In this document: positions 1 to 64,000 of the stretch, piece by piece
Position numbering within the stretch: position 1 is the stretch's first letter
How the letters are laid out: each line of letters starts with the position of its first letter
Translations under genes and position numbers: made by a program
Assembly (NCBI GenBank): GCA_022376925.1
Contig: JAIOJX010000003.1
Coordinates: 39,231,874-39,295,873 of the forward strand
Length of the DNA stretch: 64,000 nucleotides
Source: Tragulus kanchil
Lineage: Eukaryota; Chordata; Mammalia; Artiodactyla; Tragulidae
Direction: 5' to 3'
Notes under the pieces: model-generated
Database searches by the model: none
Seen by the model: the letters and a program-made list of their open reading frames with translations, nothing else
Told to the model about the DNA's origin: nothing

Positions 1-64
1 GCTTTTCCAAAGTTCCTATTTGTAATTTTTTTTTTTAGCATTTAAAAAAATTCTCCTTATTTAT

Positions 65-388
65 TTATTTTTCGTCTCTTCTGGGTTTTCACTGCTGCTG
101 CAGGCTCTTCTCTAGTTGCAGGGAGTGGGGGCTACTCTCTAGTTGAGGTGAGCAGGCTTCTTGTTGCGGTAACTTTTCTTGTTGTGGAACTCGAGCACCC
201 GGACTTCAGCAGTTGTGGCACATGGGCTCAATAGTTGCAGCTCTTGAGGCTCTGGAGCACAGTCTCAATAGTTGTGGCTCACAGGCTTAGTTGCTCCGCA
301 GCAAGTGGGATCTTCCTGTTTCAGGGATTGAACCCGTGTGTCCTGCATTGGCAACTGAACTCTTCACTGCTGAGCTACCAGGGAAGTC
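65..388 (-). mobile_element. CHR-2-like tRNA-derived SINE
   Basis: Full-length tRNA-Glu-derived SINE on the minus strand. Its tRNA-like head lies at the right end, where the plus strand reads 'accagggaagtccc', and the repetitive body of 'ttgtggctc/gcttagttgctc' units runs leftward to a T-rich tail. A 10-bp target-site duplication, ccttatttat, flanks it at 55-64 and 389-398. This is direct evidence of retroposition. The family assignment rests on recognition of the ruminant/cetacean CHR SINE layout. Confidence 0.85.
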
Positions 389-390
389 CC

Positions 391-1504
391 TTATTTATAA
401 TTTTGTGCAGGTTAAGTAAGTTCACTAATTCTTGTGTCAATGCAATATTGTTAACACATTGAATTCAAAGAGGGTATTTTATAAGTTGAGAAGCAATTCT
501 AAATCTATCAGTATCAACAAAGTGTTTTTCAAATTTTCCTTACAGTTTTCACAACAAATTTACATGACACTCCCAATCACAATTAAAACCTGCATATTGA
601 TTCATGTTGAAAAATGTGTAGAATCATTACATATATGTACTATGAAACTTTTCATCTTTATCATAAATTTTGGCCTTTGTCTAGCTGGCTTAGAAATAAG
701 GCTTTCCCTGGTGCTTCAAATTTAGCTCATTCATATGCAGCGTGGTATCTATGAGTAACCACAAATCACATTACTTCTTTGGTTATTGAATATTTGGCAA
801 GTGTTTCCTTGACCCGGAAAGTCTTGGATAGGAATTAACAATACAACACATTTTTGTGAAGTGCTTTCATGACTTTTGAACAGTGTTCACCAAGAATGCA
901 AGATCATCTCATGTGTTGCCTGCTATTTATTTTAACAGTTCTATTAATTTACAATGATTAGTCATCTGCACATATTTACTGAGTGATTTCTAACAACTGT
1001 ATTTGTAACACTTTGTATAGTCTGCTTCAGAAAACCAAGCACAATTATTTTCAATATGTATCATACAATGGAGCAAAGTAATACAATGAGAAATGTCATT
1101 TAAAAGTTTTGATAAATACAGATTTTTGACCCAACATAACTGGAGCATTATCTGTCATGATAAATTTTTTTTTTTCATATCTAGTTGGGATTCTTCTTTA
1201 GCAGATGTTAAAGATTAAAAAAATACTCTATGAATTTTTAGTCTGCAAATTGAAAACTCTTTCCCCGTATATTTGGAAGTCCTTCAAGACACAAGTACTC
1301 TTGGGGAACTCATAAAAGAACATGACTTTAAATACCATCCATATGGTGATGACTTTCACAAATAAGTTCAGTTCTAACCTCTTTCCTGAATTCTAGACTC
1401 AGATATTCAGTGTCTACATAACATTTCCAAATTCTTGACTCCCTTGCCGAACTACTTTTCCTTTAGTCTTTAGCAAATGACAACTCTCAGCCAAAAATTT
1501 GGGA
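391..1504. other. Unique AT-rich sequence, no gene seen
   Basis: No repeat family, RNA gene or credible open frame is recognisable. The only open frame of note, 432-725 on the plus strand, has no start context, domain or codon pattern to support it. Confidence 0.6.
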
Positions 1505-2117
1505 GTTTTTTTTTTTTTTTTAATTTTATATATTTGTCTTTGTTGCTGCGTGGGTTTTTCTCTAGTTACAGCGAGTTGGGGCTATTCTTTTCTTCTTCAT
1601 TTTTTTTTTTTTTTTTTTTTTTGGGACCACTTCTATTGGTCTTTCATTTATTTATCTTTGTTCTTTGGCCTGTGTGGGCCTCCCATCGCAGCGGCCCCTC
1701 CCGCTGCAGAGCACCGACCTTGGGCACATGCGCTCCAGAGCTGTGGCTCGGCAGTTGGACACACCGGTCCAGCCACTCTGCGGCACATGGGATCTTCCCA
1801 GGCCAGGGATGGAAACAGCGCCCCCTGCACTGCAAGGCGGTGTCCTTACCCACTGGATCACCAGGGAAGCCTGGGGCTATTCTTGATTGCAGTACACTGG
1901 CTTCTTATTTTGGTGGCTTCTCTTGTTGCAGAGCACAGGCTCAGGGGTACGTGGGCTTCAATAGTTGTGGCATATAGGCTTTAGAGCATTGGCTCTATTG
2001 TTATAGTCCACAGGTTGAATTGTTTCATCGCATGTGGGATCTCCCTGGACCAGTGATCATGCTCAAGTCTCTTGCATTGGGAGGCAGATTCTTTACCACT
2101 GAGCCACCAGCGAAGTC
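1505..2117 (-). mobile_element. CHR-2-like SINE split by a later SINE
   Basis: Older minus-strand CHR-2-type SINE whose body is seen at about 1520-1589 and again at 1873-2117. The 'ccaccagcgaagtct' head lies at the right end. The two halves join in register across the type S insertion at 1590-1872, because the 12 bp at the break are repeated on both sides. The copy is diverged and its own target-site duplication was not found. Confidence 0.75.
1590..1872 (-). mobile_element. CHR-like SINE, type S (nested)
   Basis: Minus-strand copy of the abundant CHR-like SINE. The poly-T at 1601-1622 is the complement of its A tail, followed by 'cacttctattggtctttcattt', the 'gggcctcccatcgcagcgg' region and the tRNA-like head ending 'ccagggaagcc'. 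A 12-bp target-site duplication, ggggctattctt, lies at 1578-1589 and 1873-1884, inside an older CHR-2 SINE. The relative ages are therefore direct from sequence. Confidence 0.88.
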
Positions 2118-2197
2118 TGGGGAATTATTTTTGACTCCTCTGTTTTCATCACACCCCATATTCGACCCATCAGCAAATCCCATCGGCTCTACCTTTT

Positions 2198-2521
2198 ATT
2201 ATTATTATTTATTATTTATTTTGGTGGTGGGGGGCGGGTTGGGGAGGGATGGGGAGCAGGCGGGTCACTTCTATTGGTCTTTCATTTGTCTATTTTCATC
2301 CATCTTTGTTCTTTGGCCCGTGTGGGCCTCCCATCGCGGTGGCCTCTGTTGTCACAGAGCACCGGCTCTGGGTGCATGCGTGCCAGAGCTGTGGCTCCGC
2401 AGTTGGACACATCGGTCCAGCCACTCTGCAGCACGTGGGATCTTCCCAGGCCAGGGATGGAACCGGCGCCCCTTGTACTGCAAGGCGGTGTCCTTACCCA
2501 CTGGATCACCAGGGAAGCCCC
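2198..2521 (-). mobile_element. CHR-like SINE, type L
   Basis: Long form of the CHR-like SINE on the minus strand. Beyond the type S body it has an extra GC-rich stretch (2226-2266 on the plus strand, 'ggcgggttggggaggga') before the A-rich tail, which is seen here as tta/ttta repeats. An 11-bp target-site duplication, ctctacctttt, lies at 2187-2197 and 2522-2532. Confidence 0.88.
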
Positions 2522-2532
2522 CTCTACCTTTT

Positions 2533-2845
2533 GAACATATCCTCAATATGACCATTTCTCACCAGCTCCATTTGTTACCGCACTAATTTCACATGATCAC
2601 TTGCAAAAACTCATAGACTGTGTCCTTGCTTCCATTTGTGGCTTCTGTAGTCCATTTTCAGTAGAGCACAGTCACATCGTTCCATGTTTCTCTTCGGCAG
2701 CTCTCCAGTAGATTCCCATCTCATTAGAATGAAGCCCCAAAGTCCTTACCAGGATCTCCTTGATTTGGCTGCCACCAACTTCTCTGTCCTCAACTTCTAC
2801 CACATGCTGCTCTTGCTCATTGAGTCCTCTCCCCATGGCTTCCTC
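2533..2845. other. Unique sequence, no gene seen
   Basis: No recognisable repeat or gene. Short open frames on both strands overlap the following SINE and carry no domain. Confidence 0.5.
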
Positions 2846-3032
2846 GGAAGTGGAAGTTGCTCGATTGTGCTCGACATTTTGCAACCCCATGAATGGTAGC
2901 TTGCCAGACTCCCCTGTCCATGGAATTCTCCAGTCTAAAAGACTGGAGTGGATAGCCATTTCCTTCTCCATGGGATCTTCCCAACCCAGAGATTGAACCC
3001 AGGTCTCCCACATTGCAGGCAGATTCTTTACC
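2846..3032 (-). mobile_element. Bov-tA/Bov-A SINE
   Basis: Minus-strand Bov-tA-type SINE recognised by 'accccatgaatggtagc', 'ctccagtctaaaagactgg', 'gattgaacccaggtctccc' and 'gcaggcagattctttacc'. The head end is truncated. The first tandem doubling begins inside this element at 2869, so a second partial copy appears at 3936-4099. Confidence 0.8.
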
Positions 3033-3419
3033 TTGCTCCTCTTCAAAGAGGCCAAGCATATTTGTACCTCTGGGTTTGAAACTCATTCTTCCCTCATTCT
3101 GGAATGCTCTGTCTCTGATAGCCAGCAAATTGTTCCTTCACTTTACTCATTCTGTACAAAAGTTTTCCCTGAATTCTCACCTAACACATGTTACTCTGTG
3201 TCCCTTTACCTTGCTCTATTTTTCTTTATAGTACCTATCATAGTGTATCTTCATTTATTTTGGGGGAGGTTTTGTCTTTCTTCCTAGAGCATAAACATCA
3301 GGAAAGCAGGGTATTACCCCACTTGTCACTGCTCTGTCTCCAGGGCCTAGACCAGCAAGTACATGAAATGCTCAGTGAACAGTTGTTGAGTTTATATATG
3401 ATTGGCTATTTCTGAGTAT
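3033..3419. other. Unique sequence within doubling 1
   Basis: No repeat or gene is recognised. It recurs as 4100-4486 in copy B. The short open frames repeat identically and carry no domain. Confidence 0.5.
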
Positions 3420-3429
3420 AATTGCTTTA

Positions 3430-3641
3430 CAGGTGGTGCTCGTGGTAAAGAACCTGCCTGACAATGCAGGCGACTTGAGAGATTCAGGTTTGCTCTATGG
3501 GTAAGGAAGATCCTCTGGAGGAGGGCATAGCAACCCACTCCAGTATTGTTGCCTGGAAAATCCCATGGACGGAGGAGCCTGGTGGGCTGTTGTCCATAGG
3601 GTAGCAGAGTCAGACATGACAAAGCAACTTAGCATGTATGC
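3430..3641 (+). mobile_element. Bov-tA SINE
   Basis: Plus-strand Bov-tA SINE: 'ggtaaagaacctgcctgac' head, 'caacccactccagtattg' and 'cagagtcagacatgacaaag' tail. A 10-bp target-site duplication, aattgcttta, lies at 3420-3429 and 3642-3651, showing insertion into the L1 3' end that follows. Confidence 0.85.
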
Positions 3642-3651
3642 AATTGCTTTA

Positions 3652-3920
3652 TAATGTTGTGTTAGGTTCTGCTGTGTAATAATGTGAATCAACACTAAGT
3701 ATGTGTGTGTGTGTGTGTATACATATATATACCACCTTCCCCTTGAGCCTGTCTCCCTCCCTACTCCTCATCCTATCCCTCTAAGTCACCGCGTAACACC
3801 CAGCTCCGTTCCCTGTGTCCTACAGCAGCAGTTTCCCACTAGCTATCTGTTTTACACATGGTAGTATGTATATGCTAGTGGTATGCTTGTTCTGTATAAT
3901 GTACAGTTCTAATTGGAACA
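3652..3920 (-). mobile_element. L1 3' UTR fragment
   Basis: Antisense artiodactyl L1 3' end: 'taatgttgtgttaggttctg', a (gt)n tract at about 3700-3719, 'ccctctaagtcaccgcg' and 'ctagctatctgttttacac'. It is interrupted at its left edge by the Bov-tA at 3430-3641. Confidence 0.75.
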
Positions 3921-4496
3921 CCATCCGTTGATTGGGCTCGACATTTTGCAACCCCATGAATGGTAGCTTGCCAGACTCCCCTGTCCATGGAATTCTCCAG
4001 TCTAAAAGACTGGAGTGGATAGCCATTTCCTTCTCCATGGGATCTTCCCAACCCAGAGATTGAACCCAGGTCTCCCACATTGCAGGCAGATTCTTTACCT
4101 TGCTCCTCTTCAAAGAGGCCAAGCATATTTGTACCTCTGGGTTTGAAACTCATTCTTCCCTCATTCTGGAATGCTCTGTCTCTGATAGCCAGCAAATTGT
4201 TCCTTCACTTTACTCATTCTGTACAAAAGTTTTCCCTGAATTCTCACCTAACACATGTTACTCTGTGTCCCTTTACCTTGCTCTATTTTTCTTTATAGTA
4301 CCTATCATAGTGTATCTTCATTTATTTTGGGGGAGGTTTTGTCTTTCTTCCTAGAGCATAAACATCAGGAAAGCAGGGTATTACCCCACTTGTCACTGCT
4401 CTGTCTCCAGGGCCTAGACCAGCAAGTACATGAAATGCTCAGTGAACAGTTGTTGAGTTTATATATGATTGGCTATTTCTGAGTATAATTGCTTTA

Positions 4497-4708
4497 CAGG
4501 TGGTGCTCGTGGTAAAGAACCTGCCTGACAATGCAGGCGACTTGAGAGATTCAGGTTTGCTCTATGGGTAAGGAAGATCCTCTGGAGGAGGGCATAGCAA
4601 CCCACTCCAGTATTGTTGCCTGGAAAATCCCATGGACGGAGGAGCCTGGTGGGCTGTTGTCCATAGGGTAGCAGAGTCAGACATGACAAAGCAACTTAGC
4701 ATGTATGC
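4497..4708 (+). mobile_element. Bov-tA SINE (copy B of doubling 1)
   Basis: Exact second appearance of the element at 3430-3641, offset by 1067 bp with the same target-site duplication. It is not an independent insertion. Confidence 0.85.
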
Positions 4709-4718
4709 AATTGCTTTA

Positions 4719-4987
4719 TAATGTTGTGTTAGGTTCTGCTGTGTAATAATGTGAATCAACACTAAGTATGTGTGTGTGTGTGTGTATACATATATATACC
4801 ACCTTCCCCTTGAGCCTGTCTCCCTCCCTACTCCTCATCCTATCCCTCTAAGTCACCGCGTAACACCCAGCTCCGTTCCCTGTGTCCTACAGCAGCAGTT
4901 TCCCACTAGCTATCTGTTTTACACATGGTAGTATGTATATGCTAGTGGTATGCTTGTTCTGTATAATGTACAGTTCTAATTGGAACA
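4719..4987 (-). mobile_element. L1 3' UTR fragment (copy B of doubling 1)
   Basis: Exact second appearance of 3652-3920. Not an independent insertion. Confidence 0.75.
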
Positions 4988-5002
4988 CCATCCGTTGATT
5001 GG

Positions 5003-5825
5003 GCTCTTGGAATATCTGTTTTCTGGATGTTCCTATTTTCTGAAAATAACTCATTTGTTTGTGATATGGTGGCCAAGACGGATGAGAAAGAAATCATCTA
5101 GGAAAATAGCCAGCTTTTATTTACATTCTATGCTGCAGAAATTTTGTGAGAGTTCACAACTGAGTGATGAGCATTAGCCAACGGCTCCTACGGTTTTGGG
5201 AGATGGTTCAGTTCCTAGATGGGCCAGAATTTTCTCACTGGTTATTGTTCAGTCTCTTTACTTTGATCTTACCTGAACAAGCTCCATGTCTACCCTTGAA
5301 AATAACTCAGATTTCTAATCAGTCCAGAGACTAGCTTTCCTATGCCTGCTCTGGTACAAATTTTATAGTCACGTAGCAGAGTGTGCAAAAATAAAATGTT
5401 ATTGTCTATAAAAATTTTTATCATGGTGTCCTGAACTCCCAGGCTGAATGTAGAGTAGAACTTCATTCAGACTCTCCTGGAATTTCAGTCACATGTTAGT
5501 GATTTCTCAGCCTGTTCAGACTTGACCCAGCCAGGGCATGGTGGGGTTTGCTCTTCTTGCCTCGTGAGCTTCAGGCTACATTTTATGGTGAACACTTCTT
5601 GTTTTAGCTTCAACCTAGGCCTTCTGACTGTCTTTACCAAAACCATGTCCAGATTTGTATTTGAACTCTTAGATTTTATAAAACTCAAGGGATTTCCTTC
5701 AGCTCTCAAATGCCTAGGTGAATCCTCTGGTGTTTCTCCCCTTCACTGCACAGGTGGGGAACTTTTCACAGAGTTGTGCTTTTCCCCTGAACTATACCTG
5801 GGAAAAAACTCTCAGGTTCTCTCTC
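5003..5825. other. Unique sequence, no gene seen
   Basis: No repeat family is recognised. The 117-residue plus-strand frame at 5522-5875 runs into the L1 tail and shows no domain, so I do not call it a gene. Confidence 0.55.
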
Positions 5826-6997
5826 CTCTGAAAAATTTTTTTTTAATTTTAATTTTATTTTATTTTGTAGTATAGTTCGTTTGCAATGTTGTGTTAATTT
5901 CAGGTATTCAGCAAACTTTCAATTATAACTATACACATATCTATTCCTTTTCAAATTATTTTCCCATCTACATTATTACAGAGTGTTGAGCAGAGTTCCC
6001 AGTGCTATACTGTGGGTTCTGTTAGTTATCTGTTTTAAATATAACTGTAAGTTCATTCTTTAAGTCTCTGAGTCTGTTTCTGTTTTATAAGTAAGTTCAT
6101 TTACATCATTTTTTAGATTCCATACATATCATATCCTATTTACTTAGTCTGATAATCTCCAAGTTCATCCATGTGGCTGTAAGTGGCATGATTTCATTTT
6201 TTTTAATGGCTGAGTAACACTTCATTGCATCTAGGTACCACATCTTCTTTATCCATTTCTCTGTTGATGGACATTTAGATTGCTTCCATGTCTTGACTAT
6301 TGTAAACAGTGCTGCAGTGAACATGGGGTGCATATATTCTTTAAAACCATGGTATTCTTCTGATATATATCCCCAGAGGGGATTGCTGGACCATATGGTA
6401 GCTCTACTTGTAGTTTCTTCAGGAACCTCTGTACTCTTCTTCATAGTGGCTGAAGCAATTTACATTCCCACCAACAGTGTAGGAGGTTCCTCTTTTCTCC
6501 ACACTCTCCAGATTTTATTGTTTGTAGCATTTTCACTGATGGCTGTTGTGACTGGTGTGAGGTGACATCTCATAGTTTTGATTTGCATTTCTTTTATAAT
6601 TAGTGATGCTGAGCATCTTGGCCATCTGTATTTCTTCTTTGGAGGGATGTCTATTTAGGCCTTCTGCCCATTTTTTGATTGTGTTGTTACTTTAAAATTT
6701 TTTTTTTGATATTGAGCCACATGTACTTTTTGTAAGTTTTGGAGATAATGCCCTTGTTGGTCACACTGTTTACAAGTATTTATCTCCCACTCTGTGGGTT
6801 GCCTTTTCCCTTTTTTAAGCATTTCCTTTGCTCTGCAAAAGATTTTTACTTAATTAAGTCTCATTTGTTTATTTTTGTTTTTATTTCCATTACTCTGATA
6901 GAAGGATCAAAGAAGATATTGCTTTTATATATGACAAAGGATGTTCCGCCTATGTTTGCCTTTAAGAGTTTTATAGTATACAGTCTTACATCTGGTC
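5826..6997 (-). mobile_element. L1 LINE, 3' part with ORF2 C-terminus
   Basis: Minus-strand L1. The T-rich stretch at about 5826-5860 is the complement of its A tail, followed by the 3' UTR ('gagtgttgagcagagttccc') and then ORF2. The frame 6136-6444 encodes the ORF2p C-terminal region (KKMWYLDAMKCYSAIKKNEI motif). Homology continues through scattered frames to about 6997, where it stops at the ORF2 site encoding 'DLNVR'. The element is 5'-truncated and inverted (see 7280-7697) and cannot be active. Confidence 0.88.
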
Positions 6998-7012
6998 AAA
7001 ATGTCTTTATGG

Positions 7013-7264
7013 GGCTTTCCTGGTGGTCCAGTAGGTAAAGACACTGCCTTGCAGTGCAAGGGACGCTGGTTCGATCCCTGGCCTAGGAGGATCCTGTGTG
7101 CTGCAGAGCGGCTGGACTGATGTATCCAACTATTGAGCCAGAGCTCTGGAGTGCATGCACCCAGAGCTGGTGCTCTGCAGAAAGAGAGGCTGCTGTGATG
7201 GGAGGCCCACATAGGCCAAAGAACAAAGATAAATAAATGAAAAACCAATAGAAGTGGCCAAAAA
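7013..7264 (+). mobile_element. CHR-like SINE, type S, at the L1 inversion joint
   Basis: Plus-strand type S SINE starting 'ggctttcctggtggtccag' and ending in an A tail. The Pol III B box ggttcgatccc is at 7068-7078. A 15-bp target-site duplication, aaaatgtctttatgg, lies at 6998-7012 and 7265-7279. It sits at, or within a few bases of, the inversion joint of the surrounding L1. Confidence 0.92.
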
Positions 7265-7279
7265 AAAATGTCTTTATGG

Positions 7280-7697
7280 TATTTTTTCACAAAACTAGAA
7301 CAACAAATTTCAAAATTTGTATAGAGACACATAAGATCCTGAATAGCCAAAGCAATCTTGAGAAAGAAAAAGTGGAGCTGGAGGAACTAGGCTGTCTGAG
7401 TTCAGACTGTGCTATAAAGTTATTGTCATCAAAACAATATGGTACTGGCACAAAAACAAACGTGTAGACCAATGGAACAAGGTATAAAGCCCAGAAAAGC
7501 ACCCATGCATCTATGGTTGGTTAATCTACAACGAAGGAGGCAAGACTATACAGTGGAGAAAAGAGGGTCTCTTTAATAACTGGTGCTAGGAAAACTGGGA
7601 AGCTACTTGTAAAAAGATGAAACTAGAACATTCTTTAAGATCGTACACACAAAAAAACCTCAAAGTGGATTGATGACCTAAATGTAAGACTGAATCC
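7280..7697 (+). mobile_element. L1 LINE, inverted 5' segment
   Basis: Plus-strand L1 ORF2 sequence: 'aaaactagaac', 'gccaaagcaatcttgag', 'atatggtactggcacaaa', 'accaatggaacaagg', ending 'gacctaaatgtaagactg'. It lies upstream of, and opposite to, the minus-strand L1 body at 5826-6997. Both segments break at the same ORF2 site, which is the layout of a twin-priming 5' inversion. Confidence 0.85.
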
Positions 7698-7984
7698 TTT
7701 TTCTTAAAGGTCATCGCACTTTCCCTCACTTGAGTTTGGGTTCTTAAGTGAAGAGAGTAGAAGTTCAGACTATTTCTGACTTTCGTTGAAGACTGTCTTT
7801 ACTTCAGATGGTAGCTTCTAGTGGGGGTGATGGTACAAAAGATGGGCGAAATTTTGGTTGCGACTTATCAAGAAACATTGCCTAAGACTTGAAATTGGTG
7901 AAAGAGACTGCTGCATATACTTTCAGCAGAGAATGGAGCATTGTTTAAAAGAGGGATTCTCATTTGGCAGTGTCTGAAGATACT

Positions 7985-8115
7985 TTTCCCTCTCAGTTTT
8001 ACTGAGATATAATTGACCTACAGCACTGAGTAAGTTTAAAGTGTGCGGAATAATGACTTAATTTTTGTATATATAGTGAAATGATAGCCACAATAGGTTC
8101 TGTTAACATCCATTG
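7985..8115 (-). mobile_element. Old L1 3' end fragment
   Basis: 'tttactgagatataattgac' followed by 'gtaagtttaaagtgtg' and 'cacaataggttctgttaac' resembles the antisense 3' end of old mammalian L1 (L1M) elements. It is diverged and short. It reappears at 9087-9217 through the doubling. Confidence 0.55.
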
Positions 8116-8195
8116 TTTTACACATATACACACACAGGAAAAAAAAAATAAAGCATTTTTCCTTGTGAGGAGAACTCTTAGGTTCTGCCTGGAGA

Positions 8196-8825
8196 CATTT
8201 TTAAAAATTTAGTTTTAGTTGGAGGATGATTGCTTGATAATGTTGTGTTGGTTTCTGTCCTACATCAACAGGAATCAGCCATAGGTATACCTATGTCCTC
8301 TCCCTCTTGAACCTCTCTCCCACTTTTTTTTCTGCCTCATCCCACCCCTCTAGGTTGTCACAGAGCACCAGGTTGGGTTCCCTGTGTTATACAGTAACTT
8401 CCCATTAGCTATCTGTTGTACATATGGTAGTGTGTATATGTCAACGCTACTTTCTCAATTCATCACATGCTCTCCTGCCCCCGCTGTGTTGTGTCCATAG
8501 GTCTATTCTCTATCTGAGTCTCTATTCTTGCCCTACAAATAGATTCCTCAGTACCAATTTCCCTGATTCCATATGTATTTGCATTAATATACGATATTTT
8601 TCTCTTTCTGACTGACTTCACTCAGGATGAAAGGCTCTGGGTTCATCTACCTCACTACAACTGACACAGATTTATTCCTCTTTATGGCTGAGTAATATTC
8701 CATTGTATATATGTACCACAGCTTCTTTATCCATTCATCTATTGATGGATGTCTAGGTTACTTCCGTGTCCTGGCTATTACAAATAATGCTGCTATATTG
8801 TGTCAGGGTATATGCCCAGTAGTGG
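8196..8825 (-). mobile_element. L1 3' end (copy A)
   Basis: Antisense L1 3' UTR and ORF2 end: 'ataatgttgtgttggtttct', 'ccacccctctaggttgtcac', 'ctgagtaatattccattg', 'ccattcatctattgatgg'. It is cut at the joint at 8826 and is continuous only in copy B. Confidence 0.85.
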
Positions 8826-9297
8826 TTCCACTTGAGTTTGGGTTCTTAAGTGAAGAGAGTAGAAGTTCAGACTATTTCTGACTTTCGTTGAAGACTGTCT
8901 TTACTTCAGATGGTAGCTTCTAGTGGGGGTGATGGTACAAAAGATGGGCGAAATTTTGGTTGCGACTTATCAAGAAACATTGCCTAAGACTTGAAATTGG
9001 TGAAAGAGACTGCTGCATATACTTTCAGCAGAGAATGGAGCATTGTTTAAAAGAGGGATTCTCATTTGGCAGTGTCTGAAGATACTTTTCCCTCTCAGTT
9101 TTACTGAGATATAATTGACCTACAGCACTGAGTAAGTTTAAAGTGTGCGGAATAATGACTTAATTTTTGTATATATAGTGAAATGATAGCCACAATAGGT
9201 TCTGTTAACATCCATTGTTTTACACATATACACACACAGGAAAAAAAAAATAAAGCATTTTTCCTTGTGAGGAGAACTCTTAGGTTCTGCCTGGAGA

Positions 9298-9985
9298 CAT
9301 TTTTAAAAATTTAGTTTTAGTTGGAGGATGATTGCTTGATAATGTTGTGTTGGTTTCTGTCCTACATCAACAGGAATCAGCCATAGGTATACCTATGTCC
9401 TCTCCCTCTTGAACCTCTCTCCCACTTTTTTTTCTGCCTCATCCCACCCCTCTAGGTTGTCACAGAGCACCAGGTTGGGTTCCCTGTGTTATACAGTAAC
9501 TTCCCATTAGCTATCTGTTGTACATATGGTAGTGTGTATATGTCAACGCTACTTTCTCAATTCATCACATGCTCTCCTGCCCCCGCTGTGTTGTGTCCAT
9601 AGGTCTATTCTCTATCTGAGTCTCTATTCTTGCCCTACAAATAGATTCCTCAGTACCAATTTCCCTGATTCCATATGTATTTGCATTAATATACGATATT
9701 TTTCTCTTTCTGACTGACTTCACTCAGGATGAAAGGCTCTGGGTTCATCTACCTCACTACAACTGACACAGATTTATTCCTCTTTATGGCTGAGTAATAT
9801 TCCATTGTATATATGTACCACAGCTTCTTTATCCATTCATCTATTGATGGATGTCTAGGTTACTTCCGTGTCCTGGCTATTACAAATAATGCTGCTATAT
9901 TGTGTCAGGGTATATGCCCAGTAGTGGGATTGCTGTGTCATATGTAATGTATTCCTAATTTTTTAAAGAAATCTCTGTATTCTTC
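9298..9985 (-). mobile_element. L1 3' end (copy B, extends further)
   Basis: Second appearance of 8196-8825. It continues past the doubling into ORF2 ('ggattgctgtgtcatatg', 'aatctctgtattcttcctg'), so this is the copy with the native flank. Confidence 0.85.
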
Positions 9986-9989
9986 CTGA

Positions 9990-10478
9990 AGATATTTTTG
10001 ATTGTCACAACTGGGCCTGGGATGTGCTACTGACATCTGGTGGTAGAGACTAGGCAGCCTGCTAGACATCATAGAAGGCATAGGACAGGCCCTCACAACA
10101 AAGAATTGTCTGGGTGAAAATATCAGTGGTGTCCAGTTTGGGAAATCATGGTCTAGTGGACCCTGTGGGGACTGCATGATGTATAAGGGTAGACTTCTTT
10201 GATTGCCTTTCTATTGACTGATCTGTTTTATGTCACTGTAGGGAGGAAGTTAACTTGTTAGAAAGCTATTAGTAATGGAAATTATTCTTGTCCAATGCAA
10301 TGCAAATGAGTTTTTATCACTAGAGAGATCTAGAGGAATGGCTAGTCTTTGCTTACAGAAACATGACCCCAAACATTGTATTTTATTACTCTATAACATC
10401 ATAAACAGTTTTGTATCTATGAGCAAATTTATTTCAGCATTCATGATTGTGTGTGCATGCATACATATGAATATATGT
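9990..10478. other. Unique sequence, no gene seen
   Basis: Nothing recognisable. The antisense frame at 9938-10177 starts in the L1 and has no domain. A stretch near 10010-10160 ('gggcctgggatgtgctactg', 'ctagtggaccctgtgggg') could be an old interspersed repeat that I cannot name. Confidence 0.45.
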
Positions 10479-10705
10479 ACTGATGTTATTGTTTGATCAC
10501 TCAGTCATGTCCAGTTCTTTTGTGACGCCATGGACTGTGGCCCAGCAGCCTCCTCTGTCCGTGGGCGTCCTCCAGGCAAGAGTACTGGAGCAGGTTGCCA
10601 TGCCTTCCGCTAGGGGATCTTCCCAGCCCAGGGATCAAAACCACATCTTCTACATCTCCTGCATAGCAGACAGATTCTTTACTGTTCAGCCATTGGGGAA
10701 TCCCA
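10479..10705 (-). mobile_element. Bov-tA SINE
   Basis: Minus-strand Bov-tA: 'tcactcagtcatgtccag', 'cgccatggactgtggcc', 'ggcaagagtactggagc', 'agacagattctttactg', head 'ccattggggaatccc'. Diverged but full length. Confidence 0.82.
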
Positions 10706-10863
10706 CAGATAGGTAGAAATATACATGTACATTGATGTTTTCTTGGGTTCTACATTGATAACCCTAAGCTCTGGGGTCTAACTGTTGGACTGGGGTGAGT
10801 TTAGGGCAGTAGGGAGTCAAATGAGACTCTAAGAGTCCTTTCCCAAACACAGCAATAACCCCA

Positions 10864-11075
10864 GTGTGGTGTTGTTTAGTCGCCAAGCCGTTGACTCTTT
10901 GCACCCACATGGACTGTGGCCTGCAGGCTCCTCTGTCCGTGGGATTTTTCAGGCAAGAAGTGGGTTGCCATTTCCTTCGCCAGGACCTCTTCCCAACCGA
11001 GGAATCAAACCCATATCTCCTGTGCTTCCTGCTTTGGCAGGTGGATTATTTACTGCTGAACCAGTGGAGAAACCC
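10864..11075 (-). mobile_element. Bov-tA SINE
   Basis: Minus-strand Bov-tA in the same orientation as its neighbour: 'gttgtttagtcgccaagcc', 'ccacatggactgtggcc', 'cctgctttggcaggtgg', head 'ccagtggagaaaccc'. It has an internal deletion around 'caggcaagaagtgggttgcc', where the usual 'ggcaagaatactggagtggg' is shortened. Confidence 0.8.
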
Positions 11076-11516
11076 ATAACACCAATGCTCACCCTTTAAA
11101 AATGAGTAACAGTTGCTTAATATCCACAGATACCCAATGTGCACAGATTCCTGTTGTATCACATATCCTTAAACAGTTTGAATTTTCAAATAAAGTCTGT
11201 ATGTTGCAATTGGTTGATGTCTTTTTTGTTTCTTTTAATCTAAAATTTTCATCAGTGTCTCTATTTTCCTTGTCATTGCATTGTTGACTAAATGTGACCA
11301 CTCTTTTTGTAAAGTTTCCCATAACATGACTTAATTACATCCTCCTGCTGTTGTTGCCTGTGTTTCCTGCAGCAAAGGCATTAGATCCAGGGGCTTGATC
11401 AGACACAGGCTTCATTTTTTGGTAAGAACCCTTATGAAGTTGGTGTTGTGTACTTCCATCAAAGTCTGATTGACTCAACTTTTGTGATGCTGTTAGCTAT
11501 GGGTTATCATTACCTA

Positions 11517-11712
11517 GGGGCTTCCCAGGTAGTGCTTATTTTAAAGAATCTGCCTGCCAGTGCAGGAGATGTGGGTTCATATTCCTGGAGGAGGAAATGG
11601 CAACCCACATTGGTCTTTTTGCCTGGAAAAATTCCATGAACAGAAGAGCCTTGTTGGCCTACAGTCCAAGGGGTCGCAAAGAGTTGGGCATGACTGAGCA
11701 CATACAGACACA
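11517..11712 (+). mobile_element. Bov-tA SINE (copy A)
   Basis: Plus-strand Bov-tA: 'gggcttcccaggtagtgc' head, 'aaagaatctgcctgccag', 'aggaaatggcaacccac', 'gcaaagagttgggcatgac' tail. Near-repeats 'tacctagg' and 'tgcctagg' at the edges are the likely target-site duplication. Confidence 0.82.
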
Positions 11713-12614
11713 TCACTGCCTAGGTTGATTTTTTTTTTTTTTTTTTAATAAAGGATGAGCCCTGCATTTAAAAAAGCTATTCTTGACTTCATTTTCTCCC
11801 AGGCTTCCTGTTCACCTTTGGATGTTTCGTGTCTGTGGGTGGTCATCTTGCAATGGGATAGTGAAGGTTTCCCTTCAGAGGTTAATGCCTCCTTGAGGAG
11901 GTGAAGTCAGATGTAAGAGGATCCAGGCAGAGGGGACAGAAGGTTTACAGGCCAAAGGACGTGATGGACGTGACTCCATAGGAGGAGAGGCCAGGGAAGA
12001 ACAGAAGGGAGATAAGCTCGGAGAAAGTGTGGATCAGGCCCAAATGTGAAAGGTCTTCTCAGAAGGCATTATTTGATTATAGTACTTTACAGGTTCCTAT
12101 GCACACATTCCTGAAAATGAAAGGACTCCACCAAGGGGAAAACAGAAGCACCACCAGGCCATGTGCCCCAAACTGAACCGGGAGTACCCAATGTTAAAAA
12201 TGAGTAACAGTTGCTTAATATCCACAGATACCCAATGTGCACAGATTCCTGTTGTATCACATATCCTTAAACAGTTTGAATTTTCAAATAAAGTCTGTAT
12301 GTTGCAATTGGTTGATGTCTTTTTTGTTTCTTTTAATCTAAAATTTTCATCAGTGTCTCTATTTTCCTTGTCATTGCATTGTTGACTAAATGTGACCACT
12401 CTTTTTGTAAAGTTTCCCATAACATGACTTAATTACATCCTCCTGCTGTTGTTGCCTGTGTTTCCTGCAGCAAAGGCATTAGATCCAGGGGCTTGATCAG
12501 ACACAGGCTTCATTTTTTGGTAAGAACCCTTATGAAGTTGGTGTTGTGTACTTCCATCAAAGTCTGATTGACTCAACTTTTGTGATGCTGTTAGCTATGG
12601 GTTATCATTACCTA

Positions 12615-12810
12615 GGGGCTTCCCAGGTAGTGCTTATTTTAAAGAATCTGCCTGCCAGTGCAGGAGATGTGGGTTCATATTCCTGGAGGAGGAAATGGCA
12701 ACCCACATTGGTCTTTTTGCCTGGAAAAATTCCATGAACAGAAGAGCCTTGTTGGCCTACAGTCCAAGGGGTCGCAAAGAGTTGGGCATGACTGAGCACA
12801 TACAGACACA
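12615..12810 (+). mobile_element. Bov-tA SINE (copy B)
   Basis: Same insertion as 11517-11712, seen again through doubling 3 (offset 1098). Confidence 0.82.
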
Positions 12811-13259
12811 TCACTGCCTAGGTTGATTTTTTTTTTTTTTTTTTAATAAAGGATGAGCCCTGCATTTAAAAAAGCTATTCTTGACTTCATTTTCTCCCAG
12901 GCTTCCTGTTCACCTTTGGATGTTTCGTGTCTGTGGGTGGTCATCTTGCAATGGGATAGTGAAGGTTTCCCTTCAGAGGTTAATGCCTCCTTGAGGAGGT
13001 GAAGTCAGATGTAAGAGGATCCAGGCAGAGGGGACAGAAGGTTTACAGGCCAAAGGACGTGATGGACGTGACTCCATAGGAGGAGAGGCCAGGGAAGAAC
13101 AGAAGGGAGATAAGCTCGGAGAAAGTGTGGATCAGGCCCAAATGTGAAAGGTCTTCTCAGAAGGCATTATTTGATTATAGTACTTTACAGGTTCCTATGC
13201 ACACATTCCTGAAAATGAAAGGACTCCACCAAGGGGAAAACAGAAGCACCACCAGGCCA

Positions 13260-14392
13260 CTGGCTGGCCCCTTGCTCATGCCCTCAGAGCGTGTTCCTTC
13301 CCTTCCTGGGGAATGAATGAATCAGAGAGTTCCAGGCGATCAAAAGAAACATCAAGTAGAAATCAAATCCAGCGTTGTTCCTTTCAGAGCCTTTGCTGCT
13401 TCTGTTGAGAGAATAATCAAGAGCCTTCAGACCCCTCACCCTTGCCATGGGATGGGAGAAGGAGAAATCAGGCATGCATCCATTATATTATTTTTCCTGT
13501 CATTTTAAATTACTGGGTGGCACTTTTGAAATACTGTGTGTGGCTGAATATGGCTTGAAGTAAATACCATGTCTGATGCTGCCAGACAATAGATTTCCAC
13601 GAGCTTGAAGCATACAATTTTTAAAGCTCTGATTTGCTCCTCCTCTTTCTTGAGCTGAAGAGTTATTTTTCACATACCAAATAATAAACTTTAAGAATAT
13701 AAACATACCAAATATATTTTAAAATCCAATCTGCATTTAGGGGTTTTGCTATAATCATTTCTTTTATTATTTTCTTGGATATGATTTCAGTCACTCTCTT
13801 AGCTTTTTTTTTTATCTCTTTCTGTGTCCTACTGATGACTATTTTTACCTCCTTTGATGTGTATATTTCTCCATTTGTCTTTAAAATATAATTCAGTGTT
13901 TGAAAAGGGATACTCCATTCTCCATCATTGCTTTTTCTGGCCATTGGGACCCCTCATTTCCTATTTTCCATGTGGATTTAGAGTGAGATTATGGGCAAGA
14001 CTAAGATGACTCAGTTTTGGTTCATCTGCAGCCTTTTGCACAGACTCAGTACTATTCTCAGGAACAGAAGTCTCACTTTTTTTTTTTTTTTTTTCCTTAC
14101 GTATTTCGCTGATGTTCCTTATTGGAGTTCTTCTCACTTGGTCACATTAATTGAGAGCTTATCATGGGTCAGCTTTGGGGATAAAGAGTAGAAAAAGAGA
14201 AACAAGTGAACGTGGAAACATAAAAACATCTGAGGTCCAATCCTTTCTCCTTCTGATTGGCCTAGTTCTGTCAGCTACAAAACTTTTCTTTTAACCAGAA
14301 ACCAGATGCTAAGCCTTATCTCCTATTTTTCTTTTCCCTTGGCATCTTTGTAAATTCAGTCAGTAAAACATTTCTGCTAACTGCAGCCATTA
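13260..14392. other. Unique sequence, no gene seen
   Basis: No named repeat. The minus-strand frame 13663-13944 (93 residues, Lys/Ile-rich) has no recognised domain and follows the AT-rich composition. A poly-T run sits at about 14079-14094. Confidence 0.5.
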
Positions 14393-14610
14393 AGTGAAAG
14401 TTGCTCGGTTGTGTCTGACTCTTTGTGACCCCATGGATTGTAGCCCATGAGGCTCCTCTGTCCATGGGATTCTCCAGGCAAGAGTACTGGAGTGGGTTGC
14501 TGTGCCCTCCTCTAGGAGATCTTCCCGACCCAGGGATCGAACCTGCATGTCTTATGTCTCCAGCATGGGCAGGTGGATTCTTTACCACTACCACCACCTG
14601 GGAAGTCCCC
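14393..14610 (-). mobile_element. Bov-tA SINE
   Basis: Minus-strand, well preserved: 'agtgaaagttgctcggttg', 'gaccccatggattgtagcc', 'ggcaagagtactggagtgg', 'cgacccagggatcgaacc', head 'ccacctgggaagtcccc'. Confidence 0.88.
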
Positions 14611-14814
14611 TATGCACTAGATTACATTTCTGTAAAGAACAAAATTATGCACCTTCTTTCTTTGCATCTTTGTGGGGTTTCTTTCTCCCACAACACCCAT
14701 GCTGCCTCCCTCTTGATTCTGCTCGTCATTCAAGGGAACTGCACAAACCCAAAAGGGAAAAAAAGGAGTTGAACTTGTTTTTGCAGTCTGCATTCCTTGC
14801 CCTTGTAGATGTGC

Positions 14815-15032
14815 AGCTGCTGCTGCTGCTGCTTAGTCACTTCAGTCGTGTCCAACTCTGTGTGACCCATGGACTGCCCGTCAGGCTCCTCTGTCCATGG
14901 GAATTCTCCAGGCAAGAATACTGGAATGGGTTTTCATGCCCTCCTCCAGGGGGATCTTCCAAATCCAGGGATGGACCCAAGATTTCCTGCATTGCAGGCA
15001 GATTCCTCACCACTGAACCATCAGGGAAGCCC
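14815..15032 (-). mobile_element. Bov-tA SINE with (gct)n end
   Basis: Minus-strand Bov-tA beginning with gct repeats (about 14815-14834), then 'ttagtcacttcagtcgtg', 'ccatggactgcccgtc', 'ggcaagaatactggaatg', head 'ccatcagggaagcc'. It is followed by a short ta/ac simple repeat at 15033-15073. Confidence 0.88.
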
Positions 15033-15078
15033 TATATATATATGAGTGTGTATATATATGCACACACACACGCATACA

Positions 15079-15172
15079 TTTGAGACCCTATGGACTGTAG
15101 CTCTCCAGGTTCCTCTGTTCATGGAATTTTCCAGGCAAGAATACTGGAGTCGGTTGCCATTTCCTTCTCTGT
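15079..15172 (-). mobile_element. Bov-tA SINE fragment
   Basis: Middle part of a minus-strand Bov-tA ('ccctatggactgtagctc', 'caggcaagaatactggag', 'ttgccatttccttctctg') without its tRNA-like head. Doubling 4 begins inside it at 15105, giving a second, shorter appearance at 16219-16286. Confidence 0.75.
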
Positions 15173-15904
15173 GCATATGCTAGAAGGTTAAATTTCTTCT
15201 CACACAATGATCCTGTACCTTAAGAAGGTGCCTGTGTCATGCCTTTGAGCTGAGATGTTCAATGTTTTATACTAAAGGTTGTGATATTCCAAATATGGAG
15301 AGAAAATAGTCAAGGACTGCAGAAGACGTTTCTGATCTTGAGGTGAAGTTTTTGAATCGTCTTGCACTTCTGATAATAACATATTCTCCAAATAATTGCA
15401 GTTATGCAGAGGGACCAGATACTGGATAAAAAGTGTGAAATATTTTGCTGGGTTCCTTGTGACCTAAGTACATTTTGGTCAGTAATGTACCCTATGGGCT
15501 TGGCTTTCTTTTCTTGCAGAGTGTCTTCAGGATAATTAAATGTCTAAACTCTCAGCTTGATCTTAGCCCTCGTGACTCCAGAGGCCATGACTAATGACAG
15601 AGAATCCCAGGACTGGGGACACATTATCCAATATTATTTGATAACTTCCCTGAGGGCAAGAACAGTGTCTTTTACATTTTATAGAATTTTTTTATATATG
15701 AGTTGTTCTCTAACAGCAGTGTATGTAAAAATTACATGAAAACTATTAAAAATGTAGATTCTGGCCTCTCTTTATATCTCTTTTCTTTGGAATTTACATT
15801 TTTACCAAGCTCTCCTGCTCTTATTATGTAGAAGTGTTCATCATCTGACAGGTAGTCTTGATGTATGTAGAATGAGTATAGTTCTATAGTTCTGTTTTCT
15901 TTGT
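15173..15904. other. Unique sequence within doubling 4
   Basis: No gene or named repeat. The 60-residue frame at 15557-15739 repeats at 16671-16853 only because of the doubling. Confidence 0.5.
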
Positions 15905-16218
15905 CTCTATTTTAAAAATAACATTTTACTGAGATATAATTTACATCCCATAAATTCTACCTTTTAAGCACACACTTTAGTGATTTTTATAGTATATTCA
16001 CAAAGTTGTGTGATTATCAGTGGTATCGAATTGCAGAACATTTTCATAAGCCCCCGAAGAAACTCCTTACCTATTAACTGTCATTCCCATCCCCCTTTCA
16101 GTCTGCAGTGTACAAGTCTTACATTTCTTTTGTTGAATTTATTCCTAAGTATTTTCTTCTGTTTTAGGCTATTGTGAACTGAATATTTTTCTTAACGTCA
16201 TTTTTGGATAGTTCATTG
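15905..16218 (-). mobile_element. L1 fragments, antisense (copy A)
   Basis: 'tttactgagatataatttac' to 'cccttcagtctgcag'-like sequence (to about 16105) resembles an L1M 3' end. From about 16118, 'gttgaatttattcctaagt' and 'aggctattgtgaactgaat' match antisense L1 ORF2. The joint at 16219 cuts the element; copy B continues it. Confidence 0.65.
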
Positions 16219-17018
16219 CCAGGTTCCTCTGTTCATGGAATTTTCCAGGCAAGAATACTGGAGTCGGTTGCCATTTCCTTCTCTGTGCATATGCTAGAAG
16301 GTTAAATTTCTTCTCACACAATGATCCTGTACCTTAAGAAGGTGCCTGTGTCATGCCTTTGAGCTGAGATGTTCAATGTTTTATACTAAAGGTTGTGATA
16401 TTCCAAATATGGAGAGAAAATAGTCAAGGACTGCAGAAGACGTTTCTGATCTTGAGGTGAAGTTTTTGAATCGTCTTGCACTTCTGATAATAACATATTC
16501 TCCAAATAATTGCAGTTATGCAGAGGGACCAGATACTGGATAAAAAGTGTGAAATATTTTGCTGGGTTCCTTGTGACCTAAGTACATTTTGGTCAGTAAT
16601 GTACCCTATGGGCTTGGCTTTCTTTTCTTGCAGAGTGTCTTCAGGATAATTAAATGTCTAAACTCTCAGCTTGATCTTAGCCCTCGTGACTCCAGAGGCC
16701 ATGACTAATGACAGAGAATCCCAGGACTGGGGACACATTATCCAATATTATTTGATAACTTCCCTGAGGGCAAGAACAGTGTCTTTTACATTTTATAGAA
16801 TTTTTTTATATATGAGTTGTTCTCTAACAGCAGTGTATGTAAAAATTACATGAAAACTATTAAAAATGTAGATTCTGGCCTCTCTTTATATCTCTTTTCT
16901 TTGGAATTTACATTTTTACCAAGCTCTCCTGCTCTTATTATGTAGAAGTGTTCATCATCTGACAGGTAGTCTTGATGTATGTAGAATGAGTATAGTTCTA
17001 TAGTTCTGTTTTCTTTGT

Positions 17019-17470
17019 CTCTATTTTAAAAATAACATTTTACTGAGATATAATTTACATCCCATAAATTCTACCTTTTAAGCACACACTTTAGTGATTT
17101 TTATAGTATATTCACAAAGTTGTGTGATTATCAGTGGTATCGAATTGCAGAACATTTTCATAAGCCCCCGAAGAAACTCCTTACCTATTAACTGTCATTC
17201 CCATCCCCCTTTCAGTCTGCAGTGTACAAGTCTTACATTTCTTTTGTTGAATTTATTCCTAAGTATTTTCTTCTGTTTTAGGCTATTGTGAACTGAATAT
17301 TTTTCTTAACGTCATTTTTGGATAGTTCATTGCCAGTGTTTATAAGATTGATTTTTGTATCCTACAATCTTGCTGAAATTGTTTATTGGCTCTAATAACA
17401 TTTCATGGGCTCCTTAGGAATTTTTATCTGTGAGATCATGTCATCCAAAGGCTGCAAATCCACAGGTGCC
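17019..17470 (-). mobile_element. L1 fragments, antisense (copy B, continuous)
   Basis: Same as 15905-16218, but running on through 'ttttgtatcctacaatcttg', 'ctgaaattgtttattggc' and 'gagatcatgtcatc', which are L1 ORF2 sequence. This continuity marks the native right flank. Confidence 0.68.
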
Positions 17471-17635
17471 CCCAGCCCAGCTAGTGACTAACATGTCTCA
17501 GCATACCACTGGAATGAGTCGAGAGAAAAGGGCATTAGGGTGTTTCTGAGCCACTGTCCTCATCCTGCATGGGCTGCTTCTAGTCTTCTTGTTAGATACA
17601 TGATGACTGTTTTTGCGCTTAAGCCCTTGCTACTT

Positions 17636-17758
17636 AAAAATGTGGTTGGTGAACCAGCAGTCCTTGGTATCACCAGGCAGCTTGTGCAAAATTCAGACTC
17701 TCTGACTTCACACTGGACCCACTCAATCAGAATCTGCACTTCAGCAAGCTCTCCTGTT
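17636..17758. mobile_element. MER5-like DNA transposon fragment
   Basis: 'gaaccagcagtccttggtat', 'caccaggcagcttgtgc', 'aaattcagactctctgac' and 'tcaatcagaatctgcac' follow the order of the non-autonomous hAT element MER5A. It is old and diverged. It recurs at 18748-18870 through doubling 5. Confidence 0.6.
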
Positions 17759-17760
17759 TA

Positions 17761-17848
17761 TGTATTGGGTTGGACAAAATGTTCATTTGGGTCTTTCCAC
17801 AAGATGGTGTGGAAAAATCCAGATGAACGTTTTGGCCAACCTAATACA
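17761..17848. mobile_element. Mariner-derived palindromic MITE (hairpin)
   Basis: An 88-bp near-perfect palindrome. The terminal repeats are 'tgtattgggttgg' (left) and 'ccaacctaataca' (right), complementary at 12 of 13 positions. The inner arms include 'gttcatttgggtctttccac' and 'gtggaaaaatccagatgaac' around a short loop near 'aagatg'. This is the layout of the ruminant mariner MITE whose transcripts fold into hairpins of the miR-2284/2285 type. I infer only the ability to form such a hairpin, not expression. Confidence 0.8.
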
Positions 17849-17884
17849 TGACTGTTAAAGTCTGTGAACCCATGTGTATGCCAG

Positions 17885-18052
17885 TAGCTCTCAGCTGTGG
17901 CTGAGCGTCAGTATCAGCTGAGTTCTTGTTTATACCCAATGCCTGCATTTCCTGTTCTGTTCAGGTCTAACGGAGGTAAGCCCTGAGAATGTTCACTTCT
18001 CACAACTTCTCCTGCTGTTGATGCTTGGTCTGGGCCTTGAGATACACTGGTG
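17885..18052. mobile_element. MER5-like DNA transposon fragment
   Basis: 'gtagctctcagctgtggctg', 'gcgtcagtatcagctgag', 'gcatttcctgttctgttcag' and 'gagatacactggtgg' resemble a diverged MER5-type element. Repeated at 18997-19164 through doubling 5. Confidence 0.5.
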
Positions 18053-18872
18053 GTTTATCATTTGGTCGCAGTTTCTATTTCTTGCAATCAAGTAAGTATA
18101 TCCTCACTAACCTAGGCAGGACTGGGATGTAATGTTGAACAACTGGCTCTCCAATTAAAAAAATAAAAAGGCACTGGTATGTAACGCTGGTCCATTTCCT
18201 GTGGCATGAATGTTCCTACCTTGATTATTTGCAAGCTACCAACATGGGATTATGGAATGCAGAGTTAAGGAGACCAACAGAAGTGGGTCTCCTGTGTGAA
18301 ACGGCTCCTCAGAGCCCCGAGGCACATGGTGGGAGCAGGAAGTTGTCAGAGAGCTTTAAGCAATTTATTCCTAAGTATTTTCTTCTGTTTTAGGCTATTG
18401 TGAACTGAATATTTTTCTTAACGTCATTTTTGGATAGTTCATTGCCAGTGTTTATAAGATTGATTTTTGTATCCTACAATCTTGCTGAAATTGTTTATTG
18501 GCTCTAATAACATTTCATGGGCTCCTTAGGAATTTTTATCTGTGAGATCATGTCATCCAAAGGCTGCAAATCCACAGGTGCCCCCAGCCCAGCTAGTGAC
18601 TAACATGTCTCAGCATACCACTGGAATGAGTCGAGAGAAAAGGGCATTAGGGTGTTTCTGAGCCACTGTCCTCATCCTGCATGGGCTGCTTCTAGTCTTC
18701 TTGTTAGATACATGATGACTGTTTTTGCGCTTAAGCCCTTGCTACTTAAAAATGTGGTTGGTGAACCAGCAGTCCTTGGTATCACCAGGCAGCTTGTGCA
18801 AAATTCAGACTCTCTGACTTCACACTGGACCCACTCAATCAGAATCTGCACTTCAGCAAGCTCTCCTGTTTA

Positions 18873-18960
18873 TGTATTGGGTTGGACAAAATGTTCATTT
18901 GGGTCTTTCCACAAGATGGTGTGGAAAAATCCAGATGAACGTTTTGGCCAACCTAATACA
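18873..18960. mobile_element. Mariner-derived MITE (copy B of doubling 5)
   Basis: Second appearance of the palindrome at 17761-17848, offset by 1112 bp. Not an independent insertion. Confidence 0.8.
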
Positions 18961-19473
18961 TGACTGTTAAAGTCTGTGAACCCATGTGTATGCCAGTAGC
19001 TCTCAGCTGTGGCTGAGCGTCAGTATCAGCTGAGTTCTTGTTTATACCCAATGCCTGCATTTCCTGTTCTGTTCAGGTCTAACGGAGGTAAGCCCTGAGA
19101 ATGTTCACTTCTCACAACTTCTCCTGCTGTTGATGCTTGGTCTGGGCCTTGAGATACACTGGTGGTTTATCATTTGGTCGCAGTTTCTATTTCTTGCAAT
19201 CAAGTAAGTATATCCTCACTAACCTAGGCAGGACTGGGATGTAATGTTGAACAACTGGCTCTCCAATTAAAAAAATAAAAAGGCACTGGTATGTAACGCT
19301 GGTCCATTTCCTGTGGCATGAATGTTCCTACCTTGATTATTTGCAAGCTACCAACATGGGATTATGGAATGCAGAGTTAAGGAGACCAACAGAAGTGGGT
19401 CTCCTGTGTGAAACGGCTCCTCAGAGCCCCGAGGCACATGGTGGGAGCAGGAAGTTGTCAGAGAGCTTTAAGC

Positions 19474-20470
19474 AAAGCGACCCAATTGGATTTGGGTGAT
19501 TTGGGTTTTAGATGAATTTGTGTCTCCAGGCTCCCTTGAATAGGGTCACATGGAGGTGGAGACCCCCAGTGTCTACGGGAGATCCTCTTAGAAGACTGTG
19601 GCAATATTTCAGCCAGGACGCTTGAGCCTTGCCAAAGAAGGAGGGGTTGGCGTCAAAAGCTAGTTAGGAGCTGGAGCTTTACCTCCATGGAGAGTGGGGG
19701 CTCATGGCATGGGCAGAGGCTAGGATGACTCTCAGACTTTCAGATTGAGTGATTGGTAGTGCTTTTCATTAAGATAAGGAAAACAGAGGAGAAGATTCTT
19801 GCAGAGTTTGAGTGATTAATTTATAATTTTAAAAAGGACTAGAAGATGACTTCCTAGTTCTTTATAAAATTATATTCAACATAGCTTTTTTTTTTTTTTT
19901 TTTTTTTGCCTTTCCTGTGGACACTTGTACATTGTAGAGGATTTTTCCCAGCCCTAAAGCTATCAAAATGCACATTATTTGGGTTCCAAGATAAAATATA
20001 GAATTCCCAGTTAATTTGAATTTCAGATGAACAACAAATATTTTTTAGTATGCATATGTCCAACAGTTGCAGAGATATTCTTATACTAAAAGAAAAAAAC
20101 AAACCCATGGTTTATTGGAAATTCAGGTTTGACTGGGCTTCCTGTATTTTTATTTTTGGTAGCCTTATCCTCCCTTGGACTTATTATGGAGAGGCCTTTG
20201 ATGGGCTGCAGTGAAATTAAGGTAAACAGCGTAGGTCTTGCTGACAGCATGCTGCAGTGGCCACAGGCTGTATGCAATAGGAAGTGTGGGTCTAGACTTC
20301 ACCCGAGCTTCCAGTGAGGCCACAGTGGGGAAAGCAAGGGATCGAGGCCTTGATGGCAAAGAATAGAGAGAGAGTCTTGGATAACTGGCTATGTGCAAAT
20401 GCCTGATACCCACCATGGAAGTGTCTTTTGTGTCTTACCTACACTACAATGAAGTATCTCTTTAAGAAGG
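19474..20470. other. Unique sequence, no gene seen
   Basis: No named repeat or credible coding frame. A poly-T run sits at about 19886-19908. Confidence 0.55.
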
Positions 20471-20479
20471 GGATTTCTG

Positions 20480-20784
20480 GGCTTTCCTGGTGGTCCAGTG
20501 GGTAAGGACACCAGCTTGCAGTGCAGGGGGCGCCACTTCATTCCCTGGCCTGGGAGGATCCCACGTGCCGCGGAGCAGTTGGACCAACGTGTCTAGCTGC
20601 TGAGCCGGAGCTCTGGAGCGCGTGCTCCCAGAGCCAGTGCTCTGCAGCAAGAGAGGCCACTGTGATGGGAGGCTCACATGGGCCAAGGAACAAACATGGA
20701 TGAAAATAGATAAATGAAAGAACAATAGAAGTGGCCAAAAACAAAAAAAACAACCTTAAGACACGATATTAAAAAAAGGGGGGT
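20480..20784 (+). mobile_element. CHR-like SINE, type S
   Basis: Plus-strand type S SINE, starting 'ggctttcctggtggtccag' and running to an A-rich tail. A 9-bp target-site duplication, ggatttctg, lies at 20471-20479 and 20785-20793. CpGs are partly decayed but the B-box region is recognisable ('cttcattccctgg'). Confidence 0.85.
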
Positions 20785-20793
20785 GGATTTCTG

Positions 20794-21793
20794 CGTTGTC
20801 CCCTCAGTCTGTTCCTGACGCTTCTGTACCATTTGTCACTTTCAATGGCTGCCAACTGAAGTCTTGGGGGACATGCACAGGCATCTAATATTAGACCCTG
20901 TGATGCGTTTATTTAAAATTCTGTACTGTGTTCTATCCGTTTTTTGATCTCCGTCCTGAGTCCCTCTGAGCAGGGCCCAGCTGGCCCTCCCTGTTTAGGG
21001 CGAGGTCTACACGGCATCTGTGCCTCCTTCCCACACCTGGGGCCTGCCCGCCAGGCATTCCCCAACCACCGCCTGGTTTCCTGGAGACCTCCTGGGGAGA
21101 CGAGCGGGATCTGGAGGGCAGATGGGCCCCTGCCCCCTGGGCACCCCCGGCCAGAGAGTGGCCTTGACAGTGAAGGGGTAATCACGTCCATGTGGAAGCT
21201 TGAAAATGTGAAATCACATGTGAAACTGTGTGCACATGAGTGCATTTGGTGATAAATTGGGCCAATTCGGTGAGCAGAACATAATGCAATTTTCAGTACA
21301 TGGACCTTTCTGTGGGTCTAAGGTGTTTTCAGATCATTTTGCAATTTTGTAAAAGCTCTATTTTTACAGTCTTTGTGATTTGGGGAGAAAAGCTCGTCTT
21401 AATCTTTGTGTTTCTTGGATCATACAGAAAAAAGTCATTACCTCCAGTCCTGCTCTGTCGAAATCTACTCTTATCTCTGTGTTCCTAATCTTTATTAAAA
21501 GTGCCTTCATTCACACAGCAGTACCAAGAACGCTGGAGATATTCTAGACTCTGCTTTCTCTCTTAACTCCTCCCCGACCAAATCATCATACCCTCGAACT
21601 TCCATTTCTTGAAGGAAATCTGCTTTTCTTTTAAGTCCCGACCGCCTTCCTCTTACCTCTCAGCAGAAAGGTGGCCATGGCTTAGACCCATTTCCAAGTT
21701 AAGCCGTATTTTGTTGGGGCAGAGAATAGATGAAGAGACTAACTTGATATGTGGTGTAAGTTTGGATTTATCATGATTTGGCTTGTGTCAGAT
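20794..21793. other. Unique sequence with a GC-rich core
   Basis: The stretch at about 20940-21180 is clearly richer in G+C than its surroundings, and open frames run on both strands there (20913-21245 minus, 20944-21252 plus). Neither frame shows a known domain or splice-site arrangement. It may be an old regulatory or exonic relic; I cannot name it. Confidence 0.4.
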
Positions 21794-21802
21794 TATCCTT
21801 GT

Positions 21803-22080
21803 ATTTAAAAAAAAATTTTTTTTGGCCTCTTTTATTGTTTTTTTATTCATTTGTTTTTATACATCTTCGTTCTTTGGCCTGTGTGGGCCTCCTACTGCAG
21901 TGGCCTCTCTTGTTGCAGAGAACCAGCTCTGGGTGCATGTGCTCCAGAGTACTGGCTCGAAATTGGACATACCAGTCCAGTCACTCCGTGGCATGTGGGA
22001 TCTTCCCAGGTCAGGGATCGAATCAGCGCCCCTTGCACTGCAAGGTGGATTCTTTCCCCACTGGACCACCAGGGAAGCCC
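21803..22080 (-). mobile_element. CHR-like SINE, type S
   Basis: Minus-strand type S SINE: A/T-rich tail at the left, 'gtgtgggcctcctactgcag', 'gggatcttcccaggtcagg', head 'ccaccagggaagccc'. A 9-bp target-site duplication, tatccttgt, lies at 21794-21802 and 22081-22089. Confidence 0.87.
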
Positions 22081-22155
22081 TATCCTTGTCTTCTTGACAG
22101 GACGACTAGAGTAGCCATAGCGTGGTCACAGAATGGAGGGTCAGGGTAGCACTGA

Positions 22156-22308
22156 GGTCAGAAACCTGAGCTCTGGAGCTGCTTAAGTTCAGTGTCCAGC
22201 CTTGACCTCGTGTGACCTTGGACAGGTAATAACATTACTGTGTCTCAGTTTTCGGATGAGTCAAATGAGACGATAACCATAGGCTTATTATCAGGGTTAA
22301 AGGAAGAT
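22156..22308 (+). mobile_element. MIR SINE
   Basis: Old mammalian MIR on the plus strand: 'ctgagctctggagctgc', 'cgtgtgaccttggacagg', 'gtgtctcagttttcggatg', 'ggcttattatcagggttaa'. A Bov-tA SINE inserted into or just beyond its 3' end. Confidence 0.78.
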
Positions 22309-22320
22309 CTTGCCCAAAGG

Positions 22321-22539
22321 AGGGTTCCCAAAGGTGGCTCAGACAGTGAAGAATCTGCCTGTAGTGTGAGGGACTCAGGTTTGGTCCCTGGGTTGGGAAG
22401 GTCCTCTGGATAAGGGAATGGCAACCCACTCTGGTATTCTCGCCTGCGGGATTCCATGGACAGAGGAGCCTAGCAGGCTACAGTCCATGAGGTCCCAAAG
22501 TGTCAGACATGACTGAGTGACTAACGCTTTCAGTGTTCA
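22321..22539 (+). mobile_element. Bov-tA SINE
   Basis: Plus-strand Bov-tA: 'ggtggctcagacagtgaag', 'tccctgggttgggaagg', 'caacccactctggtattc', 'cagacatgactgagtgac'. A 12-bp target-site duplication, cttgcccaaagg, lies at 22309-22320 and 22540-22551. Confidence 0.92.
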
Positions 22540-23215
22540 CTTGCCCAAAGGAATAAGTTCTCTAAGTGGTGGTTAAATAGAAGGGCGGTTTTTAGGGCCT
22601 GCGGGGTCTGCCACGTCTCTCATCACATCTGCCACAACTTGGGAACTCCCCAGAGGTACGGCTGCCCTCTAGTAACTGTATGGTGCTTTTGAACCTGACC
22701 CAGAACTTGGAGCAACATCTGCCCACAGGCTCTGGGGAGGAAGACTTAGAACACGAACTTTGATTCGATTCGTCTTCAGTATCTATGGAAGGAAGGCCAG
22801 GGCCGGGGACCCCAGAACCAGGCACACTCTGTACCCATGGGAACAGATTTGCACATTCTTAATATCCTTTCTGTTATAACCACCATTCTTAGAATCACTC
22901 CTGTGTAACTCTCTCACATAGAGATTGTTCTTGGGTTAAAAATAATTTAAAACCCAAACCCAAGCAATGGCCCCTTCCGCTAAGTTTTGCAGGGCTAGGA
23001 AATACTTAAGCAGGATACTTCTCTGCTTTATTTCTTGGAATGACTTTAAGAGTATATGGCAAAATGAAGCCAACCTAATGCAGTGTCTCTTGCCTCATGT
23101 TCTTTTTTTTTTTTGACATGAAGGGCATGATAGTTTATTTATAAAAATTGTGCCACACTGATCATAATGACCAGCACACATGGTGGCTTTTCTTTTGGGT
23201 ATTACATTGCAGTAT

Positions 23216-23490
23216 TTTTTTTTTTTTAATTTTGGCCTCTTTTATTGGTTATCTATTTATTTATTTTCATCCACCTTTATTCTTTGGCCTGTGTGGGCCT
23301 CCCATTGCAGTGGCTTCTCTCGTTGCAGAGCACTGGCCCTGGGTGCATGCGCTCCAGAGTGCTGGCTCGAAATTGGACACACAGCCCAGCCACTCCGTGG
23401 CATGTGGGATCTTCCCAGGCCAGGGATCAAACTGGTGCTCCTTGCACTGCAAGGCGAACCCTTTACCCACTGGACCACCAGAGAAGCCCG
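23216..23490 (-). mobile_element. CHR-like SINE, type S (copy A)
   Basis: Minus-strand type S SINE with a 12-bp target-site duplication, acattgcagtat, at 23204-23215 and 23491-23502. The head reads 'ccaccagagaagccc'. Well preserved. Confidence 0.9.
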
Positions 23491-24375
23491 ACATTGCAGT
23501 ATCTTTGTATACTGAAATGTTTCAATAGGACCAAGATTGTTAGAGATATAAAGATCTTAGTTGCAAATGACCACTAATAATTCTGATATCCTACCCGTTT
23601 AAACCCCTTATGAATCAGTGACATTTTTATGTTATGTAGTTATGAAGAATGAAAGTCCTCTTCTATCTTGCCTCATGTTTGGAAAAAATCATCACATCCT
23701 TTATAAACATGGTTTTGGGGTTCTCTTTATAACTATTTTTTTAGGAAACTAAATCTGAGTCACTTCTGGTACACGTGAGTATGAATGTGTGCCTGGTGAT
23801 GTTGATCGAATGGGAAAGTGTCCAGCAGGAAGGGTAGAGACGTGCTGTGATGTGTGTGTCCATCTGCGGCCTTTTGGCAATGGCTGTCCCTTCTGTGGAG
23901 GAAGACTTAGAACACGAACTTTGATTCGATTCGTCTTCAGTATCTATGGAAGGAAGGCCAGGGCCGGGACCCCAGAACCAGGCACGCTCTGTACCCATGG
24001 GAACAGATTTGCACATTCTTAATATCCTTTCTGTTATAACCACCATTCTTAGAATCACTCCTGTGTAACTCTCTCACATAGAGATTGTTCTTGGGTTAAA
24101 AATAATTTAAAACCCAAACCCAAGCAATGGCCCCTTCCGCTAAGTTTTGCAGGGCTAGGAAATACTTAAGCAGGATACTTCTCTGCTTTATTTCTTGGAA
24201 TGACTTTAAGAGTATATGGCAAAATGAAGCCAACCTAATGCAGTGTCTCTTGCCTCATGTTCTTTTTTTTTTTTGACATGAAGGGCATGATAGTTTATTT
24301 ATAAAAATTGTGCCACACTGATCATAATGACCAGCACACATGGTGGCTTTTCTTTTGGGTATTACATTGCAGTAT

Positions 24376-24649
24376 TTTATTTTTTAAATGTTGGCCTCTT
24401 TTATTGGTTATCTATTTATTTATTTTCATCCACCTTTATTCTTTGGCCTGTGTGGGCCTCCCATTGCAGTGGCTTCTCTCGTTGCAGAGCACTGGCCCTG
24501 GGTGCATGCGCTCCAGAGTGCTGGCTCGAAATTGGACACACAGCCCAGCCACTCCGTGGCATGTGGGATCTTCCCAGGCCAGGGATCAAACTGGTGCTCC
24601 TTGCACTGCAAGGCGAACCCTTTACCCACTGGACCACCAGAGAAGCCCG
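24376..24649 (-). mobile_element. CHR-like SINE, type S (copy B)
   Basis: Same insertion as 23216-23490, seen again through doubling 6, with the target-site duplication at 24364-24375 and 24650-24661. Its T-rich tail differs from copy A (ttttatttttt versus an uninterrupted t run). Confidence 0.9.
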
Positions 24650-25398
24650 ACATTGCAGTATCTTTGTATACTGAAATGTTTCAATAGGACCAAGATTGTT
24701 AGAGATATAAAGATCTTAGTTGCAAATGACCACTAATAATTCTGATATCCTACCCGTTTAAACCCCTTATGAATCAGTGACATTTTTATGTTATGTAGTT
24801 ATGAAGAATGAAAGTCCTCTTCTATCTTGCCTCATGTTTGGAAAAAATCATCACATCCTTTATAAACATGGTTTTGGGGTTCTCTTTATAACTATTTTTT
24901 TAGGAAACTAAATCTGAGTCACTTCTGGTACACGTGAGTATGAATGTGTGCCTGGTGATGTTGATCGAATGGGAAAGTGTCCAGCAGGAAGGGTAGAGAC
25001 GTGCTGTGATGTGTGTGTCCATCTGCGGCCTTTTGGCAATGGCTGTCCCTTCTGTGGAGTCAGAGGGGCTAGCCACTGCGGGTGCTTCGAGGGAGTTTTC
25101 TGAAGAGTGGGGGGCTGAGGGGGCTGGATTCAGCCCTCCCTAAGGATGAAGTCTGGGGGAAGGGGCGGCTGAAGACACGATTGCTGTGAACTCCCTTGCT
25201 CACCTCACGCCTGCTCACTTGACACCACTGTTCCTAACTCGGGGCTCATAGTGAATGATGGCTTTGCTTATGCCAGGCCTTTGAAACAGAATTTTTCTGT
25301 GGGTCTTTGGACTCCTGGGAAGTGAGGGCTCTGTAAGGGAACTTCAGTAAGAGGTGGGGGGGGGGCCTACTTGTGGTGGAGCAGCCCCAGCCATGGTT

Positions 25399-25720
25399 GG
25401 GACCTTGCTGGCGGTCCAGTGGTTAAGAATCCACCTGCCAAAGCAAGAGACATGGGTTCAATCCCTGGTCAGGGAAGATTCCGTATGCTGCAGGGAAACA
25501 AAGCCTGTGCGTCACAACTATTGAGCCTGTGCTCTAGACCCCATGAGTTGCAACTACAGAAGCCCTTGTGCCTAGAGTCCATGCTTTGCAATAGAGAAGC
25601 CACTGCAATTAGAAGGCGGTGCACCGTAACTAGAGAAAGCTTGTGGGCAGCAACAAAGACTGAGCACAGTCAAAAATAAGGAAATAAATAACTACTAGAA
25701 AATAATAATAATAAAAAAAC
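25399..25720 (+). mobile_element. CHR-2-like SINE (copy A)
   Basis: Plus-strand CHR-2 type SINE: 'tggcggtccagtggttaag', 'gggttcaatccctggtc', 'cacaactattgagcctg', 'gaagccactgcaatt', 'taactagagaaagc', A-rich tail. Copy A reads caatagagaag where copy B, like the usual SINE sequence, has one more a. Confidence 0.88.
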
Positions 25721-26527
25721 AAGGCAGTGAAGGTCAAACTATCTTGGGGTCTGAAGATAGGCCCGCCAGATACAGGCTTATGTGGGCGGCTGAGCTCCTA
25801 TAGCCTGGGAGATGCTGGGACTGTCCTTCAATCCAGCAGAAATATGGAACACTGAGGAAGGCTTTTTTGGTTGATATCCTACCCGGTTAAACCCCTTATG
25901 AATCAGTGGCATTTTTATGTTATGTAGTTATGAAGAATGAAAGTCCTCTTCTATCTTGCCTCATGTTTGGAAAAAATCATCACATCCTTTATAAACATGG
26001 TTTTGGGGTTCTCTTTATAACTATTTTTTTAGGAAACTAAATCTGAGTCACTTCTGGTACACGTGAGTATGAATGTGTGCCTGGTGATGTTGATCGAATG
26101 GGAAAGTGTCCAGCAGGAAGGGTAGAGACGTGCTGTGATGTGTGTGTCCATCTGCGGCCTTTTGGCAATGGCTGTCCCTTCTGTGGAGTCAGAGGGGCTA
26201 GCCACTGCGGGTGCTTCGAGGGAGTTTTCTGAAGAGTGGGGGGCTGAGGGGGCTGGATTCAGCCCTCCCTAAGGATGAAGTCTGGGGGAAGGGGCGGCTG
26301 AAGACACGATTGCTGTGAACTCCCTTGCTCACCTCACGCCTGCTCACTTGACACCACTGTTCCTAACTCGGGGCTCATAGTGAATGATGGCTTTGCTTAT
26401 GCCAGGCCTTTGAAACAGAATTTTTCTGTGGGTCTTTGGACTCCTGGGAAGTGAGGGCTCTGTAAGGGAACTTCAGTAAGAGGTGGGGGGGGGGCCTACT
26501 TGTGGTGGAGCAGCCCCAGCCATGGTT

Positions 26528-26853
26528 GGGACCTTGCTGGCGGTCCAGTGGTTAAGAATCCACCTGCCAAAGCAAGAGACATGGGTTCAATCCCTGGTCA
26601 GGGAAGATTCCGTATGCTGCAGGGAAACAAAGCCTGTGCGTCACAACTATTGAGCCTGTGCTCTAGACCCCATGAGTTGCAACTACAGAAGCCCTTGTGC
26701 CTAGAGTCCATGCTTTGCAATAAGAGAAGCCACTGCAATTAGAAGGCGGTGCACCGTAACTAGAGAAAGCTTGTGGGCAGCAACAAAGACTGAGCACAGT
26801 CAAAAATAAGGAAATAAATAACTACTAGAAAATAATAATAATAAAAAAACAAG
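26528..26853 (+). mobile_element. CHR-2-like SINE (copy B)
   Basis: Second appearance of 25399-25720 through doubling 7, with the better-preserved 'caataagagaagcc'. Confidence 0.88.
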
Positions 26854-26998
26854 GCAGTGAAGGTCAAACTATCTTGGGGTCTGAAGATAGGCCCCGCCAG
26901 ATACAGGCTTATGTGGGCGGCTGAGCTCCTATAGCCTGGGGAGATGCTGGGACTGTCCTTCAATCCAGCAGAAATATGGAACACTGAGGAAGGCTTTT

Positions 26999-28138
26999 GT
27001 TCGACTTGGGAGTGGAAGCTCATCTGGTTCCCCAAGGCTCACCATGTGCCTACTCCACGTTACCCGTGAGCCCTCTCTGTTAACCAGCAACCTAACAAGC
27101 TTGTGGAGCTGAGAAGGGAGAGGAGGGTCAAGCCTTTTATACGGAGGCAGGAATTGGGTCCCCCCATTCTCCCCTCCTCCAGAGAAACCAAAGCCTGTCA
27201 CGCCTTACTTTTCTAAGGGAACGTTTCTGTATCTTTCCTTTGCATCTTATTCCCAAGGCTATTTGGAGAAGGACAGGTAGGGAGGGGAATCAAAGAAGGT
27301 TCCGCGTTTCTCTTCCGGTTGTAATTTTGGAGCAGCGGGTTCCAAAAGCCCTCTTGACCAGAGAATGCGGGGCGTGCCTTGCACCCTTCGCCACTAGGTG
27401 GCGCTCGGTCCCCGCTCAGACACCTGGAAGCTGAGGCACCGGACTCTGGGCTGTGCTGTTGAAACCCCAAACCTGTGTTATCCGTGCAGGCAGGAGGCAA
27501 ATATTAAACCCAGTGTTTTATGCATGTTGAGAAAAAAGCCTTTCTGTTTGGGTTCACTCCGCATTCTCTAGAGATGTGTTTGGAAACCCCCTCTGCCACT
27601 GAACTCATCACTGTGGCCTTTTATTCACTTACAAAATGCTTCCCCCAGAAGCCCAGCTCAATTACCTTTTGTCTCTCCTCCATCCAAATACCAGGGTTGA
27701 AAGCAGAGGGGAAAACAAAGCAGCAAGGTCAGACGTCCCCTTTCCCGCCTAGAATGGTTTATCTTTCCTGTTTTCCAGAACTAAATGGAATGAGTGTCTC
27801 TACCACCCACATATACATGTTGTGTGTCTGTGTGTATGTGTTTGCATTCCACAAACATCCACTTTTGCCCTAAAGGAAGAAGTAGTACATGGAGAAAATG
27901 ATATATGTTTTTTTCCTTCGGGCAAAAGCAAACGTTTGTGGGCAATGCTTTTACCACTCTTCTCAGAGCATATGCTTATAAGGGGTTTCAGAGGTCCAAT
28001 ATCTAAAGAAGCTATTGTGAATGTCTGATGGTTAACTAATTCCACAACTAGCTGCCCACTGCAGTGATGTGCGAAGTCGTACAGTCTGTGTTGTTTAGAT
28101 GAGTAAGTTCTTCATGTGCAAAGAATTTATCATCTAGT
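26999..28138. other. Unique sequence, no gene seen
   Basis: Single-copy-looking DNA with no repeat. The 27300-27480 part is GC-rich and contains the CTCF core motif listed separately. Open frames on both strands (for example 27520-27873) have no recognised domain. Confidence 0.5.
27391..27404 (+). promoter_or_regulatory. Candidate CTCF binding site
   Basis: The 14 bases ccactaggtggcgc match the CTCF core consensus CCASYAGRKGGCRS at every position. They lie in unique, locally GC-rich DNA outside any recognised SINE and outside the doubled blocks. The motif would direct insulator or loop-anchor binding in an orientation read on the plus strand. Occupancy cannot be told from sequence. Confidence 0.65.
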
Positions 28139-28159
28139 TCTGGGAAAAAAAGAAAAAGG

Positions 28160-28365
28160 GCTTCCTGCATGGCTCATTGGCTAAAAGTCCACCTGCCAAT
28201 GTAGGAGATGTGGGTTTAATCTCTGGGTAGAGAAGATCCCCTGGAGAAGGAAATGGCAACCCAGTCCAGTATTCTTGCCTGGGAAATTCCATGGACAGAG
28301 AAGCCTGGTAGGCTACAGGCCAGGGGTTTGCAAAAGTGTTGGAAACTTAGCAACTAAACAACAAC
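28160..28365 (+). mobile_element. Bov-tA SINE
   Basis: Plus-strand Bov-tA: 'gggcttcctgcatggctc', 'aagaaggaaatggcaac'-type core, 'ccagtattcttgcctggg', 'ccatggacagagaagcc'. Imperfect flanking repeats (ctgggaaaaaaag and ctgggaaataaaag) are the likely target-site duplication. Confidence 0.85.
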
Positions 28366-28370
28366 CTGGG

Positions 28371-29816
28371 AAATAAAAGCCTTTGAACAATGAATCCAAA
28401 GTATTGTCTATGCACGTTCAAATGAGTGCTGTCTTCAGTCAAGATTGAGATCTGGGGCTATTACAGCAATATATCTAGATACGTAGATTTGGTCGCCTCA
28501 AAGCACCATGCCTTGGTTGAGCAGATACTTAGCTCTATTGATGAAGGTCTGAATTAGGCTCTAAAGGGTGTAAGTTTGCATTCATCGAACAACTTAGCTT
28601 TCCTAAAGTACTTTCTCAAAGGAGTTCTTTCAGGAATAGTACATGGCAAGTATTTTATCTTGTGACTTACATTCAACAATAGACAAGAGGTGAACAGATA
28701 CAGACATTAAATAACAATGCATGACCAGAACCAGAAAGGCCAGCAATAGTGTCATCTTATTTTGGTTTTCATGTATTTTTCTCTCAGAAAATATTTAGTT
28801 GATCTGGATGGAAAGGAGAAATTTCTCCAGTGGGAAAGCAAGTAGACTGTGTGAAGTTGTGTGTGTCGGCGTACGTGTGTGCGCTGTGAAATGTCTTTCC
28901 AGAGGTCTTGTCTGTTGCAGTAGCCTTGCCAATCCTTCAATTACTGTTTTCTTTCATGAGAAATTGTTACTGGAATGCACGTACCCTTTTAGGGAGCTGT
29001 GAATGTGGTTATAATTGCCTGTTTCTAAGATAATTGGCCTAACTGCATAGCCCTGGAAAACTTACTTGAACAAAAGGAATGTGACGGGAGCCTGAGTTGC
29101 AATTGACTCAGTCTTGGCTGGGAGACCTGGCTGCCAATGTCGGCCATCGGCCTGGAGCAACCAAAGTGGATGGCACTCGCGTGCGCGAGAGGGAGAGGGA
29201 GCTGGAAAGTTCTGTAAATAAGGCTGTCTCATAGGCAATGACCCCTTGAGTTTTGACATTTTCTTGCAGAAAGTTTGGTGGGTTTTTTTTGACTGTGAAG
29301 TTATCCCTTGTAACTTTCAGTTGGTTCAAATCCAGTAGCTATAGAACACTACACCCTCCAGGGAGTCTCTCTCCTTTCCTTAGAGGAAGCTCTGGGGATT
29401 TGCGATGTAAATGTTCTCCAAGTCTGCAGGAGCAATGGAAGGGAAATAGAATGGTGAAAGGTTGATTGATTTCAGGCATTAAATCAATGCAAAAATCTCT
29501 AACGTCTATATTATTGGTGCTATCAATGGCCTTTGATGTCATTGATCAAAGGGCTGTGCTCATTCGTTACAAGCTGTCGTGAAATGAAGGTGGTCTTAGC
29601 TCCTGGGGAGAAGCTAAAATACACTTGCTCTTAAAAGTGTAGGATCCTGGGGTGTTACAGGATGCAATTGTTTTTTTTTTTTCCCCCTCTTTTCTCTTAA
29701 ACTTCAGACTCTCATGTTGCTTTTCTGAACAAAGGAACTTTTTGCTGGAAAACTCCTTAAGATGCATTTCTGCTGCCATAACTGAAAGTTGGTTACCAAA
29801 AAGGTTAAAGGATCTT
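28371..29816. other. Unique sequence, no gene seen
   Basis: No named repeat. A few short frames exist but none has a domain. A short gt/cg-rich stretch lies near 28856-28885. Confidence 0.5.
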
Positions 29817-29899
29817 TCACCTGCTCTGAGCAAGAGTCATCATTCCCAGGGAAAATAGAGACCAGCTTGTCAGGAGATGAGTACCCTGACATCTCATTT

Positions 29900-29980
29900 G
29901 GGAATTCCCTGGTGGTTCAGTGGTTAGCACTCTGCACTTTTACTGCCGAGGGCCCAGGTTCAATCCCTGGAAAAAGAGAA
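29900..29980 (+). mobile_element. CHR-1-like SINE, short (copy A)
   Basis: tRNA-like head 'gggaattccctggtggttc' plus 'agtggttagcactctgc' and 'ccaggttcaatccctgg', ending in a short A-rich stretch. It is a truncated CHR-type SINE and not a functional tRNA. Confidence 0.8.
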
Positions 29981-30869
29981 CATCTAATTGAATGAGAGAC
30001 TGCTCAGGAGTTCCAGGATTTGTGGAAAGAAAGAAAACACTGTCAGAAAAGTCAACTTAATACATCGCTGTTGCTCTTCTTCCATTTTTCATTTTCACTT
30101 TTCCCACTGAGAACCTTTCCTTTGGGTTAAGGACTCACAGGGTTACAGGAGAGTAGTACAGGTTTTATGGAAAGCAGTGTCAAGGTTGGAAATGATAGTG
30201 TGTTTTGAGGAGGAACAGCAAAGGGTTGCTGCCAGGGAGCACCCTCCCTGTGGACCCAGGCAGATCCAGGGCAGGATGCACGCCAGGCTGCCTTCCTGGA
30301 GCAATGAGCTCTCTATGGTGCTTTTTGCGGAACATTATTTTCAGGGGCTAGCAATTTGAGCCCACCTTTGCAAACTCCCGTTTAATTTTTCAAAAAGTTA
30401 CTATCAATCCAGGCAAGTCATGTGCTTCTTTTTTAAAGTTCTTTTTAGCTGTGAAGACACAATTAGAATTTTCTGCTGTATCAAACCACAACAACATGGC
30501 AGCCATTAAAGGGAGTGAGGCAGACCTGTAGACTCTCCCATGGAAGGACCTGAAAGATTGGCTGCGAAGTGAAAAAAAGGCAACAGGCAGAAAAATTTGT
30601 TCAGGAAAATGGTGGTATGTGAACAGAAGCGTCTACACTACACTGTCGATTTGATGACCTTTGGGGAGAAAGCAGGAGTGGGTCGGGGGTGAAAAATGGA
30701 CTTGTATCTTTCACTCGATGCTTCTATATTGTTTGAATCTTTTTTGCTCTGATACATGAGTGAATGATTTCTGTAATAAAATTGTTTTTTAAAGGCGATT
30801 CTGAATATGGTCACAATGCTTCCAGCACACTGAGAAAACACCTGTTTTTATCTTTATATTTTGTGTTCA
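29981..30869. other. Unique sequence within doubling 8
   Basis: No gene or repeat recognised. It recurs in copy B (31089-31978). Confidence 0.5.
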
Positions 30870-31007
30870 TGCATCTTTTTATTTTATTCATGAGGGAAGA
30901 ATGCCATTTTAACGCCATTCTTGCAATCACCTGCTCTGAGCAAGTCATCATTCCCAGGGAAAATAGAGACCAGCTTGTCAGGAGATGAGTACCCTGACAT
31001 CTCATTT

Positions 31008-31088
31008 GGGAATTCCCTGGTGGTTCAGTGGTTAGCACTCTGCACTTTTACTGCCGAGGGCCCAGGTTCAATCCCTGGAAAAAGAGAA
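31008..31088 (+). mobile_element. CHR-1-like SINE, short (copy B)
   Basis: Same element as 29900-29980, seen again through doubling 8. Confidence 0.8.
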
Positions 31089-31978
31089 CATCTAATTGAA
31101 TGAGAGACTGCTCAGGAGTTCCAGGATTTGTGGAAAGAAAGAAAACACTGTCAGAAAAGTCAACTTAATACATCGCTGTTGCTCTTCTTCCCTTTTTCAT
31201 TTTCACTTTTCCCACTGAGAACCTTTCCTTTGGGTTAAGGACTCACAGGGTTACAGGAGAGTAGTACAGGTTTTATGGAAAGCAGTGTCAAGGTTGGAAA
31301 TGATAGTGTGTTTTGAGGAGGAACAGCAAAGGGTTGCTGCCAGGGAGCACCCTCCCTGTGGACCCAGGCAGATCCAGGGCAGGATGCACGCCAGGCTGCC
31401 TTCCTGGAGCAATGAGCTCTCTATGGTGCTTTTTGCGGAACATTATTTTCAGGGGCTAGCAATTTGAGCCCACCTTTGCAAACTCCCGTTTAATTTTTCA
31501 AAAAGTTACTATCAATCCAGGCAAGTCATGTGCTTCTTTTTTAAAGTTCTTTTTAGCTGTGAAGACACAATTAGAATTTTCTGCTGTATCAAACCACAAC
31601 AACATGGCAGCCATTAAAGGGAGTGAGGCAGACCTGTAGACTCTCCCATGGAAGGACCTGAAAGATTGGCTGCGAAGTGAAAAAAAGGCAACAGGCAGAA
31701 AAATTTGTTCAGGAAAATGGTGGTATGTGAACAGAAGCGTCTACACTACACTGTCGATTTGATGACCTTTGGGGAGAAAGCAGGAGTGGGTCGGGGGTGA
31801 AAAATGGACTTGTATCTTTCACTCGATGCTTCTATATTGTTTGAATCTTTTTTGCTCTGATACATGAGTGAATGATTTCTGTAATAAAATTGTTTTTTAA
31901 AGGCGATTCTGAATATGGTCACAATGCTTCCAGCACACTGAGAAAAACACCTGTTTTTATCTTTATATTTTGTGTTCA

Positions 31979-32765
31979 GAGTGTACACATACTATTTTTG
32001 TCATTCTGTCATTCACTGTAGCCCAGGTAAGAAGGGGTTAAGCCATCTAGGTCCTTTGTAAACGCCAGATTCTTGCAATCAAGACAATCAAAACCTGCTT
32101 CCACCTTAGCCCTCTGCCACCATTCATCAAATAGCTCTTGTTCTGCTGGGAAGACAATCTTGTTTCACAAGGAGGAAAATACCCAGCTGCAAACGGTTTG
32201 TACAGAGCTGGGAAGAAATCTACTGAGAATTCCAGGGGAAGGAGGTCAGTGGTGGCCTGCTCCTACATGGGTCACTGTGTGTGCTTTCTCTTCCTAGAAT
32301 GAAACCGCTGAATAGCTGGATGTCCCAGGGAGGAATGAAAATTGTCCTGGCAGGCAGAGAGGGCCTTAGAAATGAGAGCTAGACACATCCCAACATGGAA
32401 GAAATACGTGCGGGGGATTCTCTCGGAACAAATGGGAAGTAGAATTCCAAACGAGCCAGCCAGATTTAATTTGTGTTGTCCACACTTCACTGTCATGCCT
32501 TGTAAAGTCTCACTTTCCTTTGGTGGTTGTCACCAAAGTCACATTTCTAGGAGGCTGGGGGAATTTGCTGCTGGCTCTGGTGCATGAGGTGCTTGATGAA
32601 CGCAGGAGGTGTTTTCTCTCGCTCTCATTTCTTCTTTCTTTCTAGCCATTCTGATCCCTCGCTGTCCTTCAGTGAAAGCCTTCTTGTTAAAATTAAAACA
32701 AAATTGTTTTTAAAAGAACCATTTTTAAAGTTTTACTGAATTTGTTACAATATTGGTTCATTTTA
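31979..32765. other. Unique sequence, no gene seen
   Basis: No named repeat. Short frames on both strands (for example 32073-32297, 32342-32587) show no domain. Confidence 0.5.
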
Positions 32766-32887
32766 TGGTTTGGGTTTTTTGGCCATCTGGCGTGTGAGAT
32801 CTTATCTCCCTAACTATGGCTCAAACGAACCCACACTCCTTGCAATGGAAGGTGAAATTTTAACCACTGGACCACCAGGGAAGTCCC
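32766..32887 (-). mobile_element. CHR-1-like SINE
   Basis: Minus-strand short CHR SINE: 'ttttttggccatctggcg', 'gaccaccagggaagtccc'. It is followed by a (gt)n-rich simple repeat at 32888-32929. Confidence 0.8.
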
Positions 32888-32929
32888 TGTGTGTGTGGGT
32901 GCGTGCATGTGCGTGTGTGTGTGTGTGCT
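32888..32929. repeat. (GT)n-rich microsatellite
   Basis: Interrupted gt repeat between a CHR SINE and the 3' end of a BovB LINE. BovB and Bov-A elements often end in such simple repeats. Confidence 0.8.
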
Positions 32930-33826
32930 CATTGCCAAATCGTGTCCCACTCTGAACTCCATGGACTGCAGCACGCCAGGCTTCCCTGTCCCTCACCATC
33001 TCCTGAAGCTTGCCCAAGTTCATGCCCATTGACTCAGTGATGCCATCCAACCATCTCATCCTCTGTCGTCGTCTTCTCCTGCCCTCAATCTTTCCCAGCA
33101 TCAGGGTCTTTTCCAATCAGTTAGCTCTTTGCTTCAGGTGGCCAAAGCATTGGAGCTTCAGCTTCAGTATCAGTCCTTCCAATGAGTCTTCAGGATTGAT
33201 TTCCTTTAAGATCGACTGGTTTGATCTCCTTGCTGTTCAAGAAATGCTCAAGAGTCTTCTCCTGCAGTACAGTTTCAAAGCATCGATTCTTTGGCTCTCT
33301 GCCTTCCTGTGATCCAACTCTCACACCTGTATGTGACGACTGGAAAGACCACAGCTTTGACTATATGGATCTTTGTTGGCAAAGTAACGTCTTTGCCCTT
33401 GAACGCACTGTCTAGGTTTGTCATAGCTTTTCTCTCAAGAGCAGTTGTCTTCTAATTTCATGGCTGCAGTCACCATCCACAGTGATTGTAAAGGCCAAGA
33501 AGAGGAAATCTGTCACTGCTTTCACCTTTTACCCTTCTATTTTCCATGAAGTAATGGGGTTGGATGCCATGATCTTAGTTTTTTTAATGTTTCATTTTAA
33601 GCCAGCTTTTTCACTCTCCTCCTTCACTCTTATCAACAGGCTTGATAGTTCCACAATGCTTTCTGCCATTAGAGCAGTATCATCCACATATCTGAGGTGG
33701 TTGATATTTCTTCTAGCTGTTTTGATTCTGGCTTATAACTCATCCAGCCTGGTATTTCCCATGATGTGCTCTGCATATAAGTTACATAAGCAGGGTGACA
33801 ATAAACAGCCTTGTACTCCTTAGGGA
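32930..33826 (-). mobile_element. BovB (RTE) LINE, ORF2 C-terminal half
   Basis: Minus-strand BovB 3' portion. The frame at 32814-33116 contains the ORF2 end ([20 protein letters not shown], then [11 protein letters not shown]). The frame 33669-33893 holds reverse-transcriptase-domain remains (CHPAYVTYMQSTS, ISTTSDMWM). Stop codons and frameshifts separate them, so it is inactive. Doubling 9 starts inside it at 33265. Confidence 0.92.
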
Positions 33827-33925
33827 AGTCCTTCCCCTCAGTCAAAGCTTTCTGCACTACTTCATTATGCACACTAGGGATGTAAATCATCATAAAAAAG
33901 GGATATACAGCACTGTGTGTGTGTG

Positions 33926-34121
33926 TATGTTGTTTCAGTCATATCTGGCTCTTTGTGACCCTATGGACTGTAGGCTCCTCTGTCCATGGGATTCTCCAGA
34001 TAAGAATATTGGAGTGAATTTCCATGCCCTCCTCCAGGGGATCTTTCTGACACAGGGATTGAACCCTCGTCTGCTACATTACAGGCAGATTCTTTACCAT
34101 TGAGCCACTGGGGAGGCCCCC
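33926..34121 (-). mobile_element. Bov-tA SINE (copy A)
   Basis: Minus-strand Bov-tA: 'gttgtttcagtcatatctgg', 'gaccctatggactgtagg', 'agataagaatattggagtg', head 'ccactggggaggccc'. A short gt repeat precedes it. Confidence 0.85.
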
Positions 34122-34354
34122 ATATAGGGCACCATAGTCCTTTTATTTTCCTGAGAAAAAGCTGATTACTTTGTCAGTATCTAACTGCATCTTTTGTTTT
34201 TGTTTATTGTGAGTCATTGGTTTGACCAGATGACTCCCGGGTGTAGATGGGCATGACTGCTAGAGATATTTGGGAAAGAAGTGGAGGGGGAATTTCTCTG
34301 TCGAGCTAGCCTCATTTTGATGGATTTACTTTTTTACTGTGATCCCAACTCCCC

Positions 34355-34913
34355 CAGTACAGTTTCAAAGCATCGATTCTTTGGCTCTCTGCCTTCCTGT
34401 GATCCAACTCTCACACCTGTATGTGACTGGAAAGACCACAGCTTTGACTATATGGATCTTTGTTGGCAAAGTAACGTCTTTGCCCTTGAACGCACTGTCT
34501 AGGTTTGTCATAGCTTTTCTCTCAAGAGCAGTTGTCTTCTAATTTCATGGCTGCAGTCACCATCCACAGTGATTGTAAAGGCCAAGAAGAGGAAATCTGT
34601 CACTGCTTTCACCTTTTACCCTTCTATTTTCCATGAAGTAATGGGGTTGGATGCCATGATCTTAGTTTTTTTAATGTTTCATTTTAAGCCAGCTTTTTCA
34701 CTCTCCTCCTTCACTCTTATCAACAGGCTTGATAGTTCCACAATGCTTTCTGCCATTAGAGCAGTATCATCCACATATCTGAGGTGGTTGATATTTCTTC
34801 TAGCTGTTTTGATTCTGGCTTATAACTCATCCAGCCTGGTATTTCCCATGATGTGCTCTGCATATAAGTTACATAAGCAGGGTGACAATAAACAGCCTTG
34901 TACTCCTTAGGGA
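34355..34913 (-). mobile_element. BovB LINE fragment (copy B)
   Basis: Second appearance of 33265-33826 through doubling 9. It is headless on the left because the joint cuts into the element. Confidence 0.9.
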
Positions 34914-35012
34914 AGTCCTTCCCCTCAGTCAAAGCTTTCTGCACTACTTCATTATGCACACTAGGGATGTAAATCATCATAAAAAAGGGATATACAGCAC
35001 TGTGTGTGTGTG

Positions 35013-35208
35013 TATGTTGTTTCAGTCATATCTGGCTCTTTGTGACCCTATGGACTGTAGGCTCCTCTGTCCATGGGATTCTCCAGATAAGAATATTGGA
35101 GTGAATTTCCATGCCCTCCTCCAGGGGATCTTTCTGACACAGGGATTGAACCCTCGTCTGCTACATTACAGGCAGATTCTTTACCATTGAGCCACTGGGG
35201 AGGCCCCC
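35013..35208 (-). mobile_element. Bov-tA SINE (copy B)
   Basis: Second appearance of 33926-34121 through doubling 9. Confidence 0.85.
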
Positions 35209-35417
35209 ATATAGGGCACCATAGTCCTTTTATTTTCCTGAGAAAAAGCTGATTACTTTGTCAGTATCTAACTGCATCTTTTGTTTTTGTTTATTGTGAG
35301 TCATTGGTTTGACCAGATGACTCCCGGGTGTAGATGGGCATGACTGCTAGAGATATTTGGGAAAGAAGTGGAGGGGGAATTTCTCTGTCGAGCTAGCCTC
35401 ATTTTGATGGATTTACT

Positions 35418-35857
35418 CTTTTTTTTTTTTTGCTTTATGGATCCCTACTAGGGGCTGCACGGGCATCCATGAGAAAACATCTTAAAAGGCGTGCTTGCTA
35501 TTAGGAACTGAAAACAGACCCACACCACGACAGGTCACTGAGATTTTCCTGCCTATATCTTTACCAAAGTGCTTATAAAGCCTCTCAGTTTCACACCTGA
35601 AAGAAGGCTTTAACCTCAAACAATGTGCATATGAAAATTATAGTTCAAGGAGTTATATGACCCAATGTGAACAGTAAAGAAGGAGGGTTATTTAACATAA
35701 AAATTATGTTAAATAATTATGGCTAGAGAGCCATAGTAGATATCTTAGGGTGGCTCTGCCCAGACTGAGTTCACTTCATTTAAGAACAAATAACCCTCTT
35801 CCCATAGCCTGAGGTCAGCCCCTAGTGCATCCTGTAACCTCACCCCCGTCCCTGGCT
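35418..35857. other. Unique sequence, no gene seen
   Basis: Begins with a poly-T run and holds no recognised repeat or gene. Confidence 0.5.
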
Positions 35858-38167
35858 GTGCTGAGACGGAAAGAATGACTGCTTGGTTCAGGAATGTTCT
35901 ACCCAGAGATGGGGTTAGGCCAAGAGGTTCTGTCACAGGACTTTTATTTTTGAAGTATACCTAGCTATATTTCTACTTTTTGACAGTCCTGCTTCCTTTT
36001 CTGAAGTGCTGCTGCTGCTTTCTGCCCAAGGAAAGAGGAGGAGAGAGGAAAAGCCTTCCTAGCTTCTCCAGGCTGACAGACTCAGGTTCAAGCATGCTGA
36101 AGAAAAGCCTTTTCTTCATGTCAACAGAGCCATAAGGCCTTCTTAAGCAAGTCAAGCAGAAGGAACTGAGCAAGGGGCTGACCATCTGGGAGCAGGGTGC
36201 TAGACGCTGATTGGAGGTCTGTATGAGAATTAAAGAAACACATCCCCTATGCTTGGAGGGAAAAGGGGAAAAACAGACTTGGCCAGCTGACCAGTAAAAG
36301 TCAAAAGACCGTTCTTTTTTTGTTTTGTTTTTGCAAAAGTCCAAGACTGTTTTCTGCCGGATGGAGGCAGCACAATGCCAGGATGCATGGTTTGGTGAGC
36401 AGAGCACACACTGGATTTGGGGTCCTGTTGCTCAGCTGTACACAGAAGCCTTGTGGCCAAGAATCATTTTCCAAGTCTCCATGTTCTAGTGTGGTGTTTA
36501 GAAAGTGACTTTGATTTCCCAGGCCACTGAAGAGGGCGAGGCATGCGCAGGGAAGTGGTTGATGGGCAGAGGAACCTGCCATTTTGCACAGGTCACCCAG
36601 GGACTGGGCTGGACAGATTTCACAGAATTCATGAAGGGGTCAGGGCTCCAGGAATATGAGTTTGAGGAGTGCTTGTTGGAGTTTTCACTGAGTTCTTGAA
36701 TTCTCATCATATCCTGGGCTTTGCAGTTTGCTTTCATTCAAGCTCTCCATTTTCATACAAGGTGGATTTCATGAAATAGAAGTTCCTTGGCCAACTTAAT
36801 AGCAACTCTTACTCCCACAATTCACTCTTTCATCTAGACACAAGCTTCTCCTATAGTTCTCTGCAACCAGACTCTTTCTGCAGTGCTCCTGTGATGCAGT
36901 GCGTTGGTCATCTGGAATCTTTGTCACTCACACCAACACGGTCCAAGTTGCTACTGTGTTTTTGCAAGATTGATATACTGTGATGTTCATCAGGTTTCCT
37001 GAATTCCTAAATCAGTGCTGAGACGGAAAGAATGACTTTGGTTCAGGAATGTTCTACCCAGAGATGGGGTTAGGCCAAGAGGTTCTGTCACAGGACTTTT
37101 ATTTTTGAAGTATACCTAGCTATATTTCTACTTTTTGACAGTCCTGCTTCCTTTTCTGAAGTGCTGCTGCTGCTTTCTGCCCAAGGAAAGAGGAGGAGAG
37201 GAAAAGCCTTCCTAGCTTCTCCAGGCTGACAGACTCAGGTTCAAGCATGCTGAAGAAAAGCCTTTTCTTCATGTCAACAGAGCCATAAGGCCTTCTTAAG
37301 CAAGTCAAGCAGAAGGAACTGAGCAAGGGGCTGACCATCTGGGAGCAGGGTGCTAGACGCTGATTGGAGGTCTGTATGAGAATTAAAGAAACACATCCCC
37401 TATGCTTGGAGGGAAAAGGGGAAAAACAGACTTGGCCAGCTGACCAGTAAAAGTCAAAAGACCGTTCTTTTTTTGTTTTGTTTTTGCAAAAGTCCAAGAC
37501 TGTTTTCTGCCGGATGGAGGCAGCACAATGCCAGGATGCATGGTTTGGTGAGCAGAGCACACACTGGATTTGGGGTCCTGTTGCTCAGCTGTACACAGAA
37601 GCCTTGTGGCCAAGAATCATTTTCCAAGTCTCCATGTTCTAGTGTGGTGTTTAGAAAGTGACTTTGATTTCCCAGGCCACTGAAGAGGGCGAGGCATGCG
37701 CAGGGAAGTGGTTGATGGGCAGAGGAACCTGCCATTTTGCACAGGTCACCCAGGGACTGGGCTGGACAGATTTCACAGAATTCATGAAGGGGTCAGGGCT
37801 CCAGGAATATGAGTTTGAGGAGTGCTTGTTGGAGTTTTCACTGAGTTCTTGAATTCTCATCATATCCTGGGCTTTGCAGTTTGCTTTCATTCAAGCTCTC
37901 CATTTTCATACAAGGTGGATTTCATGAAATAGAAGTTCCTTGGCCAACTTAATAGCAACTCTTACTCCCACAATTCACTCTTTCATCTAGACACAAGCTT
38001 CTCCTATAGTTCTCTGCAACCAGACTCTTTCTGCAGTGCTCCTGTGATGCAGTGCGTTGGTCATCTGGAATCTTTGTCACTCACACCAACACGGTCCAAG
38101 TTGCTACTGTGTTTTTGCAAGATTGATATACTGTGATGTTCATCAGGGTTCCTGAATTCCTAAATCA
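35858..38167. repeat. Tandem doubling 10 (about 1155-bp unit, twice)
   Basis: Copy A is 35858-37014 and copy B 37015-38167, joined without filler or shared bases. Copy B lacks 2 bp ('gc') about 23 bp in and 2 bp ('ag' in a gag run) about 175 bp in. One g/t difference sits about 20 bp before the end of copy A. The unit is unique DNA with open frames on both strands (35973-36407, 36301-36582) that show no domain; one frame changes length between copies because of these indels. Confidence 0.95.
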
Positions 38168-38307
38168 CCTGCATCAATTTATTCACATTGTCTCTAGTTA
38201 AGGACTGACCGTGTTAGTGCAGGCAAGCTTGAGGTGTAACAGAAATAGAGTTTACTGGAGAACAGCAGAGGAATCTTAATGAACTGGAGACAGGCAGACT
38301 TCAGTGA

Positions 38308-38640
38308 GCAGGCTTCTCTGGTAGCTCAGCTGGTAAAGAATCTACCGGTAATTCAGGAGACCCCTTCCTGGGTCAGGAAGATCCCACTGAGAAGGGATAT
38401 GCTACCCATTCCAATATTCTTGGGCTTCCCTGGTAGCTTGGACAGTAAAGAATCTGCTCGCTATGTGGGCAACCTGGATTTGATCCCTGGGTTGGGAAGA
38501 TCCCCTGGAGGAGAAGGCATGGTAACCCACTCCAGTATTCTTACCTGGAGAATCCCATGGATGGAGGAGCCTGGTGCACTACAGTCCATGGGGTCACAAA
38601 GAGTCGGACATGACTGAGTCCTTCAGCACAGCACACAGAC
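38308..38640 (+). mobile_element. Bov-A2-like dimeric SINE
   Basis: Two Bov-A units head to tail on the plus strand. The first (38308-38421) runs from 'ggcttctctggtagctcagc' to 'attccaatattctt'. The second (38422-38640) is 'gggcttccctggtagcttgg' to 'cggacatgactgagtcc'. The dimer layout is that of Bov-A2, a pecoran SINE reported to carry interferon-responsive regulatory sequence in cattle. Confidence 0.82.
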
Positions 38641-39075
38641 TTCTGGGAGCAGTTGAGTCCCACTGTGATGTTGGGACAGGTGGCATTTTACCCTGTGGAG
38701 TGCGGAAAAAGGAAGGAACCCCTGGGATCCACCCAGCGAGTTCATTGACTGCAGGGTGGGGAGAGATTCTTGGCAGCTTCTCATTGGTGGAACGATGTGC
38801 CCATCTTGTGTAAATCCGGCATTCATGGAAGTCAGACTTTTGGCCTTTGTTTCCTTCTCTTAAGGGCGCATACAGGCAATTCTCCATTGCTTATCCTTCG
38901 TTTCTTATCCATTTGAGACTAAAGTCCATTCACAGACACAGAAAAGGCCTCGAGAAAAAAATAATTGTTGTCTAGTAAATTTGGAAAAGACTATGTATTT
39001 TTCTCTCTTCCTATTATCCTCTCTTGCATATTATTATCATATTAGAGTTTATGAACATCACTCGAATAGCCTTTT

Positions 39076-39406
39076 TTTTTTTTTTTTAAGATGTATTTAT
39101 TTATTTATTTTGGGCAGGGATCGGGTTGGAGAGGGAGGGGAGCGGGCGGGCCACTTCTATTGGTCTTTCATTTCTCTATTTTCATCCGTCTTTGTTCTTT
39201 GGCTCCTGTGGGCCTCCCATCGTGGTGGCCTCTGTCGTTGCAGAGCACCGGCTCTAGGCTCATGCACTCCAGAGCTCTGGCTCGGTGATTGGACACATCA
39301 GTCCAGCCGCTCCGCGGCATGTGGGATCTTCCCAGGCCAGGGATCGAACTGGCGCCCCTTGCACTGCAAGGCGGTGTCCTTACCCACTGGGCCACCAGGG
39401 GAAGCC
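39076..39406 (-). mobile_element. CHR-like SINE, type L (copy A)
   Basis: Minus-strand long form with the GC-rich stretch 'gagcgggcgggccacttc', 'ttggctcctgtgggcctcc' and head 'ccaccaggggaagcc'. A 15-bp target-site duplication, ctcgaatagcctttt, lies at 39061-39075 and 39407-39421. Many CpGs are retained, so it is a young copy. Confidence 0.93.
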
Positions 39407-40186
39407 CTCGAATAGCCTTTTAAATTTAACTCACAATGACTGAGACTTACTTGACTTAGAAACTATTTGTTTCTGTGGAGCCATCTATGAAAACGTTTTG
39501 TTCTGGATTTTGGAGTCTTGCATTGAAGATAATGAGGAAGCATTTGTTTCTGGCCCTTTAAATAGTCCTCTCAGAAAGGTTTGTTTTCCGGCTTGGGAAC
39601 TCTTCTCTCCCTGTTTTAAGACTCTGGGCTTCCCTTTTCTTAAATGACCTAGGCTAATCTAATTTTGATTTTTAATGCTTCCTGTATTTGAGTAAGTGAT
39701 GAATGTTTACTATCCGTTCTATTCTTTCAAATGACAGATAACGTAAACATTTTTATATTTCTCCCCTTATGCTCAGGTAGCCCTTTGCTGTGTGCAGAGT
39801 ATTTTCACATTCATTATCTTATTGATCGTCCCTGGGATCCCACCCAGCGAGTTCATTGACTGCAGGGTGGGGAGAGATTCTTGGCAGCTTCTCATTGGTG
39901 GAACGATGTGCCCATCTTGTGTAAATCCGGCATTCATGGAAGTCAGACTTTTGGCCTTTGTTTCCTTCTCTTAAGGGCGCATACAGGCAATTCTCCATTG
40001 CTTATCCTTCGTTTCTTATCCATTTGAGACTAAAGTCCATTCACAGACACAGAAAAGGCCTCGAGAAAAAAATAATTGTTGTCTAGTAAATTTGGAAAAG
40101 ACTATGTATTTTTCTCTCTTCCTATTATCCTCTCTTGCATATTATTATCATATTAGAGTTTATGAACATCACTCGAATAGCCTTTT

Positions 40187-40517
40187 TTTTTTTTTTTTAA
40201 GATGTATTTATTTATTTATTTTGGGCAGGGATCGGGTTGGAGAGGGAGGGGAGCGGGCGGGCCACTTCTATTGGTCTTTCATTTCTCTATTTTCATCCGT
40301 CTTTGTTCTTTGGCTCCTGTGGGCCTCCCATCGTGGTGGCCTCTGTCGTTGCAGAGCACCGGCTCTAGGCTCATGCACTCCAGAGCTCTGGCTCGGTAAT
40401 TGGACACATCAGTCCAGCCGCTCCGCGGCATGTGGGATCTTCCCAGGCCAGGGATCGAACTGGCGCCCCTTGCACTGCAAGGCGGTGTCCTTACCCACTG
40501 GGCCACCAGGGGAAGCC
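40187..40517 (-). mobile_element. CHR-like SINE, type L (copy B)
   Basis: Same insertion as 39076-39406, seen again through doubling 11, with the same target-site duplication at 40172-40186 and 40518-40532. Confidence 0.93.
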
Positions 40518-40940
40518 CTCGAATAGCCTTTTAAATTTAACTCACAATGACTGAGACTTACTTGACTTAGAAACTATTTGTTTCTGTGGAGCCATCTATG
40601 AAAACGTTTTGTTCTGGATTTTGGAGTCTTGCATTGAAGATAATGAGGAAGCATTTGTTTCTGGCCCTTTAAATAGTCCTCTCAGAAAGGTTTGTTTTCC
40701 GGCTTGGGAACTCTTCTCTCCCTGTTTTAAGACTCTGGGCTTCCCTTTTCTTAAATGACCTAGGCTAATCTAATTTTGATTTTTAATGCTTCCTGTATTT
40801 GAGTAAGTGATGAATGTTTACTATCCGTTCTATTCTTTCAAATGACAGATAACGTAAACATTTTTATATTTCTCCCCTTATGCTCAGGTAGCCCTTTGCT
40901 GTGTGCAGAGTATTTTCACATTCATTATCTTATTGATCGT

Positions 40941-41644
40941 TACTGTGACACAGACATTTTAAACAACCTTGCAACTAGTATTTAAAAATCATTAGGGCCA
41001 TTAGTATTCTATTTAGTCTGCAAAAATTTGAAATGGCTGACTCCTCCATATTGCAAATCTAAGAAGATATAAAATTTTGCCTATGGCAAAAATATTTAGA
41101 GCCTTTACATACATACAGATGGCTAAACTCCAGTGAAAACTGCACAGAAAGGAAGTTAAAGGAGGGAGACTTGTTTACTGTTATTGTTAGGAATAACTGT
41201 CTTTACAAAAATTATGCTCCTGACTTATTTTAATTTCCAGTCATGTCATCTTTCAAAGTCATTATATATAATATATTCTCAAAGACTCTGGAACTAAAGT
41301 CACGATATTCTCCAATAACTCCAGAAAATAAACATATAAGTAGGAATATTTTGTTTGCCATCTTGAAATTATTCAGAGCTTATGAGAGGACATATTATTA
41401 ATATGTTTAGGGTTATTTTCTAGTTATATATTCTAGGATTTCTTAATTATTTTATTTGCCTGGTTCCTATTAGAAATATTACATATTTGTTGAATGAATA
41501 ATGAAGTAATAGCAAACTCCTGGAATTTATATCCCCCTCTTCACATCTTTCCTATTTTAAATTTATATAATTATGTTAAGTCAGCCAATTATATTCCATT
41601 CTTAAAGATTACTATTGAATTTACATCATTTTTACAAAATTTAT
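40941..41644. other. Unique AT-rich sequence, no gene seen
   Basis: No credible open frame. AT-rich and possibly old LINE debris, but nothing I can name. Confidence 0.5.
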
Positions 41645-41995
41645 TAATATATAATTGATAATAAATTACATTTAATGAAAGAGTACAATTGATGGGTTTT
41701 GACATAAGTGTACACACAGGAAATAGTTACCACAATCAAGATAACAAACACTCTGTGTAATCCACCAAAGTTCTCTCATGTTGCTCTGTAATCATCTTCC
41801 CCTTTCTACTGTCCCTAGGCAATCATTACCATTTTTGTGTCCTTATAGTTGACTTTGCATTTTTCTAGAACTTTGTAAAAATGGAACCATATAGGATACA
41901 CATGCTTTTTTGTGCATGTCTTTTTGAAGTCAGCATAAAGATTTTGAGGTTCATTATGCTGTTATGTGTATCAACAATTTGTTTTAAATTAAATT
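41645..41995 (-). mobile_element. Old L1 3' end, antisense
   Basis: 'ttattaatatataattgata', 'acagttaccacaatcaag'-like sequence, 'ctttgcatttttctagaac', 'gtaaaaatggaaccatatag' and 'aaagattttgaggttcat' follow the antisense 3' end of old mammalian L1. It continues beyond the CHR-2 SINE at about 42330-42560 ('ttatttattcaaccgttg', 'gtgaataaagctgctatg'). Confidence 0.65.
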
Positions 41996-41997
41996 AT

Positions 41998-42328
41998 TTA
42001 CCTTTGGCTATTCTGGGATTTCACTGCTGCCACAGGCTCTTCTCTGGTTGCAGGGAGTGGAGGTACTCTCTAGTTGAGGTGATCAGGCTTCTTCTTGTGG
42101 TGACTTCTGTTGTTTTGGAATGCGGGTTCTAGGGCACACGGGCCTCAGTGGTTGCAGCACATGGGCTCAATAGTTGTAGCTCTGAGGCTCCAGAGCACAG
42201 GCTCAATAGTTGTGGCTCATGGGCTTAGTTGCTCTGAAGCATGTGGAATCTTCCCAGATCAGGGATTGAACTCGTGTCTCCTGCATTGGCAGGCGAACTC
42301 TTCCCCACTGAGCTACCAGCGAAGCCCC
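41998..42328 (-). mobile_element. CHR-2-like SINE in L1 (copy A)
   Basis: Minus-strand CHR-2 type SINE: 'gggatttcactgctgccac', 'gggctcaatagttgtagc', 'gcttagttgctctgaagc', head 'ctaccagcgaagcccc'. It splits old L1 sequence. Confidence 0.85.
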
Positions 42329-42561
42329 AATAATTCATTTTTTTAAAAATAGTCTTTGAGCATAAAAGACATTTTCAAGCATATATTGTTGCTGACTAGT
42401 ATTTGATTATATATTTTACATTTGGTTTATTTATTCAACCGTTGTTGTGCAATGAATTGTTGCTAGTTCTTTTTGGGGGAGGGAGGGGATTGTGAATAAA
42501 GCTGCTATGGGAAATACCTACCAGTGGAAGGGTGGAACAGTTGGAATGGCTGTTAGGTATT

Positions 42562-42782
42562 GTTGGTGGTGGTGGTTAGTCACTAAGTCACATCCAACCC
42601 TTTTGTGACCTCATATACTGTAGCCTTCAAGGCTGCTCTATCCCTGGGATTTCCCAGGCAAGAATACTGGAGTGGGTTGCCATTTCCTTCTCCAGGGGAT
42701 CTTTTCAACCCAGGGATTGAACCCACATCTTCTGCATTGGCAAGTGGATTCTTTACCGCTGAGCCACTAGGCAACTCTGGTG
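42562..42782 (-). mobile_element. Bov-tA SINE (copy A)
   Basis: Minus-strand Bov-tA: ggt repeats, 'ttagtcactaagtcacatc', 'ggcaagaatactggagtgg', 'cccagggattgaaccc', head 'ccactaggcaactctgg'. Confidence 0.87.
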
Positions 42783-43131
42783 GCAGGTGTATCTTTACCT
42801 TTTTCAAAAAAGAAAAAGTGTTTGCAGTGTCACTTGTGATAACATTTCAATGAATTGCAGTGTGAATGCCAATCATAACAAACACTCTGTGTAATCCACC
42901 AAAGTTCTCTCATGTTGCTCTGTAATCATCTTCCCCTTTCTACTGTCCCTAGGCAATCATTACCATTTTTGTGTCCTTATAGTTGACTTTGCATTTTTCT
43001 AGAACTTTGTAAAAATGGAACCATATAGGATACACATGCTTTTTTGTGCATGTCTTTTTGAAGTCAGCATAAAGATTTTGAGGTTCATTATGCTGTTATG
43101 TGTATCAACAATTTGTTTTAAATTAAATTAT

Positions 43132-43461
43132 TTACCTTTGGCTATTCTGGGATTTCACTGCTGCCACAGGCTCTTCTCTGGTTGCAGGGAGTGGAGGTAC
43201 TCTCTAGTTGAGGTGATCAGGCTTCTTCTTGTGGTGACTTCTGTTGTTTTGGAATGCGGGTTCTAGGGCACACGGGCCTCAGTGGTTGCAGCACATGGGC
43301 TCAATAGTTGTAGCTCTGAGGCTCCAGAGCACAGGCTCAATAGTTGTGGCTCATGGGCTTAGTTGCTCTGAAGCATGTGGAATCTTCCCAGATCAGGGAT
43401 TGAACTCGTGTCTCCTGCATTGGCAGGCGAACTCTTCCCACTGAGCTACCAGCGAAGCCCC
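43132..43461 (-). mobile_element. CHR-2-like SINE (copy B)
   Basis: Same insertion as 41998-42328 through doubling 12, with one c missing near its head. Confidence 0.85.
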
Positions 43462-43695
43462 AATAATTCATTTTTTTAAAAATAGTCTTTGAGCATAAAA
43501 GACATTTTCAAGCATATATTGTTGCTGACTAGTATTTGATTATATATTTTACATTTGGTTTATTTATTCAACCGTTGTTGTGCAATGAATTGTTGCTAGT
43601 TCTTTTTGGGGGAGGGAGGGGATTGTGAATAAAGCTGCTATGGGAAATACCTACCAGTGGAAGGGTGGAACAGTTGGAATGGCTGTTAGGTATTG

Positions 43696-43916
43696 TTGGT
43701 GGTGGTGGTTAGTCACTAAGTCACATCCAACCCTTTTGTGACCTCATATACTGTAGCCTTCAAGGCTGCTCTATCCCTGGGATTTCCCAGGCAAGAATAC
43801 TGGAGTGGGTTGCCATTTCCTTCTCCAGGGGATCTTTTCAACCCAGGGATTGAACCCACATCTTCTGCATTGGCAAGTGGATTCTTTACCGCTGAGCCAC
43901 TAGGCAACTCTGGTGG
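43696..43916 (-). mobile_element. Bov-tA SINE (copy B)
   Basis: Same insertion as 42562-42782 through doubling 12. Confidence 0.87.
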
Positions 43917-44044
43917 CAGGTGTATCTTTACCTTTTTTTCAAAAAAAGAAAAAGTGTTTGCAGTGTCACTTGTGATAACATTTCAATGAATTGCAGTGTG
44001 AATGCCAATCATAAATTTAAAAACTATCTTGAGCATGTAGTATG

Positions 44045-44430
44045 TGCTGGGTGCTGTACCAAGAGCTGAGGGAACAATGGAAATACAAATAGATATCTTG
44101 TCTGTTTTCATGTAGCTTAGGGTTACTGTCAGTAACTATAATTAGTTAAATGGCTATTCTCATAATTGTATAATTGTACTTTGATGTATGTGCTTTGGAG
44201 GAAAGGAATGTGATACGGTGAAGGACTATAATATGGTAATTAGCTGACTTCCAAACCTGCAGTCAGGGAAGGCTTCCCAGGGAGAGTGATAATAGAAAAT
44301 GAATGAGGATAAACTAGGCAAAAGGCCGAGGGTACCGAGGATGGAAGAATGCTTTGGAAAGAGGGGAACAGCATATGCAAAGGCCTTGAGGTTGAAGGAA
44401 ACAAGTGCATTTGGAGACCTAAAAAAGTTT
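44045..44430. mobile_element. Old mammalian repeat, L2-like
   Basis: 'gtatgtgctgggtgctgtac', 'cagggaaggcttcccaggg' and 'gcaaaggccttgaggttg' resemble a widespread ancient mammalian interspersed repeat, probably L2-related. Family naming is uncertain. It reappears at 45156-45541. Confidence 0.45.
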
Positions 44431-44749
44431 GAGTGGCTGGAATAGGATAAAGAAGCAAAATCTGGGAAGGTCCTTTTCATGCCTGGATTTTTTTGTAACA
44501 ATTATAGTTTAATCTTTCATGAAGGTAAAAGAAATGTATAATTCTCAATATATTAAAAAGGGTCACAAATGCAGTGAAAATCAAATAGGTAAGAAAACTG
44601 TACCTGCAACTTTCAGAAAAACAAAGGCATCAGAATATAATTCTTCAAAATTGATGACAACCCACGAGGGGACAGAACTGCCTCCTTGGTTCATTCAGCA
44701 GGAATGAAATTTACCAGTCAGCAGTGGCGTCCTCACAAGCCTCAACTTT

Positions 44750-44821
44750 TTAAATATTAATTTTATTGGAGTTATAGTTGCTTTATAGTGTTGTGTTAGT
44801 TTCTGCCGTACAGCACAGTGA
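44750..44821 (-). mobile_element. L1 3' end fragment
   Basis: 'ttttattggagttatagttg' and 'gtgttgtgttagtttctgc' are the antisense 3' tip of an artiodactyl L1. It reappears at 45861-45932. Confidence 0.65.
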
Positions 44822-45000
44822 AATAGCTGTCAGTTCAGTTGCTGGGTTGACTCTTTGAGATCCCCATGGGCTACAGCACACCAGGCTTCCCTGTCCTTGA
44901 CCATCTCTCAGAGCCTGCTCAAACTCACGTCCATTAACTCAGGGATGCCATTCACCCATCTTGTCCTCTGTCATCCTTCTCCTTTCTCTATTTTTCCCAC
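44822..45000 (-). mobile_element. BovB LINE 3' end (copy A, degraded)
   Basis: 'gggctacagcacaccaggc', 'ttccctgtccttgaccatc' and 'gggatgccattcacccatc' are antisense BovB 3' sequence. Its right end deteriorates at the joint and is complete in the second copy. Confidence 0.82.
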
Positions 45001-45932
45001 ACCAGTGCTTCCCTGTCCTTGATCTGGTGGCAGGTGTATCTTTACCTTTTTTCAAAAAGAAAAAGTGTTTGCAGTGTCACTTGTGATAACATTTCAATGA
45101 ATTGCAGTGTGAATGCCAATCATAAATTTAAAAACTATCTTGAGCATGTAGTATGTGCTGGGTGCTGTACCAAGAGCTGAGGGAACAATGGAAATACAAA
45201 TAGATATCTTGTCTGTTTTCATGTAGCTTAGGGTTACTGTCAGTAACTATAATTAGTTAAATGGCTATTCTCATAATTGTATAATTGTACTTTGATGTAT
45301 GTGCTTTGGAGGAAAGGAATGTGATACGGTGAAGGACTATAATATGGTAATTAGCTGACTTCCAAACCTGCAGTCAGGGAAGGCTTCCCAGGGAGAGTGA
45401 TAATAGAAAATGAATGAGGATAAACTAGGCAAAAGGCCGAGGGTACCGAGGATGGAAGAATGCTTTGGAAAGAGGGGAACAGCATATGCAAAGGCCTTGA
45501 GGTTGAAGGAAACAAGTGCATTTGGAGACCTAAAAAAGTTTGAGTGGCTGGAATAGGATAAAGAAGCAAAATCTGGGAAGGTCCTTTTCATGCCTGGATT
45601 TTTTTGTAACAATTATAGTTTAATCTTTCATGAAGGTAAAAGAAATGTATAATTCTCAATATATTAAAAAGGGTCACAAATGCAGTGAAAATCAAATAGG
45701 TAAGAAAACTGTACCTGCAACTTTCAGAAAAACAAAGGCATCAGAATATAATTCTTCAAAATTGATGACAACCCACGAGGGGACAGAACTGCCTCCTTGG
45801 TTCATTCAGCAGGAATGAAATTTACCAGTCAGCAGTGGCGTCCTCACAAGCCTCAACTTTTTAAATATTAATTTTATTGGAGTTATAGTTGCTTTATAGT
45901 GTTGTGTTAGTTTCTGCCGTACAGCACAGTGA

Positions 45933-46170
45933 AATAGCTGTCAGTTCAGTTGCTGGGTTGACTCTTTGAGATCCCCATGGGCTACAGCACACCAGGCTTC
46001 CCTGTCCTTGACCATCTCTCAGAGCCTGCTCAAACTCACGTCCATTAACTCAGGGATGCCATTCAACCATCTTGTCCTCTGTCATCCCCTTCTCCTTTTC
46101 TCTTCTATTTTTCCCAACATTAGGCTCTTTCCCAATGAGTTGTCTCTTCACATCAGGTGTCCAAAAATAA
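45933..46170 (-). mobile_element. BovB LINE 3' end (copy B)
   Basis: Same as 44822-45000 but longer and cleaner, continuing 'ggctctttcccaatgagttg' and 'cacatcaggtgtccaaa' as expected for BovB. It has no intact frame. Confidence 0.85.
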
Positions 46171-46427
46171 GGGGTCTGAGCCAGGAATACAGTCAGGAGT
46201 TAGCAGGATAGAGGTGGTACTTGAAGCTGTGGATTTGGATGAGACTGGGGCGGAGGAACTGGATAGAGAAGGGACAAGGGCTTTGATGAACACTGAAGAG
46301 CCATGGGGAACTACAGTATCTAATGATGAAGTCAAAAACAATGAATCTGAAAAGATAAGACACACAGAAAAACTATGAAAATGTGGTCATAAAAGTTCAA
46401 GATGTTACTAACATTAGGATGGAGACC
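46171..46427. other. Unique or old-repeat sequence
   Basis: The plus-strand frame 46157-46378 is Glu-rich with no known domain. The phrase 'gaggtggtacttgaagctg' hints at an old interspersed repeat I cannot name. Confidence 0.4.
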
Positions 46428-46439
46428 AAACCAGAATAA

Positions 46440-46716
46440 ACACCTTGGTGGTCTAGTGGGTAAATAGTCAGCCTTGCAATGCAAGGGGCACCGGTTCAAT
46501 CCCTGGCCCGGGAAGATCCCATGTGCCGCAGAACAGCTGGACTGGTGTGTCCAGTAAGGAGCCAGTGCTCTGGAGCGCATGCACCCAGAGCCGGTGCTCT
46601 GCAATGAGAGAGGCCAGTACAATGGGAGGCCCATACATGCCAAAGAATAAAGGTGGGTGAAAATAAATAAACAAAAAATAAATAAATAAAAATGTTGAAA
46701 AAAGAAAAGAATAAAC
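46440..46716 (+). mobile_element. CHR-like SINE, type S
   Basis: Plus-strand type S SINE: 'ccttggtggtctagtggg', 'caccggttcaatccctggc', 'gagcgcatgcacccagagc', A-rich taaa tail. A 12-bp target-site duplication, aaaccagaataa, lies at 46428-46439 and 46717-46728. Confidence 0.9.
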
Positions 46717-46831
46717 AAACCAGAATAACCAATGGACATGGTCAGACAGTAGACCATGTCATGGCTTAAGGAGGAGGAGATTAAAGGTCAGGAGCCAGGA
46801 AGGTACTTACGGTTGTGTGCCAACTTCTTAT

Positions 46832-47168
46832 TTATTTATTTATTTTTAAGATTTATTTATTTATTTATTTTGGGCGAGGGTCGGGTTGGGGAGGGAGGGG
46901 AGCGGGCGGGCCACTTCTATTGGTCTTTCATTTCTCTGTTTCCATCCGTCTTTGTTCTTTGGCTCCTGTGGGCCTCCCATCGCGGTGGCGTCTGTCGTCG
47001 CAGAGCGCCAGCTCTGGGCGCATGCGCTCCAGAGCTCCGGCTCGGTGATTGGACACATCGGTCCAGCCGCTCCGCGGCACGTGGGATCTTCCCAGGCCAG
47101 GGCTCGAACCGGCGCCCCTTGCACTGCCAGGCAGTGTCCTTACCCACTGGACCACCAGGGGAAGCCCC
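46832..47168 (-). mobile_element. CHR-like SINE, type L, CpG-rich young copy
   Basis: Minus-strand long form with the most CpGs of any copy here ('cgcggtggcgtctgtcgtcg', 'gggctcgaaccggcgccc'). The palindrome gcgcatgcgc at 47018-47027 matches the NRF1 core. The flanks share caactt at 46821-46826 and 47169-47174. It lies opposite to, and 115 bp from, the type S copy at 46440-46716. Confidence 0.92.
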
Positions 47169-47472
47169 CAACTTATTATTTTAACTCTTGTATCTCCTAC
47201 AATCCCCGTGAAGAATGTTCTGCACAAATAGAAGGAGATGAGAATCAAAATGATTATATCACTCCAAGGAGCAAAATGCAGAACAATTGCTTTTAAGGAT
47301 TCATGAGTCTGAGAGTAACGTTTTTCTTTTGATCTTCAAAATTTTATTTTTTAATTCAGTCACCAATTACTTTCCATTTACTTTTTCCAAAGTGATATAA
47401 AATTCTTGCCCAAAGATGATATAAATGAAATAATAAAATGATTGACTTAAAATTTTAAAAAGTCATAGAAGT
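47169..47472. other. Unique AT-rich sequence
   Basis: Nothing recognised. Confidence 0.5.
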
Positions 47473-47581
47473 GGAATTCCCTGGTGGTCTCCATGCTTTC
47501 ATTATCAAGGGCCTGGGTTCAATACCTGGTTGGGGAACTAAGATCCCACAGGCTGTGCAGTGTAGGCTGAAAAAAGAAAAG
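47473..47581 (+). mobile_element. CHR-1-like SINE
   Basis: Short plus-strand CHR SINE: 'ggaattccctggtggtctc', 'gggcctgggttcaatacc', 'ggttggggaactaagatccc', A-rich end. It has a small deletion in the tRNA-like head. Confidence 0.8.
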
Positions 47582-47977
47582 ATACTAAGTTTCTACTCAA
47601 TATGAGGTTAAAAATAATAGGTAAAGGCAACATTTCAAACCATTCTTTTCTCAAAAGTTTGGTGGCCATATCTGAAACCTTCAAGCACTGGTCCACGATA
47701 TTCATGTTCCATGCAAAGAATTTCAGCTCGTGAAGAGCATTGAGGTTCACTGGTTTTGTCATGGTCACATATTAATTCCTGGTAAAAGAGGTTGGAGGTC
47801 GTACGTTGAAACTTTCATGGGTTGCATGCTAGGCAGTTTGGTGACTTAGACTAAAAGACTTGGATCCATATAGAAGTTTTCATTCTCCCTGTAAAATTTA
47901 CTTTTTCCATGTCCCTCCCGCTAATTACCAGAAGCACTGGTACCATTTTTTCAAACAACCTCGTCCTCTTTTCCTCC
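47582..47977. other. Unique sequence with one odd antisense frame
   Basis: The minus-strand frame 47538-47768 begins with about 40 residues (ALHELKFFAWNMNIVDQCLK region) that look more protein-like than the surrounding frames, then runs into SINE sequence. I do not recognise it. It could be a pseudogene scrap or chance. Confidence 0.3.
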
Positions 47978-50133
47978 TGGATCCTGCTGAAAAGTTAAAA
48001 TGCTGAATTTATGATGCTGCAATCATTTTCATGGTAACAGACTCCAGCATCATAAACATAAGAGTGAGATGACTTCATTGCAGGATCCAAAAGAAGAAGT
48101 CAGTTTCTCTACAGGAGAAGCTCTTCCTCACATCCAGATGGCTTTGATGACAGCAGAGGAGAACACAGAGTATTAGTGCTAGAAAGGAAAAGGTCCACAA
48201 ACTCATCAGACAAATGTTTCCATCAGTCATGCCCAAGTGGCAGGTACATTTGAACGGTGTTAGTCAACCTTTGATGTTTTTGAAAACAGATGCCCAGCCA
48301 ATGCGACCTGTGTGAATACTAGCAATTTTAAGTGGTGATTTTCTTTTTTAAGTAGATTTTTCTTAGTTACTGCTTGACCAGTTTTTGAAAAGTGAGCAAA
48401 AATATTTTCTCATGTTTCTGTGGTCTGAAAATTACAGTATATTTGAAAGGTAAAATTCCAAAATGAGAGTTGATTTATTTTATAACTAAGTTTAATTTTG
48501 ATTCAATATGGAAAAAATGGTGCTTCTGGTGGATTGTCATGAAAATCATAGAGGTCTGCGACTATACTTGAATCAAATTGTATCGTGTGTTCATAGTGAT
48601 GTATCAGGTATATTTCTATCACATTAACTATAACAGTTCTTTTTCTTAAAAAGAGTATTTGATCCCATTTATCTTCTATACTTGATTTTTTCTTGAGACG
48701 TATGATATGTTTCACATCCCAACAGCGCTTTGAGACACAACAGCTCGTCTTGTGCACTATGGCTGAGTTTAACTCTCAGTATTGACTGCTTTCCAGGAGC
48801 CAGGCTTTGTCCATTGCCTTGGATAGCTGTCTAGTCTTGCATATTATCACGTATAGTTCTCTCTGTAAGGGCATATCTGTATGCATAGGCGCTGGAGAAA
48901 GAAGAAAGGCATTTCCTCACTTACCCTGCTTGTTCTCATCAGACAGATAGCTAAGAGGACACTTCCTAGTGGTAGTTTTTGAAATATTGCCAAAATGGAC
49001 ATTTAGACAGTGCATGTGTACTTAGTAAGTCACAGCCAACTCTTTTGAGACCTCATGGATCCTGCTGAAAAGTTAAAATGCTGAATTTATGATGCTGCAA
49101 TCATTTTCATGGTAACAGACTCCAGCATCATAAACATAAGAGTGAGATGACTTCATTGCAGGATCCAAAAGAAGAAGTCAGTTTCTCTACAGGAGAAGCT
49201 CTTCCTCACATCCAGATGGCTTTGATGACAGCAGAGGAGAACACAGAGTATTAGTGCTAGAAAGGAAAAGGTCCACAAACTCATCAGACAAATGTTTCCA
49301 TCAGTCATGCCCAAGTGGCAGGTACATTTGAACGGTGTTAGTCAACCTTTGATGTTTTTGAAAACAGATGCCCAGCCAATGCGACCTGTGTGAATACTAG
49401 CAATTTTAAGTGGTGATTTTCTTTTTTAAGTAGATTTTTCTTAGTTACTGCTTGACCAGTTTTTGAAAAGTGAGCAAAAATATTTTCTCATGTTTCTGTG
49501 GTCTGAAAATTACAGTATATTTGAAAGGTAAAATTCCAAAATGAGAGTTGATTTATTTTATAACTAAGTTTAATTTTGATTCAATATGGAAAAAATGGTG
49601 CTTCTGGTGGATTGTCATGAAAATCATAGAGGTCTGCGACTATACTTGAATCAAATTGTATCGTGTGTTCATAGTGATGTATCAGGTATATTTCTATCAC
49701 ATTAACTATAACAGTTCTTTTTCTTAAAAAGAGTATTTGATCCCATTTATCTTCTATACTTGATTTTTTCTTGAGACGTATGATATGTTTCACATCCCAA
49801 CAGCGCTTTGAGACACAACAGCTCGTCTTGTGCACTATGGCTGAGTTTAACTCTCAGTATTGACTGCTTTCCAGGAGCCAGGCTTTGTCCATTGCCTTGG
49901 ATAGCTGTCTAGTCTTGCATATTATCACGTATAGTTCTCTCTGTAAGGGCATATCTGTATGCATAGGCGCTGGAGAAGGAAGAAAGGCATTTCCTCACTT
50001 ACCCTGCTTGTTCTCATCAGACAGATAGCTAAGAGGACACTTCCTAGTGGTAGTTTTTGAAATATTGCCAAAATGGACATTTAGACAGTGCATGTGTACT
50101 TAGTAAGTCACAGCCAACTCTTTTGAGACCTCA
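47978..50133. repeat. Tandem doubling 14 (1078-bp unit, twice)
   Basis: Copy A is 47978-49055 and copy B 49056-50133; the joint shares 5 bp (tggat). One a/g difference lies about 160 bp before the end of copy A (ggagaaagaag versus ggagaaggaag). The unit is unique DNA ending in the first 40 bp of a Bov-tA SINE. Only copy B runs on into the full SINE. Confidence 0.95.
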
Positions 50134-50303
50134 TGGATTATAGCTGCCAGGCTCCCCTGCATGGGATTTCCCAGGCAAGAATACTGAGATAGATTACCAT
50201 ATCCCACTCCAGGAGATCCTGCAAACCCAAGCATTAAACCTGTGTCTCTTGAGTCTTCTGTGTTAGCAGGTGGATTCTTCACCACTCTGCACCTGGGAAG
50301 CCC
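50095..50303 (-). mobile_element. Bov-tA SINE
   Basis: Minus-strand Bov-tA: 'cttagtaagtcacagcc', 'gacctcatggattatagc', 'caggcaagaatactgag', head 'cacctgggaagccc'. The flanks share catttag(a/g)cagt. Its first 40 bp also appear at 49017-49060, where the joint of doubling 14 cuts it. Confidence 0.85.
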
Positions 50304-50606
50304 ATTTAGGCAGTATGAACCCCAGATTACTAGGAGTTATGTTGCCAACCTGCTTCTGCTGAACCATCCCAGTGTCTGATTATACCCTATGATTTTTGCC
50401 TGAAAGTTCAGAAGAAACAAGGTACATGTAAGAGCTGTAATTATTCTTCTCAGCTTTGCCTACTTCTGGAAGTCATATGCACAGAAGCTTATAACATAGA
50501 CAGAGGTTCACAGAATAGACCCGGTGGGCCAAAAAGTCCATAACCATTTGGCCAAATAATTAAGATGGCGAGCCAGCTTTCTTTGGGTACATATTTTCTT
50601 ATCTTT
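50304..50606. other. Unique sequence, no gene seen
   Basis: Nothing recognised with confidence. Confidence 0.5.
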
Positions 50607-52936
50607 ACTTGTTGCCTCCAGGGAGACTGTCTCAGTTTAATCACAAATTGGTACTCCAGCATTTTCCATCCTACTATGTATCCTATTGTTCTGTTTAAAA
50701 ATCCAGCTCATATTTTTTTTCATACCTAATACTTCCAGTGGGTTCCTTTTCTTATGACTTCCTTTGGATGTTTCATGTTGCCAATGCCTTCTCTTCTCAA
50801 AGATCTTTAAAGCCATGCTTATTTGAAAGTTCTTTGTCACTTCCACAATTCTGTGTCAGATATTGTTCTTTTGCTGTCTGTATAGTAATTATACTTCTCA
50901 GATGTCTAGTTATTGTGCCTGTGAGCTCACGTTCCAGCCCTAGATTCTGCCCAGTCACAACGAATGGCATTTTACTTAAGTCTTGGGTTAAGTTTTCACC
51001 TTTAAACACTCAGAGGAGCGGCCCTAGGGGGAGGCAAATAGGTGGTGTGCTAGATGAGGAAAGGATGGAAGAATGAGGATGACTTCAGAAGAACGGATCC
51101 ACTCCCACATACCTTCATTAACATTCCAGGCATAGGATGTACAGGCTTTAAGCTGATGTTACCACGAGGCCCGTGCTGGGACCAATTTCTGCAGTAAAGC
51201 ACCAGGCAAAGATGTCCCTGGGCGAGGCTTGGGAGAGATAAAAGCAGACTTTAAGAGCTTACCTCCAGTTTATCCTCTGGCCACCCAGTCCTCCTCCTCC
51301 AATTCAAGTCAGTTTTCAACTTCTTTCTTGCTTCTCACAGTTTTTGATCATGATAGCTTAATAATTCCCTTCCTCTCTAAGATTTTTGTTCAGGCTAATT
51401 TTGAGATGGGGAGCAAGCAGTATGATGGTAGCTACTCTCTCTCTTTGACCCAGAATGCGACCATAAAACGTGTCATTGTGGGTTCTCAGGTGTGTATGCC
51501 TCCAGACTGTACGTTTCTTGGAGTCAGGATCATAATTTGCCTTGATGCCTGTTTTCCTTCACTTGTTTCTGCCCTTTGCCCTTTCTTCTTGATTCTGTTA
51601 GTTGGAATGAAGATTTAACTGTGGCTGTCAAACAGAGTAGTTTCTTTTCCTCTCATGCAAGAAGCCCATGGTAAGTAATCTAAATGGCTTTTCACTGAGC
51701 CACTAGGGAGCCAGTCTATCTCCAGTTCATCTCTTTGGCATCCCTGGAATGTAGTGCAACAGTTTTTTTTCACTTGTTGCCTCCAGGAGACTGTCTCAGT
51801 TTAATCACAAATTGGTACTCCAGCATTTTCCATCCTACTATGTATCCTATTGTTCTGTTTAAAAATCCAGCTCATATTTTTTTTCATACCTAATACTTCC
51901 AGTGGGTTCCTTTTCTTATGACTTCCTTTGGATGTTTCATGTTGCCAATGCCTTCTCTTCTCAAAGATCTTTAAAGCCATGCTTATTTGAAAGTTCTTTG
52001 TCACTTCCACAATTCTGTGTCAGATATTGTTCTTTTGCTGTCTGTATAGTAATTATACTTCTCAGATGTCTAGTTATTGTGCCTGTGAGCTCACGTTCCA
52101 GCCCTAGATTCTGCCCAGTCACAACGAATGGCATTTTACTTAAGTCTTGGGTTAAGTTTTCACCTTTAAACACTCAGAGGAGCGGCCCTAGGGGGAGGCA
52201 AATAGGTGGTGTGCTAGATGAGGAAAGGATGGAAGAATGAGGATGACTTCAGAAGAACGGATCCACTCCCACATACCTTCATTAACATTCCAGGCATAGG
52301 ATGTACAGGCTTTAAGCTGATGTTACCACGAGGCCCGTGCTGGGACCAATTTCTGCAGTAAAGCACCAGGCAAAGATGTCCCTGGGCGAGGCTTGGGAGA
52401 GATAAAAGCAGACTTTAAGAGCTTACCTCCAGTTTATCCTCTGGCCACCCAGTCCTCCTCCTCCAATTCAAGTCAGTTTTCAACTTCTTTCTTGCTTCTC
52501 ACAGTTTTTGATCATGATAGCTTAATAATTCCCTTCCTCTCTAAGATTTTTGTTCAGGCTAATTTTGAGATGGGGAGCAAGCAGTATGATGGTAGCTACT
52601 CTCTCTCTTTGACCCAGAATGTGACCATAAAACGTGTCATTGTGGGTTCTCAGGTGTGTATGCCTCCAGACTGTACGTTTCTTGGAGTCAGGATCATAAT
52701 TTGCCTTGATGCCTGTTTTCCTTCACTTGTTTCTGCCCTTTGCCCTTTCTTCTTGATTCTGTTAGTTGGAATGAAGATTTAACTGTGGCTGTCAAACAGA
52801 GTAGTTTCTTTTCCTCTCATGCAAGAAGCCCATGGTAAGTAATCTAGGTCTGCAACAGTGGCTTTGCTTCACTGAGCCACTAGGGAGCCAGTCTATCTCC
52901 AGTTCATCTCTTTGGCATCCCTGGAATGTAGTGCAA
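50607..52936. repeat. Tandem doubling 15 (about 1155-bp unit, twice)
   Basis: Copy A is 50607-51760 and copy B 51772-52936, with a short t-rich filler (51761-51771). Copy B lacks one g near its start (ccagggag versus ccaggag). Copy A lacks a net 12 bp about 80 bp before its end (aatctaaatggctt versus aatctaggtctgcaacag...). One c/t difference lies at 51460 versus 52622. The unit is unique DNA. Frames such as 50738-51076 and 51229-51618 have no recognised domain. Confidence 0.93.
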
Positions 52937-52989
52937 CCTGGTGACACTGCCTCCCATGCCACAGGCTGAAGACAAAGATATGGAAGGGT

Positions 52990-53172
52990 GGTGGTGGTTT
53001 AGTCACCAAGTCCTGTCTAACTGTTTGTGACCTGATGGACTGCAGCCCGCCCTCTCTCCATGGGATTTCCTGGGTGAGATCACTGGAGTGGGCTGCCATT
53101 TCCTTCTCCAGGGGATCTTCCTGTTTCTCCTGCACTGGCAGGTGGGTTCTTTACCACTGAGTCACCTGGGAA
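52990..53172 (-). mobile_element. Bov-tA SINE (copy A)
   Basis: Minus-strand Bov-tA: ggt repeats, 'tttagtcaccaagtcctg', 'gacctgatggactgcagcc', 'ttgcactggcaggtggg'-like 3' part, head 'tcacctgggaagga'. An internal deletion removes part of the usual B-box region. Confidence 0.82.
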
Positions 53173-53175
53173 GGA

Positions 53176-53872
53176 TTAGAAAAGGAAATATTTTAGCAGT
53201 ATTTTTGTTGCTGTTGATTTTTTTGGAAAATGTTCCAGTAAGATGGCCCACAAAACTTGTTTTTACCACTACCACTGTAACGTACAACTTGGTTTATCAG
53301 ATACTACTTAAATGCATCGTTATGTCCAGGTGCAAGAAAGCCAGAAAATGAGTATTTAGCCAGCCACACACCCAGCTAAAAATTTGATTTTAGGTTTTGG
53401 GAACAAGGAGTTGTCTCTGTTACATTTTCTTTTCTGTCTTAATTGATCTTATCTTCCTATTTTACTTGTTTTTTTTTTTTTTTTTTTTTTAACCTTCATT
53501 CCCTCCGCCAGTATTACTTAGTTTTGAGTATACACCAGGGGCTGCATTAAATGCTTCTTAATCTCAGTATTCTGCATTACCATCCTTTGTCTGGAGGGCA
53601 AAGATATTTTACTGTATTAGAAAATCTTAGGGAGAAAGATACAGGTTGGATGGAGAAATTCCATTTGTTGTATGAGAAGAGTTTTCTATTCTTCAGAGAA
53701 GGAAACAGACCCAAGAAAACAGTGTCAAAGATTTTGGTTGACTTTTGCTTTTGCAACTTAGCAGTTACAGACTTACAACACTTATTCATTCATCCAGTCT
53801 GTCAACCACGGTGTCAGGTGTTAGATGTTCAACTATAAATAAGTCGTCAGAATCCCTGCCCTTTGGGGGACA
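53176..53872. other. Unique sequence within doubling 16
   Basis: Contains a 22-base T run near 53469-53490. From about 53771 an old L2/MIR-like phrase ('cttattcattcatccagtc', 'cagaatccctgccct') occurs. No gene. Confidence 0.45.
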
Positions 53873-54079
53873 CTTAGCGTGTACAAAGGAAATTACAGAC
53901 ACTTATTCGAATTCCCGTCAGTTTTTTATGCCCTAAACGGTCTGCAACAGTGGCTTTGCTTCACTGAGCCACTAGGGAGCCAGTCTATCTCCAGTTCATC
54001 TCTTTGGCATCCCTGGAATGTAGTGCAACCTGGTGACACTGCCTCCCATGCCACAGGCTGAAGACAAAGATATGGAAGG

Positions 54080-54261
54080 GTGGTGGTGGTTTAGTCACCA
54101 AGTCCTGTCTAACTGTTTGTGACCTGATGGACTGCAGCCCGCCTCTCTCCATGGGATTTCCTGGGTGAGATCACTGGAGTGGGCTGCCATTTCCTTCTCC
54201 AGGGGATCTTCCTGTTTCTCCTGCACTGGCAGGTGGGTTCTTTACCACTGAGTCACCTGGG
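54080..54261 (-). mobile_element. Bov-tA SINE (copy B)
   Basis: Same insertion as 52990-53172 through doubling 16. Confidence 0.82.
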
Positions 54262-54946
54262 AAGGATTAGAAAAGGAAATATTTTAGCAGTATTTTTGTT
54301 GCTGTTGATTTTTTTGGAAAATGTTCCAGTAAGATGGCCCACAAAACTTGTTTTTACCACTACCACTGTAACGTACAACTTGGTTTATCAGATACTACTT
54401 AAATGCATCGTTATGTCCAGGTGCAAGAAAGCCAGAAAATGAGTATTTAGCCAGCCACACACCCAGCTAAAAATTTGATTTTAGGTTTTGGGAACAAGGA
54501 GTTGTCTCTGTTACATTTTCTTTTCTGTCTTAATTGATCTTATCTTCCTATTTTACTTGTTTTTTTTTTTTTTTAACCTTCATTCCCTCCGCCAGTATTA
54601 CTTAGTTTTGAGTATACACCAGGGGCTGCATTAAATGCTTCTTAATCTCAGTATTCTGCATTACCATCCTTTGTCTGGAGGGCAAAGATATTTTACTGTA
54701 TTAGAAAATCTTAGGGAGAAAGATACAGGTTGGATGGAGAAATTCCATTTGTTGTATGAGAAGAGTTTTCTATTCTTCAGAGAAGGAAACAGACCCAAGA
54801 AAACAGTGTCAAAGATTTTGGTTGACTTTTGCTTTTGCAACTTAGCAGTTACAGACTTACAACACTTATTCATTCATCCAGTCTGTCAACCACGGTGTCA
54901 GGTGTTAGATGTTCAACTATAAATAAGTCGTCAGAATCCCTGCCCT

Positions 54947-55274
54947 CAACTAGACTGGCGGCCACAGCCTAGTAGAGCAGCCAGATAATTCAACAAGTAA
55001 CTAGAGCGTGTGAGTGCCAATGAGGAACACTGGGAAGATCCATGCTTTCCTGCTAGACCACAGTGTATCCCAGAGAGGGCAAAGTAAAACCTTTCTTGTG
55101 TTTATATAGTGCTTCCCCAGTGTAGGAAGTGTTTTCCACAAAGTAAGTAAGTGAAAACAAAAATCAAGGGATTTCTAGGCAAGGGCAAATCACGACTTCA
55201 GTAACAGAGGTAGAAATAGTTAAAAGCCAAGAGGTCAATTTGACCAAAGCCTCACTGAATCTAGGAGAATAGGG
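54947..55274. other. Unique or old-repeat sequence
   Basis: Continues the old L2/MIR-like phrase for a short way, then nothing recognised. Confidence 0.4.
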
Positions 55275-55279
55275 TGTGA

Positions 55280-55470
55280 AAGTCATGCCTGATGCTATGT
55301 GATCCCATGGACTGGAGCCCGCCAGGCCCCTTTATCCCTGGGCTTTTCCAGGCAAGAATACTGGAGTGACTTGCCACTTTTATCTCCAGTAGATCTTGCC
55401 AACCCAGGAATTGAACCTGGGTCTTCCATACTGCAGCAGATTCTTTACCATCTGAGCTACCAAGGAAGCA
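55280..55470 (-). mobile_element. Bov-tA SINE
   Basis: Minus-strand: 'gtgatcccatggactggagc', 'caggcaagaatactggagtg', 'ggaattgaacctgggtc', head 'gctaccaaggaagc'. Confidence 0.85.
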
Positions 55471-55584
55471 TCTAGGGGAATGGGGGAGGTAACTTTGGAG
55501 ATGTGGGTGTCAGACTATGTTTAATGGCAGATTAACGTGTTTGAGTCTAGACTCCAGGAACCCTTTTCAAGTTTACACCTAGAA

Positions 55585-57772
55585 AAATGACTTCTGAGCA
55601 TGGTAGTTTAGTAATCGGGTGGCAAGGCAGAAGTCTTGAGGATTGGAATATTGACGGTCAGAGGGGAAGTGGCCACTGTGGTCAGTGGTCAGTGTGATGT
55701 GTGAGCTCTTAGGAAGGGAAGCTGGGGTTGGGGGGCAACTGTGATGCTCACCAATGAGGGGCTCTGTTATTCTCCAGTGCAATATCTGGTATGTTTTGTG
55801 GCAGAGGGGAGTGTATGTCTTCTGTGAGGACTTTTCAGCAGTTGCATGGGCTCCAGTAAGTGTTTCTGGATAGACGGGGCAAGGTAGAGAGAGATCTGAA
55901 GAAGGGAACCCTGTGACATCCTAGGCTTGCAGGAAAAATGGGAGGCTAGTATGGCTTATATTGGGATCAGATCATGGAAATATTATGTTATACTCATTTG
56001 TTTTCTGGACATTATGTCTGTGGGAGCCCAGGCATGTTTTGGGAAATTCATCACTTGATACCTGAACTGACTGACAGTATTTATTATTTTTAATGCTGAC
56101 ATCGAAGACAAACCCACTTTTTGATTTGGAAAATATAATTTCGTTATGCATTGTTAAGGAGGTAAACAATTAGATAGGAGTGCCTTCCTCAAAGATGAAA
56201 AATAATCACCTGAAAGGATGGCCCGTTCTTGAAAAGAAATAGTTTCCATAAATTTACTCTGGACATTGAATTGTCCATCACAAATTTCGGTACATGAAAC
56301 AATTGTCAAATTCAAGTGTCTGTTTTAATTTAATACTGAATGGATTTGGGGGAAGGATAAAGCAGCCCAGTGTAAGGGTATTTCTGTGGAGACCATATTG
56401 GATAAGATGACCTGAAAATACTTTCCTCTCTGGATATGCTATTTTTTGTTGTTCTGTATTAAAATATTTTTTTCAATCATTTATAAAATATCTTAACTGT
56501 AGAGAAAAGATCTGTTTAGTATAAATGGGAATCTATCTTTAAATTAATTCATCTGTCTTCTGTACCACTTGGAAATTGTGTTCAACTGCAAGTAATAGAG
56601 ATGTGAAATACAGTGGATTCAACACTCAAGGAGTATTTTCACCCTTGCACAAAGGATTCTCAGTAGGCAGTTTCATGAAATGACTTCTGAGCATGGTAGT
56701 TTAGTAATCGGGTGGCAAGGCAGAAGTCTTGAGGATTGGAATATTGACGGTCAGAGGGGAAGTGGCCACTGTGGTCAGTGGTCAGTGTGATGTGTGAGCT
56801 CTTAGGAAGGGAAGCTGGGGTTGGGGGGCAACTGTGATGCTCACCAATGAGGGGCTCTGTTATTCTCCAGTGCAATATCTGGTATGTTTTGTGGCAGAGG
56901 GGAGTGTATGTCTTCTGTGAGGACTTTTCAGCAGTTGCATGGGCTCCAGTAAGTGTTTCTGGATAGACGGGGCAAGGTAGAGAGAGATCTGAAGAAGGGA
57001 ACCCTGTGACATCCTAGGCTTGCAGGAAAAATGGGAGGCTAGTATGGCTTATATTGGGATCAGATCATGGAAATATTATGTTATACTCATTTGTTTTCTG
57101 GACATTATGTCTGTGGGAGCCCAGGCATGTTTTGGGAAATTCATCACTTGATACCTGAACTGACTGACAGTATTTATTATTTTTAATGCTGACATCGAAG
57201 ACAAACCCACTTTTTGATTTGGAAAATATAATTTCGTTATGCATTGTTAAGGAGGTAAACAATTAGATAGGAGTGCCTTCCTCAAAGATGAAAAAATAAT
57301 CACCTGAAAGGATGGCCAGTCCTTGAAGAGAAATAGTTTCCATAAATTTACTCTGGACATTGAATTGTCCATCACAAATTTCGGTACATGAAACAATTGT
57401 CAAATTCAAGTGTCTGTTTTAATTTAATACTGAATGGATTTGGGGGAAGGATAAAGCAGCCCAGTGTAAGGGTATTTCTGTGGAGACCATATTGGATAAG
57501 ATGACCTGAAAATACTTTCCTCTCTGGATATGCTATTTTTTGTTGTTCTGTATTAAAATATTTTTTTCAATCATTTATAAAATATCTTAACTGTAGAGAA
57601 AAGATCTGTTTAGTATAAATGGGAATCTATCTTTAAATTAATTCATCTGTCTTCTGTACCACTTGGAAATTGTGTTCAACTGCAAGTAATAGAGATGTGA
57701 AATACAGTGGATTCAACACTCAAGGAGTATTTTCACCCTTGCACAAAGGGATTCTCAGTAGGCAGTTTCATG
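55585..57772. repeat. Tandem doubling 17 (about 1094-bp unit, twice)
   Basis: Copy A is 55585-56677 and copy B 56678-57772; the joint shares 4 bp (aaat). Copy A lacks one g in a g run 24 bp before its end and one a in a run mid-unit. Three substitutions cluster at about 56227-56241 versus 57321-57335 (cccgttcttgaaaag versus ccagtccttgaagag). The unit is unique AT-rich DNA with no gene. Confidence 0.95.
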
Positions 57773-57880
57773 AAATCTCTAGGGATCCAGAGTCTTCTTG
57801 GTACTGTCCTATTGAGAAAATGGCTTCCCCCCTTGAGTTTATCTCTGGAGGTGGTTCCTGGAGATCTAGATGCTATCTTT

Positions 57881-58213
57881 TTTTTTTTTTTTTAAACATT
57901 TATTTTATTTATTTATCTTTTGGGGGGATAGGGGGGGGGGGGGGGGGGATGGGCGGGCCACTTCTATTGGTCTTTCATTTCTCTATTTTCATCCATCTTT
58001 GTTCTTTGGCTCCTGTGGGCCTCCTATCGTGGTGGCCTCTGTCGTCGCAGAGCACCAGCTCTGGGTGCTTGTGCTCCAGAGCTCCGGCTTGGTAATTGGA
58101 CACATCAGTCCAGCTGCTCCGCAGCACGTGGGATCTTCCCAGACCAGGGATTGAACTGGCACCCCTTGCACTGCAAGGCGGTGTCCTTACCCACTGGACC
58201 ACCAGGGGAAGCC
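57881..58213 (-). mobile_element. CHR-like SINE, type L
   Basis: Minus-strand long form. A 15-bp target-site duplication, ctagatgctatcttt, lies at 57866-57880 and 58214-58228. The GC-rich part contains an unusual long g run (about 57929-57948) in place of the usual mixed g-rich sequence. Confidence 0.93.
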
Positions 58214-58228
58214 CTAGATGCTATCTTT

Positions 58229-58567
58229 ACATTCCAGGCAGGAGGGAAAATGAGATATTCCGAAGCATCTCCTTTAAGTATACTTCTTAAAAGTTGCCCA
58301 CGACTACTACTACTTTTATCTCACTGGCCAGAAGTTAGTTATGTGACCACATGTCGAATCTACAAGAAAAACTAAGGAATGAAATATTTTGTCCCATGAG
58401 GCATTGTGCTCAGCTAAAATAACAGCATCACTTCAGTTGGCAAGTCATCATCTTTCATACTGGAGGTCAATCTGTTTCTGTCTTCTCAAGATTCTAGCTT
58501 CATTGATAATCTCGTCTCTTCTGTAAATGTAAGCTGTATGTAAAATTTTTAAAAAATTTATTTGGCT
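58229..58567. other. Unique sequence, no gene seen
   Basis: Nothing recognised. Confidence 0.5.
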
Positions 58568-58790
58568 GGGGCTTCCCTGGTGACTCAGATGGTAAAGAAT
58601 TCGCTTGTACTGTGGGAGACCTGGGTTCTATCCCTGGGTTGGGAAGATGCCCTAGAGGAAGCCATGGCTACCCGCTCCAGCATATTTGCCTGGAGAATCC
58701 CATGGACAGAGGAGTCTTGTGGGCTACAGTCCATAGTATCGCTGAGAGTTGGACATGACTGAAGTGATTTAGCACGCAGACACACACACA
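58568..58790 (+). mobile_element. Bov-tA SINE
   Basis: Plus-strand, well preserved: 'ggggcttccctggtgactc', 'ctgggttctatccctggg', 'ggagaatcccatggacag', 'gagttggacatgactgaag', ac-rich end. Imperfect aaattta repeats flank it. Confidence 0.88.
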
Positions 58791-58799
58791 AATTTACTT

Positions 58800-59127
58800 C
58801 TTAGGTCTGAGTTTCAGCATGTGGGAATTTTCCTTGTGACTGAAGGGTTTCATTCTAGTACAGACTCTTCATTTGTGGCATCTGGTCTGCGCGGGGAGAG
58901 GGCTCAGTAGTTGTGATGCACAGGCTGTCCCGAGGCCTTTGGGATCTTAGTCCCTGGACCACTTAGTCCCTAGATTCACATCCTCTGCATTGGAAGGTGT
59001 GTTCTTTTATTTTTTATTTTTCAAGTTTTGTTGTTTATAGTTATATATAATCCCAAATCCATCATAGGTATATTTTTGACCCCTCCTGTAAGGTGAATTC
59101 TAAACCACTGGACAACCACGGAAGTCT
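58800..59127 (-). mobile_element. Degenerate CHR SINE, interrupted
   Basis: Minus-strand CHR-type phrases 'gctcagtagttgtgatgc' and 'gggatcttagtccctgg' appear on the left, and the head 'accactggacaaccacgg' on the right. About 80 bp of AT-rich sequence (59005-59090) lies between them. Doubling 18 begins inside that interruption. Confidence 0.6.
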
Positions 59128-61270
59128 CTTCTGATTTGCATTTAAACATGCCTTACATTTTCCCATCTTAAGAAAAAAAAAAAATTCTTGGGCAAATTTC
59201 CTATTCTGTTGCCTCCTGCTCTACTCACATTCCATTGGGCAAAGTGAACTATATGACTAGGTGTAGCTTCAATAGGATGGAGAGATACCCACCTCCAATA
59301 GGGAAGCACTGAAAGTTACAAGTTAATGCATAGGGATGCATGCTTCTCCCCTAGTAAAGGAAGTGAATAATTTCAAATGCGATCTCCCACATCCTCTTTA
59401 TTTCCAGACTCTTTGAAAAAGTTGTCTTCTCTGAAGCATCTCTATTGCTAGTTTTTTTTTTTTTGTTTTCAATAAATCTCCTAGATCTAGTTTCTGCTTC
59501 ACCACATTAGTCAAATTGTTCTTACCAAGGCCACTGACTATATTTCCTTGTTGTTAAGCCCAGAGGAAATGTTTTAGTTCATACAGTGCTTGGACTTAGG
59601 CCAGCCTTTGAGAATGTAGACCACTCTTTTCTAGAAATTATTTCCTTGGCATCCATACCTTTACCTTTTCTCATGTCTGATTGCTTAATCGCACTCTTCC
59701 ATGTGGGCTACTATTTGGGAGGCAACCCCTTAGGTGTTGGTGCCGTTGTATCTCTATTTACACATTTCTCAACAACCTTATCTCTTGCAGTTCTTCAGTC
59801 ATGCTTGTGCTAAGTTCAAAGTACAACCTCAATGTACAAAAGAGTAGCTTCCCTTAGTTTTAGTAAGTGATACCATTGTGCTCCATCCTCTTTCTCCCAG
59901 TTCTCCTATCGGTTGTAGAGAAAATTAAACTGGCTCATTAAACTCATTCTCTTTCAGTTCTGATGTATCTTTCAGATAGTCAAGTCTGTTTCCTTTTTGT
60001 TTTTTAAACTCAGTTTCCTTTTAATGATGGCTTTTCCCTTGCAAAGAGCCTTGGCCTCTGATCACTGCCTGCCTCCCAAGTGAGTCCAGATGGAGTGGGT
60101 TCCTGTAAGTCTTTTTCTTGCTGATGGAAGTATATCCTAATGTATTGAACAAGTGACTGATGGGGAACCCAAATCCATCATAGGTATATTTTTGACCCCT
60201 CCTGTAAGGTGAATTCTAAACCACTGGACAACCACGGAAGTCTCTTCTGATTTGCATTTAAACATGCCTTACATTTTCCCATCTTAAGAAAAAAAAAAAA
60301 TTCTTGGGCAAATTTCCTATTCTGTTGCCTCCTGCTCTACTCACATTCCATTGGGCAAAGTGAACTATATGACTAGGTGTAGCTTCAATAGGATGGAGAG
60401 ATACCCACCTCCAATAGGGAAGCACTGAAAGTTACAAGTTAATGCATAGGGATGCATGCTTCTCCCCTAGTAAAGGAAGTGAATAATTTCAAATGCGATC
60501 TCCCACATCCTCTTTATTTCCAGACTCTTTGAAAAAGTTGTCTTCTCTGAAGCATCTCTATTGCTAGTTTTTTTTTTTTTGTTTTCAATAAATCTCCTAG
60601 ATCTAGTTTCTGCTTCACCACATTAGTCAAATTGTTCTTACCAAGGCCACTGACTATATTTCCTTGTTGTTAAGCCCAGAGGAAATGTTTTAGTTCATAC
60701 AGTGCTTGGACTTAGGCCAGCCTTTGAGAATGTAGACCACTCTTTTCTAGAAATTATTTCCTTGGCATCCATACCTTTACCTTTTCTCATGTCTGATTGC
60801 TTAATCGCACTCTTCCATGTGGGCTACTATTTGGGAGGCAACCCCTTAGGTGTTGGTGCCGTTGTATCTCTATTTACACATTTCTCAACAACCTTATCTC
60901 TTGCAGTTCTTCAGTCATGCTTGTGCTAAGTTCAAAGTACAACCTCAATGTACAAAAGAGTAGCTTCCCTTAGTTTTAGTAAGTGATACCATTGTGCTCC
61001 ATCCTCTTTCTCCCAGTTCTCCTATCGGTTGTAGAGAAAATTAAACTGGCTCATTAAACTCATTCTCTTTCAGTTCTGATGTATCTTTCAGATAGTCAAG
61101 TCTGTTTCCTTTTTGTTTTTTAAACTCAGTTTCCTTTTAATGATGGCTTTTCCCTTGCAAAGAGCCTTCCCCTCTCATCACTGCCTGCCTCCCAAGTGAG
61201 TCCAGATGGAGTGGGTTCCTGTAAGTCTTTTTTCTTGCTGATGGAAGTATATCCTAATGTATTGAACAAG
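59052..61270. repeat. Tandem doubling 18 (about 1102-bp unit, twice, with filler)
   Basis: Copy A is 59052-60153 and copy B 60168-61270. The 14-bp filler tgactgatggggaa reads as a shortened form of the DNA right of copy B (61273-61296). Three substitutions lie about 100 bp before the end of copy A (ggcctctg versus cccctctc near 60052 and 61168). One t-run difference lies near 60113. Confidence 0.94.
59128..60153. other. Unique sequence within doubling 18
   Basis: No gene. The frame 59586-59813 (75 residues, hydrophobic) repeats at 60702-60929 only because of the doubling. Confidence 0.5.
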
Positions 61271-62530
61271 GATGTACTAGATTCAGTGGGGTGGAACAGG
61301 AAAGTTTCTCCTCACTACTGTATTCATTTGGACTGATTCTCTATTCAGTGGAAGAAATTTGGTAAGGACTTAAGGTGTTTCCTGGTCATATTTGATAATA
61401 AAAGTCCAGTCTCATTTATTAATTGTATAACACAAAATTCCAGTCCAATTTGTTTCTCTCCACTCCTGGTGGTTATACTTTTGATCAGTGATTTTTGAGA
61501 ATTATGATAACCCACTTCCAAAGAAATTTTCTAAATACACAGTACTTTATGATTACAGTAATGAAAAAATAAATTTTAATATGTATTTTTACCAAGTAAA
61601 TATAATAAAGGAAGGTATAATGAAAATAAAAGCTGAAATCTTTTTATTGAATTTTTAAATGGATCTTGGAAACTTCTGCTGGGAGGATGGAGTGGTTTTA
61701 TCCCTCTTTTTTTTCCCCATTCATTGGCCAGCTGTTTTTGAAGAGTCTCCAGGGAAGGAAAGAGGTAAGAAAAAAAAAAAAAAAAACTAGAGATTTTACC
61801 TTGAATACATTTTTTATGTGGTGTTGATGTTCTCCAGCTGTGAGAGAGATCAGGCGTTGAACTTTTTCTCATAGGGTTCTTTTGTGTATTTTTAGAGACT
61901 TCCCCATAGCTGGTGGCCAAGCTGCATTTTACTTGTCTTCAGGCTTGTCTGCTCTGGTGGTCACATCTGATCATCACTGTTACCCCTAGTCCTCAAGTCC
62001 CCCCATTCCTGAGCCTGGGCCTTTTGTGTTGCTCTTCCAAGGCGTTCTTGGGAGAACTTCTCTCAAGATGATCCAGCTCAGCTCTCCCTTGAGGCATACT
62101 TTGTAGAGCACTTGCCTTGCCAAATTCTGGAAGAGTGGCCATTCCAACACTGCCCTTCTTCTCTTTGCTGGAGTTGGAGCCACAGCTTCTTTCTTGCTTA
62201 GATGAGGAAAGTCCTCTACTCGCCCTGGGGAGGGTAAGAATCTCTCCAAGGAAACCTCAGTCTCTCCACTTTCTCTCCAGTAGCCTGGTGGGTGTTCACA
62301 GGTGGACTCTGGTGCCACTGTTCACCCATCTTAGATCACTGGTGTGCCACATCTTTGCCTTACAGACCACTTAAACTTATTTTGAAAATTCAACTGTGTG
62401 CTCCTTCCACATTTTTATGTTGCTATCTAAACTTTTTAGTCATAAATTTAATTCATATGCAAGGGTGTAATTTTTTTACTTATTAAAATATCAATATTTT
62501 AAAATAAAACTACTACGTTATTTCTTTAAA
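61271..62530. other. Unique AT-rich sequence, no gene seen
   Basis: Frames 61576-61920 and 61986-62318 (minus) have no recognised domain. A 20-base A run sits at about 61770-61789. No named repeat. Confidence 0.5.
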
Positions 62531-64000
62531 TGTACCTACCATGGATACATAGTACTTTGATACCCTCTATCACAATGACCCACTCCCACCCCCGCAAACA
62601 AAATGGACAACTTTTTTTTAAGCAGAGATTTTATGTTCTATTTCCCCCTGAAACTCTTTTATTTTTCAGTTTCACTTCACTCCAATAATTTTTTCTCTTG
62701 TAATATGTTTTTAAGTTTTCCAGTCCATTATTCCCATGATTTTTCTTTAGTAAAAATGCACATTTAAATTTTAAATTTTAATTTCCTGTGATCATAAAAT
62801 TCCTTCTAAGCCGTGTTATCATAACAGCTATTAATACTCATATGATCAAAGCATAAAAATATGACAAGTTCTGATAAATGCATCCTAACCATAAAAGTAA
62901 ACTTCTGTCAGACATGTGCTTTCTAAAAAGAGGAGAACTTTCTTCTTTTTCTTCTCCTCTTCTTTCTCCACCACCTCCTCCTCTTTCTTCTTTCAATTTT
63001 GAGGATGATCAAGGATTTAGTGAAAATCAGCAACAACAATAAAAGGTAGTATTAGGCCATGGGTAAGTGTGGGCTTACAGAAGATTCATTTCAACTCTTA
63101 ATTGCCTCATTGCAGTGAAATGGACAGTGCTTTCCCATTAAGTAAATCTAGACAAAAGTACAGAGTCACAGGGAGTAAATGAAGAGAGAAGAGGTTAATA
63201 AATGAGAGTAAACAGTAAAAAGTTGAATAGAGATTTGGAGTATTCAATAGTATTTTGGCACAAGGTAAAAAAATTAACCATCTGAATAGATGTTCAAGAA
63301 AATGCAATACTCTATATTCCTTTAACTCAAAAATATACTATTCAACTGTTAGTCACAAACTTGAAAATTTCCACTTTTCTGTTCTTTGAATTATGTAAAA
63401 GAAGCTGCTGAGATGCAAACCTAGGGCATATTGTGAAGGGCAATTTAACTTACAATATGAATATATATATTGTCTCTTTGGGATCATGATGCTGCTCACA
63501 ACCCAAACAGTACACCAGAGTTGAGTGAATTGAATGAGAAGTGGATGAGATATTTGCCTTTCTCATGAGATTGAGTGAATGAATGATTTATCTACTACTT
63601 TAAATTTCTTTAATTTTTTTTTGTACCTACCATGGATACATAGTACTTTGATACCCTCTATCACAATGACCCACTCCCACCCCCGCAAACAAAATGGACA
63701 ACTTTTTTTTAAGCAGAGATTTTATGTTCTATTTCCCCCTGAAACTCTTTTATTTTTCAGTTTCACTTCACTCCAATAATTTTTCTCTTGTAATATGTTT
63801 TTAAGTTTTCCAGTCCATTATTCCCATGATTTTTCTTTAGTAAAAATGCACATTTAAATTTTAAATTTTAATTTCCTGTGATCATAAAATTCCTTCTAAG
63901 CCGTGTTATCATAACAGCTATTAATACTCATATGATCAAAGCATAAAAATATGACAAGTTCTGATAAATGCATCCTAACCATAAAAGTAAACTTCTGTCA
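62531..64000. repeat. Tandem doubling 19 (period 1091, cut by window end)
   Basis: Copy A starts at 62531. Copy B starts at 63622 and is still matching at the window edge. One t-run difference is seen (62697 versus 63788 region). The 30 bp before copy B (63588-63621) resemble a distorted version of the 24 bp before copy A (62507-62530). The rest of the unit is AT-rich DNA without a gene. Confidence 0.93.

What the first reader, a model, noticed from the sequence alone, without database searches (positions are those of the whole stretch)
2869..64000. Nineteen unrelated blocks each doubled in tandem at an almost constant 1.07-1.17 kb
Seen directly: at 19 points the sequence jumps back by 1067-1165 bp and re-reads the same DNA almost perfectly. 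The blocks differ completely in content (SINE, LINE, unique DNA) and only the length is shared. Joints lie about 2.0-5.5 kb apart. No known transposon or replication process gives this. Inference: overlapping contigs or long-read segments were concatenated without merging their roughly 1.1-kb overlaps. About 20 kb of the window would be spurious and the true locus about 44 kb.
Basis: partly seen in the sequence, partly recalled or inferred. Interest (0 to 1): 0.9.

Follow-up and report, generated by a model that had tools for sequence, protein, structure and literature searches.

The report
Genome-wide unmerged overlaps: an assembly artefact
The stretches that appear twice in a row here are almost certainly not real duplications but seams where a genome-assembly program laid neighbouring pieces end to end without merging their shared 1.1-kb overlap, and samples from elsewhere in the same genome show the same fault.

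Summary
In detail: 19 tandem pairs (18 complete, the last cut by the window end), offset 1067-1165 bp, joints 1.98-5.53 kb apart. It is not local. All 16 other 10-kb stretches obtained by place from this 3.17-Gb assembly carry 1-4 such pairs (45 in 156 kb, offsets 1024-1194 bp), and 8 of 31 SINE places elsewhere are same-strand pairs 1069-1180 bp apart. One joint lies inside the telomerase RNA gene, leaving an intact gene followed by a truncated copy. Differences between copies pile up within 100 bp of the ends (about 5-22 per kb, against about 1 inside); simulated perfect duplications show none beyond 20 bp. Where three copies exist, all 23 differences unique to a piece-end or piece-start copy lie within 90 bp of that end. 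This is the signature of separately computed consensus pieces laid end to end unmerged. The near-fixed length fits an assembler such as wtdbg2 that builds on 1024-bp vertices (PMC10989838); that step is inferred. About one third of the window is redundant. Artefact; no biology.

The parts
2863..5006 (.). pair 1: 2863-3939 repeated at 3930-5006, offset 1067
7727..9927 (.). pair 2: 7727-8825 repeated at 8829-9927, offset 1102
11096..13259 (.). pair 3: 11096-12161 repeated at 12194-13259, offset 1098
15105..17336 (.). pair 4: 15105-16222 repeated at 16219-17336, offset 1114
17250..19475 (.). pair 5: 17250-18363 repeated at 18362-19475, offset 1112; 17250-17336 is present three times
22731..25059 (.). 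pair 6: 22731-23900 repeated at 23892-25059, offset 1161
24743..26998 (.). pair 7: 24743-25866 repeated at 25872-26998, offset 1129; 24743-25059 is present three times
29817..31978 (.). pair 8: 29817-30869 repeated at 30927-31978, offset 1110
33265..35422 (.). pair 9: 33265-34335 repeated at 34355-35422, offset 1090
35858..38167 (.). pair 10: 35858-37014 repeated at 37015-38167, offset 1157
38720..40940 (.). pair 11: 38720-39829 repeated at 39830-40940, offset 1110
41741..44014 (.). pair 12: 41741-42878 repeated at 42875-44014, offset 1134
43909..46116 (.). pair 13: 43909-44999 repeated at 45023-46116, offset 1114; 43909-44014 is present three times
47966..50138 (.). pair 14: 47966-49060 repeated at 49040-50138, offset 1074
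50607..52937 (.). pair 15: 50607-51760 repeated at 51772-52937, offset 1165
52847..54946 (.). pair 16: 52847-53862 repeated at 53939-54946, offset 1092; 52847-52937 is present three times
55585..57776 (.). pair 17: 55585-56681 repeated at 56678-57776, offset 1093
59052..61270 (.). pair 18: 59052-60153 repeated at 60168-61270, offset 1116
62510..64000 (.). pair 19, cut by the window end: 62510-62910 repeated at 63592-64000, offset 1082

Best explanation
Assembly artefact: neighbouring consensus pieces that share about 1.1 kb were written end to end without merging the shared part, so it is read twice at every joint. Most likely source: a long-read assembler laid out the genome as a path of graph vertices about 1 kb long and computed one consensus per edge, each piece running from the start of one vertex to the end of the next, so that neighbouring pieces share one vertex. 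Shown: the tandem pairs in every 10-kb sample, the narrow length, the frayed piece ends, the joint inside telomerase RNA. Inferred: that the pieces are wtdbg-type edge consensuses sharing a 1024-bp vertex, that the excess over 1024 comes from net deletions in raw reads (nanopore-like), and the exact faulty step. The confidence given is for the artefact; I put the wtdbg-type vertex as its source at about 0.65.
For: 19 of 19 pairs in the window. 16 of 16 further 10-kb stretches on 15 other contigs hold 1-4 pairs each. Offset over 58 pairs of at least 880 bp: mean 1107, SD 31, minimum 1024. A joint inside telomerase RNA gives an intact copy plus a 3' part-copy 1116 bp on. Differences between copies: about 5-22 per kb in the outer 100 bp against about 1 per kb further in; 60 simulated perfect duplications give none beyond 20 bp from an end. 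In 15 three-copy stretches the odd copy is the piece-end 13 times, the piece-start 10 times, the interior copy 4 times (27 in all); all 23 end or start oddities lie within 90 bp of their piece end. In 33 of 58 pairs copy 1 stops matching before the joint (one of these because the stretch is cut), so unmatched bases sit at the seam. wtdbg2 chops reads into 1024-bp segments that become vertices (PMC10989838, passage).
Against: No reads, no second assembly of the species and no record of the assembler were available. The 90-bp limit was read off the data, so its p value is post hoc; the interior-copy test alone is modest (4 of 27, p 0.028). The longest three-copy stretch, 426 bp, is more than the 256 bp that I recall as wtdbg2's default maximum vertex overlap. 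Only 8 of 31 SINE places are doubled against an expected 40-46%, though that search scored only 40 candidates and is a lower bound. Of four places with a telomerase-like match, two (C2, C30) show no second match, and one 3.2-kb locus brought in by the SINE search (L006) shows no pair; both are expected if only about half of the unique sequence is doubled. Three paper searches aimed at such a fault showed no account of it in the rows listed.
Confidence: 0.97

Rival explanations
1. Same artefact class but another source of the pieces: overlapping short contigs, raw-read segments or polishing chunks with a fixed overlap of about 1 kb, concatenated without merging. (A rival only to the wtdbg-type source.)
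For: The sequence shows unmerged overlaps; it does not name the program.
Against: Fixed overlap with piece lengths from 1.76 to 5.53 kb does not fit chunks of constant size; overlaps of raw reads or contigs should vary widely in length, whereas the SD here is 31 bp of 1107.
Confidence: 0.3
2. Real tandem duplications produced in the animal by replication or repair.
For: Copies are adjacent, head to tail and nearly identical.
Against: One near-fixed length at a joint every 3 kb on all 16 contigs sampled (C32 included); about a third of the sampled sequence; a joint inside the telomerase RNA gene; copies that differ mainly near piece ends. No process known to me does this.
Confidence: 0.002
3. 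Two haplotypes of each stretch retained side by side (heterotype false duplication).
For: A known class of false duplication (PMC9516828, passages).
Against: 5 of 58 pairs are identical and the others differ mainly near the ends, not by evenly spread single-base differences (51 mismatches, 123 gap events in 63,449 columns). The three-copy stretches are not what two haplotypes would give.
Confidence: 0.01

Closest known systems
Homotype false duplication (PMC9516828, passages)
   Same: The same genomic stretch appears twice in an assembly, with differences put down to sequence error and not to haplotypes.
   Different: [quoted passage not shown] in this window they abut directly, with a near-fixed length, at every joint.
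wtdbg2 fuzzy Bruijn graph layout
   Same: Vertices are 1024-bp read segments joined by edges (PMC10989838, passage); the offset here is 1.02-1.19 kb.
   Different: As I recall, its consensus step normally merges the shared vertex; here it was not merged. That this assembly used it is not shown.

Membership tests
False duplication in an assembly | Both copies represent one genomic place (reduced read depth, no spanning reads) | not testable with these tools
   No reads are held; inferred.
False duplication in an assembly | Single-copy genes appear doubled or cut | tested here: met
   Telomerase RNA: intact copy and part-copy in L023. One gene tested; that it is single-copy in mammals is general knowledge.
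Homotype false duplication | Copies differ by sequence error and not by heterozygous sites | tested here: inconclusive
   Differences are mostly gaps and lie mainly near piece ends, but no read k-mers could be checked.
Homotype false duplication | Gap between the copies (frequent in the paper, not obligatory) | tested here: not met
   The window holds no N and the copies abut.
wtdbg-type vertex overlap | Overlap length set by a 1024-bp vertex | tested here: inconclusive
   Offset minimum 1024, mean 1107, SD 31 over 58 pairs: consistent, but the mean is 8% above 1024 and the reason given for that is inferred.
wtdbg-type vertex overlap | Assembly made with wtdbg or wtdbg2 | not testable with these tools
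Tandem duplication of biological origin | Differences spread evenly along the copies; lengths that vary from event to event (my expectation) | tested here: not met

The most novel reading that the evidence does not exclude
A systematic assembly failure (shared graph vertices left unmerged at every joint), not described in the papers I could search, has inflated a whole chromosome-scale mammalian assembly to about one and a half times its true length; a simple scan for tandem pairs near 1.1 kb would find other deposited assemblies with the same fault and the false exon and gene gains drawn from them.
Probability: 0.5. Interest if true: 0.35.

Novelty: not a real feature. Interest (0 to 1): 0.2.

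Why it matters
It says nothing about biology, but it matters for anyone using this assembly. If the samples are typical, roughly a third of the sequence is redundant, about half of the unique sequence is read twice, and genes crossing a joint are cut or doubled. Gene counts, copy-number estimates, repeat content, genome size and short-read mapping would all suffer. The signature is easy to scan for.

Tried and rejected
Real tandem duplication and retained haplotypes were weighed and rejected (see rivals). Identification of the species led nowhere: 15 contigs of 73-297 Mb are seen and C30 reaches at least 46 Mb, which suggests a low-number karyotype, and ORFs in the window carry peptides that I recall as ruminant SINE translations, but the genome has no relatives here and paper searches for giraffe, mouse-deer, gazelle and Tragelaphus with wtdbg2 named no match in the rows listed. 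The wtdbg2 paper itself is not held. Paper searches aimed at the fault: 20 of 237 papers listed; 10 of 16,707; 8 of 77; aimed at the program's workings: none found; 12 of 20,557; 5 of 5. I saw passages of PMC12621783, PMC9915519, PMC11628655, PMC9516828 and PMC10989838, and only listings of the rest. ARAGORN, with the bacterial code, found no tRNA in the window. A first, roughly registered version of the three-copy test gave 42, 3 and 19 odd differences for end, interior and start copies; at least two stretches were visibly out of register, so I replaced it by the aligned version (13, 4, 10). Rows left out of the 58 and 45 pair counts because they are under 880 bp: the window's cut pair 19; two rows of L012 (63 bp each); one of L016 (136 bp); one of L017 (337 bp, 90.8% identical, a repeat match); one of L020 (69 bp); three of L019 (one pair split in two by N, one pair cut by the stretch end). 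A gene-level count with let-7 and four other RNA families got no answer.

Full report
Observation. Comparing the window with itself gives 19 adjacent direct pairs, 18 complete and one cut by the window end. Offsets at the left edge are 1067-1165 bp, joints are 1980-5530 bp apart, identity is 98.7-100% in the 18 complete pairs. Redundant bases sum to 21,120 of 64,000; leaving out copy 1 of each pair gives 42,880 bases. At four places one pair runs into the next, so that stretches of 87, 317, 106 and 91 bp occur three times.

It is not local. I obtained 16 further 10-kb stretches, named by round coordinates before seeing them, on 15 contigs: C1 twice, C2-C8, C10, C15, C17, C23, C26, C27 and C31 once each (ten other places asked for do not exist because the contigs are short). 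All 16 hold between one and four pairs of at least 880 bp: 45 in 156,316 non-N bases, offsets 1024-1194 bp. The six shorter loci outside the window that the SINE search brought in (L003-L008, about 3.2 kb, two sets of which overlap) show a pair in five and none in L006. Independently, of 39 strong SINE rows outside the window's own stretch, 16 form 8 pairs; all 8 are on the same strand, 1069-1180 bp apart, and no two of the 39 lie within 5 kb at any other distance. That is 8 of 31 distinct places; 40-46% would be expected from the joint density, but the search scored only 40 candidates, so it is a lower bound.

A gene is cut. The best telomerase RNA match (341 bits) is intact at L023:1501-1930. 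The stretch from L023:1769 onwards is repeated 1116 bp later, so that a second, truncated telomerase RNA match (97.9 bits) follows. The joint lies inside the gene. One search lists six matches at four places: C23 (this one), C26 (doubled whole, 1107 bp apart), and C2 and C30 (single). Mammals have one such gene (general knowledge); the others are probably retrocopies (inference).

How the copies differ. Over 58 pairs of at least 880 bp (window and L009-L022) the offset is 1107 bp on average, SD 31, minimum 1024, maximum 1173; 63,449 aligned columns hold 51 mismatches and 123 gap events, 41 of the gaps in single-base runs of four or more; 5 pairs are identical. Differences are not spread evenly. 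Counted from either end of the aligned stretch they run at about 5-22 per kb in the first 100 bp and 0.3-1.4 per kb further in. The control, 60 perfect duplications put into the collapsed window and passed through the same steps, gives 10 differences, all within 20 bp of an end. In 33 of 58 pairs copy 1 stops matching before the joint (one because the stretch is cut; one, in L016, beside a small local repeat), so unmatched bases sit at the seam; none of the 40 simulated values printed does so.

Which copy is wrong. In 15 stretches (3,336 bp) three copies exist: the end of one piece, the interior of the next, and the start of the one after. If pieces are separate consensus sequences with poor ends, the interior copy should seldom be the odd one. 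Of 27 differences carried by a single copy, 13 are in the piece-end copy, 10 in the piece-start copy and 4 in the interior copy (p 0.028 against one third). The 13 lie 5-90 bp from the piece end and the 10 lie 4-85 bp from the piece start, although only 39% of the bases lie within 90 bp (the limit was read off the data). An earlier version of this count was out of register in at least two stretches and is replaced.

Mechanism. Pieces of 1.76-5.53 kb whose neighbours share a near-fixed 1.1 kb, each with frayed ends, laid end to end: that is what a layout of graph edges sharing a vertex would give. 'Wtdbg2 chops read into 1024 bp segments, merges similar segments into a vertex and connects vertices based on the segment adjacency on reads' (PMC10989838, passage). 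An edge consensus would run from the start of one vertex to the end of the next, and (recalled) the consensus program is meant to merge the shared vertex. If merging fails or is left out, each joint repeats one vertex. The minimum offset of 1024 and the mean of 1.08 times that fit raw reads with net deletions, as in earlier nanopore data (recalled). I rate the artefact at 0.97 and the wtdbg-type vertex as its source at about 0.65.

Against. No reads, related assembly or assembler name was available. The spacing list has an empty stretch between 2192 and 2660 bp in 48 spacings (0.5% of smooth resamples show one as wide below 3.2 kb) which I do not explain; it hints at an algorithmic grid but was noticed afterwards. 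The longest three-copy stretch (426 bp) is wider than the vertex overlap that I recall as wtdbg2's default.

Size. With a joint every 3.3 kb (window) or 3.0 kb (all stretches; biased short because 10-kb pieces miss long spacings), about 33-37% of the sequence is redundant, so the true length would be about 2.0-2.1 Gb of the 3.17 Gb if the samples are typical. This extrapolates from 220 kb.

Compared with what is known. Homotype false duplications are described in PMC9516828 (passages), most often with a gap between the copies; here the copies abut, with near-fixed length, at every joint. Three searches aimed at such a fault showed no account of it among the rows listed, which is weak evidence of absence: the lists are capped, and most subscription papers and software issue trackers are not held.

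Noticed in passing
joints in the window and L010-L026: Joint spacings fall in two groups, 1756-2192 bp (18 of 48) and 2660-5530 bp (30 of 48), with nothing between. On the vertex reading, adjacent vertices either overlap or lie at least about 450 bp apart. Unexplained.
   Followed up: partly
L024 (G000:C26:102316260-102317799), G000:C2:293517392-293517814, G000:C30:46405529-46405779: Further telomerase-RNA-like sequences over the Rfam cut-off (271.8, 235.8 and 108.3 bits), probably retrocopies; the one on C26 is itself doubled by the artefact.
   Followed up: partly
G000:C18:682249-682918 and G000:C7:83838579-83839248: The small contig C18 (688,525 bases) shows the same pattern of SINE matches, with the same spacing and scores, as a place on C7: the end of C18 may be a second copy of that place.
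   Followed up: no
G000 contigs C14 and C16: Contig lengths of exactly 200,000 and 242,000 bases suggest cuts made on a grid during scaffolding.
   Followed up: no
window 1477-2586, 6925-7350, 23148-24736, 38981-40526, 46332-47296: Several ORFs share a peptide motif that looks like the translation of one SINE-like repeat (by eye). I recognised no gene in the ORF list, and Rfam found nothing in the window at its gathering scores.
   Followed up: partly
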